Part shown: positions 1-64,000 of the stretch, in pieces
Numbering within the stretch: the stretch's first letter is position 1
Layout: each line of letters opens with the position of its first letter
Assembly (NCBI GenBank): GCA_028554795.2
Contig: CM068828.1
Location: 17,554,630 to 17,618,629 of the forward strand
Source: Sinohyriopsis cumingii
Lineage: Eukaryota > Mollusca > Bivalvia > Unionida > Unionidae
Length of the DNA stretch: 64,000 nt
Reading direction: 5' to 3'
Translations under genes and position numbers: made by a program
Notes under the pieces: model-generated
Database searches by the model: none
The model's input: only the letters and a program-made list of their open reading frames with translations
Told to the model about the DNA's origin: nothing

Positions 1-1
1 C

Positions 2-229
2 TTAAACCCTGTCACGAAAGGATTATTCACTTTTGCAGTCTTTGCAATCACGCTATCAGCAGTCACACCGGTAATCCTAATGGATGTGCTGTATTCCAGT
101 CAAGGGAATTATTTTCTCCATTTTTCATTAAAGTTAGATCCACAGTTACTCCTTTGTGTTCTGCTTCTTTCACTTTCTTCGCTAATGATTTTTACTGCAC
201 GACGTTTTAATCTGGAGATCACTTTATAG
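2..229 (+). CDS. Partial last exon, two hydrophobic segments, unidentified membrane protein
   Basis: An open frame enters from the left edge and runs 75 codons to a TAG at 227-229. It has no start Met, so it is an internal or terminal exon rather than a complete gene. The translation has two hydrophobic stretches, one near residues 7-27 (GLFTFAVFAITLSAVTPVIL) and one near residues 48-66 (LLLCVLLLSLSSLMIFTA), separated by a polar loop, and ends in a short basic/polar tail. This looks like the C-terminal two transmembrane segments of a multi-pass membrane protein. I do not recognise the family. It is convergent with the ATP6AP2 homologue on the other strand. The frame is short, so chance cannot be excluded. 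Confidence 0.4.
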   Translation, partial: LNPVTKGLFTFAVFAITLSAVTPVILMDVLYSSQGNYFLHFSLKLDPQLLLCVLLLSLSSLMIFTARRFNLEITL

Positions 230-1880
230 TGCAACAAGCATTGAGGTTAAACATCAAGATATCTTGCTGAGCTCAATGGAAATCGCACGAGAGCTCGTGA
301 GATATGGGGAAGCTACTCCGTCATAACATTGCCTATGCTAGTCTGGTTCCTTATTTCGTATATCCCCTGCGTTCCACTCCGCTATACGAATAGAGGAGCC
401 CAACACAGGGAGTAAACAAAGTGGGGAACCAGTCAATGCCTATGCTCGAAGTATACACGATACCACCCTTTGTCCAAAGCATTGGATATTAAATAAATCC
501 TGATTGCATTATGCGAATCCCTTGTGTAAAAAAAAACACACAGCAACAAAATGTGGGCGTCAATTTTCTCCAGAATGTATCCCTGACGCACAAATGTGCG
601 TAAAGGGAAACACTGAATAAAAACAATGTTTCTATTATTAGGCATTTAGAAAAAGAATTAGGTCAAACTGAATTTTCTGGAAAATATCAAATTCCTAGTA
701 AACAAATTTACATTACATTGACATGTAATGAAATTAAAAATAAAAAAATGTTAAACTTACAAACAATTAAATTAAATCAAATATACGTAATGCTCGGCAA
801 CACCCATTCTTGGAAGGCTAGGGTCACTGACCAGGGCTGCTCACCATACCATGGCCAACTCTTTGACACATTTCGACCAGTAGCAATATGACTGAAAAAT
901 TGTTAAAGCTACATTCAAAATCCAAATCACACACACACACTTTCCATTTACTAAATTTTCCCAATGCTGCAGAATAATTTCCTTATCTGTTATGATGTTG
1001 GTCTTCCCAACATAAAATGTTTCATCAGGAATTCATCAACTCTCCCTCTTGTCATCAAGTCGAATAATTTGAACTCTTTCGTATAAAGTATTAATTCTCC
1101 ATTTATGTGATGACATGTTCAAGTTTTGTGATGATTAACTCCTATGTTGCTAATTGTACAGTACAGCAATTAAATTAGCAGTCAAAACTTTGAAGTCAAA
1201 GAATTACCTTGCTTATAAAGGAAGTTATACGTGTACTGTCACCTTATTTTGTCAAAATCTGTCTGGTTCCCTGTTCTGTTCATGACTAACTTCTGTGTTA
1301 ATCGACAAAATCTATATTTATCCTATGATGACCATGTTATGATCTTGACAATTATGTCAAGTCATAATCATCAAAGACAAAAACTCACGGCTGTGTCAAG
1401 CCCCAAACTCTATCATAACACTGTTGACCCCATTTCCTGCAAATGTCAGCATTAATATTATTAACCGTAGTGGTAAATGTTATTTAGCCAAAACTTCCTT
1501 AAGTACCAAAAACATAACATTGGGAAACAGACATTGGTAAGAATAATTGGATTACTTACCTTACAGTATGAATTAAATACTGGTTCTGGACACTTATTAA
1601 AATAAAATGTGTCTGCTTGTAAGGGGTATACATGCTCTAATGACACTTGCATTCTCATTACTCCTACAGACAATGTTCTTTTGCATATCAGGGTCCAGAT
1701 ATTTCGAACAAATTGCTCATTGATGTTAGACACAAGAACATGGTATTTCAATGTAGAGTGCTCTTAAAAACCACCTGACTACAAGAATTGACATAAAATC
1801 AATAATATTTACTTCCTTCATTATTGTCATTATGTTTTGTAATTTCATGGTGCTTGATTTTGTAATCTTGATTTTGATGC
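230..1880. other. Intergenic or intronic DNA with one dispersed repeat fragment
   Basis: No convincing coding sequence was found. The stretch at about 830-945 is a diverged inverted copy of 22957-23060 and is listed separately. Short open frames near 433-645 and 1231-1455 show no domain or codon signal. A 96-codon minus-strand frame at 1461-1751 ends near a good donor (1554-1559) but resembles nothing I know. Confidence 0.4.
830..945 (-). repeat. Dispersed repeat fragment, inverted copy of 22957-23060
   Basis: Read on the minus strand, this segment runs from a short (GT)n through TTTGGATTTT, GTAGCTTTAACA and TTTTCAGTCATAT. The same blocks occur in the same order on the plus strand at 22964-23022, with scattered mismatches. 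The similarity continues weakly for some 30 bp past the CAGTCATAT block. It is a piece of an interspersed repeat of unknown class. Confidence 0.5.
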
Positions 1881-1887
1881 TGTGTAA

Positions 1888-1985
1888 ATTTTTATGTTAT
1901 CCAATATTGTAAAGCACTAACAGCTTATGATTAGATGCTGTACAAAGTCCACATTATTATTATTATAATCATTATTGTTATTAAT
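1888..1985 (+). repeat. 3' tail of an interspersed retroelement with ATT-type tail
   Basis: The sequence TGTAAAGCACT, then GATGCTGTACAAAGTCCACA followed by an imperfect (ATT)n run, has the layout of the 3' ends shared by many invertebrate SINEs and LINEs: a conserved short hairpin-like tail ending in a trinucleotide repeat. No head or coding part was recognised upstream, so this is a 5'-truncated copy. The family assignment is from general resemblance only. Confidence 0.4.
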
Positions 1986-2256
1986 ACTGTGTGCAAATGT
2001 GTGTGTAAATGTTTACATACACATGATCAATTATCATTTTGCACCTAATCGATGTGTGATGTAGAGTATAATTGTTTAATTTATTCTGGTAGAGTACAAC
2101 AAGACAGCCTGGCAGACATATCAAAAGGTTTTATTATACATTGCCATTTTCCTGGAAATATGTACAGATGTGTTCCATCTGCTGAAATCAGTGAGAGTTA
2201 TTCAGGAATATTACACAAGTACAGTGAGAACCACACGGCAATGTTCACAAACTTAC

Positions 2257-5200
2257 TGGACTGACTTGGAAGTTGGCAATATTCCTTAGCTTATTGGTCA
2301 AACTGCCTGTGGAATCTACAACTGTAATCAGTACATTGGCTTTGGGCCTCTGAAAGACTGATCCCTGGAGAATACCATTCCAATCAAGACCCTGCAAAAT
2401 ATTAAAAAAGTTTAACAACCATGAGTAGACAAAAAAGATATAAAACAGACAAGAAGAAAAAAAACCCGGCAAAATCATATATTCTTCTGCGATGCCAGCT
2501 CCTACTGATGTAAATAGGAAAGCCAGCTTTACAAAAATTAGAATCTGAACATACAAAATAAATATTTCAAATCTGTATCCAATAATTTCATTTATGAATT
2601 AAACCAGACTGGTTTAAAAGCGGACTTTTGTTGATACATGCTTCCTACAGTCATCTTTATCACTACATAAACACAATGAAGTCTACTGAGAAAATAAAAT
2701 GCAAGGTATGGTGTTCATCCAATGTTGAGGTCTTGCATATTATATTTAGATATATAATTATCACTGGTCACTTCAGATTCAACATCTTTACTAAAGCTTC
2801 TCAGGTCAACCAGGGTGCTAAGTTGACATGATTTCTTACTTGTAAATATTCAACTGCACTTAGGCAAGCTTTCAGACCATAATTACCAACAAAAATATTT
2901 CTGAGACTTTTTCATGACTCATTATTGGTTTCTTATATAAAATGTTCAAATCCAGATCTTAATGTTCACAGATGAATTCTATTCATAAACATGCTGCGAT
3001 GCTATGCTGGTGAATTGTTGTAAAATAAAGACAAGTTTTTACATGTATATAATATAATAGCAAACATGTGAATCCTTCACCCTTCCTGCATAGAACAACT
3101 TACATTTTGAGATGAAATTCCCAGGGTATGAGAAATAACTTTCGGAACATCACCAGTTTCTAATGGTTTGGCCTGCTCTTGGAATGATACATAAGATGGT
3201 GCATGAGTCACTATTAGCTTCGAACCAGAGCTAAAACCTAAAAAATCTGAAATAAGAAATTTTCACAATTAGCTTAGCCAATTTTGAATCCTAATTTGAA
3301 TATAAAACAGAAAGTGAGATGTGTGTAATCAAGCTTGGAGCAAATTAATGGTTCATATTAAACCTTGGTACATATACAATGTTGCTAGCTGATTCAATGT
3401 TCTGAACAAGTGTCCTCATGTCAACAGAAGAGTTACTGTACATAAGTGAAATCAATTGCTCAGTAAGAGAATGTTATGCAACCTGTTAAATATTCAATAT
3501 GGTGACATTCATTATGTCTGCATTCCATCACTCAGGAGAACATATGTGTGAAAAGTCAAACTGGTCAAACATGTTGCTTGCATGTGACCTTGTCGATATA
3601 AACCGTTCAATTGTTACATAATTACCTACTTCTGTGATAGCAACTAGCAATCTCATTGGATCAGATTCTTTCAGCTGTATCAAATCAGAGTTGGGGAGTA
3701 TATTTTATTTCAGCTAGATATATATGCCATGGGTCTGTGAAATGTATGTACTTGTGCCAGAGTTTTGCTCACTATTCTCAAAATAATTACATTATTATAT
3801 CAGTATGAAATAAGATCTAGATCCAAATCAATAATTTATTATTACTTCATGAAAATAAAAATATCATGACCTGTAAGAGGGGATAAACAAGGTGTGAACA
3901 ATAGTGTCCGGTTGCCATATAATGTGGTGTCATGATGAATAATGTTTAATAACTGAAAACAAATGTGTGAATTATAGGATCATCTGACAGTCACAAAATT
4001 TTCTGCAACAATTGTGAAAAAAGGCATGTATGACTCGACTTACAATACACTCAGAAATAACAAGTTTTCATAGTATTTAAGCACAGGAAGCTGTTTTTTA
4101 CTATCTTTTCAAGGATTTTCATGCTTCCAAGCAGTTCAGGACTAAATCTGATGACTTTTAACTCTGCTAAGATTAATAACATTAAATATTAACTCTTCTT
4201 AATTGATCAATTAATTCTAAAATGACTTATAATTAATAACGCTGAGTCTATTCATACAGTGCTATGCACCTTACCTAGGATAAACTATTCCCACTCAACA
4301 ATGTACATCTGCTGGAATGACTACCGTATATACTCGTGTATAAGCCGAATAATTTAGGAAAAAATAAAGGCCTGGAAGAAAGGGGGGTTGGGTCAGCTTA
4401 TCTGTGGGCCAACGTCTAAACTCTACAATTTTTAAGTCTTTTTGTTGTTTACTGTAAAGGCTTTAAATCTTGGGACACGAAAAAATAATTTTTTCTGTGT
4501 CCTAAGACGTGTTTGTAAAAAAAATAAATCATTTTCAGTGACCCGAAACTTATTCAACTGTTATGAAGTACTATGATTTGATTTTGTTATTATTTTGCAT
4601 GTCCATATTTCTGATTTCTCCAACATGAAATTTAAAAAGGTAAATACAGACTTCAGAATTCGCAGGCTGGTTGAGTTTACCTGGGATACCAGGCTAAACT
4701 ATAATGTACAGTACTTACACAGCATAAAGCGTGCATAGCGTCACTTAAATCCTTATTTATTCCCAAATATATTAGATGCAGATTTTGCTTTATTCATTGT
4801 TTCGACCAAACTGCATTCTTTGAGATAACATTTCAGCTAGTCCTTAATGGCTGTTCCATTTACAATTAATCACACAAACAAGTTACTCATTTTCAATAAT
4901 ATAAGCGATCCTGCAAACTGAGGTAATATTTATGAAAAGGTATACACGATTAATTGTACAAGGCACATAACTAATGAATCTCAGCCGACACGACCCTATT
5001 TCTTAACAGACATATCATTCTTGGCGAAAAATAAACAAGTGGGTGGGAGTGGAGGAGGCGTCATATAGCGAGAATATCAAGTGATCGCTTATAAAAACAA
5101 CATTCAACTAGCTAACATTTATCTACGATGAATTTCCGATTCATGTGTAAATGTAGTCATAATCTAGCGCTGAAACCAACAGAGGTCGCAACTCCAACAG

Positions 5201-5413
5201 TATGAGGACATCGATTTATAACGCCGTGTTTCAACTGAAACTCATTCTTAAAAGTTGTTTAAGTGTGCTCTAAATAAGATGAAAATTAAAAGACATATAA
5301 ACACTAAAATCTTCCCCTTGTGGCAATTAACAAAATTAGAGAAAATCATAAATACACAGAAATATCGATAAAATTATCATTTTCGCCGGAACAGTCCGTC
5401 TGCTGACAGCCAT
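2257..5413 (-). CDS. ATP6AP2: ATP6AP2 (renin receptor / V-ATPase accessory protein 2) homologue, first three coding exons
   Basis: Three minus-strand exons fit in phase. Exon 1 is 5356-5413: ATG, then a basic and hydrophobic signal peptide, 19 codons plus one base, with donor GTATTT. Exon 2 is 3104-3246: acceptor TTATTTCAG, donor GTAAGT, completing the split codon and adding 47 codons. Exon 3 is 2257-2391: acceptor AATATTTTGCAG, donor GTAAGT, 45 codons. Introns are 2109 and 712 bp. The spliced product is a secretory precursor. Its ectodomain has THAPSYVSF, then GDVPKVISHTLG, then GLDWNGILQGSVFQRPKANV. These align with the N-terminal ectodomain of ATP6AP2, including the Leu-Trp-Gly-Leu and RP(K/R)A blocks. 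The family is a type I membrane protein that assists V-ATPase assembly and also acts in Wnt and (pro)renin signalling. The remaining ectodomain, the transmembrane segment and the tail were not found between 2256 and 1; they may be spread over short exons I missed. The family call is firm; exon 1 is the least certain part. Confidence 0.72.
3247..5355 (-). other. Intron 1 of the ATP6AP2 homologue
   Basis: This 2.1-kb intron between exons 1 and 2 has no open frame worth reporting. A motif near 4324-4350 (CCGTATATACTCG followed by TGTATAAGCCGA) resembles the end of a widespread animal DNA-transposon-derived repeat, but no partner end was found. Confidence 0.5.
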
Positions 5414-5860
5414 CTTTATTTTCATGTGACTTGACGTTATTTCCGGTGAGTATTTATTTTAAACCTATCCGCTTCCGTTGAGGGAGAAATCATTACTTGG
5501 TGATTGGAAACAATATCTAATGGATTTACCGGTTTTAATACGTTTGCATAAATATCAAAGATATTACAACATTTAGCACGGACGTTTTGATGATTTGCCT
5601 TATCTCTGTAAAATTCAATGTTCCTTGCAACTTACAGTATTGAACTAATTTCAACAAGAAAACGTTGTAACTCTCCTAAGGAACGCATTATAATATAAAT
5701 ATAATGAACTAATATTACATTTATTTATAATAAAGCATGAAAACACAGCACATGTATGTCACATATGTTTAAAGACTTACTAGCCTTACTTTCACACTTT
5801 TTAAAGCATATTGAGGAGGTAAGTATCATTGAAGGAAACATGTTTTTTAATTCTGAATAT

Positions 5861-5931
5861 TTGTGTGTGTGCGTGTGTGTGTGTGTACACACACACACAC
5901 ACACATACATACATACATACATACATGTATA
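5861..5931. repeat. Compound palindromic microsatellite (TG)n-(AC)n-(ATAC)n
   Basis: An interrupted (TG)n run at 5861-5886 passes directly into (AC)n at 5886-5905 and then (ATAC)n. The TG and AC halves are reverse complements, so the tract is close to a perfect palindrome and reads almost the same on both strands. It abuts the 5' edge of the Penelope-like remnant. Confidence 0.9.
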
Positions 5932-5944
5932 TATTATCATATTG

Positions 5945-8108
5945 TCCGAGAACCAAAGTGCATGATAATATTAATTTAGCAGAAGCATTTTTCAAATACA
6001 CAAGATCGTTAAAATTAAAAGAATTTTTCTCACAATCATGTACATCTTCACAGTATAAAAATAGTTTCCGTCTAAAAAATAAGCCCTTTTACAATAAAAA
6101 AGAATCAACATTTACACCTTCTAGTGGACGAGATATTTATCTCGATTTTTATATTGAAGCAACTAAACAAGAAATTTTAAATAGCAGTCCTAAAAGAAAA
6201 CATTTTACAAACATATCTAAAGAAGAATTAAATTCTTTACGTAGCTTATCGCAAGATGAAAGTATTATTATAAAAAAGCGGATAAGTCTTGCACCATAGT
6301 AATAATGAATAAGGAGGATTATATTAAAGAAGTAGAAAGACAATTAAATGATGAAGAATATTACACAAAACTTTCCTATAATCCTTCTGAAGAAACGAAA
6401 GAAAAAATAAGCCAATGTATTAATCAAATCTCTGTACACAATTGTTCCATATATGATGAACTAGATATCTTCCCAAATAAAATACGCACACCTCAGTTTT
6501 ATATTTTACCAAAAATACATAAAGCGGTTGATAAGTCACTACCTTTAGGATATCCAGGTAGACCCATTATTTCTACATACAACTCAGTTACAAATAAATA
6601 TCGCAATAAATTGATCACATTTTACAACCAGTAATGAAATCACTACCTTCATACGTCAAAGATACTGTTGATTTCATTACCAAATTGAAATCTTTACCGA
6701 AACTAACGGAAAATTCATTCCTTGTTACACTTGATGTGGTTTCACTCTACACGAATATACCACACAATGATGGTATCGAAGCGTGTAAATATTATCTTGA
6801 AGATAACGAATATACATATAAACTATCAAAAGAACATATTTGTGATTTGATAAAACTTGTGCTCGAAAATAACTTTTTTTCAGTTTGGTAATACAAACTA
6901 TCTCCAAAAAATGGGAACAGCAATGGGTAGTCCTATGGCACCTGCTTATGCATCTTTATTTATGGGAAAATTAGAAAGTGATCTTCTAAATAAATGCCTC
7001 TTAAAACCGGATGTATGGTTAAGGTTTTTAGACGATATCTTTATGATTTGGAGTTATTCATTAGAAGACGTTTATTACTTTATAGACAATTTAAACAAAT
7101 TACATCCAACAATAAAATTCACATTCAATGTCTCTAAAACTAAAGTTTCATTCTTGGACGTTGATGTCATGAAAAATGAAAATAATGAAATTACTACATT
7201 GGTTCATGTTAAAAACACGAATATTCATCAATATGTTGAATATTCTTCATGCCATCCTAAATCATGTAAAAATGGGATACCATATAGTCAAGCAAAAAGA
7301 TACAGAAGAATTATTTCGGATGATGCTGTTTTTAAATCATCTGTGACAGAGCTAGGTCAGCATTTTTTAAATAGAAATTACCCTATTGACATCATTAATG
7401 CTGCTTTCCAAAAAGTATCTTCTCTTACACAGCTTGAATCTTTACAATATAAAATCAAAAACAGAAATGAACATATCATTCCTTTTGTTATTGAATATAA
7501 TCCAAGTTTGCCTAATATATGTATGATTATCAATAAATATTGGGATTTATGAAACTTATCATGTAAAGCAAGTGTTAAATCGCTATACGAAAGCAAACCC
7601 ACACTTGTTTATAAAAGGACTAAAAATCTTAAAGATTTCCTAACTAATTCCAAATTAGAAAAAACATCATATAAAATAGGATCATCAACTAAATGTAACA
7701 GACCTAGATGTTCACACTGTTCATTTATTGATGAAAATACTTCTTTCAATAGTAATAATACGAAAGAAACTTTTAATATGCGTTGTGACATTAATTGTGC
7801 AACATCAAATGTTATTTATTTGATAACATGCAAAAATGTGGCATCCAATATGTTGGACAAACCAGTCAACAAATATCTAAACGTATGAACCAACATAGAT
7901 CAGATATAAAAAAATCGATCAATCATTTTCATCTCATGTTGCCGCACATTTTAACAAAAATTCCCATACACTGCAAGATTTCTCCTTCCAACCTATTGTT
8001 AAAGCTGATTCTGAAATGGAACGTCTACTAAAGGAAACCTATTGGATTCACTGTCTTAATACGGTATATCCAAAAGGTCTAAATTCAAAAACACTATATG
8101 ACATTTAG
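5945..8108 (+). pseudogene. Penelope-like element ORF (reverse transcriptase + GIY-YIG endonuclease), broken
   Basis: This is the remains of one long Penelope-like (PLE) reading frame. From 5' to 3' it has an N-terminal region; a block (6305-6634) with NKEDYIKEVERQL and TPQFYILPKIHK; RT blocks with LVTLDVVSLYTNIP (6722 on); GTAMGSPMAPAYASLF (6911 on); the catalytic RFLDDI (the two Asp at 7031-7036); a Cys-rich linker; and a GIY-YIG nuclease block with GIQYVGQTS near 7840-7870. It ends in TAG at 8106-8108. The GIY-YIG domain places it with canonical endonuclease-bearing PLEs (Penelope/Neptune/Poseidon type), not the endonuclease-lacking Athena type. At least six lesions inactivate it: frameshifts near 6275, 6611, 6875 (T run), 7833 (A run) and 7920, and an in-frame TGA at 7550-7552. 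Several sit in homopolymers. The 5' end is lost or runs into the microsatellite; terminal repeats were not found. Confidence 0.88.
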
Positions 8109-9455
8109 TAATTTTTTTAACTTTTTTAATTTTTTTCTGAATTATGTCCCCTGTTTACAATTAGATATGAATATTTCATATTATTTTACTTTGCAGAAAA
8201 TCTTAATTGGTAAAAGTATAATCTAATAACATAAAAATAAGTTTACTTGTTCTTTAAAAATGAAAGTGAATTTGTAAATTAATTTTCAATGTAAAATAAT
8301 TAATTATTTATAAAATACTTGATAGTAAGCGTTTTGCACACAATATTTTTATTATATAAATTGAGTTCTGATAACTTCTTTAACAGTTGTAAAGATTATA
8401 TTAGTATATATGTTCTACACATTTATCTTTTTAATTTTTCTTATTTAATTTTTTTTGTAATTTTTTCTATTTTATATTATTATTGATTTTTTTTAATTTA
8501 TTTATTTTCTATACCTCTAGTAAGCATGTATCGTACATAATACAAATATTACTAAAACTGTTTATCTCTATTTATTAATAAATTTTATATATTCGTGTTT
8601 TAATTAGGCAGAAGTAGGTATTTATTATTTTATGTAGTTAATGTTTATTGATGAGTGAAATAAAGTCATCAGTTGCAATTATTGTGTTATACTTATTTTA
8701 CACATATTTAGCCATTTAGGTAACCCTGAACCATGATTACCTGTTCGAGTTTTGTTCACTGAGCAATGAAGCTACCCTGATTACTGTTCATGCTGGGTTG
8801 TTCTATTGTATGACTAGTGGTAAGTAACTTTCTGATTGGTTAGTTTGCTACTTGTCTGTATGAACAGCATATTAGTGGTGGTCATTCCGTTGGAGCTTAT
8901 GAAGGTTGCTGGTCATGGAATTGCATTAAGAAAAGTGCCTGATGATTCTTTTGCTTGAAGGAAAATGTCCCATATGATAAGGTAAATAGATTTATAATAT
9001 GGTTTATGTAAGTTTATTTTATATTTACTCTGTTATAGTTCTCTAGGATATATGTTGATGTATTTTAGTACCTGCATATTCTTTTATGAGCCTATCATTC
9101 TGTCCATATGCTTGTCTGTCCGTATGCTCTCTACTTTTGCTCTACACACTGATTGTTCTATTTAGGTTTATTTGGTCCACTATCTCTCTAGATGGATAAT
9201 CAATAAATATATGGTGTAGTAAGTTATTTGTATTGAATGTGCTGTAAACAGAATCAATGTATACATGCTGAACAATAATGCACTGATGACGGTATTATTT
9301 ATTCTTGTAATAAATGTATTTTTATTGTATTTGCAGGGTGTAACAAAGTAGGATAAATTTATCGATCTCCACTTATCAACCTCATGCACAATAAAACCCA
9401 ATTTTTATAACATACTGGACTTGTAGCGTCTATTCTGTGAGTAGAAGGCAAGTGC
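8109..9455. other. AT-rich non-coding stretch
   Basis: The first 500 bp after the PLE stop are extremely AT-rich and could be the element's 3' untranslated region. The rest holds only short open frames with no domain signal. No repeat boundary was identified. Confidence 0.4.
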
Positions 9456-9458
9456 TGT

Positions 9459-9517
<59 letters not shown>

Positions 9518-10345
9518 GTTAGTTTTACAGATTTAATTCAGTTACATGCTATTATAATGTAACATTTGTTTACAGGATTTGATATCGTCCAGAATTGAAA
9601 ATTTTTTTTATTTCATTAATGTAAACAGCTAATTAATGAAATACTGTATATGTCGCTGACCTTGTTCCAAGATCAGTGACAGTTTTGGTAAACAACGTTT
9701 TTTTTATTATAAAAAAATATGATCTTAGAGTAAAAATCAGTAAGTTGTGTCAAGGTCATACGTGGACTACGTGTCATTAAGCATGTGTCAATTGATAAAC
9801 AGATTTTTATTTTTTCCAGAAGGATAAACTTTTGACCCTCATCCGGGAATCTGTTTTGCGTTTTACTTAGTCGTATAACTGATGTGTTTGATAAACGTTG
9901 ATCAGTCTTACTTTAACAACTGACACGTTTTATTATGTTGTAACCAGCAAATTATTGAAGTCAAGTGATTGTTTTCCCTGGAAATACAAAAGTGCTCTGA
10001 TAATTCTTGGACAAAGACATTTACCGGAAATTATACGGAATTCAAAAACTCGAATATTTTCTGTGCTTCTTGTTGACACACCAGTACAACGCTGACTATT
10101 ACTGATGTCATCGCCTTCCATCTTGAATTTCATCGGGATTTTAACTGAGAATCCTTTAGAACTTTTCATAGATAGGACTTGTAGTTTTTTTTTGTTTTCA
10201 TTCTTCGATTATTTTTGGATTTAATTCGTAAAACCGTAAGTTCATTTTTCTCATTTTTCACTTTGTATTCTAGGGAAATAAATTATTTGCTAAATTTTTA
10301 CAAAGCTGGTTATCTTCACTCTTTACTGTTAATTTTTTTTAAGAG
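9456..10345 (+). repeat. Degenerate LTR, diverged copy of the solo LTR at 20616-21446
   Basis: The sequence is collinear with the 20.6-kb solo LTR. Shared blocks in order include TTACATGCTATT, AATGTAACATT, TTATTATGTTGT, AAATTATTGAA, TCAAGTGATT, GGAAATAC, GTGCTCTGATAA, AAGACAT or AGAGACAT, TCACTTTGTAT and AAATTTTTACAAAGC. A (TA)n expansion (9462-9514) lies near its 5' end. The left edge is placed at TGTAACAT by comparison with TGTTACG in the other copy; the right inverted end is missing. No internal retroelement sequence flanks it. Confidence 0.55.
9462..9514. repeat. (TA)n microsatellite
   Basis: An uninterrupted AT dinucleotide run of about 53 bp, apparently an expansion inside the degenerate LTR. 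Confidence 0.95.
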
Positions 10346-10460
10346 CATGTATGCTATGTGCGAACAGTGTGCCTTGCACAGGGAGCCGTTTAAAGAGGGG
10401 AGCCAAATACGAGATGAAAAGGGTCGCCAAATTCAAACGACGGCGCAAAAATAAAACAAA

Positions 10461-10464
<4 letters not shown>

Positions 10465-10517
<53 letters not shown>
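10465..10517. repeat. (TA)n microsatellite
   Basis: An uninterrupted TA run of about 53 bp. Open frames across it on both strands are repeat translation only. Confidence 0.95.
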
Positions 10518-10520
<3 letters not shown>

Positions 10521-10631
10521 GCACAACTTACATCAATTTCGTACAAGATTTTCTGATCAGCAAATATTTTAATGAAGATTACGAGCACCAAATTACTGTT
10601 TCGCATAGCACGTAGTATTACCTTGCGCCGA

Positions 10632-10659
<28 letters not shown>
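10632..10659. repeat. (TG)n microsatellite
   Basis: Pure TG run of 28 bp. Confidence 0.95.
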
Positions 10660-10663
<4 letters not shown>

Positions 10664-11748
10664 CCTCGAAACGGGGACATCAGCGTGAATACACACCAAC
10701 ATACCGACGACACACCTCGAAACGGGGACGTCCAGGTTTTGTAGTAGACGCTAAAATGGAATGCCATGACCTTATTGAGTGATAAAAACCTTGAAATAAG
10801 CGTCTGAGTATCTCCCCGTTTTTTATGTATTTTTTCACATTATGCTATACACAGCGATGCATACGTCCTGCACGACCTAAAACCCCGTGTGTATCAGTCG
10901 AAAAACCACGTCCTCTTTTACGCGGTTAAAATTCACACTGCTTCGTTTCGCTGTCTGCTTGTGCACTCTGCTTCGAATTATTGACAGCATTGTATCTAGA
11001 TCTAATAGCATTGAAATGAGATCTGTAAACATAGACATATTTATTATATATTTCTTTTTTTTCAACAGATGTATATAGATGTATGTGTTTAATATTGGGT
11101 AGTCCAACGTTCATATTTCACCTAATTAGATCGGGAACACAAGAAAACTGAACAGTTTCATGCATATATTATGCGTGGTTTTTATGACCGTTTATCTGTG
11201 TTTGTACATATTATCTTTTAGTTAACTGAGCCTACATTGGAAAATATCAGCATGTGTTCATTCGGATGTGGTTATTTTGTTTTAAGTTGGAACGCTAGGA
11301 ATCATGTTTTAATTTGATTCGTTTAAAAGTGTTATATTAAATATTTTTGTTGTTAGATTGTGTGCATGTGTGCATTGATTTTGATTTTCGTTAATAATTT
11401 GGAACAACGACGATTTGTGTGCTCGTATTTAGTTCATATATTTGCCTTCGTTTCGTTTGTTGCAACTATTACACAACTACTACTGCCACGAACTAACATT
11501 ATCATCCCTGTTGATAAGAAGCACAATGACGACGTCTACATAGTAACCAAAGATTAATACAGTTTATTTCCTGCAATTAACCGCGTTATAGTTAAATCCG
11601 ACAAGTTAATTTTGAGCCAGTAGGGAAAAAACCAACACAAATCATTCATATAAATTCTGTTTGACTCTGCAGTAAATTATCAAACATTTTTCATTCTTTC
11701 CTCCGTTTAGTCAGTACTTTTTCATATTCTCTACAGATTTCCTGATCG
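10660..11748. other. Non-coding stretch with two copies of a GAAACGGGGAC motif
   Basis: CCTCGAAACGGGGACATC lies near 10665-10682 and CCTCGAAACGGGGACGTCC near 10714-10732. A related motif in reverse orientation lies near 17500. Several 60-80 codon frames between 10877 and 11557 overlap on both strands and show no domain, so none is called. Confidence 0.4.
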
Positions 11749-11772
11749 CTCTCTCTCTCTCTCTCTCTCTCC
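11749..11772. repeat. (CT)n microsatellite
   Basis: CT run of 24 bp, followed by a G9-10 homopolymer near 11784-11793. A second, shorter CT run lies at about 11936-11952. Confidence 0.9.
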
Positions 11773-12469
11773 AGGGGCGTATGGGGGGGGGGGCATTTGC
11801 ATGTGCTGTAAAATTGCTGTAGTCTAAATACGAAAATTAACAAGCCCGTCAAGTTTTGCTCCACCCCCAATCAAGTTTTGCCCCCGCAATCAAGTTTTGC
11901 CTCCACCCCCCGAAAAAAGTTGAAATGACATCCCTGTCTCTCTCTCTCTCTCTTCAAGCTAGCTTGTTTTATTGCTTTGCCAAAAATCAACAAAAAGAAC
12001 ACACAAAAAAAACAACATAAAAGCACAACAAAAAACATCCAGAGATTAGTAGGGAACGTCTCTGACAAATCTGAGCACAATCTATGTATTTAAGTTTGGG
12101 AAGTTTAGTCACCATGGGTCTACCAGTACTTTATTATGCAATCCAAATAAATTAGATTAAAATTTCACAGAAATGTACACGAGTTTAAATTGTATGTATA
12201 TGAACTATAATTTTGAAGCAGGAAATGCTGTATGTACTTCTTCCGACAATAGATATCATTAGTAATTTGTTTATGTGACGGCACATGACGATAACCCGTC
12301 TGTTTCACATGGCGATAACTATGTTTATATGAGCCCATAAAAAGGCGGGAAATCTAAACAAAGCGTATAAAATGAACGTGCCCACCACCCCATATTATAT
12401 GAATGATTGAAAAAGGCGCGAAGCTACACCATTTTGTTCATACGCAGGTACAAAATAACCAGGGCCGCG
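11773..12469. other. Non-coding stretch with local ATCAAGTTTTGC repeats
   Basis: Three near-identical CAAGTTTTGC(T/C) segments lie at about 11849-11901, between two CT runs. No gene was seen in the remainder. Confidence 0.4.
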
Positions 12470-12624
12470 CAGTCCCGGCCCTAGGATGTTCGGGGCCCAA
12501 GGCAGCATGCGGGACCCAAAGCAGCAGGGCCCCAAGCAAAAAAGACTGCATTGCGGAGTTGATTTCCTGAAAGCGCGGGTCTAAAGGCGGTTGCCTCGTT
12601 TGCCTAGCCCTAGGGCCGGGCCTG
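12470..12624 (-). mobile_element. Short hAT-like MITE, copy 1 (155 bp)
   Basis: The ends are inverted: CAGTCCCGGCCCTAGG on the left and CCTAGGGCCGGGCCTG on the right. The interior is GC-rich and closely matches the element at 26250-26398 in the opposite orientation, including CGGAGTTGATTTCCTGAAAG and GGCGGTTGCCTCGTT. There is no coding capacity and no clear target duplication here; the left flank (12460-12469) looks like a duplicated partial end. Confidence 0.7.
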
Positions 12625-14027
12625 TCGTCTAGTAGCGAGGAGAGGGGAGCTGTGGGATGTGATCACCCTCTACCGTTAGAGGGAGTTCGAGGCCTATCCA
12701 AAGATTTTTAAAAAATAAATCATTAACAAATCATTAAGATATTAGGTCTGAAATGCATTATTTTTCTTGTCAAACTTTTCATACGCAACTACGTGTCTAC
12801 CTATAGGCAGCTACACTCATTGACTGTAAAGTATTCGCAGAAATGTGATATCCAGGTTCAAAGTTATAAGGTATTATTTTTATGTTATTTAGTTTTATAT
12901 AATATTTCATTGACGTTAACAAGTTAACAATGCCTATATTTGTTAAAAGTATTTATGATAAAGTTGCGATGCGAATAAGGGAGAAGAAAAAACTAATTCA
13001 ATTACTGCATTGAGCTAATCAGACTTTAACTAAGGAATTGTCATTACATAATTACAAGGTGTTGGTCTGTATCACAGTTTTGTCAGTATGTAACGTCGCC
13101 CTCTTCAGAAGAGGGGTGGTTAATTGGATTTGGCTGGCGTTATCTAGGAAATGACCTACCTCGATTTTATAGCCCGGTGGGAGTAGAAAGACAGAATATC
13201 AATAGAGAACTGAGCAAGTCTATTGGGAAGAAGTAATGCAATACGAGCCCTTAGACAGGAAAATTAACAAAATTTAATCAATAAAAATTAATAGCGGCAA
13301 ATCCAATTCAGTCTAAGTTACGTCAACAGAATTTAATAGCAGTTTCTAATTTGGATTTATTTCATCATAATGAGTGGTGAAAAAAGCGCAACGTCCACGA
13401 CTAATTGCATCACCTTCCTTCCTTGACCATGTATCAACGTCTTCCTATTTCCTCGAGTCAACCTATTCTCTACGCTTCACCTCTTCCTGGACTTCCTAGT
13501 CCTTTATTCTGAACTCGTCACTTTATTTTTCGGACTTCCGTCTTCGGACTGTCCCGTCTCGATCCAGAAAGCTGTTCCTTAAAGGACAAAATTACCCCTA
13601 AATCTCTATATGTACCACTTTTTGCACTTACAAAAAGAAGAAAGGTCGAAGTGACCCTTCAAAGATTTTTCTGACTTAAATGTGATAAAATTTTAATGCT
13701 CAATGCATTCAACTTTAAGATTCAATACTTCTTCAAAATTCGACACTTTACACAGTCCATGTGTGAATAATGTAGTGAATCTACGATACGATCCAGTAAG
13801 GGAATGGTGGGGGTGACGTTTGCTTCCACCAAACCTTTTCCGTGTTAAAACATGTTTTCAATATTTTAAAGATGAAGAAAACAACGTCATTTTAGGCAAA
13901 ACGAACCACTCCATTTTAACCTCGAATGCCATTAGAAAAAATAGCCCTAGCTTTCAGTTAATGACATAATCCGGTAAATATAATGACAACAGAACATGAA
14001 TACCGGAAAATGTAACATTAGATACGA
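12625..14027. other. Non-coding stretch, no feature recognised
   Basis: No gene was recognised. TGTAACG at 13089 resembles an LTR start and lies upstream of an AT-rich block, but no matching end was found. Confidence 0.35.
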
Positions 14028-15020
14028 ATGACCTCTTTCTCTCTCTCTCTCTCTCTCTCTTGTTTTCTTTCTCTTTCTCTCTCCTTCTCCCTTGGTCTCT
14101 TTCTCTTTTTGGACTTGGTCTCTTTTTCTCTTTCTCTCTCTTCCTCTATCTCTTCCTCTCTCTTTCTATGTCTCTTTCTATGTCTCTCTTTCTCCCTCTC
14201 TTTCTCTTTATCTCTCTTTCTCTTTTAATCTTTTTCTCGCTCTTTCACTCTCTCTTTCTCTCTCTCTTTAACTATCTTTGATTCTTTCCTTCTGTCTCTC
14301 TTTCTGTCTCTCTTTCTATCTCTCTATCTCTATTTCTCTTTTCTGTCTCTTTCTGTCTCTTTCTCCTTTTCTCATTTTCTCTGTCTTTCTCTTTCTCTTT
14401 ATTTTTTCTCTTTTCTCTCTCTCTCTCTCGTTCTCTTTCTCTCTCGTTCTCTCTTTCTTATCTCTTTCTCTTTTTCTCTTTCACTCTATCTTTCTTAATA
14501 TCTTTCTCTCACTATCTTTTTTCTTTCTCTTACTCTCTCGTTTTTTCTCTTTCTCTTTTTCTTTCTCTTTCTCTCTTTCTCTTTATCTCTCTCTTTATCT
14601 CTTTTTCCTTTCTCTATTTTTCTTTTTCTTTCTTTTTCTCTTTCTATATCTCTTTTCTTTCTGTCTCCTGTTCTCTTTCTCTATGTATCTTTCTCTCACT
14701 CTCTCTTTCATTCTTTCTTTCTCTTTCTCTCTCTCGTTCACTCTCTTTCTCTTTATCTCTCTCGCCTCTTTCTCTTTCTTGCTCTTTTTTCTCTCTTTCT
14801 TTAGTTCTTTCTCTTTCTATCTCTCGTTTTCTTCCTATCTTTATTCTTTCTCTTTCTCTTTCTTTTTCTCTTTCTCTTTTTCTCCATAATTCTTTCTTTT
14901 TCTATTTCTCTCTCTCTCTGTTTCTTTCTTTCTTTCTTTCTTCTTTCTTTCTCTTTCTCTCTCTCTCTCTCTCTTTCTTTCTTCTCTTTATTTCGCTCTT
15001 TCTTTCTCTTCTTTCTTTCT

Positions 15021-15094
15021 CAGTGTTGAGCAATTTATATTTACCATTATACGAACAGCCCTGTGCGTGCCAAAAGTGCTTTCATCGTCAATTC
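15021..15094 (+). repeat. 74-bp unique segment in the pyrimidine tract, copy 1
   Basis: Starts CAGTGTTG and ends CGTCAATTC. This copy is the most diverged of the three, with GAGCAATTTATAT where the others have GCGCAATTTACA. Confidence 0.85.
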
Positions 15095-15552
15095 TTTTTC
15101 TTTCTCGTTTTCTTTCTCTTTCTTTCTTTCTCTCTCGCCTTTTCACTCTTTCTTTCTTTCTCTCTTTCTTTCTCTCCTCTTTCTTTCTTTCTCTTTCTTT
15201 CTCTTTCTTTCTTTCTCTCTTTCTTCTCTTTTTTCTCTTCTCTCTTATTTCTTTCTCGTTCTTTCTCTCCTTTCTCTCTCTCTCTCTTCCTCTTCTTTCT
15301 CTCTCTTCTTTTCTCTCTTTTCTGTCTCTGTTCTGTCTGTCTGTCTCTCTCTTTATGTCTCTTTATCACTTTCTCTCTTTCTCTCTTATTTCTGTCTCTC
15401 TTTCTGTCTCTATGTCTCTTTCTCTTTGTCTTTCTTTCTTTTCTCTCTTTCTTTCTTTCTCTTTTTTCTCTCTCTCGCTCTTTCTTTTCTCTTTTTTCTC
15501 TCTCTCGCTCTTTCTTTCTCTCTCTCTTTATTTCTCTTCTTTCTTTCTTTCT

Positions 15553-15626
15553 CAGTGTTGCGCAATTTACATTTACCATGATACGAATAGCCCTGTGCGT
15601 GCCAAAAGTGCTTTCAACGTCAATTC
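15553..15626 (+). repeat. 74-bp unique segment in the pyrimidine tract, copy 2
   Basis: Same segment as copy 1, 532 bp downstream. It contains CCCTGTGCGTGCCAAAAGTG, which is shared by all three copies. Confidence 0.9.
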
Positions 15627-16345
15627 TTTCTTTCTCTTTCTCTCTCTCGTTTTCTTTCTATCTTTATTCTTTCTATTTCTCGTTTTCTTTCTCTTTCTCT
15701 TTCTTTCTATCGCGCCTTTCACTCTTTCTCTTTTTCTCTTTCTCTCGTTCTCTTTCACTTTCTTTCTCTTTCCTTCTCTCTTTCTTTCTCTCTCTTTATT
15801 TGTTCTCTTTTTTCTCTTTCTTTCTCTCTTTCTTTCTTTCTATCTTTCTTTTTCTTTCTTTCTCTTTTTATTTCTTCCTCTCTCCCTTTCTTTTTCTCTT
15901 TCTTTCTCTCTCGCCTTTTCACTCTTTCTCTTTCTTTCTCTTTTTCTCTTTCTCGTTCTCTCTTTCACTTTCTTACTCTTTCTTTCTCTCTCTCCTTTAT
16001 TTTTTCTCTCTCCTCTCTTCTTTCTCTCTCTCTCTCTTATTTATCTCTCTTCTTTCTCTCCTCTCTCTCTCTTCTGTCTCTTTCTGTCTCTTTCTTTCTG
16101 TCTCTCTTTCTTTCTCTTTATTTCTTTCTTTCTTTTCTCACTTTGTTTCTTTCTCGTTCTTTCTCTCCTTTTTCTCTCTCTTCCTCTTCTTTCTTTCTCT
16201 CTTCTTTCCTCTTTTCTGTCTCTCTGTCTGTCTCTTTCTCTCTTTCTCTTTGTCTTTCTTTTTCTCTTTTTCTCTCTTTTCTCTTTCTTTCTCTTTCTTT
16301 CTTTCTCTTTCTTTCTATCTTTCTTTCTTTTCTTTCTTTCTTTCT

Positions 16346-16419
16346 CAGTGTTGCGCAATTTACACTTACCATGATACTAATTGCCCTGTGCGTGCCAAAA
16401 GTGCTTTCAATGTCAATTC
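16346..16419 (+). repeat. 74-bp unique segment in the pyrimidine tract, copy 3
   Basis: The copy lies 793 bp after copy 2 and differs from it by only a few bases. The unequal spacing shows that the pyrimidine spacers expand and contract while the 74-bp core is retained. Confidence 0.9.
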
Positions 16420-17140
16420 TTTCTTTCTCTCTCTCTCTCTCTGTCTCTCTCTCTCTCTCGTTTTCTTTCTATCTTTATTCTTTCTATTTCTCGTTTTCTT
16501 TCTCTTTCTTTCTTTCTCGCCTTTTCATTCTTTCTCTTTCTTTCTCTTTTTCTCTTTCTCGTTCTATCTTTCACTTTCTTTCTCTTTCTTTCTCTCCTTT
16601 CTTTTTTCTCTCTCCTCTCTTCTTTCTCTCTCTCTCTTCTTTCTCTCTCTTTCTTCTGTCTCTTTCTCTCTTTCTGTCTCTCTCTCTCTCTTTCGGTCTC
16701 TCTTATTCTCTCTTTGTCTCTTTCTCTTTCCGTCTCTCTTTTTCTCTTTCTTAATTTCTTTCTTTCTATCTTTCTTTCTCTTTATTTCTTTCTTTCTTTT
16801 CTCACTTTCTTTATTTCTTTCTTTCTGTTTTGTTTCTTTCTCGTTCTTTCTTTCTCTCTCTTCCTCTTTCTCTCCCTTCTTTCCTCTTTTTTGTCTCTCT
16901 CTGTCTTTCTCTTTGTCTTTCTCTTTGTCTTTCTCTTTCTTTTTCTCTTTTTCTCTTTCTTTTTCTCTTTCTTTTGCTCTTTTCTCTTTCTTTCTTTCTC
17001 TTTCTTTCTCCTCTCTCTCTTTCTTTCTCTCTTTCTTTCTCTTTCTTTCTTTCTTTCTTTCTATTTCTTTCTTTCTCTTTCTTTCTCTCTTTCTTTCTCT
17101 TTCTTTCTCTCTTTCTGTCTCTCTCTTTCTGTCTCTCTCA

Positions 17141-18371
17141 GACGATTCTTATTCTTCAAACTCCTGACAAACAATTTTACTTGTATACAGTAAACGTAAT
17201 GTAATCGTTCAACATATTTAAATTTAATTTTTTAATACGGAAGGGAACTATGTGCATGAGATGAGCTTACTGCAGTACTTGGATGAAATTGATACATTTT
17301 TAAAATCAAAATACATACTTAGGGAATATCCCTCATTTGACAGAATAATTTCTGACACTCTGTGTATATTTGCATGTCCCCTCTCGGATATATTGCTTCC
17401 TGGAAATCAACCAAAAATTCAATTATAAATGACATGTATATATCAAATGCATAGTAAAACAGATCTTTATGGCCCGAAATTCGTCAAAATAAAGATGTCC
17501 CCGTTTTGATGGTAAAAATCATGTTCCCGTTTTTGTGTTTTTTACAAGTTTGTGTTTGTGTGTGTGTGCGTGTGTGTGTACGAGTCGACTCTTTTTCTTC
17601 TTTGATAAAATTATTTACTTATTTACTTTAAACTGTGCTTACAGAGTAAGCAAAGTCTAAACAAACTAACACTAATATTTATAAATGTATTCAATTCCTT
17701 TAATATTATCTGAATGTTACATCTCAAATTATACCGCTAAATGATAATTATGTTTGGTTATAAATTACACTAACAACTCATCTTATAGGTTCTCTGTGTA
17801 ATTACTATGGACAAGGGCAACTGCTGTGAATATTCAGCATTTGATGAAAAGCACATTCTACTAGATTTAACTTGTTGCGCAACTGAAATTTAATAAATAT
17901 TTTATGCAATAAAATAACGATAGTTATAAAACTGTACAATATTTTTTTAAACTATATTTCCAAACTGCATAACATCTTGCTCTATTACTTTTTTCAACAT
18001 TCCTGAATTTCATCTCCATCTTCACCTTTAGTAGCTGAAATATCACCACTGAATGTGTGATGTATTTATACGGTACATTAATGTCCATTATTATTATACA
18101 TTTCTTTATTTTGTTTGACCGATACATCAAACCAATGTCCTGGGAGTTTATAAATATCCGCACGAGCGCGCGCGTGTGTGAATCTAATGTTAAAATAACT
18201 AATGTAAAGTTAGTGATTCATGCGATGAAGAATATATCAAAGTTGGAATTAATTCGATGCAATTTAACTACTTTTAAAAACTATGATTGCTGGCCCATTT
18301 AATATCTTAAATTAGGATAGAGAACAAATATGATACTTATTAATTTTAATTACCTCCGTCTCAAGTGTATA
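17141..18371. other. Non-coding stretch with (GT)n
   Basis: Contains GATGTCCCCGTTTTGAT near 17502, the reverse of the motif near 10670, and an interrupted (GT)n at about 17550-17580. No gene was recognised. Confidence 0.4.
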
Positions 18372-18612
18372 CAGTGGCGTCGCTAGGGGGGTGCGGACCT
18401 CACCGGGTGACACCATCTCAGAGGGGTGACACCAAAATGAAAAATTGCAAATTTTACAGAGCACACACTGCTCGGTCTAGTCGGATTTCATAAGCGGATA
18501 ACCGATCATAGTTAAATACATGACTAGCAGGCACAGGGTGCCACCATGCAGTCTGGAGGGGTGACACCATGAGTTTACCGCCCTGGGTGACACCAACCTT
18601 GCGACGCCGCTG
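18372..18612. mobile_element. hAT-type MITE (241 bp) with perfect 8-bp target duplication
   Basis: The ends are inverted: CAGTGGCGTCGC on the left and GCGACGCCGCTG on the right, with one mismatch. The copy is flanked by identical AGTGTATA at 18364-18371 and 18613-18620. An 8-bp duplication and CAGTGG-type ends are the signature of the hAT superfamily. There is no transposase. Inside, GGGTGACACC or a one-base variant recurs five times (near 18405, 18424, 18536, 18560 and 18585). Confidence 0.85.
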
Positions 18613-18988
18613 AGTGTATACAATTAACTGAGCGAGCCCACTTGTAAATTTACACCAGTAGGCTACGACTGTCTCCCATGCACAATGAACGAGGAAACTG
18701 GTATTTTCCAGTTTCACTGGTATACTCTAACATAGATGAACGTATCTCAAGCGAAGAGAAGACCAAATGATGTCATATCTTTGTTTATGCAACATAAATG
18801 ACGTATTTGGGATAATTTTAAGTTTACAAAGAGGTGATATAAATACTTAGATATTAAAATCTACAATGTCTGTATCAAAGATAACGAGTGTTTATTTATT
18901 CACAAACTGAGATAAAATTGTGGTCACATCTAGTTATGCCACAAAATTTCATACAGAAGAATAAAGATTGATCTATTTGTTGATTTCA

Positions 18989-19380
18989 GATCTATTCGGG
19001 AAAAAGGCCGTGTCAGCCCTAATAGAAAGACGATCAACAAGGTACAGTACAAACAAAGGACAAGGGATCTATATGGGAAAAAGGCAGTATCAGCCCTCAT
19101 AGAAAAACGATCAACAGAGAAGAGTACAAACAAGGGACAAGGGATCTATTTGGGAAAAAGGCAGTGTCATCCCTGATAGAAAAAACAATCAACACAGTAC
19201 TGTACAAACAAGGGACAAGGGAACTATTTGGGAAAAAGACAGTGTCAGCTCTAATAGAAAGACGATCAACACAATACAGTACAAACAAAGGACAAGGGAT
19301 CTATTTGGGGAAAAGGCAGTATCAGCCCTTATAGAAAAACGATCAACACAATAGATTACAAACAAGGGACAAGGGATCTA
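18989..19380. repeat. 77-bp minisatellite, five copies plus a partial
   Basis: Units start at 18989, 19066, 19143, 19221, 19298 and 19375, giving 77, 77, 78, 77 and 77 bp. Each begins GATCTATTTGGGAAAAAG and ends ACAAACAAGGGACAAGG, with roughly 10-15% divergence between units. The array stops at a (TA)n run. Two minus-strand frames across it (18930-19133 and 19097-19288) are repeat translation. Confidence 0.92.
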
Positions 19381-19397
19381 TTTGATCTAGATCAAAA

Positions 19398-19400
<3 letters not shown>

Positions 19401-19449
<49 letters not shown>
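19401..19449. repeat. (TA)n microsatellite
   Basis: TA run of 49 bp, 20 bp after the end of the 77-bp minisatellite. Confidence 0.95.
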
Positions 19450-19452
<3 letters not shown>

Positions 19453-20318
19453 AAGCAAGCATGGAAGAAAACAGAACAAAACTATGGGTCAGTCTATTAG
19501 AATACATCACAGTTTACACATCTAGACAGCTAAGTTTAAAACTGGTTAAACAAAAATTTGAATTAATATACAATATATGTGAAAGGGTAATTTCCTAACG
19601 TTATTAAACAAAAATATTTAATATCAAGCAATTAATTTTAGATGATGCGGTAGTTTACAAACTGGAAGAATGAAGGGAGAGGATATAAAATGCATGACTT
19701 ATGACCAAGAATTATTTCTGTACGTCAAAGAAGATGACAAACATGTAGTTCCTGAAGAGCGAATGGTTAAGGAAGGTAAACAGTATAATTTGAGGACGGA
19801 AATTGCTCTTGGGAAACAATCGGAATGAACACTGCGGTTGTCATTTTGAACTGGGGAGTTCTAAGTCGAAAAGGGCACACTTTTAACGTTAATGTGATTC
19901 TGTGGGAATTTAACATTAAAGGGAATTTAACATTAGTCATTGGCATGGCATTTCCTTTTGTACGCATAATTTGTTTTGAAACAATGACACTATGGAAAAA
20001 AGTATGATTAAACTTTCCAGGGTCAGAGTGAAATGTAATATTTAGATTCATATGGATAAGGGGATATCTATTGGTAAAATTGATAGGAACTTGCGAAATG
20101 TCCTGTTAAAATGATACTTACTGACCAACAACCACACATACGCCTGTTTTTTTCGGCCGAACTGAGTTATCTGCTGTATGTTGCATATACTTTTTGACTA
20201 CACACCATCTGACTGACCAACACCCAATCATCTACTGAACAACACGTACACTTACTAACGAACACGTCGTTTGAATGAACAGCACCTATACCAACTAACC
20301 AACCAACGGGAAGGAGTG

Positions 20319-20320
<2 letters not shown>
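19450..20320. other. Non-coding stretch
   Basis: Overlapping frames of 94 codons (19767-20051, minus) and 60 codons (19825-20007, plus) are antisense to each other and show no domain. Around 20110-20310 there is a loosely repeated CTGACCAACAC / AACCAAC motif. No gene is called. Confidence 0.35.
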
Positions 20321-20364
<44 letters not shown>

Positions 20365-20375
20365 CTCTCTCTCTC
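20321..20375. repeat. (AC)n-(TC)n compound microsatellite
   Basis: About 40 bp of AC followed directly by about 14 bp of CT. Confidence 0.95.
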
Positions 20376-20615
20376 GCACATAGAATAACGGGAAGTTTTC
20401 TAGGTTACGTACCAATCCCACTATTTAGCCCCTGCTGAATTTCATGATAGCATATTCAAATATTGTCGATCCAATGTGGATATCCTTCGACCTTTTTTTG
20501 AAAATATTGACAGTTATTTCTAGAGCACGGTGATATCGATCTCTTGAAGGAAGCTTTTATAATTATCAAGGGTGTGAATTAGTGTTTCGAAAGCAATTCA
20601 TGCTTGATGACAAAC

Positions 20616-21446
20616 TGTTACGCATATTTAACTGAATTGTTTGTTTGTTTGTTTGTTTAAAATATTTTTATTTCATTACATGCTATTGTAATGTAACATT
20701 GTATGTTGGGTTTTCCTTTGTCAAAAACTGAATTAATTTCTGCTTGACCTGATTGACATTTTTATTGTATTTATTGTAAACAACTAATATATAGCTAAAT
20801 TATTCTCTTTTTGTGAGCTTAATATTAGGATCATTATTAATAGAAGAAGTAAATATGTTTATTTAGGTCTAGTTTTTGCAATTTCCTAAGTGAAAGTTAT
20901 TTTTGTTTTTATTTTGTAAACATCAGAATCATTCTAGAAGGTTATATTCCATTAGGTAATGTGTTTTTTAGAGAATGCTAATTGTGACCTGAGGTCAAGT
21001 AGAGAACTATATAATCTTTGTAATTGTACTTGGTCATTCTTGCTTTAACATCTAGCAGTTTCAAGTTGTATTATGTTGTGTCCAGATGGGATGAATATTT
21101 TTGTTCAAATTATTGAATTCAAGTGATTATTTTCTCTGGAAATACCCGGGTGCTCTGATAAAATTTTTGGAAAGAGACATTCATTGGAATTTATGCTGAA
21201 CTGAAACCTGGAATTATATTACTGTGATTCAATAAAAGACTGTTGACACATAAACACTCTATAAGTTATAACAGACACGTCATAGCCTTCAGTTTCTGGA
21301 TTTATTCAGGAATACTGTAAGTTGTTTCTTTTTCTTCTCATTTTCACTTTGTATAGTAGGAAAATAAATATATTTGTTAAATTTTACAAAGCTTGTTGTC
21401 TTTCATTCTTTTCTGTCACTTATTTTAAAAGAAAAGACTCGTAACA
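20616..21446 (+). mobile_element. Solo LTR (831 bp)
   Basis: Ends are TGTTACG and CGTAACA, a perfect 7-bp inverted pair with TG...CA termini. The flanking 5-bp sequences are CAAAC and CTAAC (four of five match), consistent with an old target duplication. An AATAAA signal lies near 21364. A short palindrome, TTACAT...ATGTAA, lies near 20676-20697. No primer-binding site or retroviral coding sequence follows, so this is a solo LTR left by LTR-LTR recombination. A second, more decayed copy is at 9456-10345. The orientation is inferred from the poly(A) signal. Confidence 0.75.
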
Positions 21447-21579
21447 CTAACCATTATACACCTTCAATAGTATAAATATGCCGATATTCAGCTTAGCACT
21501 GGTTAAATCATGTGAAGCTCAAGACAACTAGATACAAAATGCTAGAGACAATGAAGAAAAGAAGACTGGATCTTATTCG

Positions 21580-22140
21580 TTGGATGGTTAGGACTCAGAG
21601 ATCACAACGCCGTGTACGAAGTGCACGGTTGTTTATTTCGTGGATACCCCACGTATTATTTTCACCGAGAATGGAAACATTCGTAGACACGGTTGACAAA
21701 GGAAGCGTCGTATGACAAACCTAACAACCAGTGTCGCCAGAGTTTGAAGGGTCACGGACACTAAGTGTAGAAATGATGGGAACACGACTACTATCGACGC
21801 CAAGGACTACGAAATGGTGGAAACTGAACCTTTGAATTCACGTGACAACTTGTTTGGTGGACGAATCAGTTCTACACGCTTGTTGAACGAATTCCACAAG
21901 ACGCAAAGAGAACGAATCAAGTATATTGATGTATGTTCTTTGTATCCATGGGCGTGTAAGTGTACTTGATTTCTTACCAATCACCTTGAAAGGTTGACAA
22001 TACATATCTACGTAAAACATAATCGCTAGTGTGAAGGATTGATACAATTTAAATTTCTTCTACCGACGAACTTGTACCATCCCTTGTTGCCTCATCATTG
22101 CCACGGGAATGTGATGTTGGACAGGAACGTGCGTTAGTGT
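21580..22140 (+). pseudogene. Polinton/Maverick protein-primed DNA polymerase B fragment, decayed
   Basis: Three conserved stretches of the Polinton PolB family appear in order but in different frames. One with AVYEVHGCLFRGYPTYYF lies near 21607-21665, a second with LFGGRISSTRLLNEFH and IDVCSLYPW near 21848-21955, and a third with LPTNLYHPLLPHHCHG near 22060-22105. The SLYPW block is the polymerase motif A region of this family. Several frameshifts and stops (for example the TAG near 21690) separate the blocks, so no product is expected. In intact elements this enzyme replicates the transposon from a terminal protein. The flanking 22.2-25.9 kb probably holds the rest of the same decayed element. 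Confidence 0.7.
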
Positions 22141-24452
22141 CAAATTGTTTCTTGCTCTATATCGTGGATACCAATTGGATTTTTTCAGGCTTCGAATCTT
22201 TGAAACTAAAAAAATAAAAGCAGCTATCCCTCCTGGAATCACCCTACAGAAAATAAAACCAGTTCAAACATCTGATATCGTTTAAGGCCTAATACTTGGT
22301 GGATCTAAATCAATACTTTCAGCTCAATGAAGGTAACGGAAAACTCATTTTCTCCTCGACATCATAAGTCAAAATCTGATCTTGGTGAATTAAGAAGAGG
22401 TCGTGGATTCTACTCTATCTCCTTCCTGTGTTTGCAATGTCATTGTTGCTGCTTGCGTGATAGCCAATGCCAGTTTAAATTGTACCCGGGGTTGGGACCT
22501 TTTAGATATCGTGTTTTTACACTGACATTGATAAGTTGCATCTACATTGATCAACCTGGTGATTATTGTGCACACGTTGAAGACGAAAGTGTAGAAGCGT
22601 AGATCGACGAACATCACGACGACAATATTCTAAATTTTGCCAGTGGTGGAACTAAACTTAACTCTATCACTATATAGATAAGAAAGGACAAGTTTATACC
22701 AAATTTTTAAGTGAAAAGACAGTCTTTCAGCTATCTTTCGAGTCAGGTTCAAACGCGGACTTGTCAAAAGAAGCCTTAAAGTCAGATTAAGATTAAGACT
22801 TCTGGGTCAGTATGGTCAATCATCAAAAGAATGTAGGTTGGTCTTATTATCAAGAAGTCAATCAACCCTTGCAAAAGTGTATCAGATTGTCTGCGAGAAA
22901 CGAATGCGAGTTCCCGATCAAAACACGGTATCGTACGAGTACCGCTTATTTAGTATTATAAGAGTGTGTGTGTGTGATTTGGATTTTTAACGTAGCTTTA
23001 ACATTTTTCAGTCATATCGCTACAATGTCTGCATAAAAGAGAGTTCCAAGAGAGATAGATCATTTCGAAAAGAGATGTCCACCAAGAGTCTCGAATTCCG
23101 AATAGGAACAATGTAATGGACCTCCAACTCGAAGATCAATGAACTCGAGTACTATGAAGTGCCTTACGACAAGGTTGATGTTGTACCATGTGGTATTAGC
23201 GATGCAGCATAATCTTGCCCCTCCACTATCGAAGGAATGCCACCCTTCAGTCTATCTGTAGAGGTCATCCCCACACTTGCAAACAGCTCAGGATACTACA
23301 AACCCATCGTGTATCACGAAACAAAGAACACGCGTTTTTCGAGTCTTTGGTAGAATGTAGTGATTTTGTCAGTCAATACCATTGATTTTAAAAGGAAATG
23401 CGCAAAATATATGGAAAGACACACTCCCTGCTTTAAAGCGATAGCAGAATTTGTCAACTTGTAACAAAGAGACCAAGTACTGTGATTCAGTTGCAGTGCA
23501 AAACTCAGATAATATGAAAATAATGGTACAGCTAACATTTGACAACTACCTTCCTTTGGCCCGTCCAGATTATTATGTTTCTAGATACTTTAGAATAGGA
23601 GAGGATTCGTTCCTTACCTACTGAGCTGCGAAAAGACAATTAACACTATTTTGTACAGATGCAAATGAAATGCAAAGAAGAACTGCCCCAATAAACAATA
23701 AAATGATTATATTTTGGTATCTGAATGCTATCAAATGGCTGACTGAAGACGGCTCTAGCATAGGCAGAAAGAGAGGTTTTGTGAGAACACGTATTAAGAC
23801 TCTTAGAACTGTAAATATTTCACCCAACGTTTATGCCATGATCTCTGTCATCAGTGTTATATTGAATTCAGTGATTTCACCTGACGCACATGCCACACTC
23901 TCTATCATCAGTGTTATATCGAATTCAATAGAGCAGGTCAGTGTCCCAATTCTAGATTTAGTGGATTATCAACTACTTTTATAAGATTTGATTCCACAAA
24001 ATGATAAGACTCATTCGAATTTAGGACGACGTGTCGTGTGTTTTAGTTTTTCTTGGATTTCTTTAAGCAACAGATTCTCTATGACAAATTTGTAAACATT
24101 TCCAGCAAATGCATGTCCACCACATTTTATCTGTGCACAAAGGAACTAATTGTTTTAAAAGCACAACGATTAGTGACGAATGTGACCTCTCCATCAGTGT
24201 GAATAAGAAATTCATTGCACTTTATCTACCTTTCATTCTTACGCCAAAAAGAGTGCGTGGATGATTGGATTTATAACTTTAAGGGTGTATATAACTGGAA
24301 AAGTCTTGGGCACTTGAGACAAGTGGTGGGTGACTATGTCAAAGGGCGTTTGTGATTGACATAATAAACATCACATGAATATTTGTTGAAATGTGAATAT
24401 TTGTGTATACCATGAAACTAGTAAACTTGCATAAAATGTCTTGTTTTATTAA
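22141..24452. other. Probable decayed Polinton interior, no gene identified
   Basis: Many short in-frame fragments are broken by stops. Frames of 91 codons (22327-22602) and 104 codons (23670-23984) show no domain I recognise. Near 23837-23930 a segment of about 54 bp containing ATCAGTGTTATAT and GAATTCA is tandemly duplicated. The overall look is of coding DNA under long decay. Confidence 0.35.
22957..23060 (+). repeat. Dispersed repeat fragment, inverted copy of 830-945
   Basis: A (TG)n run is followed by ATTTGGATTTTTAACG, TAGCTTTAACATTTTTCAG and TCATATCGCTAC. These match the minus strand at 875-945 block for block. Confidence 0.5.
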
Positions 24453-24710
24453 GGGCTGGATCTGACCACGTTTGTTTGCAACCACAGTAGATTTGACAGA
24501 GTTTACAAACCTAGTTTTAATGTTGAAGTTGACCCAAAGGAGCTAGTGATTTTCCAAGATCAAACTGGAAAACTTCAAACGTCCAACGCGGACATCAAGG
24601 ATGTTGTACTGAAGCCGCGAGGTGCCATCGTACAAAACCTGATTGAAATCACTGAGAACCAGGACACAAAATACATTTGTGTGTCTGTTGTTTTAATCAA
24701 GAACTACTGA
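24453..24710 (+). pseudogene. 85-codon open frame, unidentified, likely part of the decayed Polinton
   Basis: A stop-free run follows TAA at 24450-24452 and ends in TGA at 24708-24710. There is no start Met; an ATG lies just upstream in another frame (24435), suggesting a frameshift. The translation has balanced, protein-like composition, with FNVEVDPKELVIFQDQTGKL followed by a block rich in Val and Ile, and ends ICVSVVLIKNY. I do not recognise the family. Its position downstream of the PolB remnant suggests a structural protein of the same element, which is inference only. Confidence 0.35.
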
Positions 24711-25479
24711 ATAGTAACACGATGACGATGTTAAGGAATTTACCAGAAGGGTGTTCGATCAGTTGGAGGGACATTCATTCCAACTTCGATGGTGATTATG
24801 TTTGACTTGTTTACTGCATTACAACGACGCTAACAAACCCTTAGATGCGCTCATATATAATCTACGGGATAGAAATCTAATGCTGGAACCACTCTGATAT
24901 ACGAATATCAACTCAACGTCAACGTGGAATGATCGAATTAGCACATAAAAACGCCCAGTTGCTGGAAGCTACGTCACAGTCGGGTGAAAAAAATACAGAT
25001 ACTGTTTCTAACAATGATGTATTTATATTGGCCGACGAGTCCCTCTTAATAAAATTCTCCATTAATTATATCGATTCACAACTAACTCGGCCAAGAAAAG
25101 AAAACTCGATTGATATTCCACACACATGTTCGCGTGATAGTTCTTGGATGAAAACAAGAACGTTCGTTGGAAACACAAAGCAAATGCGTTATCAGTATTG
25201 TTCTAGGTGAAGGTGGTGACATATCTCGAGAGCCTACACTCGCCAGAAGCACAAACATTACCCAGAATAATCTTTCCTACGATTGTATGGCAGCTGTACC
25301 AGTGAAGAAAATGCTTGGTTTGAAACGCGTTTGCGTACTGCACCCAAACAAGGGAAACCTGTTGCTCAGTTACATTCCACGATGACAATATTATTAGAAC
25401 AAATGTGATGGACCCTAAGAGCTACCGAAAATAAAAATATAATCGAAGCGGAACAACAGTTGCGAGATGTAGTTACCAA

Positions 25480-25830
25480 ATAAACTCGAGAAATATAAAC
25501 GCGTCTTTGGTGTCGTGGATGTGATTTGTGGAATAGGCTCTTAGACCACCATTGGCCTGGGTGTTGCTGGAATTGTACTAAAAGCACCTATCACTGGAAC
25601 TTCTGTCAGATTTCCTGTCGGGGATATTTCGACAGCGAACTGTGTGACTGGTGGTGTTAGCAAACAAATCTCAGCATAAATGAATACGTATCCTTTCGGA
25701 ACTTATAGCCGTGGAAAAAATCTCAACACAATTACCAAATAAACCATGTTCAGTGACAATCGAAGAAAAAGCAATAGGAGATGGAAATATTCCGACGACT
25801 ACTCTCGCGGATGTTCCAGTGGGTAATCAC
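25480..25830 (+). pseudogene. Gly/Ala-rich hydrophobic ORF remnant, Maverick-associated type
   Basis: One frame reads LEKYKRVFGVVD, then a Gly/Val/Ile-rich hydrophobic core (TTIGLGVAGIVLKAPITG). After a break, another frame continues with a Lys/Glu-rich helical-looking tail. A hydrophobic Gly-rich centre followed by a charged C-terminus is typical of a hypothetical protein that recurs near Maverick elements in aquatic invertebrates. In-frame stops interrupt it. The assignment rests on general resemblance. Confidence 0.3.
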
Positions 25831-26102
25831 AGATGCCCCGAGAATATTTAGTTAGAGGAGCATATTTTCCAGGGGGAGGCGTCTGAGGTTTTTTAAGCTT
25901 AGCTCAGCTCAGACGATCACCGGAAAGCAATCGTGTTTGTTAAAAGGCTAAAGCCACGGGGTAACGAAGGGACGGGCCTTAAATAGTGTAAAATCTGAAA
26001 CTCGTAATTTACATATACTACAAATTACAAGGTGATTTAGAGGGAAACAACTCTGTTGAGACTACAATATAATCCACTTGTTTCCGTATGTGTTTGCGTG
26101 TC

Positions 26103-26127
26103 AGAGACAGAGAGAGAGAGAGAGAGA
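26103..26127. repeat. (GA)n microsatellite
   Basis: GA run of about 25 bp; a second run lies at 26490-26517. Confidence 0.9.
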
Positions 26128-26249
26128 ACACTGTAAACTCAATATAATATAACGTAGAGACCTGCATGGTAAAGAGCATTGATAACAAATGACAGAATCT
26201 TGACAGGACCTGGGTCTTATTTTTAAAAAGCGAACACTATAAATTATAT

Positions 26250-26398
26250 CAGGCCTGGCCCTAGGGCAAGGCGAACGAGGCAACCGCCTTGGGCCCTGCG
26301 CTTTCAGGAAATCAACTCCGCAATGCAATGTTTTTTGCTTGGGGCCCCGCGCTCATCGCTTGCTGCCTTGGGCCCCGCACATCCTAGGGCTTGGCCTG
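26250..26398 (+). mobile_element. Short hAT-like MITE, copy 2 (149 bp), with 8-bp target duplication
   Basis: The ends are inverted: CAGGCCTGGCCCTAGG on the left and CCTAGGGCTTGGCCTG on the right. The flanks AATTATAT (26242-26249) and AATTATTT (26399-26406) match at seven of eight positions. It is non-coding and inverted relative to the copy at 12470-12624. Confidence 0.8.
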
Positions 26399-26489
26399 AA
26401 TTATTTCATCGTTTGTAATGGATTTATTCAGTTAAAAATGCGCTCTATTTAACATAATCATTTGGACTACTGCAATCCATTAGGACATG

Positions 26490-26517
26490 CACGAGAGAGA
26501 GAGAGAGAGAGAGAGAA
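26490..26517. repeat. (GA)n microsatellite
   Basis: GA run of about 28 bp. Confidence 0.95.
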
Positions 26518-26935
26518 CTCAGTGTGAAATATCTACATAATTTAGCGAAATATATTTCAAATGCTTCGCTTTTTTCATCGCAGTGTTTTACAAGCCTTGG
26601 CAATCTTTGAACGACTTGGCCGTAGCTTTTAGAGTCTGTTATGGTTCATATTTATGCGAACCATGTCACCCAAAGATAGGGAGAGTGAGAGATTATAATC
26701 GTCTTGTGAAATGCCGTGATAAGTAATGGCTTCTAGATGTTTTATGGCTTCAAACAAAATTAAAGTAAAATTTCACAAATAAAGTGAATCGTCTAGCCAC
26801 TTTATAATCACCACACTCTCTCCACTGGGGCGTCATGCTGCAGACATGCAGCATAATGACCCAGCGAGTCACATCATCATTAGAGGGCCTCAAAGGAGAG
26901 TAGTCCTTGACTAATGAGTCACCCTCTATAAATAA

Positions 26936-27118
26936 AGCATTATTATTATTATTATTATTATTAACATCCTGACACCAGGCAGACCAGTCCTAACACTTAC
27001 CTCTTAATGGCGAGCGCCAAGCGAGACAGCTGCTATGATCATTTTTGTGTCTTTAGCATGACACGGACAGAGTTCACGCATCCAAGGCGGATGCTCTAAC
27101 CACTTCGGCCACCGGAGT
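26936..27118 (-). mobile_element. tRNA-derived SINE with (AAT)n tail
   Basis: Read on the minus strand, the element starts GGTGGCCGAAGTGGTTAGAG. This is a tRNA D-arm with a good pol III A box (27100-27111), as in tRNA-Ser and tRNA-Leu. An anticodon-arm-like hairpin follows (CATCC paired with GGATG). A central region containing CTTGGCGCTCGCCATTAAG comes next, and the copy ends in an (AAT)n run at 26938-26962. The B box is degenerate, so the copy is probably inactive. Confidence 0.75.
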
Positions 27119-27240
27119 TGTCACAATACATGACGTTAAATGATTTGTCGATATACGCACCTTTGGGTGATATCCATAACATTTACGAAGTTTCGTGGGA
27201 AGCCATCAAAATATGAAGGATTAATTGCGCTAAAGAAATT

Positions 27241-27380
27241 GTACCATGTACTGCCTCATTGTATCATGTACAGCCTCCTTGTACCATATACTGCCTCACT
27301 GTACAATGCAATGCCTCATTGTATCAAATACTGCCTCATTGTACCATGCACTGCAGCAGTGTACCTTGTATTGTCTCAAG
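27241..27380. repeat. 20-bp minisatellite, seven copies
   Basis: Seven exact-length 20-bp units start at 27241, 27261, 27281, 27301, 27321, 27341 and 27361, with consensus GTACCATGTACTGCCTCATT. The array is bracketed by two related segments, 27142-27200 and 27420-27485, each with GATTTGTCGATA and ATTTAC(C/G)AAGTTT. The array may therefore have arisen inside a duplicated element. Confidence 0.93.
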
Positions 27381-27929
27381 ACGAAAAGACCAATAACTCG
27401 AACAGATCAACGGATCATAGTGATTTGTCGATACGCATACATACAACTTAGGACCATAATATTTACCAAGTTTAATTGCACTCCATAAAAAGACTGAGAC
27501 ATATTGTGGACGAACGGACGATTAGACGGACACGATGACCCATCTTGTAACGCCGGGTTTAATGCACAGGTGCTCAATGCGAGCTTGATGTTGAGGAAAA
27601 AAACATAATCTGAAGGGGAAAAATCATACAGTGACAAAAATACCTTAGATTACTCCCATGACCCGTTCCGACATAGGACCCTCTCCATCATACTTTATAA
27701 GAGAGAAGGTACGTAGCTTCCAAATACTAGTACTAATAACGTACCACATGAAGAAGATAATACAGGTTTAACAATGATTTCTAAAGATTTTGACATAAGG
27801 CAATGTATTCATGGATTAATGAAGGACAATGTTCAAACTCCCATGCAGAAAAATACTAATGACCTTGCAATGCATCTATGAAAGGATGAAAATTATAAGA
27901 GAGTCCAGATATTCATCGGTAAACAGTTT

Positions 27930-29573
27930 CAAGTTATTATGAAGTTAACTGAAGACCTGCAGATGATTAATGATGCTATAAATACCGTATCTGAATTCTA
28001 CAAAAAGTGTCACGTGTACCAAACAAGTGATGAGTACAAGCTTTCATGCTTTTTGCTGGTTGCTGATAAACGTGTACATTCACATGCTGCATTGTGTCAT
28101 GTGTGTTTTCATTTAAGAATAGATGTTAGAAAATACTTGTTGAAGGAAAAGGAGAAAATTTTCCTCATTTCTTCAAGAAAGATTTCAGAAAGGCAGAGTT
28201 CTTTATCTGATACAGATAGTGCCAGAAATAAGGTTCGGTATGTTGGTGGTTATTGTCTGGTCAAGCTGCAATTCAAGTATAATGGTATCCAACAATCTAA
28301 CTGCTACAACACATCAGAACAAGGCCAATCAATGTTATGCAGAGGCCAATGGATTGAACCAGATGGAGCATCATCTCAAAGAGTCGACAGATGACCCCGA
28401 AAGTTTGAAAGAAACCGGAAGAAGAAAACCGTGTCTCACAAGATTATTGGCCGATATTTCTGATGACCTGTTTAAATTTTTCATGGAACTGTATTCCCAG
28501 TGACTCAGATTATTAATTGATGAACAACATTAATTTGTATGGGTCAAATCTGCACCAGTTTTGTATAAGTGAATTGTTGGGCTCAGGTGCACTGTATGAT
28601 CTCTGGTCTGGAATGATATGCAGAAGATGTTGTGAGGAAATTTCTCCCTCTAATTCAGTTGAAGATCTGGTTTATGATGCATCACTAAAAGCCTCATGCA
28701 TACAATAACTTTTCGAAGAGATAATTCAAAATTGATTTGCTGTCATGCTAAATCAATTTAGAAAAGACTTTCTGCTGGCAATGTCATTTGAGACGAAAAT
28801 AGCACACCGAAAACAAATCAGAATTTCAAAACAGATTTGTACCAAATTATCACCTATTTCCTACAAGAACATCACTGAGGATAAGTCAAAAAATAAGTTT
28901 CTCATCACTTGCTGAAATCTGGTATTTTGAACGACAAGTCGTTTTTATGTCCTTCAGGAAAGAAGAACTGAAAAACGTGTGTAAAGCATATGGGATTAAA
29001 TGTTGCGCTGCTGATGGAAAGAAAAAAAGAATGTCCGAAAAGCTGTTTGAAGGAATAATCCAGTTGGAGAAGATGACGAACTCTGAATTCCTTAGAAGAC
29101 CCACATCTGTTGAAATACAGCATGCACAAGAAAATGTGTCAGTGCATATAGTTCATGGCATGCATAAGTCAGATGACGACACAGATACAGAAAATAAAAC
29201 TGAGCAGCAAGTGAAAAAACAAGCATCACTGAGAAATGAGTGTAAGAAAACATTAGCAAGTATCAGTGAGCCTGTAGCAGAAACAAAATATATCAGGCAT
29301 GAAGGCCAGGAAGAAAAGGAAAATGAGTTCAGTACCATACCATATGAATCAGACAAAGAAGATGACAATGAATATGATGAAAGGAGTTAGAAGAGAAGAA
29401 TGATGAAACTTGCAAACTCTGCCAAAGGGAATACGTGGAAGGGGAATTTTTGGATACATTGTGATGATTGTTCTGGCTGGTATCATAGAACATGTGAATG
29501 GTTAAGTAATATTAAGAGATGGCAAACATTCAGCAAGACTAGAATAAAATTTACATGTTTGGTGTGTCAGTAA
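27930..29573 (+). pseudogene. Broken intronless coding sequence with SAP-like stretch and C-terminal PHD finger
   Basis: Successive frames each carry protein-like sequence. 27939-28270 includes SCFLLVADKRVHSHAAL and KVRYVGGYCLVKLQFKY. 28270-28503 includes a block ending ISDDLFKFFMELYSQ. 28517-28910 continues through two in-frame stops. 28947-29389 starts RKEELKNVCKAYGIKC followed by GKKKRMSEKLF, which resembles a SAP DNA-binding helix pair, then an acidic, low-complexity stretch. The last part, 29409-29573, carries CKLC, HCDDCSGWYHRTC and FTCLVCQ, the Cys4-His-Cys3 pattern of a PHD finger, and ends in TAA at 29571-29573. At least four frameshifts (near 28270, 28510, 28930 and the T run at 29447) plus stops inactivate it. 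The lack of introns suggests a retrocopy or a transposon-encoded protein. I do not recognise the full-length family. Confidence 0.55.
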
Positions 29574-30206
29574 ATAAGTATGTATTTTATGTCACGGACA
29601 CTCACTAATATTGATTAGTATGATTTATTTAGCATACTGTGTATTGAGTTTACATTCATATGACATTGAATTCTGCTTGAATTGTTTTCTATACAAGGTT
29701 TTCATTTAAAGACCTGCCTACCCTCCCTATCACATGTGATCAATCTATACCCATTATTTAAGCCTGTGTAAAACATTAGGGTATTGCACTGGCAATGAAC
29801 ATTTCTTTTAGTAATTACATTTATTCTTACAATTGGAATTGCACAATAATTGTATGTTCCAATATGTAGCTCATGTTGTGTGTTCTTACAAGTGTGTTGA
29901 CCTTTGGGGTTTCGTGGGAACAATTTTGTCATTATTTTTAGGATACTATGAACAAACTTCATGCATATTTATTTTGTTGGAGACAGTTATATCAGTTAGT
30001 ATAGTCCTTGACTGTGAGACTATTTAGACTATTTTGTAATGTACATAGAGGGAAAAACCAACAAAATCATACAGTTTTAAGTGACAAGTATCGTGAACCT
30101 AAGGAATGTGACTTTTACCAGTGATGATTGAAACAAGTTTTATTACATGTACTTTCAGGTGTGCTGTGACGTTAGATCGAAGAGCACACTGCTTTTCTAT
30201 AAAAGT
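29574..30206. other. Non-coding stretch up to the assembly gap
   Basis: No gene was seen. The last 46 bp before the gap do not match the retroelement array, so the true left junction of the array is hidden in the gap. Confidence 0.5.
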
Positions 30207-30306
30207 NNNNNNNNNNNNNNNNNNNNNNNNNNNNNNNNNNNNNNNNNNNNNNNNNNNNNNNNNNNNNNNNNNNNNNNNNNNNNNNNNNNNNNNNNNNNNN
30301 NNNNNN
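30207..30306. other. Assembly gap (100 N)
   Basis: Exactly 100 Ns, the usual placeholder for a gap of unknown size. The right side resumes inside gag of the array (matching 34269), so an unknown number of array units may be missing. Confidence 0.99.
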
Positions 30307-30917
30307 TACGTCTCAGTGCTTTCCTTCTTCATGTTCAACAGTGCCGTGAAATGTTCATGCGGTCTCTTTCCAAAACGGTCAATCAGTCCTTTCCTGAGTT
30401 CCAGGTAATCACCACAAGCTTGAGTTGCAACATATCTAGCCTCCCTTGTCAACAGAGTTCTTAGCTGTAATACTTTCAACTCGTCAGACCACTTGGCATG
30501 TTTTGCAATTGATTCAAACTCTGCTAGGAAAGTCACAATATCCTCTCCTCGTTCATGGTCATATGCATGTAGCTTTACTTTTAAGGCATTGAAGATGTTT
30601 TTTTCAGTCGTGTTTTCTTGAGGTTTTACTTTTTCTAACTCAATTTCCAAACGCTTCATTTCTAATCTTAATTTCTCTCTTTCCATTTCCCATTCAAACT
30701 CCTTCTGTCTTAATTCAAATTCTCTTTCATTTCTCTTTGCGCTAGTTTTTCGCTTTGTTTCCTTGGGTGGTTGCATGTGCTGAAGGTTAAGTTCCTCTTC
30801 ATACTCCATAACTTCATTATCTGTAAATTCCATCAAATTCTGTGCTGCCGCTTTTCTTCGTGGTCGTCCTGAAGCAACCGTGGCTCCCTCAACTTCGACA
30901 TCATCAGCAACCGACAT
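30307..30917 (-). pseudogene. gag: gag-protease, 5' part only (cut by assembly gap)
   Basis: This holds the first 203 codons of gag from the ATG at 30915-30917, identical in sequence to the copies to the right, then the gap. Truncation is an assembly effect, not necessarily a biological one. Confidence 0.9.
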
Positions 30918-31201
30918 AATGACCAACTATATGTACGTACTGTAAGTTCTATCACTGTATTCACAGCCACTGGACTAGCTTTAATTAATTATCTACGAGT
31001 TTATGGGCTTACACGTGTACACTCGTTACAGTGATACACACTTTGCACTTGGCAATTAACAACTGTACGTTATACACACAGTACAACCAGTCACTGCTAA
31101 TATCACAGATTCACTGAATTCACAGCTTTCATAATTGTCAAACACAATTCCAACGTATTGAAAAAATTCCAAATAATTCACACAGGATTTTTCGAATCCG
31201 T

Positions 31202-31214
31202 ACCGCTGCCACCA
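31202..31214 (-). promoter_or_regulatory. Primer-binding site, tRNA-Leu(AAG) type
   Basis: Three bases after the 5' LTR end the minus strand reads TGGTGGCAGCGGT, complementary to a 3' tRNA end ACCGCTGCCACCA. That is the acceptor end of animal tRNA-Leu(AAG). A further TTCGAATCC on the plus strand (31191-31199) mirrors the tRNA T-loop and stem, displaced by one base. The site recurs every 3962 bp (35164, 39126, 43088, 47050, 51012, 54974, 58936, 62898). Confidence 0.85.
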
Positions 31215-31217
31215 AAA

Positions 31218-31578
31218 TGTTACATTCGGGTTCAAAGGACACACAAACACCAAGTCAGGGTCCTACAACTTTATGTAAAATAAAGCTAAAATCTTAAAAA
31301 TAAACTAGAAAAACCAGAGTTCATTACAGTACCAAGCCCAGCTAAAAACTGCTTGCTCTATCACTCTGCTCTTGTTTTAGTAAGGGTTAGACACATGGGA
31401 TTCTAATTAAATTAACATTTGTTCCTTATCCAGGCTCAGATAGCCATGGGAAGATAAACAATAGCACTGAACCTGTTGACAGTCTCTGGTATCAAATATC
31501 CAGAATGCTGGGAATAATGTTCTGCTGTCACTACTAACAATTAGATTCTGCTAGAATATGATACAGGCACTTATAACA
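31218..31578 (-). mobile_element. LTR 1 of the array (361 bp)
   Basis: Read on the minus strand it starts TGTTATAAGTGCC and ends GAATGTAACA, giving TGTTA/TAACA inverted termini. The boundaries are fixed by the polypurine tract on one side and the primer-binding site on the other. It serves both the partial unit to its left (as 5' LTR) and unit A to its right (as 3' LTR). Confidence 0.93.
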
Positions 31579-31589
31579 CCTCCCTTCTT
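31579..31589 (-). promoter_or_regulatory. Polypurine tract
   Basis: The minus strand reads AAGAAGGGAGG immediately before the LTR start TGTTAT, the expected site for plus-strand DNA priming. It recurs at the same position in every unit (next at 35541). Confidence 0.85.
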
Positions 31590-31840
31590 AAGAGGAAACT
31601 TTATGTTTTCGATATAATATTTTTGAAATACTTGCTGGCTTGGTACATCAGTAAAATTGATAAAACTTGTATAAAGCTTACATTATTATCAGAATGCATA
31701 AAGCTTACAGTCACTATTAAAATCACACAAATTGGTCTATATTCACATAAATTTCTTATGATTTTAAACAGAACACAATGAAGTTCCAAAAGTCCAGGAA
31801 TCCTGAGCTATTCCAGGTTTTTCAGCGTCCTTGGAGTGTA
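31590..31840 (-). other. 3' region after the RT deletion junction (unit A)
   Basis: This segment of about 250 bp lies between the integrase/RT-start stop codon and the polypurine tract. One frame just after the junction reads SKDAEKPGIAQDSWTFGTSL before a stop, and could be the very C-terminus of the lost polyprotein. No RT catalytic motif (YxDD) or RNase H motif is present. Confidence 0.5.
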
Positions 31841-33190
31841 CTAATCACCAGTATCTCTCGTCATTTTATTCCTACATACTTCTGTTACATGCGCGAAAGG
31901 TATTCTATATGGCTGTTGTTTAATTGGTAGCTCCGAAGTTGTCTTTATACTGTGAGTTAAGATGTTTGTTCGACCAGGCCTAGTTGTTAGAACATCCTGA
32001 AATTCATTGCAAAGATTTCTAATATCCTCTCGTTGGTCTTTTGTCAAGTTTACCCCCAGCTTAACGCCAGCATCATCTTCACCTGCTCTTGGAAGAAAAT
32101 CAATATCCACACCATCGTTCTCGTATGCCTTCGTCGCCAGCAGCACAGCACGCTTGTATCCACGCAGCAAGTTTATATGATAGGTAACTGTACCGCGCCT
32201 ACCGGGTATAGATACCTGGTAGTTAACATCGTTTACCTTCCGGACCACACGATAAGGTCCCTGCCATTGTGCCTTCATCTTGGACGAACTTGATGGCAAG
32301 AGAATGAGGACTTCATCTCCAGGACTGAATTCTCGTGTTTTCGTGTGACGATCATACAGTGCCTTGATTTTCTTTTGGCGATCCAACAGATTATCTTTGA
32401 CAAGAGCCCCGATGTCAGCCAACTTCTCACGCATTTTCACAACATGCTCCACAGTTGACTTCCTTACATCTTCCTCTCCTGTAAACAAGCCTTGTAAAAT
32501 CTGCATTGGCCCCCTAACTGGCCAACCATACAACATCTCAAAGGGTGCAAATCCAGTTTCCTCATGTGGGACTTCGCGGTATGCAAACAACAAAAATGGC
32601 AACATCTCATCCCATTCATTCTTGTTGTCTGTACAGAACTTCCGCAACATTGACTTCAAGGTCCCGTTAAAACGTTCTACTTTTCCATTCGCTTGCGGGT
32701 GATACGGCGTTGTTGTAACTCCACGAATACCCACTAGTTCATACAGCTGTTTCAATAAGGTGCTAGTGAAGTTGGTCCCTTTGTCTGTTAATACGACCCT
32801 TGGAAAACCAACACGGCTAAACAGCTCAATCAGTGCTCTAGCTACACTAGTTGCCTCCATATCCTTCAAAGGAAAAGCTTCGGGATACCTCGTTGCATCA
32901 TCAACAACCGTCAGAATGTATTTGTGTCCAGACTTCGTTCTAGATAACAGTCCAACAATATCCATTGCAATTTTTGAGAACGGTTCTGTTATCACCGGTG
33001 GGCATGCCAGTGGTGCTTTCTCACCTGCAGTCCGTTTTGCTGTCATCTGGCATTCATGACACGATGTACAATATCTTTTTACATCGGAAAACATTCCAGG
33101 CCAAAAGAACGATTGGAGAATCCTCTCTTTTGTTTTCTCCAAACCCAGGTGACCTGCAAGGGGTCGATCATGTGCCAGCTCCATTACCAT
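31841..33190 (-). CDS. pol: Integrase plus RT N-terminal stub, unit A (reference copy)
   Basis: This is a 449-residue frame. Zinc-binding residues H7, H14, C41 and C44 form an HHCC domain. The catalytic core has D77 (KIAMDIVG), D136 (VLTDKGTNF) and E172 (NGKVERFNG), with 35 residues between the last two: a complete DD35E triad. A GPY/F domain follows at 309-313 (WQGPY). After a linker, residues 382-449 match the start of a Ty3/gypsy RT (LTKDQREDIRNLCNEFQDVL, then PIKQQPYRIPFAH). The frame stops there, before any RT catalytic block. RT follows IN, whereas most Ty3/gypsy elements have RT before IN. Upstream, the frame is open back to the UGA ending gag-protease (33260-33262), so the first ATG is probably not the natural start. 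The integrase looks intact and would insert cDNA if made; RT and RNase H are absent. Confidence 0.93.
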   Translation of the reverse strand: MVMELAHDRPLAGHLGLEKTKERILQSFFWPGMFSDVKRYCTSCHECQMTAKRTAGEKAPLACPPVITEPFSKIAMDIVGLLSRTKSGHKYILTVVDDATRYPEAFPLKDMEATSVARALIELFSRVGFPRVVLTDKGTNFTSTLLKQLYELVGIRGVTTTPYHPQANGKVERFNGTLKSMLRKFCTDNKNEWDEMLPFLLFAYREVPHEETGFAPFEMLYGWPVRGPMQILQGLFTGEEDVRKSTVEHVVKMREKLADIGALVKDNLLDRQKKIKALYDRHTKTREFSPGDEVLILLPSSSSKMKAQWQGPYRVVRKVNDVNYQVSIPGRRGTVTYHINLLRGYKRAVLLATKAYENDGVDIDFLPRAGEDDAGVKLGVNLTKDQREDIRNLCNEFQDVLTTRPGRTNILTHSIKTTSELPIKQQPYRIPFAHVTEVCRNKMTRDTGD

Positions 33191-33259
33191 TTTCCGTAAT
33201 CCTGCTGGTACAACTATTTGCTCCCCTCCATGTGAACCATCACCAGATTGCCATTTCCG

Positions 33260-33262
33260 TCA
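33260..33262 (-). promoter_or_regulatory. In-frame UGA (UGA-CGG) between protease and integrase
   Basis: On the minus strand TGA is followed by CGG, and the same frame stays open for 473 codons beyond it. Conserved integrase N-terminal residues lie on both sides, so this codon replaces an amino acid in the ancestral protein. UGA-CGG is a known leaky context in some plant RNA viruses. Readthrough or a founder nonsense mutation are both possible. Present in every unit. Confidence 0.6.
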
Positions 33263-34879
33263 CAAAATATCATTCTCCCAGAAGAATGCCATTGGCTCCT
33301 CCTCAGCCTCTTCACGAGTAGCAAAGGACTTCTCTCTAATACTTTGCAGTGAAATATCCGCAATCTGTAGTTTCGACAACATGTCCGCATTCATTGCTGA
33401 AAGTTCGTCAACTTCAATGTCATCACGCTGATCAGGATCTTCTGTCTCGATGCTGTTGTTGACAAAGTCATTCTTACCCTCATGCTCACATTGATCAGTA
33501 TTTTCCACAGTCCTCTCATCGTCGAGTCCTTTTAACATCGACCTCGTAACAACAAATGACCCTTTCTTGCTAAGTATATCCATCCCCAATAGGGCTTCAG
33601 CGGCTAGATTTGAAACAAGACCCACTTGCGCTGGTCCCTTATAATACGTAGTGTCGATATTTACCACAGCCAACTGTGCGGTAAATGGCTGACCCACTGC
33701 TGTGTATAACGTAACCTTGTGCCCCTCCAGCTTGCAACTCTCATCAACAAGATCTTCTCTTATCAAGGTCATATCTGATCCAGTGTCCTTCACAAACATG
33801 ATCTCGCGCCCATTCACACATCCTGTTTCTGAAATAAGCCTTTCACCAATTGTTGGCTTAACAAAACAAGTTGCCGGATTGCCACGATGTTTCATGTCAT
33901 CTGTTGGACAATACCTTGCAATATGTCCCCATTGTTTGCATCGATAACACTGCCTATTCTTCTGCTTGGACTGGTCTTTTATCGATGTCAGTTTTGCTTG
34001 CTGCTGTAAGTTCTGACTATTCATCTTGTTACTATTTACATTTATATTTTGATGAAACTTAATCCGCTGCCCTTGCTGTTGTAAATTTGTGGGAATATAA
34101 TCTTCCGCGGCCTCTACGACTGGACTAGAGCCCTTGTTCCTCCTAATCCACTGTGCTTGATCTTGTGGCAAGGCTTTCAAGAAAAATTCCTCACGAAGAC
34201 AAATAACTGGGTCATGATCTTCCAAGAAACGCTTTATGTGCTGATCAATCCTGGCCATCAGACCACGATACGTCTCAGTGCTTTCCTTCTTCATGTTCAA
34301 CAGTGCCGTGAAATGTTCATGCGGTCTCTTTCCAAAACGGTCAATCAGTCCTTTCCTGAGTTCCAGGTAATCACCACAAGCTTGAGTTGCAACATATCTA
34401 GCCTCCCTTGTCAACAGAGTTCTTAGCTGTAATACTTTCAACTCGTCAGACCACTTGGCATGTTTTGCAATTGATTCAAACTCTGCTAGGAAAGTCACAA
34501 TATCCTCTCCTCGTTCATGGTCATATGCATGTAGCTTTACTTTTAAGGCATTGAAGATGTTTTTTTCAGTCGTGTTTTCTTGAGGTTTTACTTTTTCTAA
34601 CTCAATTTCCAAACGCTTCATTTCTAATCTTAATTTCTCTCTTTCCATTTCCCATTCAAACTCCTTCTGTCTTAATTCAAATTCTCTTTCATTTCTCTTT
34701 GCGCTAGTTTTTCGCTTTGTTTCCTTGGGTGGTTGCATGTGCTGAAGGTTAAGTTCCTCTTCATACTCCATAACTTCATTATCTGTAAATTCCATCAAAT
34801 TCTGTGCTGCCGCTTTTCTTCGTGGTCGTCCTGAAGCAACCGTGGCTCCCTCAACTTCGACATCATCAGCAACCGACAT
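33260..34879 (-). CDS. gag: Gag-protease polyprotein, unit A (reference copy)
   Basis: 539 codons from the first ATG; the frame is open three codons further upstream from a TTG. Residues 57-98 are a charged heptad-like helix (coiled coil). Residues 120-260 form the capsid, whose C-terminal part (187-260, with REEFFLKALPQDQAQWIRRN) resembles the SCAN fold. A single CCHC knuckle follows (C311, C314, H319, C324). The aspartic protease has D365-T366-G367 and an LLGMDIL block at 430-436. The last 40 residues (LQIADISLQSIREK, then FFWENDIL) are the start of the integrase N-terminal region. So gag, protease and integrase are one frame, cut by UGA at 33260-33262. Gag would assemble particles and package RNA; the protease would mature them. 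All key residues are present and the frame is intact in all eight complete units. Confidence 0.93.
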   Translation of the reverse strand: MSVADDVEVEGATVASGRPRRKAAAQNLMEFTDNEVMEYEEELNLQHMQPPKETKRKTSAKRNEREFELRQKEFEWEMEREKLRLEMKRLEIELEKVKPQENTTEKNIFNALKVKLHAYDHERGEDIVTFLAEFESIAKHAKWSDELKVLQLRTLLTREARYVATQACGDYLELRKGLIDRFGKRPHEHFTALLNMKKESTETYRGLMARIDQHIKRFLEDHDPVICLREEFFLKALPQDQAQWIRRNKGSSPVVEAAEDYIPTNLQQQGQRIKFHQNINVNSNKMNSQNLQQQAKLTSIKDQSKQKNRQCYRCKQWGHIARYCPTDDMKHRGNPATCFVKPTIGERLISETGCVNGREIMFVKDTGSDMTLIREDLVDESCKLEGHKVTLYTAVGQPFTAQLAVVNIDTTYYKGPAQVGLVSNLAAEALLGMDILSKKGSFVVTRSMLKGLDDERTVENTDQCEHEGKNDFVNNSIETEDPDQRDDIEVDELSAMNADMLSKLQIADISLQSIREKSFATREEAEEEPMAFFWENDIL

Positions 34880-35179
34880 AATGACCAACTATATGTACGT
34901 ACTGTAAGTTCTATCACTGTATTCACAGCCACTGGACTAGCTTTAATTAATTATCTACGAGTTTATGGGCTTACACGTGTACACTCGTTACAGTGATACA
35001 CACTTTGCACTTGGCAATTAACAACTGTACGTTATACACACAGTACAACCAGTCACTGCTAATATCACAGATTCACTGAATTCACAGCTTTCATAATTGT
35101 CAAACACAATTCCAACGTATTGAAAAAATTCCAAATAATTCACACAGGATTTTTCGAATCCGTACCGCTGCCACCAAAA

Positions 35180-35540
35180 TGTTACATTCGGGTTCAAAGG
35201 ACACACAAACACCAAGTCAGGGTCCTACAACTTTATGTAAAATAAAGCTAAAATCTTAAAAATAAACTAGAAAAACCAGAGTTCATTACAGTACCAAGCC
35301 CAGCTAAAAACTGCTTGCTCTATCACTCTGCTCTTGTTTTAGTAAGGGTTAGACACATGGGATTCTAATTAAATTAACATTTGTTCCTTATCCAGGCTCA
35401 GATAGCCATGGGAAGATAAACAATAGCACTGAACCTGTTGACAGTCTCTGGTATCAAATATCCAGAATGCTGGGAATAATGTTCTGCTGTCACTACTAAC
35501 AATTAGATTCTGCTAGAATATGATACAGGCACTTATAACA
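35180..35540 (-). mobile_element. LTR 2
   Basis: Same boundaries and length as LTR 1, 3962 bp away. No diagnostic variant was seen. Confidence 0.93.
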
Positions 35541-35802
35541 CCTCCCTTCTTAAGAGGAAACTTTATGTTTTCGATATAATATTTTTGAAATACTTGCTGG
35601 CTTGGTACATCAGTAAAATTGATAAAACTTGTATAAAGCTTACATTATTATCAGAATGCATAAAGCTTACAGTCACTATTAAAATCACACAAATTGGTCT
35701 ATATTCACATAAATTTCTTATGATTTTAAACAGAACACAATGAAGTTCCAAAAGTCCAGGAATCCTGAGCTATTCCAGGTTTTTCAGCGTCCTTGGAGTG
35801 TA

Positions 35803-37152
35803 CTAATCACCAGTATCTCTCGTCATTTTATTCCTACATACTTCTGTTACATGCGCGAAAGGTATTCTATATGGCTGTTGTTTAATTGGTAGCTCCGAAG
35901 TTGTCTTTATACTGTGAGTTAAGATGTTTGTTCGACCAGGCCTAGTTGTTAGAACATCCTGAAATTCATTGCAAAGATTTCTAATATCCTCTCGTTGGTC
36001 TTTTGTCAAGTTTACCCCCAGCTTAACGCCAGCATCATCTTCACCTGCTCTTGGAAGAAAATCAATATCCACACCATCGTTCTCGTATGCCTTCGTCGCC
36101 AGCAGCACAGCACGCTTGTATCCACGCAGCAAGTTTATATGATAGGTAACTGTACCGCGCCTACCGGGTATAGATACCTGGTAGTTAACATCGTTTACCT
36201 TCCGGACCACACGATAAGGTCCCTGCCATTGTGCCTTCATCTTGGACGAACTTGATGGCAAGAGAATGAGGACTTCATCTCCAGGACTGAATTCTCGTGT
36301 TTTCGTGTGACGATCATACAGTGCCTTGATTTTCTTTTGGCGATCCAACAGATTATCTTTGACAAGAGCCCCGATGTCAGCCAACTTCTCACGCATTTTC
36401 ACAACATGCTCCACAGTTGACTTCCTTACATCTTCCTCTCCTGTAAACAAGCCTTGTAAAATCTGCATTGGCCCCCTAACTGGCCAACCATACAACATCT
36501 CAAAGGGTGCAAATCCAGTTTCCTCATGTGGGACTTCGCGGTATGCAAACAACAAAAATGGCAACATCTCATCCCATTCATTCTTGTTGTCTGTACAGAA
36601 CTTCCGCAACATTGACTTCAAGGTCCCGTTAAAACGTTCTACTTTTCCATTCGCTTGCGGGTGATACGGCGTTGTTGTAACTCCACGAATACCCACTAGT
36701 TCATACAGCTGTTTCAATAAGGTGCTAGTGAAGTTGGTCCCTTTGTCTGTTAATACGACCCTTGGAAAACCAACACGGCTAAACAGCTCAATCAGTGCTC
36801 TAGCTACACTAGTTGCCTCCATATCCTTCAAAGGAAAAGCTTCGGGATACCTCGTTGCATCATCAACAACCGTCAGAATGTATTTGTGTCCAGACTTCGT
36901 TCTAGATAACAGTCCAACAATATCCATTGCAATTTTTGAGAACGGTTCTGTTATCACCGGTGGGCATGCCAGTGGTGCTTTCTCACCTGCAGTCCGTTTT
37001 GCTGTCATCTGGCATTCATGACACGATGTACAATATCTTTTTACATCGGAAAACATTCCAGGCCAAAAGAACGATTGGAGAATCCTCTCTTTTGTTTTCT
37101 CCAAACCCAGGTGACCTGCAAGGGGTCGATCATGTGCCAGCTCCATTACCAT
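35803..37152 (-). CDS. pol: Integrase plus RT stub, unit B
   Basis: Intact 449-residue copy with the same sequence as unit A at the variable sites (L421, P422, E239). The complete DD35E triad and GPY motif are present. Confidence 0.92.
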   Translation of the reverse strand: MVMELAHDRPLAGHLGLEKTKERILQSFFWPGMFSDVKRYCTSCHECQMTAKRTAGEKAPLACPPVITEPFSKIAMDIVGLLSRTKSGHKYILTVVDDATRYPEAFPLKDMEATSVARALIELFSRVGFPRVVLTDKGTNFTSTLLKQLYELVGIRGVTTTPYHPQANGKVERFNGTLKSMLRKFCTDNKNEWDEMLPFLLFAYREVPHEETGFAPFEMLYGWPVRGPMQILQGLFTGEEDVRKSTVEHVVKMREKLADIGALVKDNLLDRQKKIKALYDRHTKTREFSPGDEVLILLPSSSSKMKAQWQGPYRVVRKVNDVNYQVSIPGRRGTVTYHINLLRGYKRAVLLATKAYENDGVDIDFLPRAGEDDAGVKLGVNLTKDQREDIRNLCNEFQDVLTTRPGRTNILTHSIKTTSELPIKQQPYRIPFAHVTEVCRNKMTRDTGD

Positions 37153-37221
37153 TTTCCGTAATCCTGCTGGTACAACTATTTGCTCCCCTCCATGTGAACC
37201 ATCACCAGATTGCCATTTCCG

Positions 37222-38841
37222 TCACAAAATATCATTCTCCCAGAAGAATGCCATTGGCTCCTCCTCAGCCTCTTCACGAGTAGCAAAGGACTTCTCTCTA
37301 ATACTTTGCAGTGAAATATCCGCAATCTGTAGTTTCGACAACATGTCCGCATTCATTGCTGAAAGTTCGTCAACTTCAATGTCATCACGCTGATCAGGAT
37401 CTTCTGTCTCGATGCTGTTGTTGACAAAGTCATTCTTACCCTCATGCTCACATTGATCAGTATTTTCCACAGTCCTCTCATCGTCGAGTCCTTTTAACAT
37501 CGACCTCGTAACAACAAATGACCCTTTCTTGCTAAGTATATCCATCCCCAATAGGGCTTCAGCGGCTAGATTTGAAACAAGACCCACTTGCGCTGGTCCC
37601 TTATAATACGTAGTGTCGATATTTACCACAGCCAACTGTGCGGTAAATGGCTGACCCACTGCTGTGTATAACGTAACCTTGTGCCCCTCCAGCTTGCAAC
37701 TCTCATCAACAAGATCTTCTCTTATCAAGGTCATATCTGATCCAGTGTCCTTCACAAACATGATCTCGCGCCCATTCACACATCCTGTTTCTGAAATAAG
37801 CCTTTCACCAATTGTTGGCTTAACAAAACAAGTTGCCGGATTGCCACGATGTTTCATGTCATCTGTTGGACAATACCTTGCAATATGTCCCCATTGTTTG
37901 CATCGATAACACTGCCTATTCTTCTGCTTGGACTGGTCTTTTATCGATGTTAGTTTTGCTTGCTGCTGTAAGTTCTGACTATTCATCTTGTTACTATTTA
38001 CATTTATATTTTGATGAAACTTAATCCGCTGCCCTTGCTGTTGTAAATTTGTGGGAATATAATCTTCCGCGGCCTCTACGACTGGACTAGAGCCCTTGTT
38101 CCTCCTAATCCACTGTGCTTGATCTTGTGGCAAGGCTTTCAAGAAAAATTCCTCACGAAGACAAATAACTGGGTCATGATCTTCCAAGAAACGCTTTATG
38201 TGCTGATCAATCCTGGCCATCAGACCACGATACGTCTCAGTGCTTTCCTTCTTCATGTTCAACAGTGCCGTGAAATGTTCATGCGGTCTCTTTCCAAAAC
38301 GATCAATCAGTCCTTTCCTGAGTTCCAGGTAATCACCACAAGCTTGAGTTGCAACATATCTAGCCTCCCTTGTCAACAGAGTTCTTAGCTGTAATACTTT
38401 CAACTCGTCAGACCACTTGGCATGTTTTGCAATTGATTCAAACTCTGCTAGGAAAGTCACAATATCCTCTCCTCGTTCATGGTCATATGCATGTAGCTTT
38501 ACTTTTAAGGCATTGAAGATGTTTTTTTCAGTCGTGTTTTCTTGAGGTTTTACTTTTTCTAACTCAATTTCCAAACGCTTCATTTCTAATCTTAATTTCT
38601 CTCTTTCCATTTCCCATTCAAACTCCTTCTGTCTTAATTCAAATTCTCTTTCATTTCTCTTTGCGCTAGTTTTTCGCTTTGTTTCCTTGGGTGGTTGCAT
38701 GTGCTGAAGGTTAAGTTCCTCTTCATACTCCATAACTTCATTATCTGTAAATTCCATCAAATTCTGTGCTGCCGCTTTTCTTCGTGGTCGTCCTGAAGCA
38801 ACCGTGGCTCCCTCAACTTCGACATCATCAGCAACCGACAT
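37222..38841 (-). CDS. gag: Gag-protease, unit B
   Basis: Intact copy. It has a silent change at 37951 that is shared only with units F, G and H, and a private silent change near 38302. Its leader carries G at 39117, within the T-loop-like extension of the primer site, shared only with unit F. Confidence 0.92.
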   Translation of the reverse strand: MSVADDVEVEGATVASGRPRRKAAAQNLMEFTDNEVMEYEEELNLQHMQPPKETKRKTSAKRNEREFELRQKEFEWEMEREKLRLEMKRLEIELEKVKPQENTTEKNIFNALKVKLHAYDHERGEDIVTFLAEFESIAKHAKWSDELKVLQLRTLLTREARYVATQACGDYLELRKGLIDRFGKRPHEHFTALLNMKKESTETYRGLMARIDQHIKRFLEDHDPVICLREEFFLKALPQDQAQWIRRNKGSSPVVEAAEDYIPTNLQQQGQRIKFHQNINVNSNKMNSQNLQQQAKLTSIKDQSKQKNRQCYRCKQWGHIARYCPTDDMKHRGNPATCFVKPTIGERLISETGCVNGREIMFVKDTGSDMTLIREDLVDESCKLEGHKVTLYTAVGQPFTAQLAVVNIDTTYYKGPAQVGLVSNLAAEALLGMDILSKKGSFVVTRSMLKGLDDERTVENTDQCEHEGKNDFVNNSIETEDPDQRDDIEVDELSAMNADMLSKLQIADISLQSIREKSFATREEAEEEPMAFFWENDIL

Positions 38842-39141
38842 AATGACCAACTATATGTACGTACTGTAAGTTCTATCACTGTATTCACAGCCACTGGACT
38901 AGCTTTAATTAATTATCTACGAGTTTATGGGCTTACACGTGTACACTCGTTACAGTGATACACACTTTGCACTTGGCAATTAACAACTGTACGTTATACA
39001 CACAGTACAACCAGTCACTGCTAATATCACAGATTCACTGAATTCACAGCTTTCATAATTGTCAAACACAATTCCAACGTATTGAAAAAATTCCAAATAA
39101 TTCACACAGGATTTTTGGAATCCGTACCGCTGCCACCAAAA

Positions 39142-39502
39142 TGTTACATTCGGGTTCAAAGGACACACAAACACCAAGTCAGGGTCCTACAACTTTATGT
39201 AAAATAAAGCTAAAATCTTAAAAATAAACTAGAAAAACCAGAGTTCATTACAGTACCAAGCCCAGCTAAAAACTGCTTGCTCTATCACTCTGCTCTTGTT
39301 TTAGTAAGGGTTAGACACATGGGATTCTAATTAAATTAACATTTGTTCCTTATCCAGGCTCAGATAGCCATGGGAAGATAAACAATAGCACTGAACCTGT
39401 TGACAGTCTCTGGTATCAAATATCCAGAATGCTGGGAATAATGTTCTGCTGTCACTACTAACAATTAGATTCTGCTAGAATATGATACAGGCACTTATAA
39501 CA
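39142..39502 (-). mobile_element. LTR 3
   Basis: 361 bp, same termini. No diagnostic variant was seen. Confidence 0.93.
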
Positions 39503-39764
39503 CCTCCCTTCTTAAGAGGAAACTTTATGTTTTCGATATAATATTTTTGAAATACTTGCTGGCTTGGTACATCAGTAAAATTGATAAAACTTGTATAAAG
39601 CTTACATTATTATCAGAATGCATAAAGCTTACAGTCACTATTAAAATCACACAAATTGGTCTATATTCACATAAATTTCTTATGATTTTAAACAGAACAC
39701 AATGAAGTTCCAAAAGTCCAGGAATCCTGAGCTATTCCAGGTTTTTCAGCGTCCTTGGAGTGTA

Positions 39765-41114
39765 CTAATCACCAGTATCTCTCGTCATTTTATTCCTACA
39801 TACTTCTGTTACATGCGCGAAAGGTATTCTATATGGCTGTTGTTTAATTGTTTGCTCCGAAGTTGTCTTTATACTGTGAGTTAAGATGTTTGTTCGACCA
39901 GGCCTAGTTGTTAGAACATCCTGAAATTCATTGCAAAGATTTCTAATATCCTCTCGTTGGTCTTTTGTCAAGTTTACCCCCAGCTTAACGCCAGCATCAT
40001 CTTCACCTGCTCTTGGAAGAAAATCAATATCCACACCATCGTTCTCGTATGCCTTCGTCGCCAGCAGCACAGCACGCTTGTATCCACGCAGCAAGTTTAT
40101 ATGATAGGTAACTGTACCGCGCCTACCGGGTATAGATACCTGGTAGTTAACATCGTTTACCTTCCGGACCACACGATAAGGTCCCTGCCATTGTGCCTTC
40201 ATCTTGGACGAACTTGATGGCAAGAGAATGAGGACTTCATCTCCAGGACTGAATTCTCGTGTTTTCGTGTGACGATCATACAGTGCCTTGATTTTCTTTT
40301 GGCGATCCAACAGATTATCTTTGACAAGAGCCCCGATGTCAGCCAACTTCTCACGCATTTTCACAACATGCTCCACAGTTGACTTCCTTACATCTTCCTC
40401 TCCTGTAAACAAGCCTTGTAAAATCTGCATTGGCCCCCTAACTGGCCAACCATACAACATCTCAAAGGGTGCAAATCCAGTTTCCTCATGTGGGACTTCG
40501 CGGTATGCAAACAACAAAAATGGCAACATCTCATCCCATTCATTCTTGTTGTCTGTACAGAACTTCCGCAACATTGACTTCAAGGTCCCGTTAAAACGTT
40601 CTACTTTTCCATTCGCTTGCGGGTGATACGGCGTTGTTGTAACTCCACGAATACCCACTAGTTCATACAGCTGTTTCAATAAGGTGCTAGTGAAGTTGGT
40701 CCCTTTGTCTGTTAATACGACCCTTGGAAAACCAACACGGCTAAACAGCTCAATCAGTGCTCTAGCTACACTAGTTGCCTCCATATCCTTCAAAGGAAAA
40801 GCTTCGGGATACCTCGTTGCATCATCAACAACCGTCAGAATGTATTTGTGTCCAGACTTCGTTCTAGATAACAGTCCAACAATATCCATTGCAATTTTTG
40901 AGAACGGTTCTGTTATCACCGGTGGGCATGCCAGTGGTGCTTTCTCACCTGCAGTCCGTTTTGCTGTCATCTGGCATTCATGACACGATGTACAATATCT
41001 TTTTACATCGGAAAACATTCCAGGCCAAAAGAACGATTGGAGAATCCTCTCTTTTGTTTTCTCCAAACCCAGGTGACCTGCAAGGGGTCGATCATGTGCC
41101 AGCTCCATTACCAT
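39765..41114 (-). CDS. pol: Integrase plus RT stub, unit C
   Basis: Intact copy with a double change at 39851 and 39853 that converts Leu421-Pro422 to Gln-Thr at the start of the RT stub. Only units C, D and E carry it. Confidence 0.92.
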   Translation of the reverse strand: MVMELAHDRPLAGHLGLEKTKERILQSFFWPGMFSDVKRYCTSCHECQMTAKRTAGEKAPLACPPVITEPFSKIAMDIVGLLSRTKSGHKYILTVVDDATRYPEAFPLKDMEATSVARALIELFSRVGFPRVVLTDKGTNFTSTLLKQLYELVGIRGVTTTPYHPQANGKVERFNGTLKSMLRKFCTDNKNEWDEMLPFLLFAYREVPHEETGFAPFEMLYGWPVRGPMQILQGLFTGEEDVRKSTVEHVVKMREKLADIGALVKDNLLDRQKKIKALYDRHTKTREFSPGDEVLILLPSSSSKMKAQWQGPYRVVRKVNDVNYQVSIPGRRGTVTYHINLLRGYKRAVLLATKAYENDGVDIDFLPRAGEDDAGVKLGVNLTKDQREDIRNLCNEFQDVLTTRPGRTNILTHSIKTTSEQTIKQQPYRIPFAHVTEVCRNKMTRDTGD

Positions 41115-41183
41115 TTTCCGTAATCCTGCTGGTACAACTATTTGCTCCCCTCCATGTGAACCATCACCAGATTGCCATTTCCG

Positions 41184-42803
41184 TCACAAAATATCATTCT
41201 CCCAGAAGAATGCCATTGGCTCCTCCTCAGCCTCTTCACGAGTAGCAAAGGACTTCTCTCTAATACTTTGCAGTGAAATATCCGCAATCTGTAGTTTCGA
41301 CAACATGTCCGCATTCATTGCTGAAAGTTCGTCAACTTCAATGTCATCACGCTGATCAGGATCTTCTGTCTCGATGCTGTTGTTGACAAAGTCATTCTTA
41401 CCCTCATGCTCACATTGATCAGTATTTTCCACAGTCCTCTCATCGTCGAGTCCTTTTAACATCGACCTCGTAACAACAAATGACCCTTTCTTGCTAAGTA
41501 TATCCATCCCCAATAGGGCTTCAGCGGCTAGATTTGAAACAAGACCCACTTGCGCTGGTCCCTTATAATACGTAGTGTCGATATTTACCACAGCCAACTG
41601 TGCGGTAAATGGCTGACCCACTGCTGTGTATAACGTAACCTTGTGCCCCTCCAGCTTGCAACTCTCATCAACAAGATCTTCTCTTATCAAGGTCATATCT
41701 GATCCAGTGTCCTTCACAAACATGATCTCGCGCCCATTCACACATCCTGTTTCTGAAATAAGCCTTTCACCAATTGTTGGCTTAACAAAACAAGTTGCCG
41801 GATTGCCACGATGTTTCATGTCATCTGTTGGACAATACCTTGCAATATGTCCCCATTGTTTGCATCGATAACACTGCCTATTCTTCTGCTTGGACTGGTC
41901 TTTTATCGATGTCAGTTTTGCTTGCTGCTGTAAGTTCTGACTATTCATCTTGTTACTATTTACATTTATATTTTGATGAAACTTAATCCGCTGCCCTTGC
42001 TGTTGTAAATTTGTGGGAATATAATCTTCCGCGGCCTCTACGACTGGACTAGAGCCCTTGTTCCTCCTAATCCACTGTGCTTGATCTTGTGGCAAGGCTT
42101 TCAAGAAAAATTCCTCACGAAGACAAATAACTGGGTCATGATCTTCCAAGAAACGCTTTATGTGCTGATCAATCCTGGCCATCAGACCACGATACGTCTC
42201 AGTGCTTTCCTTCTTCATGTTCAACAGTGCCGTGAAATGTTCATGCGGTCTCTTTCCAAAACGGTCAATCAGTCCTTTCCTGAGTTCCAGGTAATCACCA
42301 CAAGCTTGAGTTGCAACATATCTAGCCTCCCTTGTCAACAGAGTTCTTAGCTGTAATACTTTCAACTCGTCAGACCACTTGGCATGTTTTGCAATTGATT
42401 CAAACTCTGCTAGGAAAGTCACAATATCCTCTCCTCGTTCATGGTCATATGCATGTAGCTTTACTTTTAAGGCATTGAAGATGTTTTTTTCAGTCGTGTT
42501 TTCTTGAGGTTTTACTTTTTCTAACTCAATTTCCAAACGCTTCATTTCTAATCTTAATTTCTCTCTTTCCATTTCCCATTCAAACTCCTTCTGTCTTAAT
42601 TCAAATTCTCTTTCATTTCTCTTTGCGCTAGTTTTTCGCTTTGTTTCCTTGGGTGGTTGCATGTGCTGAAGGTTAAGTTCCTCTTCATACTCCATAACTT
42701 CATTATCTGTAAATTCCATCAAATTCTGTGCTGCCGCTTTTCTTCGTGGTCGTCCTGAAGCAACCGTGGCTCCCTCAACTTCGACATCATCAGCAACCGA
42801 CAT
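41184..42803 (-). CDS. gag: Gag-protease, unit C
   Basis: Intact copy of the unit A type at the variable gag site; no private change was noticed. Confidence 0.92.
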   Translation of the reverse strand: MSVADDVEVEGATVASGRPRRKAAAQNLMEFTDNEVMEYEEELNLQHMQPPKETKRKTSAKRNEREFELRQKEFEWEMEREKLRLEMKRLEIELEKVKPQENTTEKNIFNALKVKLHAYDHERGEDIVTFLAEFESIAKHAKWSDELKVLQLRTLLTREARYVATQACGDYLELRKGLIDRFGKRPHEHFTALLNMKKESTETYRGLMARIDQHIKRFLEDHDPVICLREEFFLKALPQDQAQWIRRNKGSSPVVEAAEDYIPTNLQQQGQRIKFHQNINVNSNKMNSQNLQQQAKLTSIKDQSKQKNRQCYRCKQWGHIARYCPTDDMKHRGNPATCFVKPTIGERLISETGCVNGREIMFVKDTGSDMTLIREDLVDESCKLEGHKVTLYTAVGQPFTAQLAVVNIDTTYYKGPAQVGLVSNLAAEALLGMDILSKKGSFVVTRSMLKGLDDERTVENTDQCEHEGKNDFVNNSIETEDPDQRDDIEVDELSAMNADMLSKLQIADISLQSIREKSFATREEAEEEPMAFFWENDIL

Positions 42804-43103
42804 AATGACCAACTATATGTACGTACTGTAAGTTCTATCACTGTATTCACAGCCACTGGACTAGCTTTAATTAATTATCTACGAGTTTATGGGCTTACAC
42901 GTGTACACTCGTTACAGTGATACACACTTTGCACTTGGCAATTAACAACTGTACGTTATACACACAGTACAACCAGTCACTGCTAATATCACAGATTCAC
43001 TGAATTCACAGCTTTCATAATTGTCAAACACAATTCCAACGTATTGAAAAAATTCCAAATAATTCACACAGGATTTTTCGAATCCGTACCGCTGCCACCA
43101 AAA

Positions 43104-43464
43104 TGTTACATTCGGGTTCAAAGGACACACAAACACCAAGTCAGGGTCCTACAACTTTATGTAAAATAAAGCTAAAATCTTAAAAATAAACTAGAAAAAC
43201 CAGAGTTCATTACAGTACCAAGCCCAGCTAAAAACTGCTTGCTCTATCACTCTGCTCTTGTTTTAGTAAGGGTTAGACACATGGGATTCTAATTAAATTA
43301 ACATTTGTTCCTTATCCAGGCTCAGATAGCCATGGGAAGATAAACAATAGCACTGAACCTGTTGACAGTCTCTGGTATCAAATATCCAGAATGCTGGGAA
43401 TAATGTTCTGCTGTCACTACTAACAATTAGATTCTGCTAGAATATGATACAGGCACTTATAACA
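43104..43464 (-). mobile_element. LTR 4
   Basis: 361 bp, same termini. No diagnostic variant was seen. Confidence 0.93.
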
Positions 43465-43726
43465 CCTCCCTTCTTAAGAGGAAACTTTATGTTTTCGATA
43501 TAATATTTTTGAAATACTTGCTGGCTTGGTACATCAGTAAAATTGATAAAACTTGTATAAAGCTTACATTATTATCAGAATGCATAAAGCTTACAGTCAC
43601 TATTAAAATCACACAAATTGGTCTATATTCACATAAATTTCTTATGATTTTAAACAGAACACAATGAAGTTCCAAAAGTCCAGGAATCCTGAGCTATTCC
43701 AGGTTTTTCAGCGTCCTTGGAGTGTA

Positions 43727-45076
43727 CTAATCACCAGTATCTCTCGTCATTTTATTCCTACATACTTCTGTTACATGCGCGAAAGGTATTCTATATGGCT
43801 GTTGTTTAATTGTTTGCTCCGAAGTTGTCTTTATACTGTGAGTTAAGATGTTTGTTCGACCAGGCCTAGTTGTTAGAACATCCTGAAATTCATTGCAAAG
43901 ATTTCTAATATCCTCTCGTTGGTCTTTTGTCAAGTTTACCCCCAGCTTAACGCCAGCATCATCTTCACCTGCTCTTGGAAGAAAATCAATATCCACACCA
44001 TCGTTCTCGTATGCCTTCGTCGCCAGCAGCACAGCACGCTTGTATCCACGCAGCAAGTTTATATGATAGGTAACTGTACCGCGCCTACCGGGTATAGATA
44101 CCTGGTAGTTAACATCGTTTACCTTCCGGACCACACGATAAGGTCCCTGCCATTGTGCCTTCATCTTGGACGAACTTGATGGCAAGAGAATGAGGACTTC
44201 ATCTCCAGGACTGAATTCTCGTGTTTTCGTGTGACGATCATACAGTGCCTTGATTTTCTTTTGGCGATCCAACAGATTATCTTTGACAAGAGCCCCGATG
44301 TCAGCCAACTTCTCACGCATTTTCACAACATGCTCCACAGTTGACTTCCTTACATCTTCCTCTCCTGTAAACAAGCCTTGTAAAATCTGCATTGGCCCCC
44401 TAACTGGCCAACCATACAACATCTCAAAGGGTGCAAATCCAGTTTCCTCATGTGGGACTTCGCGGTATGCAAACAACAAAAATGGCAACATCTCATCCCA
44501 TTCATTCTTGTTGTCTGTACAGAACTTCCGCAACATTGACTTCAAGGTCCCGTTAAAACGTTCTACTTTTCCATTCGCTTGCGGGTGATACGGCGTTGTT
44601 GTAACTCCACGAATACCCACTAGTTCATACAGCTGTTTCAATAAGGTGCTAGTGAAGTTGGTCCCTTTGTCTGTTAATACGACCCTTGGAAAACCAACAC
44701 GGCTAAACAGCTCAATCAGTGCTCTAGCTACACTAGTTGCCTCCATATCCTTCAAAGGAAAAGCTTCGGGATACCTCGTTGCATCATCAACAACCGTCAG
44801 AATGTATTTGTGTCCAGACTTCGTTCTAGATAACAGTCCAACAATATCCATTGCAATTTTTGAGAACGGTTCTGTTATCACCGGTGGGCATGCCAGTGGT
44901 GCTTTCTCACCTGCAGTCCGTTTTGCTGTCATCTGGCATTCATGACACGATGTACAATATCTTTTTACATCGGAAAACATTCCAGGCCAAAAGAACGATT
45001 GGAGAATCCTCTCTTTTGTTTTCTCCAAACCCAGGTGACCTGCAAGGGGTCGATCATGTGCCAGCTCCATTACCAT
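43727..45076 (-). CDS. pol: Integrase plus RT stub, unit D
   Basis: Intact copy with the Gln-Thr variant (43813 and 43815), as in C and E. Confidence 0.92.
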   Translation of the reverse strand: MVMELAHDRPLAGHLGLEKTKERILQSFFWPGMFSDVKRYCTSCHECQMTAKRTAGEKAPLACPPVITEPFSKIAMDIVGLLSRTKSGHKYILTVVDDATRYPEAFPLKDMEATSVARALIELFSRVGFPRVVLTDKGTNFTSTLLKQLYELVGIRGVTTTPYHPQANGKVERFNGTLKSMLRKFCTDNKNEWDEMLPFLLFAYREVPHEETGFAPFEMLYGWPVRGPMQILQGLFTGEEDVRKSTVEHVVKMREKLADIGALVKDNLLDRQKKIKALYDRHTKTREFSPGDEVLILLPSSSSKMKAQWQGPYRVVRKVNDVNYQVSIPGRRGTVTYHINLLRGYKRAVLLATKAYENDGVDIDFLPRAGEDDAGVKLGVNLTKDQREDIRNLCNEFQDVLTTRPGRTNILTHSIKTTSEQTIKQQPYRIPFAHVTEVCRNKMTRDTGD

Positions 45077-45145
45077 TTTCCGTAATCCTGCTGGTACAAC
45101 TATTTGCTCCCCTCCATGTGAACCATCACCAGATTGCCATTTCCG

Positions 45146-46765
45146 TCACAAAATATCATTCTCCCAGAAGAATGCCATTGGCTCCTCCTCAGCCTCTTCA
45201 CGAGTAGCAAAGGACTTCTCTCTAATACTTTGCAGTGAAATATCCGCAATCTGTAGTTTCGACAACATGTCCGCATTCATTGCTGAAAGTTCGTCAACTT
45301 CAATGTCATCACGCTGATCAGGATCTTCTGTCTCGATGCTGTTGTTGACAAAGTCATTCTTACCCTCATGCTCACATTGATCAGTATTTTCCACAGTCCT
45401 CTCATCGTCGAGTCCTTTTAACATCGACCTCGTAACAACAAATGACCCTTTCTTGCTAAGTATATCCATCCCCAATAGGGCTTCAGCGGCTAGATTTGAA
45501 ACAAGACCCACTTGCGCTGGTCCCTTATAATACGTAGTGTCGATATTTACCACAGCCAACTGTGCGGTAAATGGCTGACCCACTGCTGTGTATAACGTAA
45601 CCTTGTGCCCCTCCAGCTTGCAACTCTCATCAACAAGATCTTCTCTTATCAAGGTCATATCTGATCCAGTGTCCTTCACAAACATGATCTCGCGCCCATT
45701 CACACATCCTGTTTCTGAAATAAGCCTTTCACCAATTGTTGGCTTAACAAAACAAGTTGCCGGATTGCCACGATGTTTCATGTCATCTGTTGGACAATAC
45801 CTTGCAATATGTCCCCATTGTTTGCATCGATAACACTGCCTATTCTTCTGCTTGGACTGGTCTTTTATCGATGTCAGTTTTGCTTGCTGCTGTAAGTTCT
45901 GACTATTCATCTTGTTACTATTTACATTTATATTTTGATGAAACTTAATCCGCTGCCCTTGCTGTTGTAAATTTGTGGGAATATAATCTTCCGCGGCCTC
46001 TACGACTGGACTAGAGCCCTTGTTCCTCCTAATCCACTGTGCTTGATCTTGTGGCAAGGCTTTCAAGAAAAATTCCTCACGAAGACAAATAACTGGGTCA
46101 TGATCTTCCAAGAAACGCTTTATGTGCTGATCAATCCTGGCCATCAGACCACGATACGTCTCAGTGCTTTCCTTCTTCATGTTCAACAGTGCCGTGAAAT
46201 GTTCATGCGGTCTCTTTCCAAAACGGTCAATCAGTCCTTTCCTGAGTTCCAGGTAATCACCACAAGCTTGAGTTGCAACATATCTAGCCTCCCTTGTCAA
46301 CAGAGTTCTTAGCTGTAATACTTTCAACTCGTCAGACCACTTGGCATGTTTTGCAATTGATTCAAACTCTGCTAGGAAAGTCACAATATCCTCTCCTCGT
46401 TCATGGTCATATGCATGTAGCTTTACTTTTAAGGCATTGAAGATGTTTTTTTCAGTCGTGTTTTCTTGAGGTTTTACTTTTTCTAACTCAATTTCCAAAC
46501 GCTTCATTTCTAATCTTAATTTCTCTCTTTCCATTTCCCATTCAAACTCCTTCTGTCTTAATTCAAATTCTCTTTCATTTCTCTTTGCGCTAGTTTTTCG
46601 CTTTGTTTCCTTGGGTGGTTGCATGTGCTGAAGGTTAAGTTCCTCTTCATACTCCATAACTTCATTATCTGTAAATTCCATCAAATTCTGTGCTGCCGCT
46701 TTTCTTCGTGGTCGTCCTGAAGCAACCGTGGCTCCCTCAACTTCGACATCATCAGCAACCGACAT
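45146..46765 (-). CDS. gag: Gag-protease, unit D
   Basis: Intact copy. No difference from unit C was noticed. Confidence 0.92.
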   Translation of the reverse strand: MSVADDVEVEGATVASGRPRRKAAAQNLMEFTDNEVMEYEEELNLQHMQPPKETKRKTSAKRNEREFELRQKEFEWEMEREKLRLEMKRLEIELEKVKPQENTTEKNIFNALKVKLHAYDHERGEDIVTFLAEFESIAKHAKWSDELKVLQLRTLLTREARYVATQACGDYLELRKGLIDRFGKRPHEHFTALLNMKKESTETYRGLMARIDQHIKRFLEDHDPVICLREEFFLKALPQDQAQWIRRNKGSSPVVEAAEDYIPTNLQQQGQRIKFHQNINVNSNKMNSQNLQQQAKLTSIKDQSKQKNRQCYRCKQWGHIARYCPTDDMKHRGNPATCFVKPTIGERLISETGCVNGREIMFVKDTGSDMTLIREDLVDESCKLEGHKVTLYTAVGQPFTAQLAVVNIDTTYYKGPAQVGLVSNLAAEALLGMDILSKKGSFVVTRSMLKGLDDERTVENTDQCEHEGKNDFVNNSIETEDPDQRDDIEVDELSAMNADMLSKLQIADISLQSIREKSFATREEAEEEPMAFFWENDIL

Positions 46766-47065
46766 AATGACCAACTATATGTACGTACTGTAAGTTCTAT
46801 CACTGTATTCACAGCCACTGGACTAGCTTTAATTAATTATCTACGAGTTTATGGGCTTACACGTGTACACTCGTTACAGTGATACACACTTTGCACTTGG
46901 CAATTAACAACTGTACGTTATACACACAGTACAACCAGTCACTGCTAATATCACAGATTCACTGAATTCACAGCTTTCATAATTGTCAAACACAATTCCA
47001 ACGTATTGAAAAAATTCCAAATAATTCACACAGGATTTTTCGAATCCGTACCGCTGCCACCAAAA

Positions 47066-47426
47066 TGTTACATTCGGGTTCAAAGGACACACAAACACCA
47101 AGTCAGGGTCCTACAACTTTATGTAAAATAAAGCTAAAATCTTAAAAATAAACTAGAAAAACCAGAGTTCATTACAGTACCAAGCCCAGCTAAAAACTGC
47201 TTGCTCTATCACTCTGCTCTTGTTTTAGTAAGGGTTAGACACATGGGATTCTAATTAAATTAACATTTGTTCCTTATCCAGGCTCAGATAGCCATGGGAA
47301 GATAAACAATAGCACTGAACCTGTTGACAGTCTCTGGTATCAAATATCCAGAATGCTGGGAATAATGTTCTGCTGTCACTACTAACAATTAGATTCTGCT
47401 AGAATATGATACAGGCACTTATAACA
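47066..47426 (-). mobile_element. LTR 5
   Basis: 361 bp, same termini. No diagnostic variant was seen. Confidence 0.93.
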
Positions 47427-47688
47427 CCTCCCTTCTTAAGAGGAAACTTTATGTTTTCGATATAATATTTTTGAAATACTTGCTGGCTTGGTACATCAGT
47501 AAAATTGATAAAACTTGTATAAAGCTTACATTATTATCAGAATGCATAAAGCTTACAGTCACTATTAAAATCACACAAATTGGTCTATATTCACATAAAT
47601 TTCTTATGATTTTAAACAGAACACAATGAAGTTCCAAAAGTCCAGGAATCCTGAGCTATTCCAGGTTTTTCAGCGTCCTTGGAGTGTA

Positions 47689-49038
47689 CTAATCACCAGT
47701 ATCTCTCGTCATTTTATTCCTACATACTTCTGTTACATGCGCGAAAGGTATTCTATATGGCTGTTGTTTAATTGTTTGCTCCGAAGTTGTCTTTATACTG
47801 TGAGTTAAGATGTTTGTTCGACCAGGCCTAGTTGTTAGAACATCCTGAAATTCATTGCAAAGATTTCTAATATCCTCTCGTTGGTCTTTTGTCAAGTTTA
47901 CCCCCAGCTTAACGCCAGCATCATCTTCACCTGCTCTTGGAAGAAAATCAATATCCACACCATCGTTCTCGTATGCCTTCGTCGCCAGCAGCACAGCACG
48001 CTTGTATCCACGCAGCAAGTTTATATGATAGGTAACTGTACCGCGCCTACCGGGTATAGATACCTGGTAGTTAACATCGTTTACCTTCCGGACCACACGA
48101 TAAGGTCCCTGCCATTGTGCCTTCATCTTGGACGAACTTGATGGCAAGAGAATGAGGACTTCATCTCCAGGACTGAATTCTCGTGTTTTCGTGTGACGAT
48201 CATACAGTGCCTTGATTTTCTTTTGGCGATCCAACAGATTATCTTTGACAAGAGCCCCGATGTCAGCCAACTTCTCACGCATTTTCACAACATGCTCCAC
48301 AGTTGACTTCCTTACATCTTCCTCTCCTGTAAACAAGCCTTGTAAAATCTGCATTGGCCCCCTAACTGGCCAACCATACAACATCTCAAAGGGTGCAAAT
48401 CCAGTTTCCTCATGTGGGACTTCGCGGTATGCAAACAACAAAAATGGCAACATCTCATCCCATTCATTCTTGTTGTCTGTACAGAACTTCCGCAACATTG
48501 ACTTCAAGGTCCCGTTAAAACGTTCTACTTTTCCATTCGCTTGCGGGTGATACGGCGTTGTTGTAACTCCACGAATACCCACTAGTTCATACAGCTGTTT
48601 CAATAAGGTGCTAGTGAAGTTGGTCCCTTTGTCTGTTAATACGACCCTTGGAAAACCAACACGGCTAAACAGCTCAATCAGTGCTCTAGCTACACTAGTT
48701 GCCTCCATATCCTTCAAAGGAAAAGCTTCGGGATACCTCGTTGCATCATCAACAACCGTCAGAATGTATTTGTGTCCAGACTTCGTTCTAGATAACAGTC
48801 CAACAATATCCATTGCAATTTTTGAGAACGGTTCTGTTATCACCGGTGGGCATGCCAGTGGTGCTTTCTCACCTGCAGTCCGTTTTGCTGTCATCTGGCA
48901 TTCATGACACGATGTACAATATCTTTTTACATCGGAAAACATTCCAGGCCAAAAGAACGATTGGAGAATCCTCTCTTTTGTTTTCTCCAAACCCAGGTGA
49001 CCTGCAAGGGGTCGATCATGTGCCAGCTCCATTACCAT
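47689..49038 (-). CDS. pol: Integrase plus RT stub, unit E
   Basis: Intact copy with the Gln-Thr variant (47775 and 47777). This is the last unit of the C-D-E block. Confidence 0.92.
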   Translation of the reverse strand: MVMELAHDRPLAGHLGLEKTKERILQSFFWPGMFSDVKRYCTSCHECQMTAKRTAGEKAPLACPPVITEPFSKIAMDIVGLLSRTKSGHKYILTVVDDATRYPEAFPLKDMEATSVARALIELFSRVGFPRVVLTDKGTNFTSTLLKQLYELVGIRGVTTTPYHPQANGKVERFNGTLKSMLRKFCTDNKNEWDEMLPFLLFAYREVPHEETGFAPFEMLYGWPVRGPMQILQGLFTGEEDVRKSTVEHVVKMREKLADIGALVKDNLLDRQKKIKALYDRHTKTREFSPGDEVLILLPSSSSKMKAQWQGPYRVVRKVNDVNYQVSIPGRRGTVTYHINLLRGYKRAVLLATKAYENDGVDIDFLPRAGEDDAGVKLGVNLTKDQREDIRNLCNEFQDVLTTRPGRTNILTHSIKTTSEQTIKQQPYRIPFAHVTEVCRNKMTRDTGD

Positions 49039-49107
49039 TTTCCGTAATCCTGCTGGTACAACTATTTGCTCCCCTCCATGTGAACCATCACCAGATTGCC
49101 ATTTCCG

Positions 49108-50727
49108 TCACAAAATATCATTCTCCCAGAAGAATGCCATTGGCTCCTCCTCAGCCTCTTCACGAGTAGCAAAGGACTTCTCTCTAATACTTTGCAGTGA
49201 AATATCCGCAATCTGTAGTTTCGACAACATGTCCGCATTCATTGCTGAAAGTTCGTCAACTTCAATGTCATCACGCTGATCAGGATCTTCTGTCTCGATG
49301 CTGTTGTTGACAAAGTCATTCTTACCCTCATGCTCACATTGATCAGTATTTTCCACAGTCCTCTCATCGTCGAGTCCTTTTAACATCGACCTCGTAACAA
49401 CAAATGACCCTTTCTTGCTAAGTATATCCATCCCCAATAGGGCTTCAGCGGCTAGATTTGAAACAAGACCCACTTGCGCTGGTCCCTTATAATACGTAGT
49501 GTCGATATTTACCACAGCCAACTGTGCGGTAAATGGCTGACCCACTGCTGTGTATAACGTAACCTTGTGCCCCTCCAGCTTGCAACTCTCATCAACAAGA
49601 TCTTCTCTTATCAAGGTCATATCTGATCCAGTGTCCTTCACAAACATGATCTCGCGCCCATTCACACATCCTGTTTCTGAAATAAGCCTTTCACCAATTG
49701 TTGGCTTAACAAAACAAGTTGCCGGATTGCCACGATGTTTCATGTCATCTGTTGGACAATACCTTGCAATATGTCCCCATTGTTTGCATCGATAACACTG
49801 CCTATTCTTCTGCTTGGACTGGTCTTTTATCGATGTCAGTTTTGCTTGCTGCTGTAAGTTCTGACTATTCATCTTGTTACTATTTACATTTATATTTTGA
49901 TGAAACTTAATCCGCTGCCCTTGCTGTTGTAAATTTGTGGGAATATAATCTTCCGCGGCCTCTACGACTGGACTAGAGCCCTTGTTCCTCCTAATCCACT
50001 GTGCTTGATCTTGTGGCAAGGCTTTCAAGAAAAATTCCTCACGAAGACAAATAACTGGGTCATGATCTTCCAAGAAACGCTTTATGTGCTGATCAATCCT
50101 GGCCATCAGACCACGATACGTCTCAGTGCTTTCCTTCTTCATGTTCAACAGTGCCGTGAAATGTTCATGCGGTCTCTTTCCAAAACGGTCAATCAGTCCT
50201 TTCCTGAGTTCCAGGTAATCACCACAAGCTTGAGTTGCAACATATCTAGCCTCCCTTGTCAACAGAGTTCTTAGCTGTAATACTTTCAACTCGTCAGACC
50301 ACTTGGCATGTTTTGCAATTGATTCAAACTCTGCTAGGAAAGTCACAATATCCTCTCCTCGTTCATGGTCATATGCATGTAGCTTTACTTTTAAGGCATT
50401 GAAGATGTTTTTTTCAGTCGTGTTTTCTTGAGGTTTTACTTTTTCTAACTCAATTTCCAAACGCTTCATTTCTAATCTTAATTTCTCTCTTTCCATTTCC
50501 CATTCAAACTCCTTCTGTCTTAATTCAAATTCTCTTTCATTTCTCTTTGCGCTAGTTTTTCGCTTTGTTTCCTTGGGTGGTTGCATGTGCTGAAGGTTAA
50601 GTTCCTCTTCATACTCCATAACTTCATTATCTGTAAATTCCATCAAATTCTGTGCTGCCGCTTTTCTTCGTGGTCGTCCTGAAGCAACCGTGGCTCCCTC
50701 AACTTCGACATCATCAGCAACCGACAT
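49108..50727 (-). CDS. gag: Gag-protease, unit E
   Basis: Intact copy. No difference from units C and D was noticed. Confidence 0.92.
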   Translation of the reverse strand: MSVADDVEVEGATVASGRPRRKAAAQNLMEFTDNEVMEYEEELNLQHMQPPKETKRKTSAKRNEREFELRQKEFEWEMEREKLRLEMKRLEIELEKVKPQENTTEKNIFNALKVKLHAYDHERGEDIVTFLAEFESIAKHAKWSDELKVLQLRTLLTREARYVATQACGDYLELRKGLIDRFGKRPHEHFTALLNMKKESTETYRGLMARIDQHIKRFLEDHDPVICLREEFFLKALPQDQAQWIRRNKGSSPVVEAAEDYIPTNLQQQGQRIKFHQNINVNSNKMNSQNLQQQAKLTSIKDQSKQKNRQCYRCKQWGHIARYCPTDDMKHRGNPATCFVKPTIGERLISETGCVNGREIMFVKDTGSDMTLIREDLVDESCKLEGHKVTLYTAVGQPFTAQLAVVNIDTTYYKGPAQVGLVSNLAAEALLGMDILSKKGSFVVTRSMLKGLDDERTVENTDQCEHEGKNDFVNNSIETEDPDQRDDIEVDELSAMNADMLSKLQIADISLQSIREKSFATREEAEEEPMAFFWENDIL

Positions 50728-51027
50728 AATGACCAACTATATGTACGTACTGTAAGTTCTATCACTGTATTCACAGCCACTGGACTAGCTTTAATTAATT
50801 ATCTACGAGTTTATGGGCTTACACGTGTACACTCGTTACAGTGATACACACTTTGCACTTGGCAATTAACAACTGTACGTTATACACACAGTACAACCAG
50901 TCACTGCTAATATCACAGATTCACTGAATTCACAGCTTTCATAATTGTCAAACACAATTCCAACGTATTGAAAAAATTCCAAATAATTCACACAGGATTT
51001 TTCGAATCCGTACCGCTGCCACCAAAA

Positions 51028-51388
51028 TGTTACATTCGGGTTCAAAGGACACACAAACACCAAGTCAGGGTCCTACAACTTTATGTAAAATAAAGCTAAA
51101 ATCTTAAAAATAAACTAGAAAAACCAGAGTTCATTACAGTACCAAGCCCAGCTAAAAACTGCTTGCTCTATCACTCTGCTCTTGTTTTAGTAAGGGTTAG
51201 ACACATGGGATTCTAATTAAATTAACATTTGTTCCTTATCCAGGCTCAGATAGCCATGGGAAGATAAACAATAGCACTGAACCTGTTGACAGTCTCTGGT
51301 ATCAAATATCCAGAATGCTGGGAATAATGTTCTGCTGTCACTACTAACAATTAGATTCTGCTAGAATATGATACAGGCACTTATAACA
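51028..51388 (-). mobile_element. LTR 6
   Basis: 361 bp, same termini. No diagnostic variant was seen. Confidence 0.93.
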
Positions 51389-51650
51389 CCTCCCTTCTTA
51401 AGAGGAAACTTTATGTTTTCGATATAATATTTTTGAAATACTTGCTGGCTTGGTACATCAGTAAAATTGATAAAACTTGTATAAAGCTTACATTATTATC
51501 AGAATGCATAAAGCTTACAGTCACTATTAAAATCACACAAATTGGTCTATATTCACATAAATTTCTTATGATTTTAAACAGAACACAATGAAGTTCCAAA
51601 AGTCCAGGAATCCTGAGCTATTCCAGGTTTTTCAGCGTCCTTGGAGTGTA

Positions 51651-53000
51651 CTAATCACCAGTATCTCTCGTCATTTTATTCCTACATACTTCTGTTACAT
51701 GCGCGAAAGGTATTCTATATGGCTGTTGTTTAATTGGTAGCTCCGAAGTTGTCTTTATACTGTGAGTTAAGATGTTTGTTCGACCAGGCCTAGTTGTTAG
51801 AACATCCTGAAATTCATTGCAAAGATTTCTAATATCCTCTCGTTGGTCTTTTGTCAAGTTTACCCCCAGCTTAACGCCAGCATCATCTTCACCTGCTCTT
51901 GGAAGAAAATCAATATCCACACCATCGTTCTCGTATGCCTTCGTCGCCAGCAGCACAGCACGCTTGTATCCACGCAGCAAGTTTATATGATAGGTAACTG
52001 TACCGCGCCTACCGGGTATAGATACCTGGTAGTTAACATCGTTTACCTTCCGGACCACACGATAAGGTCCCTGCCATTGTGCCTTCATCTTGGACGAACT
52101 TGATGGCAAGAGAATGAGGACTTCATCTCCAGGACTGAATTCTCGTGTTTTCGTGTGACGATCATACAGTGCCTTGATTTTCTTTTGGCGATCCAACAGA
52201 TTATCTTTGACAAGAGCCCCGATGTCAGCCAACTTCTCACGCATTTTCACAACATGCTCCACAGTTGACTTCCTTACATCTTCCTCTCCTGTAAACAAGC
52301 CTTGTAAAATCTGCATTGGCCCCCTAACTGGCCAACCATACAACATCTCAAAGGGTGCAAATCCAGTTTCCTCATGTGGGACTTCGCGGTATGCAAACAA
52401 CAAAAATGGCAACATCTCATCCCATTCATTCTTGTTGTCTGTACAGAACTTCCGCAACATTGACTTCAAGGTCCCGTTAAAACGTTCTACTTTTCCATTC
52501 GCTTGCGGGTGATACGGCGTTGTTGTAACTCCACGAATACCCACTAGTTCATACAGCTGTTTCAATAAGGTGCTAGTGAAGTTGGTCCCTTTGTCTGTTA
52601 ATACGACCCTTGGAAAACCAACACGGCTAAACAGCTCAATCAGTGCTCTAGCTACACTAGTTGCCTCCATATCCTTCAAAGGAAAAGCTTCGGGATACCT
52701 CGTTGCATCATCAACAACCGTCAGAATGTATTTGTGTCCAGACTTCGTTCTAGATAACAGTCCAACAATATCCATTGCAATTTTTGAGAACGGTTCTGTT
52801 ATCACCGGTGGGCATGCCAGTGGTGCTTTCTCACCTGCAGTCCGTTTTGCTGTCATCTGGCATTCATGACACGATGTACAATATCTTTTTACATCGGAAA
52901 ACATTCCAGGCCAAAAGAACGATTGGAGAATCCTCTCTTTTGTTTTCTCCAAACCCAGGTGACCTGCAAGGGGTCGATCATGTGCCAGCTCCATTACCAT
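51651..53000 (-). CDS. pol: Integrase plus RT stub, unit F
   Basis: Intact copy with Leu-Pro at 421-422. The bridge between the UGA and the first integrase ATG carries a private change at 53018, giving Ser in place of Pro in the QIVVPAG block. Confidence 0.92.
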   Translation of the reverse strand: MVMELAHDRPLAGHLGLEKTKERILQSFFWPGMFSDVKRYCTSCHECQMTAKRTAGEKAPLACPPVITEPFSKIAMDIVGLLSRTKSGHKYILTVVDDATRYPEAFPLKDMEATSVARALIELFSRVGFPRVVLTDKGTNFTSTLLKQLYELVGIRGVTTTPYHPQANGKVERFNGTLKSMLRKFCTDNKNEWDEMLPFLLFAYREVPHEETGFAPFEMLYGWPVRGPMQILQGLFTGEEDVRKSTVEHVVKMREKLADIGALVKDNLLDRQKKIKALYDRHTKTREFSPGDEVLILLPSSSSKMKAQWQGPYRVVRKVNDVNYQVSIPGRRGTVTYHINLLRGYKRAVLLATKAYENDGVDIDFLPRAGEDDAGVKLGVNLTKDQREDIRNLCNEFQDVLTTRPGRTNILTHSIKTTSELPIKQQPYRIPFAHVTEVCRNKMTRDTGD

Positions 53001-53069
53001 TTTCCGTAATCCTGCTGATACAACTATTTGCTCCCCTCCATGTGAACCATCACCAGATTGCCATTTCCG

Positions 53070-54689
53070 TCACAAAATATCATTCTCCCAGAAGAATGCC
53101 ATTGGCTCCTCCTCAGCCTCTTCACGAGTAGCAAAGGACTTCTCTCTAATACTTTGCAGTGAAATATCCGCAATCTGTAGTTTCGACAACATGTCCGCAT
53201 TCATTGCTGAAAGTTCGTCAACTTCAATGTCATCACGCTGATCAGGATCTTCTGTCTCGATGCTGTTGTTGACAAAGTCATTCTTACCCTCATGCTCACA
53301 TTGATCAGTATTTTCCACAGTCCTCTCATCGTCGAGTCCTTTTAACATCGACCTCGTAACAACAAATGACCCTTTCTTGCTAAGTATATCCATCCCCAAT
53401 AGGGCTTCAGCGGCTAGATTTGAAACAAGACCCACTTGCGCTGGTCCCTTATAATACGTAGTGTCGATATTTACCACAGCCAACTGTGCGGTAAATGGCT
53501 GACCCACTGCTGTGTATAACGTAACCTTGTGCCCCTCCAGCTTGCAACTCTCATCAACAAGATCTTCTCTTATCAAGGTCATATCTGATCCAGTGTCCTT
53601 CACAAACATGATCTCGCGCCCATTCACACATCCTGTTTCTGAAATAAGCCTTTCACCAATTGTTGGCTTAACAAAACAAGTTGCCGGATTGCCACGATGT
53701 TTCATGTCATCTGTTGGACAATACCTTGCAATATGTCCCCATTGTTTGCATCGATAACACTGCCTATTCTTCTGCTTGGACTGGTCTTTTATCGATGTTA
53801 GTTTTGCTTGCTGCTGTAAGTTCTGACTATTCATCTTGTTACTATTTACATTTATATTTTGATGAAACTTAATCCGCTGCCCTTGCTGTTGTAAATTTGT
53901 GGGAATATAATCTTCCGCGGCCTCTACGACTGGACTAGAGCCCTTGTTCCTCCTAATCCACTGTGCTTGATCTTGTGGCAAGGCTTTCAAGAAAAATTCC
54001 TCACGAAGACAAATAACTGGGTCATGATCTTCCAAGAAACGCTTTATGTGCTGATCAATCCTGGCCATCAGACCACGATACGTCTCAGTGCTTTCCTTCT
54101 TCATGTTCAACAGTGCCGTGAAATGTTCATGCGGTCTCTTTCCAAAACGGTCAATCAGTCCTTTCCTGAGTTCCAGGTAATCACCACAAGCTTGAGTTGC
54201 AACATATCTAGCCTCCCTTGTCAACAGAGTTCTTAGCTGTAATACTTTCAACTCGTCAGACCACTTGGCATGTTTTGCAATTGATTCAAACTCTGCTAGG
54301 AAAGTCACAATATCCTCTCCTCGTTCATGGTCATATGCATGTAGCTTTACTTTTAAGGCATTGAAGATGTTTTTTTCAGTCGTGTTTTCTTGAGGTTTTA
54401 CTTTTTCTAACTCAATTTCCAAACGCTTCATTTCTAATCTTAATTTCTCTCTTTCCATTTCCCATTCAAACTCCTTCTGTCTTAATTCAAATTCTCTTTC
54501 ATTTCTCTTTGCGCTAGTTTTTCGCTTTGTTTCCTTGGGTGGTTGCATGTGCTGAAGGTTAAGTTCCTCTTCATACTCCATAACTTCATTATCTGTAAAT
54601 TCCATCAAATTCTGTGCTGCCGCTTTTCTTCGTGGTCGTCCTGAAGCAACCGTGGCTCCCTCAACTTCGACATCATCAGCAACCGACAT
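53070..54689 (-). CDS. gag: Gag-protease, unit F
   Basis: Intact copy with the silent change at 53799 shared with B, G and H. Its leader has G at 54965, shared only with B, so F and B are sister units although C, D and E lie between them. Confidence 0.92.
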   Translation of the reverse strand: MSVADDVEVEGATVASGRPRRKAAAQNLMEFTDNEVMEYEEELNLQHMQPPKETKRKTSAKRNEREFELRQKEFEWEMEREKLRLEMKRLEIELEKVKPQENTTEKNIFNALKVKLHAYDHERGEDIVTFLAEFESIAKHAKWSDELKVLQLRTLLTREARYVATQACGDYLELRKGLIDRFGKRPHEHFTALLNMKKESTETYRGLMARIDQHIKRFLEDHDPVICLREEFFLKALPQDQAQWIRRNKGSSPVVEAAEDYIPTNLQQQGQRIKFHQNINVNSNKMNSQNLQQQAKLTSIKDQSKQKNRQCYRCKQWGHIARYCPTDDMKHRGNPATCFVKPTIGERLISETGCVNGREIMFVKDTGSDMTLIREDLVDESCKLEGHKVTLYTAVGQPFTAQLAVVNIDTTYYKGPAQVGLVSNLAAEALLGMDILSKKGSFVVTRSMLKGLDDERTVENTDQCEHEGKNDFVNNSIETEDPDQRDDIEVDELSAMNADMLSKLQIADISLQSIREKSFATREEAEEEPMAFFWENDIL

Positions 54690-54989
54690 AATGACCAACT
54701 ATATGTACGTACTGTAAGTTCTATCACTGTATTCACAGCCACTGGACTAGCTTTAATTAATTATCTACGAGTTTATGGGCTTACACGTGTACACTCGTTA
54801 CAGTGATACACACTTTGCACTTGGCAATTAACAACTGTACGTTATACACACAGTACAACCAGTCACTGCTAATATCACAGATTCACTGAATTCACAGCTT
54901 TCATAATTGTCAAACACAATTCCAACGTATTGAAAAAATTCCAAATAATTCACACAGGATTTTTGGAATCCGTACCGCTGCCACCAAAA

Positions 54990-55350
54990 TGTTACATTCG
55001 GGTTCAAAGGACACACAAACACCAAGTCAGGGTCCTACAACTTTATGTAAAATAAAGCTAAAATCTTAAAAATAAACTAGAAAGACCAGAGTTCATTACA
55101 GTACCAAGCCCAGCTAAAAACTGCTTGCTCTATCACTCTGCTCTTGTTTTAGTAAGGGTTAGACACATGGGATTCTAATTAAATTAACATTTGTTCCTTA
55201 TCCAGGCTCAGATAGCCATGGGAAGATAAACAATAGCACTGAACCTGTTGACAGTCTCTGGTATCAAATATCCAGAATGCTGGGAATAATGTTCTGCTGT
55301 CACTACTAACAATTAGATTCTGCTAGAATATGATACATGCACTTATAACA
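54990..55350 (-). mobile_element. LTR 7
   Basis: 361 bp. It has T at 55338, near the LTR's start on the minus strand, shared with LTR 8 only, and a private G at 55084. Confidence 0.93.
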
Positions 55351-55612
55351 CCTCCCTTCTTAAGAGGAAACTTTATGTTTTCGATATAATATTTTTGAAA
55401 TACTTGCTGGCTTGGTACATCAGTAAAATTGATAAAACTTGTATAAAGCTTACATTATTATCAGAATGCATAAAGCTTACAGTCACTATTAAAATCACAC
55501 AAATTGGTCTATATTCACATAAATTTCTTATGATTTTAAACAGAACACAATGAAGTTCCAAAAGTCCAGGAATCCTGAGCTATTCCAGGTTTTTCAGCGT
55601 CCTTGGAGTGTA

Positions 55613-56962
55613 CTAATCACCAGTATCTCTCGTCATTTTATTCCTACATACTTCTGTTACATGCGCGAAAGGTATTCTATATGGCTGTTGTTTAATTGGT
55701 AGCTCCGAAGTTGTCTTTATACTGTGAGTTAAGATGTTTGTTCGACCAAGCCTAGTTGTTAGAACATCCTGAAATTCATTGCAAAGATTTCTAATATCCT
55801 CTCGTTGGTCTTTTGTCAAGTTTACCCCCAGCTTAACGCCAGCATCATCTTCACCTGCTCTTGGAAGAAAATCAATATCCACACCATCGTTCTCGTATGC
55901 CTTCGTCGCCAGCAGCACAGCACGCTTGTATCCACGCAGCAAGTTTATATGATAGGTAACTGTACCGCGCCTACCGGGTATAGATACCTGGTAGTTAACA
56001 TCGTTTACCTTCCGGACCACACGATAAGGTCCCTGCCATTGTGCCTTCATCTTGGACGAACTTGATGGCAAGAGAATGAGGACTTCATCTCCAGGACTGA
56101 ATTCTCGTGTTTTCGTGTGACGATCATACAGTGCCTTGATTTTCTTTTGGCGATCCAACAGATTATCTTTGACAAGAGCCCCGATGTCAGCCAACTTCTC
56201 ACGCATTTTCACAACATGCTCCACAGTTGACTTCCTTACATCTTCCTGTCCTGTAAACAAGCCTTGTAAAATCTGCATTGGCCCCCTAACTGGCCAACCA
56301 TACAACATCTCAAAGGGTGCAAATCCAGTTTCCTCATGTGGGACTTCGCGGTATGCAAACAACAAAAATGGCAACATCTCATCCCATTCATTCTTGTTGT
56401 CTGTACAGAACTTCCGCAACATTGACTTCAAGGTCCCGTTAAAACGTTCTACTTTTCCATTCGCTTGCGGGTGATACGGCGTTGTTGTAACTCCACGAAT
56501 ACCCACTAGTTCATACAGCTGTTTCAATAAGGTGCTAGTGAAGTTGGTCCCTTTGTCTGTTAATACGACCCTTGGAAAACCAACACGGCTAAACAGCTCA
56601 ATCAGTGCTCTAGCTACACTAGTTGCCTCCATATCCTTCAAAGGAAAAGCTTCGGGATACCTCGTTGCATCATCAACAACCGTCAGAATGTATTTGTGTC
56701 CAGACTTCGTTCTAGATAACAGTCCAACAATATCCATTGCAATTTTTGAGAACGGTTCTGTTATCACCGGTGGGCATGCCAGTGGTGCTTTCTCACCTGC
56801 AGTCCGTTTTGCTGTCATCTGGCATTCATGACACGATGTACAATATCTTTTTACATCGGAAAACATTCCAGGCCAAAAGAACGATTGGAGAATCCTCTCT
56901 TTTGTTTTCTCCAAACCCAGGTGACCTGCAAGGGGTCGATCATGTGCCAGCTCCATTACCAT
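55613..56962 (-). CDS. pol: Integrase plus RT stub, unit G
   Basis: Intact copy with E239Q (56248), shared only with unit H, and a private P405L (55749) in the RT stub. Confidence 0.92.
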   Translation of the reverse strand: MVMELAHDRPLAGHLGLEKTKERILQSFFWPGMFSDVKRYCTSCHECQMTAKRTAGEKAPLACPPVITEPFSKIAMDIVGLLSRTKSGHKYILTVVDDATRYPEAFPLKDMEATSVARALIELFSRVGFPRVVLTDKGTNFTSTLLKQLYELVGIRGVTTTPYHPQANGKVERFNGTLKSMLRKFCTDNKNEWDEMLPFLLFAYREVPHEETGFAPFEMLYGWPVRGPMQILQGLFTGQEDVRKSTVEHVVKMREKLADIGALVKDNLLDRQKKIKALYDRHTKTREFSPGDEVLILLPSSSSKMKAQWQGPYRVVRKVNDVNYQVSIPGRRGTVTYHINLLRGYKRAVLLATKAYENDGVDIDFLPRAGEDDAGVKLGVNLTKDQREDIRNLCNEFQDVLTTRLGRTNILTHSIKTTSELPIKQQPYRIPFAHVTEVCRNKMTRDTGD

Positions 56963-57031
56963 TTTCCGTAATCCTGCTGGTACAACTATTTGCTCCCCTC
57001 CATGTGAACCATCACCAGATTGCCATTTCCG

Positions 57032-58651
57032 TCACAAAATATCATTCTCCCAGAAGAATGCCATTGGCTCCTCCTCAGCCTCTTCACGAGTAGCAAAGGA
57101 CTTCTCTCTAATACTTTGCAGTGAAATATCCGCAATCTGTAGTTTCGACAACATGTCCGCATTCATTGCTGAAAGTTCGTCAACTTCAATGTCATCACGC
57201 TGATCAGGATCTTCTGTCTCGATGCTGTTGTTGACAAAGTCATTCTTACCCTCATGCTCACATTGATCAGTATTTTCCACAGTCCTCTCATCGTCGAGTC
57301 CTTTTAACATCGACCTCGTAACAACAAATGACCCTTTCTTGCTAAGTATATCCATCCCCAATAGGGCTTCAGCGGCTAGATTTGAAACAAGACCCACTTG
57401 CGCTGGTCCCTTATAATACGTAGTGTCGATATTTACCACAGCCAACTGTGCGGTAAATGGCTGACCCACTGCTGTGTATAACGTAACCTTGTGCCCCTCC
57501 AGCTTGCAACTCTCATCAACAAGATCTTCTCTTATCAAGGTCATATCTGATCCAGTGTCCTTCACAAACATGATCTCGCGCCCATTCACACATCCTGTTT
57601 CTGAAATAAGCCTTTCACCAATTGTTGGCTTAACAAAACAAGTTGCCGGATTGCCACGATGTTTCATGTCATCTGTTGGACAATACCTTGCAATATGTCC
57701 CCATTGTTTGCATCGATAACACTGCCTATTCTTCTGCTTGGACTGGTCTTTTATCGATGTTAGTTTTGCTTGCTGCTGTAAGTTCTGACTATTCATCTTG
57801 TTACTATTTACATTTATATTTTGATGAAACTTAATCCGCTGCCCTTGCTGTTGTAAATTTGTGGGAATATAATCTTCCGCGGCCTCTACGACTGGACTAG
57901 AGCCCTTGTTCCTCCTAATCCACTGTGCTTGATCTTGTGGCAAGGCTTTCAAGAAAAATTCCTCACGAAGACAAATAACTGGGTCATGATCTTCCAAGAA
58001 ACGCTTTATGTGCTGATCAATCCTGGCCATCAGACCACGATACGTCTCAGTGCTTTCCTTCTTCATGTTCAACAGTGCCGTGAAATGTTCATGCGGTCTC
58101 TTTCCAAAACGGTCAATCAGTCCTTTCCTGAGTTCCAGGTAATCACCACAAGCTTGAGTTGCAACATATCTAGCCTCCCTTGTCAACAGAGTTCTTAGCT
58201 GTAATACTTTCAACTCGTCAGACCACTTGGCATGTTTTGCAATTGATTCAAACTCTGCTAGGAAAGTCACAATATCCTCTCCTCGTTCATGGTCATATGC
58301 ATGTAGCTTTACTTTTAAGGCATTGAAGATGTTTTTTTCAGTCGTGTTTTCTTGAGGTTTTACTTTTTCTAACTCAATTTCCAAACGCTTCATTTCTAAT
58401 CTTAATTTCTCTCTTTCCATTTCCCATTCAAACTCCTTCTGTCTTAATTCAAATTCTCTTTCATTTCTCTTTGCGCTAGTTTTTCGCTTTGTTTCCTTGG
58501 GTGGTTGCATGTGCTGAAGGTTAAGTTCCTCTTCATACTCCATAACTTCATTATCTGTAAATTCCATCAAATTCTGTGCTGCCGCTTTTCTTCGTGGTCG
58601 TCCTGAAGCAACCGTGGCTCCCTCAACTTCGACATCATCAGCAACCGACAT
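57032..58651 (-). CDS. gag: Gag-protease, unit G
   Basis: Intact copy with the silent variant at 57761 shared with B, F and H. Confidence 0.92.
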   Translation of the reverse strand: MSVADDVEVEGATVASGRPRRKAAAQNLMEFTDNEVMEYEEELNLQHMQPPKETKRKTSAKRNEREFELRQKEFEWEMEREKLRLEMKRLEIELEKVKPQENTTEKNIFNALKVKLHAYDHERGEDIVTFLAEFESIAKHAKWSDELKVLQLRTLLTREARYVATQACGDYLELRKGLIDRFGKRPHEHFTALLNMKKESTETYRGLMARIDQHIKRFLEDHDPVICLREEFFLKALPQDQAQWIRRNKGSSPVVEAAEDYIPTNLQQQGQRIKFHQNINVNSNKMNSQNLQQQAKLTSIKDQSKQKNRQCYRCKQWGHIARYCPTDDMKHRGNPATCFVKPTIGERLISETGCVNGREIMFVKDTGSDMTLIREDLVDESCKLEGHKVTLYTAVGQPFTAQLAVVNIDTTYYKGPAQVGLVSNLAAEALLGMDILSKKGSFVVTRSMLKGLDDERTVENTDQCEHEGKNDFVNNSIETEDPDQRDDIEVDELSAMNADMLSKLQIADISLQSIREKSFATREEAEEEPMAFFWENDIL

Positions 58652-58951
58652 AATGACCAACTATATGTACGTACTGTAAGTTCTATCACTGTATTCACAG
58701 CCACTGGACTAGCTTTAATTAATTATCTACGAGTTTATGGGCTTACACGTGTACACTCGTTACAGTGATACACACTTTGCACTTGGCAATTAACAACTGT
58801 ACGTTATACACACAGTACAACCAGTCACTGCTAATATCACAGATTCACTGAATTCACAGCTTTCATAATTGTCAAACACAATTCCAACGTATTGAAAAAA
58901 TTCCAAATAATTCACACAGGATTTTTCGAATCCGTACCGCTGCCACCAAAA

Positions 58952-59312
58952 TGTTACATTCGGGTTCAAAGGACACACAAACACCAAGTCAGGGTCCTAC
59001 AACTTTATGTAAAATAAAGCTAAAATCTTAAAAATAAACTAGAAAAACCAGAGTTCATTACAGTACCAAGCCCAGCTAAAAACTGCTTGCTCTATCACTC
59101 TGCTCTTGTTTTAGTAAGGGTTAGACACATGGGATTCTAATTAAATTAACATTTGTTCCTTATCCAGGCTCAGATAGCCATGGGAAGATAAACAATAGCA
59201 CTGAACCTGTTGACAGTCTCTGGTATCAAATATCCAGAATGCTGGGAATAATGTTCTGCTGTCACTACTAACAATTAGATTCTGCTAGAATATGATACAT
59301 GCACTTATAACA
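58952..59312 (-). mobile_element. LTR 8
   Basis: 361 bp with T at 59300, as in LTR 7. Confidence 0.93.
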
Positions 59313-59574
59313 CCTCCCTTCTTAAGAGGAAACTTTATGTTTTCGATATAATATTTTTGAAATACTTGCTGGCTTGGTACATCAGTAAAATTGATAAAAC
59401 TTGTATAAAGCTTACATTATTATCAGAATGCATAAAGCTTACAGTCACTATTAAAATCACACAAATTGGTCTATATTCACATAAATTTCTTATGATTTTA
59501 AACAGAACACAATGAAGTTCCAAAAGTCCAGGAATCCTGAGCTATTCCAGGTTTTTCAGCGTCCTTGGAGTGTA

Positions 59575-60924
59575 CTAATCACCAGTATCTCTCGTCATTT
59601 TATTCCTACATACTTCTGTTACATGCGCGAAAGGTATTCTATATGGCTGTTGTTTAATTGGTAGCTCCGAAGTTGTCTTTATACTGTGAGTTAAGATGTT
59701 TGTTCGACCAGGCCTAGTTGTTAGAACATCCTGAAATTCATTGCAAAGATTTCTAATATCCTCTCGTTGGTCTTTTGTCAAGTTTACCCCCAGCTTAACG
59801 CCAGCATCATCTTCACCTGCTCTTGGAAGAAAATCAATATCCACACCATCGTTCTCGTATGCCTTCGTCGCCAGCAGCACAGCACGCTTGTATCCACGCA
59901 GCAAGTTTATATGATAGGTAACTGTACCGCGCCTACCGGGTATAGATACCTGGTAGTTAACATCGTTTACCTTCCGGACCACACGATAAGGTCCCTGCCA
60001 TTGTGCCTTCATCTTGGACGAACTTGATGGCAAGAGAATGAGGACTTCATCTCCAGGACTGAATTCTCGTGTTTTCGTGTGACGATCATACAGTGCCTTG
60101 ATTTTCTTTTGGCGATCCAACAGATTATCTTTGACAAGAGCCCCGATGTCAGCCAACTTCTCACGCATTTTCACAACATGCTCCACAGTTGACTTCCTTA
60201 CATCTTCCTGTCCTGTAAACAAGCCTTGTAAAATCTGCATTGGCCCCCTAACTGGCCAACCATACAACATCTCAAAGGGTGCAAATCCAGTTTCCTCATG
60301 TGGGACTTCGCGGTATGCAAACAACAAAAATGGCAACATCTCATCCCATTCATTCTTGTTGTCTGTACAGAACTTCCGCAACATTGACTTCAAGGTCCCG
60401 TTAAAACGTTCTACTTTTCCATTCGCTTGCGGGTGATACGGCGTTGTTGTAACTCCACGAATACCCACTAGTTCATACAGCTGTTTCAATAAGGTGCTAG
60501 TGAAGTTGGTCCCTTTGTCTGTTAATACGACCCTTGGAAAACCAACACGGCTAAACAGCTCAATCAGTGCTCTAGCTACACTAGTTGCCTCCATATCCTT
60601 CAAAGGAAAAGCTTCGGGATACCTCGTTGCATCATCAACAACCGTCAGAATGTATTTGTGTCCAGACTTCGTTCTAGATAACAGTCCAACAATATCCATT
60701 GCAATTTTTGAGAACGGTTCTGTTATCACCGGTGGGCATGCCAGTGGTGCTTTCTCACCTGCAGTCCGTTTTGCTGTCATCTGGCATTCATGACACGATG
60801 TACAATATCTTTTTACATCGGAAAACATTCCAGGCCAAAAGAACGATTGGAGAATCCTCTCTTTTGTTTTCTCCAAACCCAGGTGACCTGCAAGGGGTCG
60901 ATCATGTGCCAGCTCCATTACCAT
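59575..60924 (-). CDS. pol: Integrase plus RT stub, unit H
   Basis: Intact from its ATG, with E239Q (60210) as in unit G. The bridge to gag has G-to-A at 60984 (plus strand), which turns CAA into TAA four codons after the UGA. Readthrough could not produce a fused integrase from this unit. Confidence 0.92.
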   Translation of the reverse strand: MVMELAHDRPLAGHLGLEKTKERILQSFFWPGMFSDVKRYCTSCHECQMTAKRTAGEKAPLACPPVITEPFSKIAMDIVGLLSRTKSGHKYILTVVDDATRYPEAFPLKDMEATSVARALIELFSRVGFPRVVLTDKGTNFTSTLLKQLYELVGIRGVTTTPYHPQANGKVERFNGTLKSMLRKFCTDNKNEWDEMLPFLLFAYREVPHEETGFAPFEMLYGWPVRGPMQILQGLFTGQEDVRKSTVEHVVKMREKLADIGALVKDNLLDRQKKIKALYDRHTKTREFSPGDEVLILLPSSSSKMKAQWQGPYRVVRKVNDVNYQVSIPGRRGTVTYHINLLRGYKRAVLLATKAYENDGVDIDFLPRAGEDDAGVKLGVNLTKDQREDIRNLCNEFQDVLTTRPGRTNILTHSIKTTSELPIKQQPYRIPFAHVTEVCRNKMTRDTGD

Positions 60925-60993
60925 TTTCCGTAATCCTGCTGGTACAACTATTTGCTCCCCTCCATGTGAACCATCACCAGATTACCATTTCCG

Positions 60994-62613
60994 TCACAAA
61001 ATATCATTCTCCCAGAAGAATGCCATTGGCTCCTCCTCAGCCTCTTCACGAGTAGCAAAGGACTTCTCTCTAATACTTTGCAGTGAAATATCCGCAATCT
61101 GTAGTTTCGACAACATGTCCGCATTCATTGCTGAAAGTTCGTCAACTTCAATGTCATCACGCTGATCAGGATCTTCTGTCTCGATGCTGTTGTTGACAAA
61201 GTCATTCTTACCCTCATGCTCACATTGATCAGTATTTTCCACAGTCCTCTCATCGTCGAGTCCTTTTAACATCGACCTCGTAACAACAAATGACCCTTTC
61301 TTGCTAAGTATATCCATCCCCAATAGGGCTTCAGCGGCTAGATTTGAAACAAGACCCACTTGCGCTGGTCCCTTATAATACGTAGTGTCGATATTTACCA
61401 CAGCCAACTGTGCGGTAAATGGCTGACCCACTGCTGTGTATAACGTAACCTTGTGCCCCTCCAGCTTGCAACTCTCATCAACAAGATCTTCTCTTATCAA
61501 GGTCATATCTGATCCAGTGTCCTTCACAAACATGATCTCGCGCCCATTCACACATCCTGTTTCTGAAATAAGCCTTTCACCAATTGTTGGCTTAACAAAA
61601 CAAGTTGCCGGATTGCCACGATGTTTCATGTCATCTGTTGGACAATACCTTGCAATATGTCCCCATTGTTTGCATCGATAACACTGCCTATTCTTCTGCT
61701 TGGACTGGTCTTTTATCGATGTTAGTTTTGCTTGCTGCTGTAAGTTCTGACTATTCATCTTGTTACTATTTACATTTATATTTTGATGAAACTTAATCCG
61801 CTGCCCTTGCTGTTGTAAATTTGTGGGAATATAATCTTCCGCGGCCTCTACGACTGGACTAGAGCCCTTGTTCCTCCTAATCCACTGTGCTTGATCTTGT
61901 GGCAAGGCTTTCAAGAAAAATTCCTCACGAAGACAAATAACTGGGTCATGATCTTCCAAGAAACGCTTTATGTGCTGATCAATCCTGGCCATCAGACCAC
62001 GATACGTCTCAGTGCTTTCCTTCTTCATGTTCAACAGTGCCGTGAAATGTTCATGCGGTCTCTTTCCAAAACGGTCAATCAGTCCTTTCCTGAGTTCCAG
62101 GTAATCACCACAAGCTTGAGTTGCAACATATCTAGCCTCCCTTGTCAACAGAGTTCTTAGCTGTAATACTTTCAACTCGTCAGACCACTTGGCATGTTTT
62201 GCAATTGATTCAAACTCTGCTAGGAAAGTCACAATATCCTCTCCTCGTTCATGGTCATATGCATGTAGCTTTACTTTTAAGGCATTGAAGATGTTTTTTT
62301 CAGTCGTGTTTTCTTGAGGTTTTACTTTTTCTAACTCAATTTCCAAACGCTTCATTTCTAATCTTAATTTCTCTCTTTCCATTTCCCATTCAAACTCCTT
62401 CTGTCTTAATTCAAATTCTCTTTCATTTCTCTTTGCGCTAGTTTTTCGCTTTGTTTCCTTGGGTGGTTGCATGTGCTGAAGGTTAAGTTCCTCTTCATAC
62501 TCCATAACTTCATTATCTGTAAATTCCATCAAATTCTGTGCTGCCGCTTTTCTTCGTGGTCGTCCTGAAGCAACCGTGGCTCCGTCAACTTCGACATCAT
62601 CAGCAACCGACAT
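60994..62613 (-). CDS. gag: Gag-protease, unit H
   Basis: Intact copy with a private E10D change (62584) and the silent variant at 61723. A private base change at 62869 lies in its leader. Confidence 0.92.
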   Translation of the reverse strand: MSVADDVEVDGATVASGRPRRKAAAQNLMEFTDNEVMEYEEELNLQHMQPPKETKRKTSAKRNEREFELRQKEFEWEMEREKLRLEMKRLEIELEKVKPQENTTEKNIFNALKVKLHAYDHERGEDIVTFLAEFESIAKHAKWSDELKVLQLRTLLTREARYVATQACGDYLELRKGLIDRFGKRPHEHFTALLNMKKESTETYRGLMARIDQHIKRFLEDHDPVICLREEFFLKALPQDQAQWIRRNKGSSPVVEAAEDYIPTNLQQQGQRIKFHQNINVNSNKMNSQNLQQQAKLTSIKDQSKQKNRQCYRCKQWGHIARYCPTDDMKHRGNPATCFVKPTIGERLISETGCVNGREIMFVKDTGSDMTLIREDLVDESCKLEGHKVTLYTAVGQPFTAQLAVVNIDTTYYKGPAQVGLVSNLAAEALLGMDILSKKGSFVVTRSMLKGLDDERTVENTDQCEHEGKNDFVNNSIETEDPDQRDDIEVDELSAMNADMLSKLQIADISLQSIREKSFATREEAEEEPMAFFWENDIL

Positions 62614-62913
62614 AATGACCAACTATATGTACGTACTGTAAGTTCTATCACTGTATTCACAGCCACTGGACTAGCTTTAATTAATTATCTACGAGTTTAT
62701 GGGCTTACACGTGTACACTCGTTACAGTGATACACACTTTGCACTTGGCAATTAACAACTGTACGTTATACACACAGTACAACCAGTCACTGCTAATATC
62801 ACAGATTCACTGAATTCACAGCTTTCATAATTGTCAAACACAATTCCAACGTATTGAAAAAATTCCAAGTAATTCACACAGGATTTTTCGAATCCGTACC
62901 GCTGCCACCAAAA

Positions 62914-63274
62914 TGTTACATTCGGGTTCAAAGGACACACAAACACCAAGTCAGGGTCCTACAACTTTATGTAAAATAAAGCTAAAATCTTAAAAATAAA
63001 CTAGAAAAACCAGAGTTCATTACAGTACCAAGCCCAGCTAAAAACTGCTTGCTCTATCACTCTGCTCTTGTTTTAGTAAGGGTTAGACACATGGGATTCT
63101 AATTAAATTAACATTTGTTCCTTATCCAGGCTCAGATAGCCATGGGAAGATAAACAATAGCACTGAACCTGTTGACAGTCTCTGGTATCAAATATCCAGA
63201 ATGCTGGGAATAATGTTCTGCTGTCACTACTAACAATTAGATTCTGCTAGAATATGATACAGGCACTTATAACA
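62914..63274 (-). mobile_element. LTR 9
   Basis: 361 bp, with the common base rather than the LTR 7/8 variant. A private G at 63318 lies just outside it, in the 3' region of the last unit. Confidence 0.93.
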
Positions 63275-63536
63275 CCTCCCTTCTTAAGAGGAAACTTTAT
63301 GTTTTCGATATAATATTGTTGAAATACTTGCTGGCTTGGTACATCAGTAAAATTGATAAAACTTGTATAAAGCTTACATTATTATCAGAATGCATAAAGC
63401 TTACAGTCACTATTAAAATCACACAAATTGGTCTATATTCACATAAATTTCTTATGATTTTAAACAGAACACAATGAAGTTCCAAAAGTCCAGGAATCCT
63501 GAGCTATTCCAGGTTTTTCAGCGTCCTTGGAGTGTA

Positions 63537-64000
63537 CTAATCACCAGTATCTCTCGTCATTTTATTCCTACATACTTCTGTTACATGCGCGAAAGGTATT
63601 CTATATGGCTGTTGTTTAATTGGTAGCTCCGAAGTTGTCTTTATACTGTGAGTTAAGATGTTTGTTCGACCAGGCCTAGTTGTTAGAACATCCTGAAATT
63701 CATTGCAAAGATTTCTAATATCCTCTCGTTGGTCTTTTGTCAAGTTTACCCCCAGCTTAACGCCAGCATCATCTTCACCTGCTCTTGGAAGAAAATCAAT
63801 ATCCACACCATCGTTCTCGTATGCCTTCGTCGCCAGCAGCACAGCACGCTTGTATCCACGCAGCAAGTTTATATGATAGGTAACTGTACCGCGCCTACCG
63901 GGTATAGATACCTGGTAGTTAACATCGTTTACCTTCCGGACCACACGATAAGGTCCCTGCCATTGTGCCTTCATCTTGGACGAACTTGATGGCAAGAGAA
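63537..64000 (-). CDS. pol: Integrase C-terminus plus RT stub, last unit (cut by window edge)
   Basis: The frame covers the GPY/F region and the RT stub (Leu-Pro type) and runs off the right edge. It shows that the array continues beyond the window. Confidence 0.9.
   Translation of the reverse strand, partial: LLPSSSSKMKAQWQGPYRVVRKVNDVNYQVSIPGRRGTVTYHINLLRGYKRAVLLATKAYENDGVDIDFLPRAGEDDAGVKLGVNLTKDQREDIRNLCNEFQDVLTTRPGRTNILTHSIKTTSELPIKQQPYRIPFAHVTEVCRNKMTRDTGD

Follow-up and report, generated by a model that had tools for sequence, protein, structure and literature searches.

A tandem array of a defective Ty3/gypsy retrotransposon with shared LTRs in the unionid mussel Sinohyriopsis cumingii

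The right-hand part of the window analyzed here (the whole stretch of DNA, 64,000 nucleotides) is taken up by a retrotransposon-like unit repeated head to tail. The locus raises the question of how such an arrangement came about: by several insertions of the same element, by amplification of one element in place, by integration of a preformed multimer, or simply through an error of assembly. The geometry of the array, the coding content of its unit and the few differences among the units all bear on the answer.

Geometry of the array

Comparison of the 30307-64000 segment with itself, at shifts of 200 to 11999 base-pairs, yielded an exact tandem period of 3962 bp, with 99.91% self-identity when the sequence is shifted by this distance. 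Self-matching is best at shifts of 3962, 7924 and 11886, and no shift outside these multiples of the period exceeds 29%. Chance is not an issue as the source of this periodicity. The features that define the array are as follows.

30207..30306, no strand: assembly gap of 100 N, adjoining the left end of the array
30307..64000 (33,694 bp), minus strand: the array as it appears in the window, 8.5 units with a period of 3962 bp, cut off by the gap at its left end and by the end of the window at its right
31203..31214, minus strand: PBS-like site, separated by 3 nt from the 3′ end of the LTR
31218..31578, minus strand: LTR copy 1
31579..31594, minus strand: polypurine-type tract (PPT) of 16 bp, adjoining the LTR 5′ end
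Starts at 35180, 39142, 43104, 47066, 51028, 54990, 58952 and 62914, minus strand: LTR copies 2 to 9

Each unit is made of a 361-bp LTR-like block and a 3601-bp internal region, the two alternating along the array with no foreign DNA seen at the junctions. The nine LTR blocks lie at every position expected from the period (31218+3962k). Copies 2 to 6 and copy 9 match copy 1 exactly, while copy 7 differs from it by two bases and copy 8 by one. The block has TG..CA ends comprising 5-bp inverted repeats (TGTTA at the start, TAACA at the end). From these ends, and from the neighboring PPT-like tract and PBS-like site, we infer that the block is an LTR and place its boundaries. The PBS-like site is presumably complementary to the 3′ end of tRNA-Leu. 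Both the polypurine tract and the 24 nt nearest the LTR on the PBS side are identical at all nine LTRs; because the flanking bases are the same at each of them, all of the junctions can be read as LTR-internal, free of foreign DNA. With one LTR per junction and all units in the same orientation, the locus has the anatomy of a shared-LTR tandem array.

These observations bear directly on the possibility that several copies of the same element inserted independently, side by side or one within the other. Gypsy elements do cluster in heterochromatin; yet the exact 3962-bp period, the single orientation, the single LTR at each junction and the recurrence of the same bases at nine LTRs contradict this scenario, to which we assign virtually no chance. 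A preliminary description of the locus had reported head-to-tail LTR-internal units with single shared LTRs, a 3962-bp period, nine LTRs and nothing in between, all of which we see; its rejection of ordinary nested or clustered insertions is borne out by period, orientation and junctions.

Neither biological end of the array is visible in the window, which thus shows neither a target duplication nor the lack of one. Position 30307, where the preliminary description had the array begin, is the first base past the 100-N gap and falls within gag; it is the start of a contig, not a biological edge of the array, although the repeat of at least 33.7 kb stands. Since the left end is a gap and the right end lies beyond the window, the figure of 33.7 kb is only a minimum and must be read as a lower bound for the length of the assembled array. 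Moreover, as the array abuts the gap inside a unit, its position next to the left flank is not proven and is given here as assembled across the 100 N.

No other part of the element was detected in the 30.2 kb to the left of the gap: with the LTR and internal pieces as queries, blastn (E≤1) gave matches of 14-25 bp only, and tblastn with eight relatives found nothing at E≤0.01. For a frame of 195 codons to the left of the array there were 39 protein candidates, none reaching E≤0.001. There was no Rfam family match at gathering score in 1-36000 and no tRNA gene in the window. A search for related DNA among viral contigs found one stretch that fit the peptide pattern and none that could be confirmed.

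Coding content and relatives of the unit

The coding features are given below for one unit.

33260..34879, minus strand: gag-protease ORF, recurring every 3962 bp in eight complete copies and, from 30307 on, an incomplete one
about 33905-33955, minus strand: CCHC knuckle in gag, below the Pfam cut-off
about 33569-33823, minus strand: aspartic protease (Pfam gag-asp_proteas)
31841..33259, minus strand: integrase ORF, ending in the first RT residues; eight complete copies, the ninth being cut by the window end
about 33035-33211, minus strand: H2C2 domain in the integrase ORF
about 32696-32989, minus strand: rve core in the integrase ORF
about 32162-32260, minus strand: p58-type C-terminal domain in the integrase ORF
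31579..31876, minus strand: stretch past the RT truncation; in-frame alignment to the relatives P0001, P0002 and P0042 stops at 31877

Read along the minus strand, the unit presents the PBS-like site, the gag-protease ORF, a stop, the integrase ORF, the mere start of RT and the PPT-like tract. The two frames, of 542 codons (gag-protease) and 472 codons (integrase), are separated by that single stop; their presence in each unit rules out that the element is a TRIM, which would be short and non-coding. Scores in the Pfam search were 28.3 bits for gag-asp_proteas (cut-off, 28.2), 80.5 for Integrase_H2C2 (25.5) and 53.9 for rve (32.6), the zf-CCHC match in gag scoring 18.0 bits against a cut-off of 20.8. 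No match to RVT_1 or RNase H was obtained in either frame (profile search, E≤0.1). In-frame similarity to relatives ends at the RT start, the remaining RT and the RNase H being missing. The unit is a defective Ty3/gypsy derivative, with a protease and an H2C2-type integrase but without the RT/RNase H part of such an element.

The interrupting stop and the RT truncation are found in all eight copies that cover both ORFs. Because these defects are common to all of them, the founder of the array was already defective before it was amplified. One copy of the integrase ORF, at 59575-60981, carries an additional stop near its start. The preliminary description had named the locus a "coding satellite". 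The adjective holds insofar as the gag-protease and integrase frames are open, but a stop lies between them and nearly all of RT/RNase H is gone. As for the noun, satellites are characterized by high copy number and long arrays, usually heterochromatic, and what the window contains is a single array of at least 8.5 units; satellite status would require data on copy number and position that lie beyond one window. On sequence grounds, the order of parts within the unit (LTR, PBS, gag-PR-IN, PPT, LTR) is still that of a transcription unit, so that the unit could be transcribed; its copying could take place with reverse transcriptase provided by intact relatives.

The integrase frame had 692 protein matches at E≤0.001 out of 7985 candidates scored; among the best 120 of these 692, the ones assigned to an organism come mostly from animals, including bivalves and fishes, one being labelled as a gammaproteobacterial MAG. 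The gag-protease frame had 22 protein matches (7993 candidates scored), and those named by organism all come from molluscs. The best matches were P0001 for integrase (93% identity over 98%) and P0121 for gag (82% identity over 100%). The nearest relatives with an organism name are proteins of another unionid mussel, Sinanodonta woodiana (for integrase, among the best 120 of the 692 matches). One of them, P0006, is 91% identical to the integrase frame over 52% of that frame; for the gag frame, the figures are 76% and 97%.

Seven chosen relatives were scanned for domain order. In all four that show both domains (P0001, P0002, P0026 and P0047) rve precedes RVT_1, the RVT_1 match of P0001 being below cut-off and covering only positions 2-86 of the 205 of the profile. 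In the array unit too, the first residues of RT come after integrase in the same frame. Integrase upstream of RT is the order of the Gmr1 clade, according to the available text of PMC6238403 and PMC8220671. The element can be described as a Ty3/gypsy one with, judged by gene order, a Gmr1-type arrangement of domains. The integrase-first order, seen in the relatives of the unit, is common to it and the Gmr1 clade, whereas the unit is devoid of nearly all RT and RNase H. The C-terminal tail of P0001 has a similar stretch in the unit, in another frame, between 31716 and 31853 (53% over 49 residues, E 5e-5). The resemblance of this tail to the 3′ part of the array, along with the partial, sub-cut-off RT match, suggests that another member of the family (P0001) may have lost pol as well.

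Shared-LTR arrays in other genomes

Tandem arrays with shared LTRs are an established kind of structure, and the novelty implied by the preliminary description does not hold: as far as the accessible text of these sources goes, the same architecture has been reported in bivalves (PMC6934838), in rice and other plants (PMC11899658), for Cassandra elements (PMC7215508), and in kangaroos and yeast (as cited in PMC11899658). In the biv-TRIM arrays of bivalves, x terminal repeats occur together with x-1 inner domains. Those of the Ruditapes philippinarum draft extend up to TDR58_I57, that is 58 terminal repeats, and loci measure up to 16,618 bp (PMC6934838, available part). The biv-TRIM arrays have the tandem pattern and the bivalve host in common with the mussel array, but are small and non-autonomous, whereas the mussel unit of 3962 bp contains gag-protease and integrase frames and forms an array of at least 33.7 kb.

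The accessible portion of PMC11899658 records tandem LTR-retrotransposon insertions in rice, Arabidopsis, almond and cotton, with 266 tandem candidates in the rice pangenome, 88% of them gypsy; among 28 rice cases, 80% have LTRs more than 95% identical. There, as in the mussel, coding LTR elements share internal LTRs, the rice ones being mostly gypsy. Cassandra arrays resemble the mussel array in having almost identical alternating LTR/internal units, up to 12 repeats per array (PMC7215508, available text); Cassandra, however, is a plant TRIM with no gag/pol and with 5S RNA in its LTRs, in contrast to the coding unit described here. The excerpt of PMC11899658 also cites a KERV megasatellite in kangaroos (Koga et al. 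2023), tandem insertions in Drosophila and LTR-mediated Ty5 tandems in yeast. The KERV megasatellite is an endogenous retrovirus located at centromeres, while the mussel array is known from one window only; KERV and the centromeres of kangaroos or wallabies are also treated in passages of PMC5857280. Shared-LTR arrays are not described in the available text of PMC10294476, one of the papers that matched tandem LTR retrotransposons in Unionidae. What is new is the locus itself, the coding element with Gmr1-type order and an array longer than the biv-TRIM loci.

Sequence variation and origin of the array

Alignment of the units revealed 14 variable phases out of 3962, and the register is unbroken along the array, indicating no net insertion or deletion. 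The mean pairwise difference is 4.2 in 3962 bp (0.105%; 28 pairs among the eight complete units). Eight of the 14 phases are singletons; in the other six the minor allele occurs in two units or more. Shared minor alleles are found in units 3-5 (two sites, 2 bp apart), in units 7-8 (two sites), in units 3 and 7 (one site) and in units 2, 6, 7 and 8 (one site). The two sites lying 2 bp apart probably represent one event. Clustering of shared variants in neighboring units is matched by 1408 of the 40320 possible orders of the eight complete units (3.5%), a modest signal.

This variation is relevant to whether the array exists in the genome as assembled. A shorter array or a few copies might have been expanded in assembly, or the scaffold might have taken in reads of an amplified or extrachromosomal circle. 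The 100-N gap that interrupts a unit at the left end of the array and the near-identity of the copies are in keeping with such an artefact, and the eight singleton variants could themselves be assembly errors. Yet the units carry distinguishing variants, six of 14 common to several units, which is not expected of one copied unit or circle; furthermore, assemblers usually collapse arrays of this type rather than expand them. We therefore regard an artefact as improbable.

The four-gamete test gave further indications. Phase 886, where units 3 and 7 have the minor allele in common, is in conflict with five other sites, including one beyond the LTR (1620), and one breakpoint interval spans the LTR. 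These conflicts suggest sequence exchange between units. All conflicts within units rest on phase 886, and recurrent mutation at this phase could be an alternative source for them. In addition, the conflict between 886 and 3682 disappears when 3682 is paired with the next unit, showing that the outcome varies with the point chosen to delimit the unit; when sites are paired over the border between units, four other conflicting pairs appear, one of which consists of the sites 2 bp apart.

Taken with the anatomy, these data lead us to favor, as the probable though far from certain account, a real, young and local amplification of one defective element, by unequal exchange between LTRs followed by exchange of whole units. 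Amplification of a single element is indicated by the same defects recurring in every copy that covers them, which argues against independent insertions. The starting point would be a two-LTR element, already broken. Unequal homologous exchange between the 5′ LTR on one chromatid and the 3′ LTR on the other would produce an LTR-internal-LTR-internal-LTR arrangement, and further exchanges offset by whole units would make the array longer and homogenize it. Units exchanging sequence in this way would be expected to show shared alleles and four-gamete conflicts, as seen. The model predicts a single target duplication around the array. There is precedent for the mechanism in the accessible parts of PMC11899658, PMC7215508 and PMC6934838.

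Alternatively, a one-LTR circle of the defective element might have undergone rolling-circle multiplication, or a transcript or cDNA might have arisen as a concatemer, and the product been inserted whole, with exchange taking place later or never. The resulting anatomy would be no different, each unit again having exactly one LTR. The available text of PMC11899658 links single insertions to two of the tandems in rice and cites circles with one LTR as a template that might be used, and that of PMC7215508 mentions concatenated Cassandra transcripts. However, the two rice loci detailed in the former have only two internal regions, as opposed to at least eight in the mussel array, and Cassandra arrays reach 12 units in the latter; 33.7 kb would be long for a particle-borne cDNA, and the way variants are shared among units suggests later exchange whatever the founder was. 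We consider this route a possible but rather unlikely one. For the rice tandems, PMC11899658, in its available part, leaves the choice between insertion and recombination open and holds both possible. The two mechanisms put forward in the preliminary description (unequal crossover between LTRs and a one-LTR circle) are thus both discussed in the literature on such tandems, in the portions accessible.

With this locus, the animal LTR elements that form shared-LTR arrays come to include a coding gypsy element of Gmr1-type order, the bivalve precedent dealing with TRIMs in the available text of PMC6934838. Its units being near-identical, with only 14 variable phases, the array is a good place for asking whether such structures originate in a single insertion event or are enlarged through exchange between LTRs. 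A more speculative idea, which we rate as a long shot, is that a retrotransposon devoid of RT has turned into a multi-unit gag-protease-integrase locus in which each LTR can drive its own unit. If so, the array would raise the dose of Gag and integrase, and related elements may be helped or hindered as a consequence.

Repeats and a possible reverse transcriptase frame in the left flank

Over 3.1 kb of the left flank, the + strand is 91% pyrimidine (14033-17139). A simple window test caught a motif of approximately 100 bp, with a lower pyrimidine share, three times inside this stretch:

15003-15112, within the + strand pyrimidine stretch, less pyrimidine-rich motif
15533-15642, same strand context, same motif
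16333-16432, same strand context, same motif

Because the motif recurs, the pyrimidine stretch is itself a long, degenerate repeat structure. A 77-bp tandem repeat (five copies, 86% matches) lies at 18989-19384. Elsewhere, a frame of 232 codons (6854-7552) gave a weak reverse transcriptase match in the profile search (RVT_1, 26.9 bits, below the cut-off of 29.6); we take it to resemble a putative Penelope-type element.

CpG content of the LTR

The CpG observed/expected ratio is 0.08 in the LTR at 31218-31578, as against 0.67 in the whole array and 0.70 in the left flank. This depletion perhaps results from methylation predating the amplification.

An integrase relative outside the window

The closest integrase relative among the matches listed is P0001, a database protein that is not part of the window and is encoded on a 4400-bp contig. 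Its reverse transcriptase also seems incomplete. P0001 is possibly another derivative of the array element's family.
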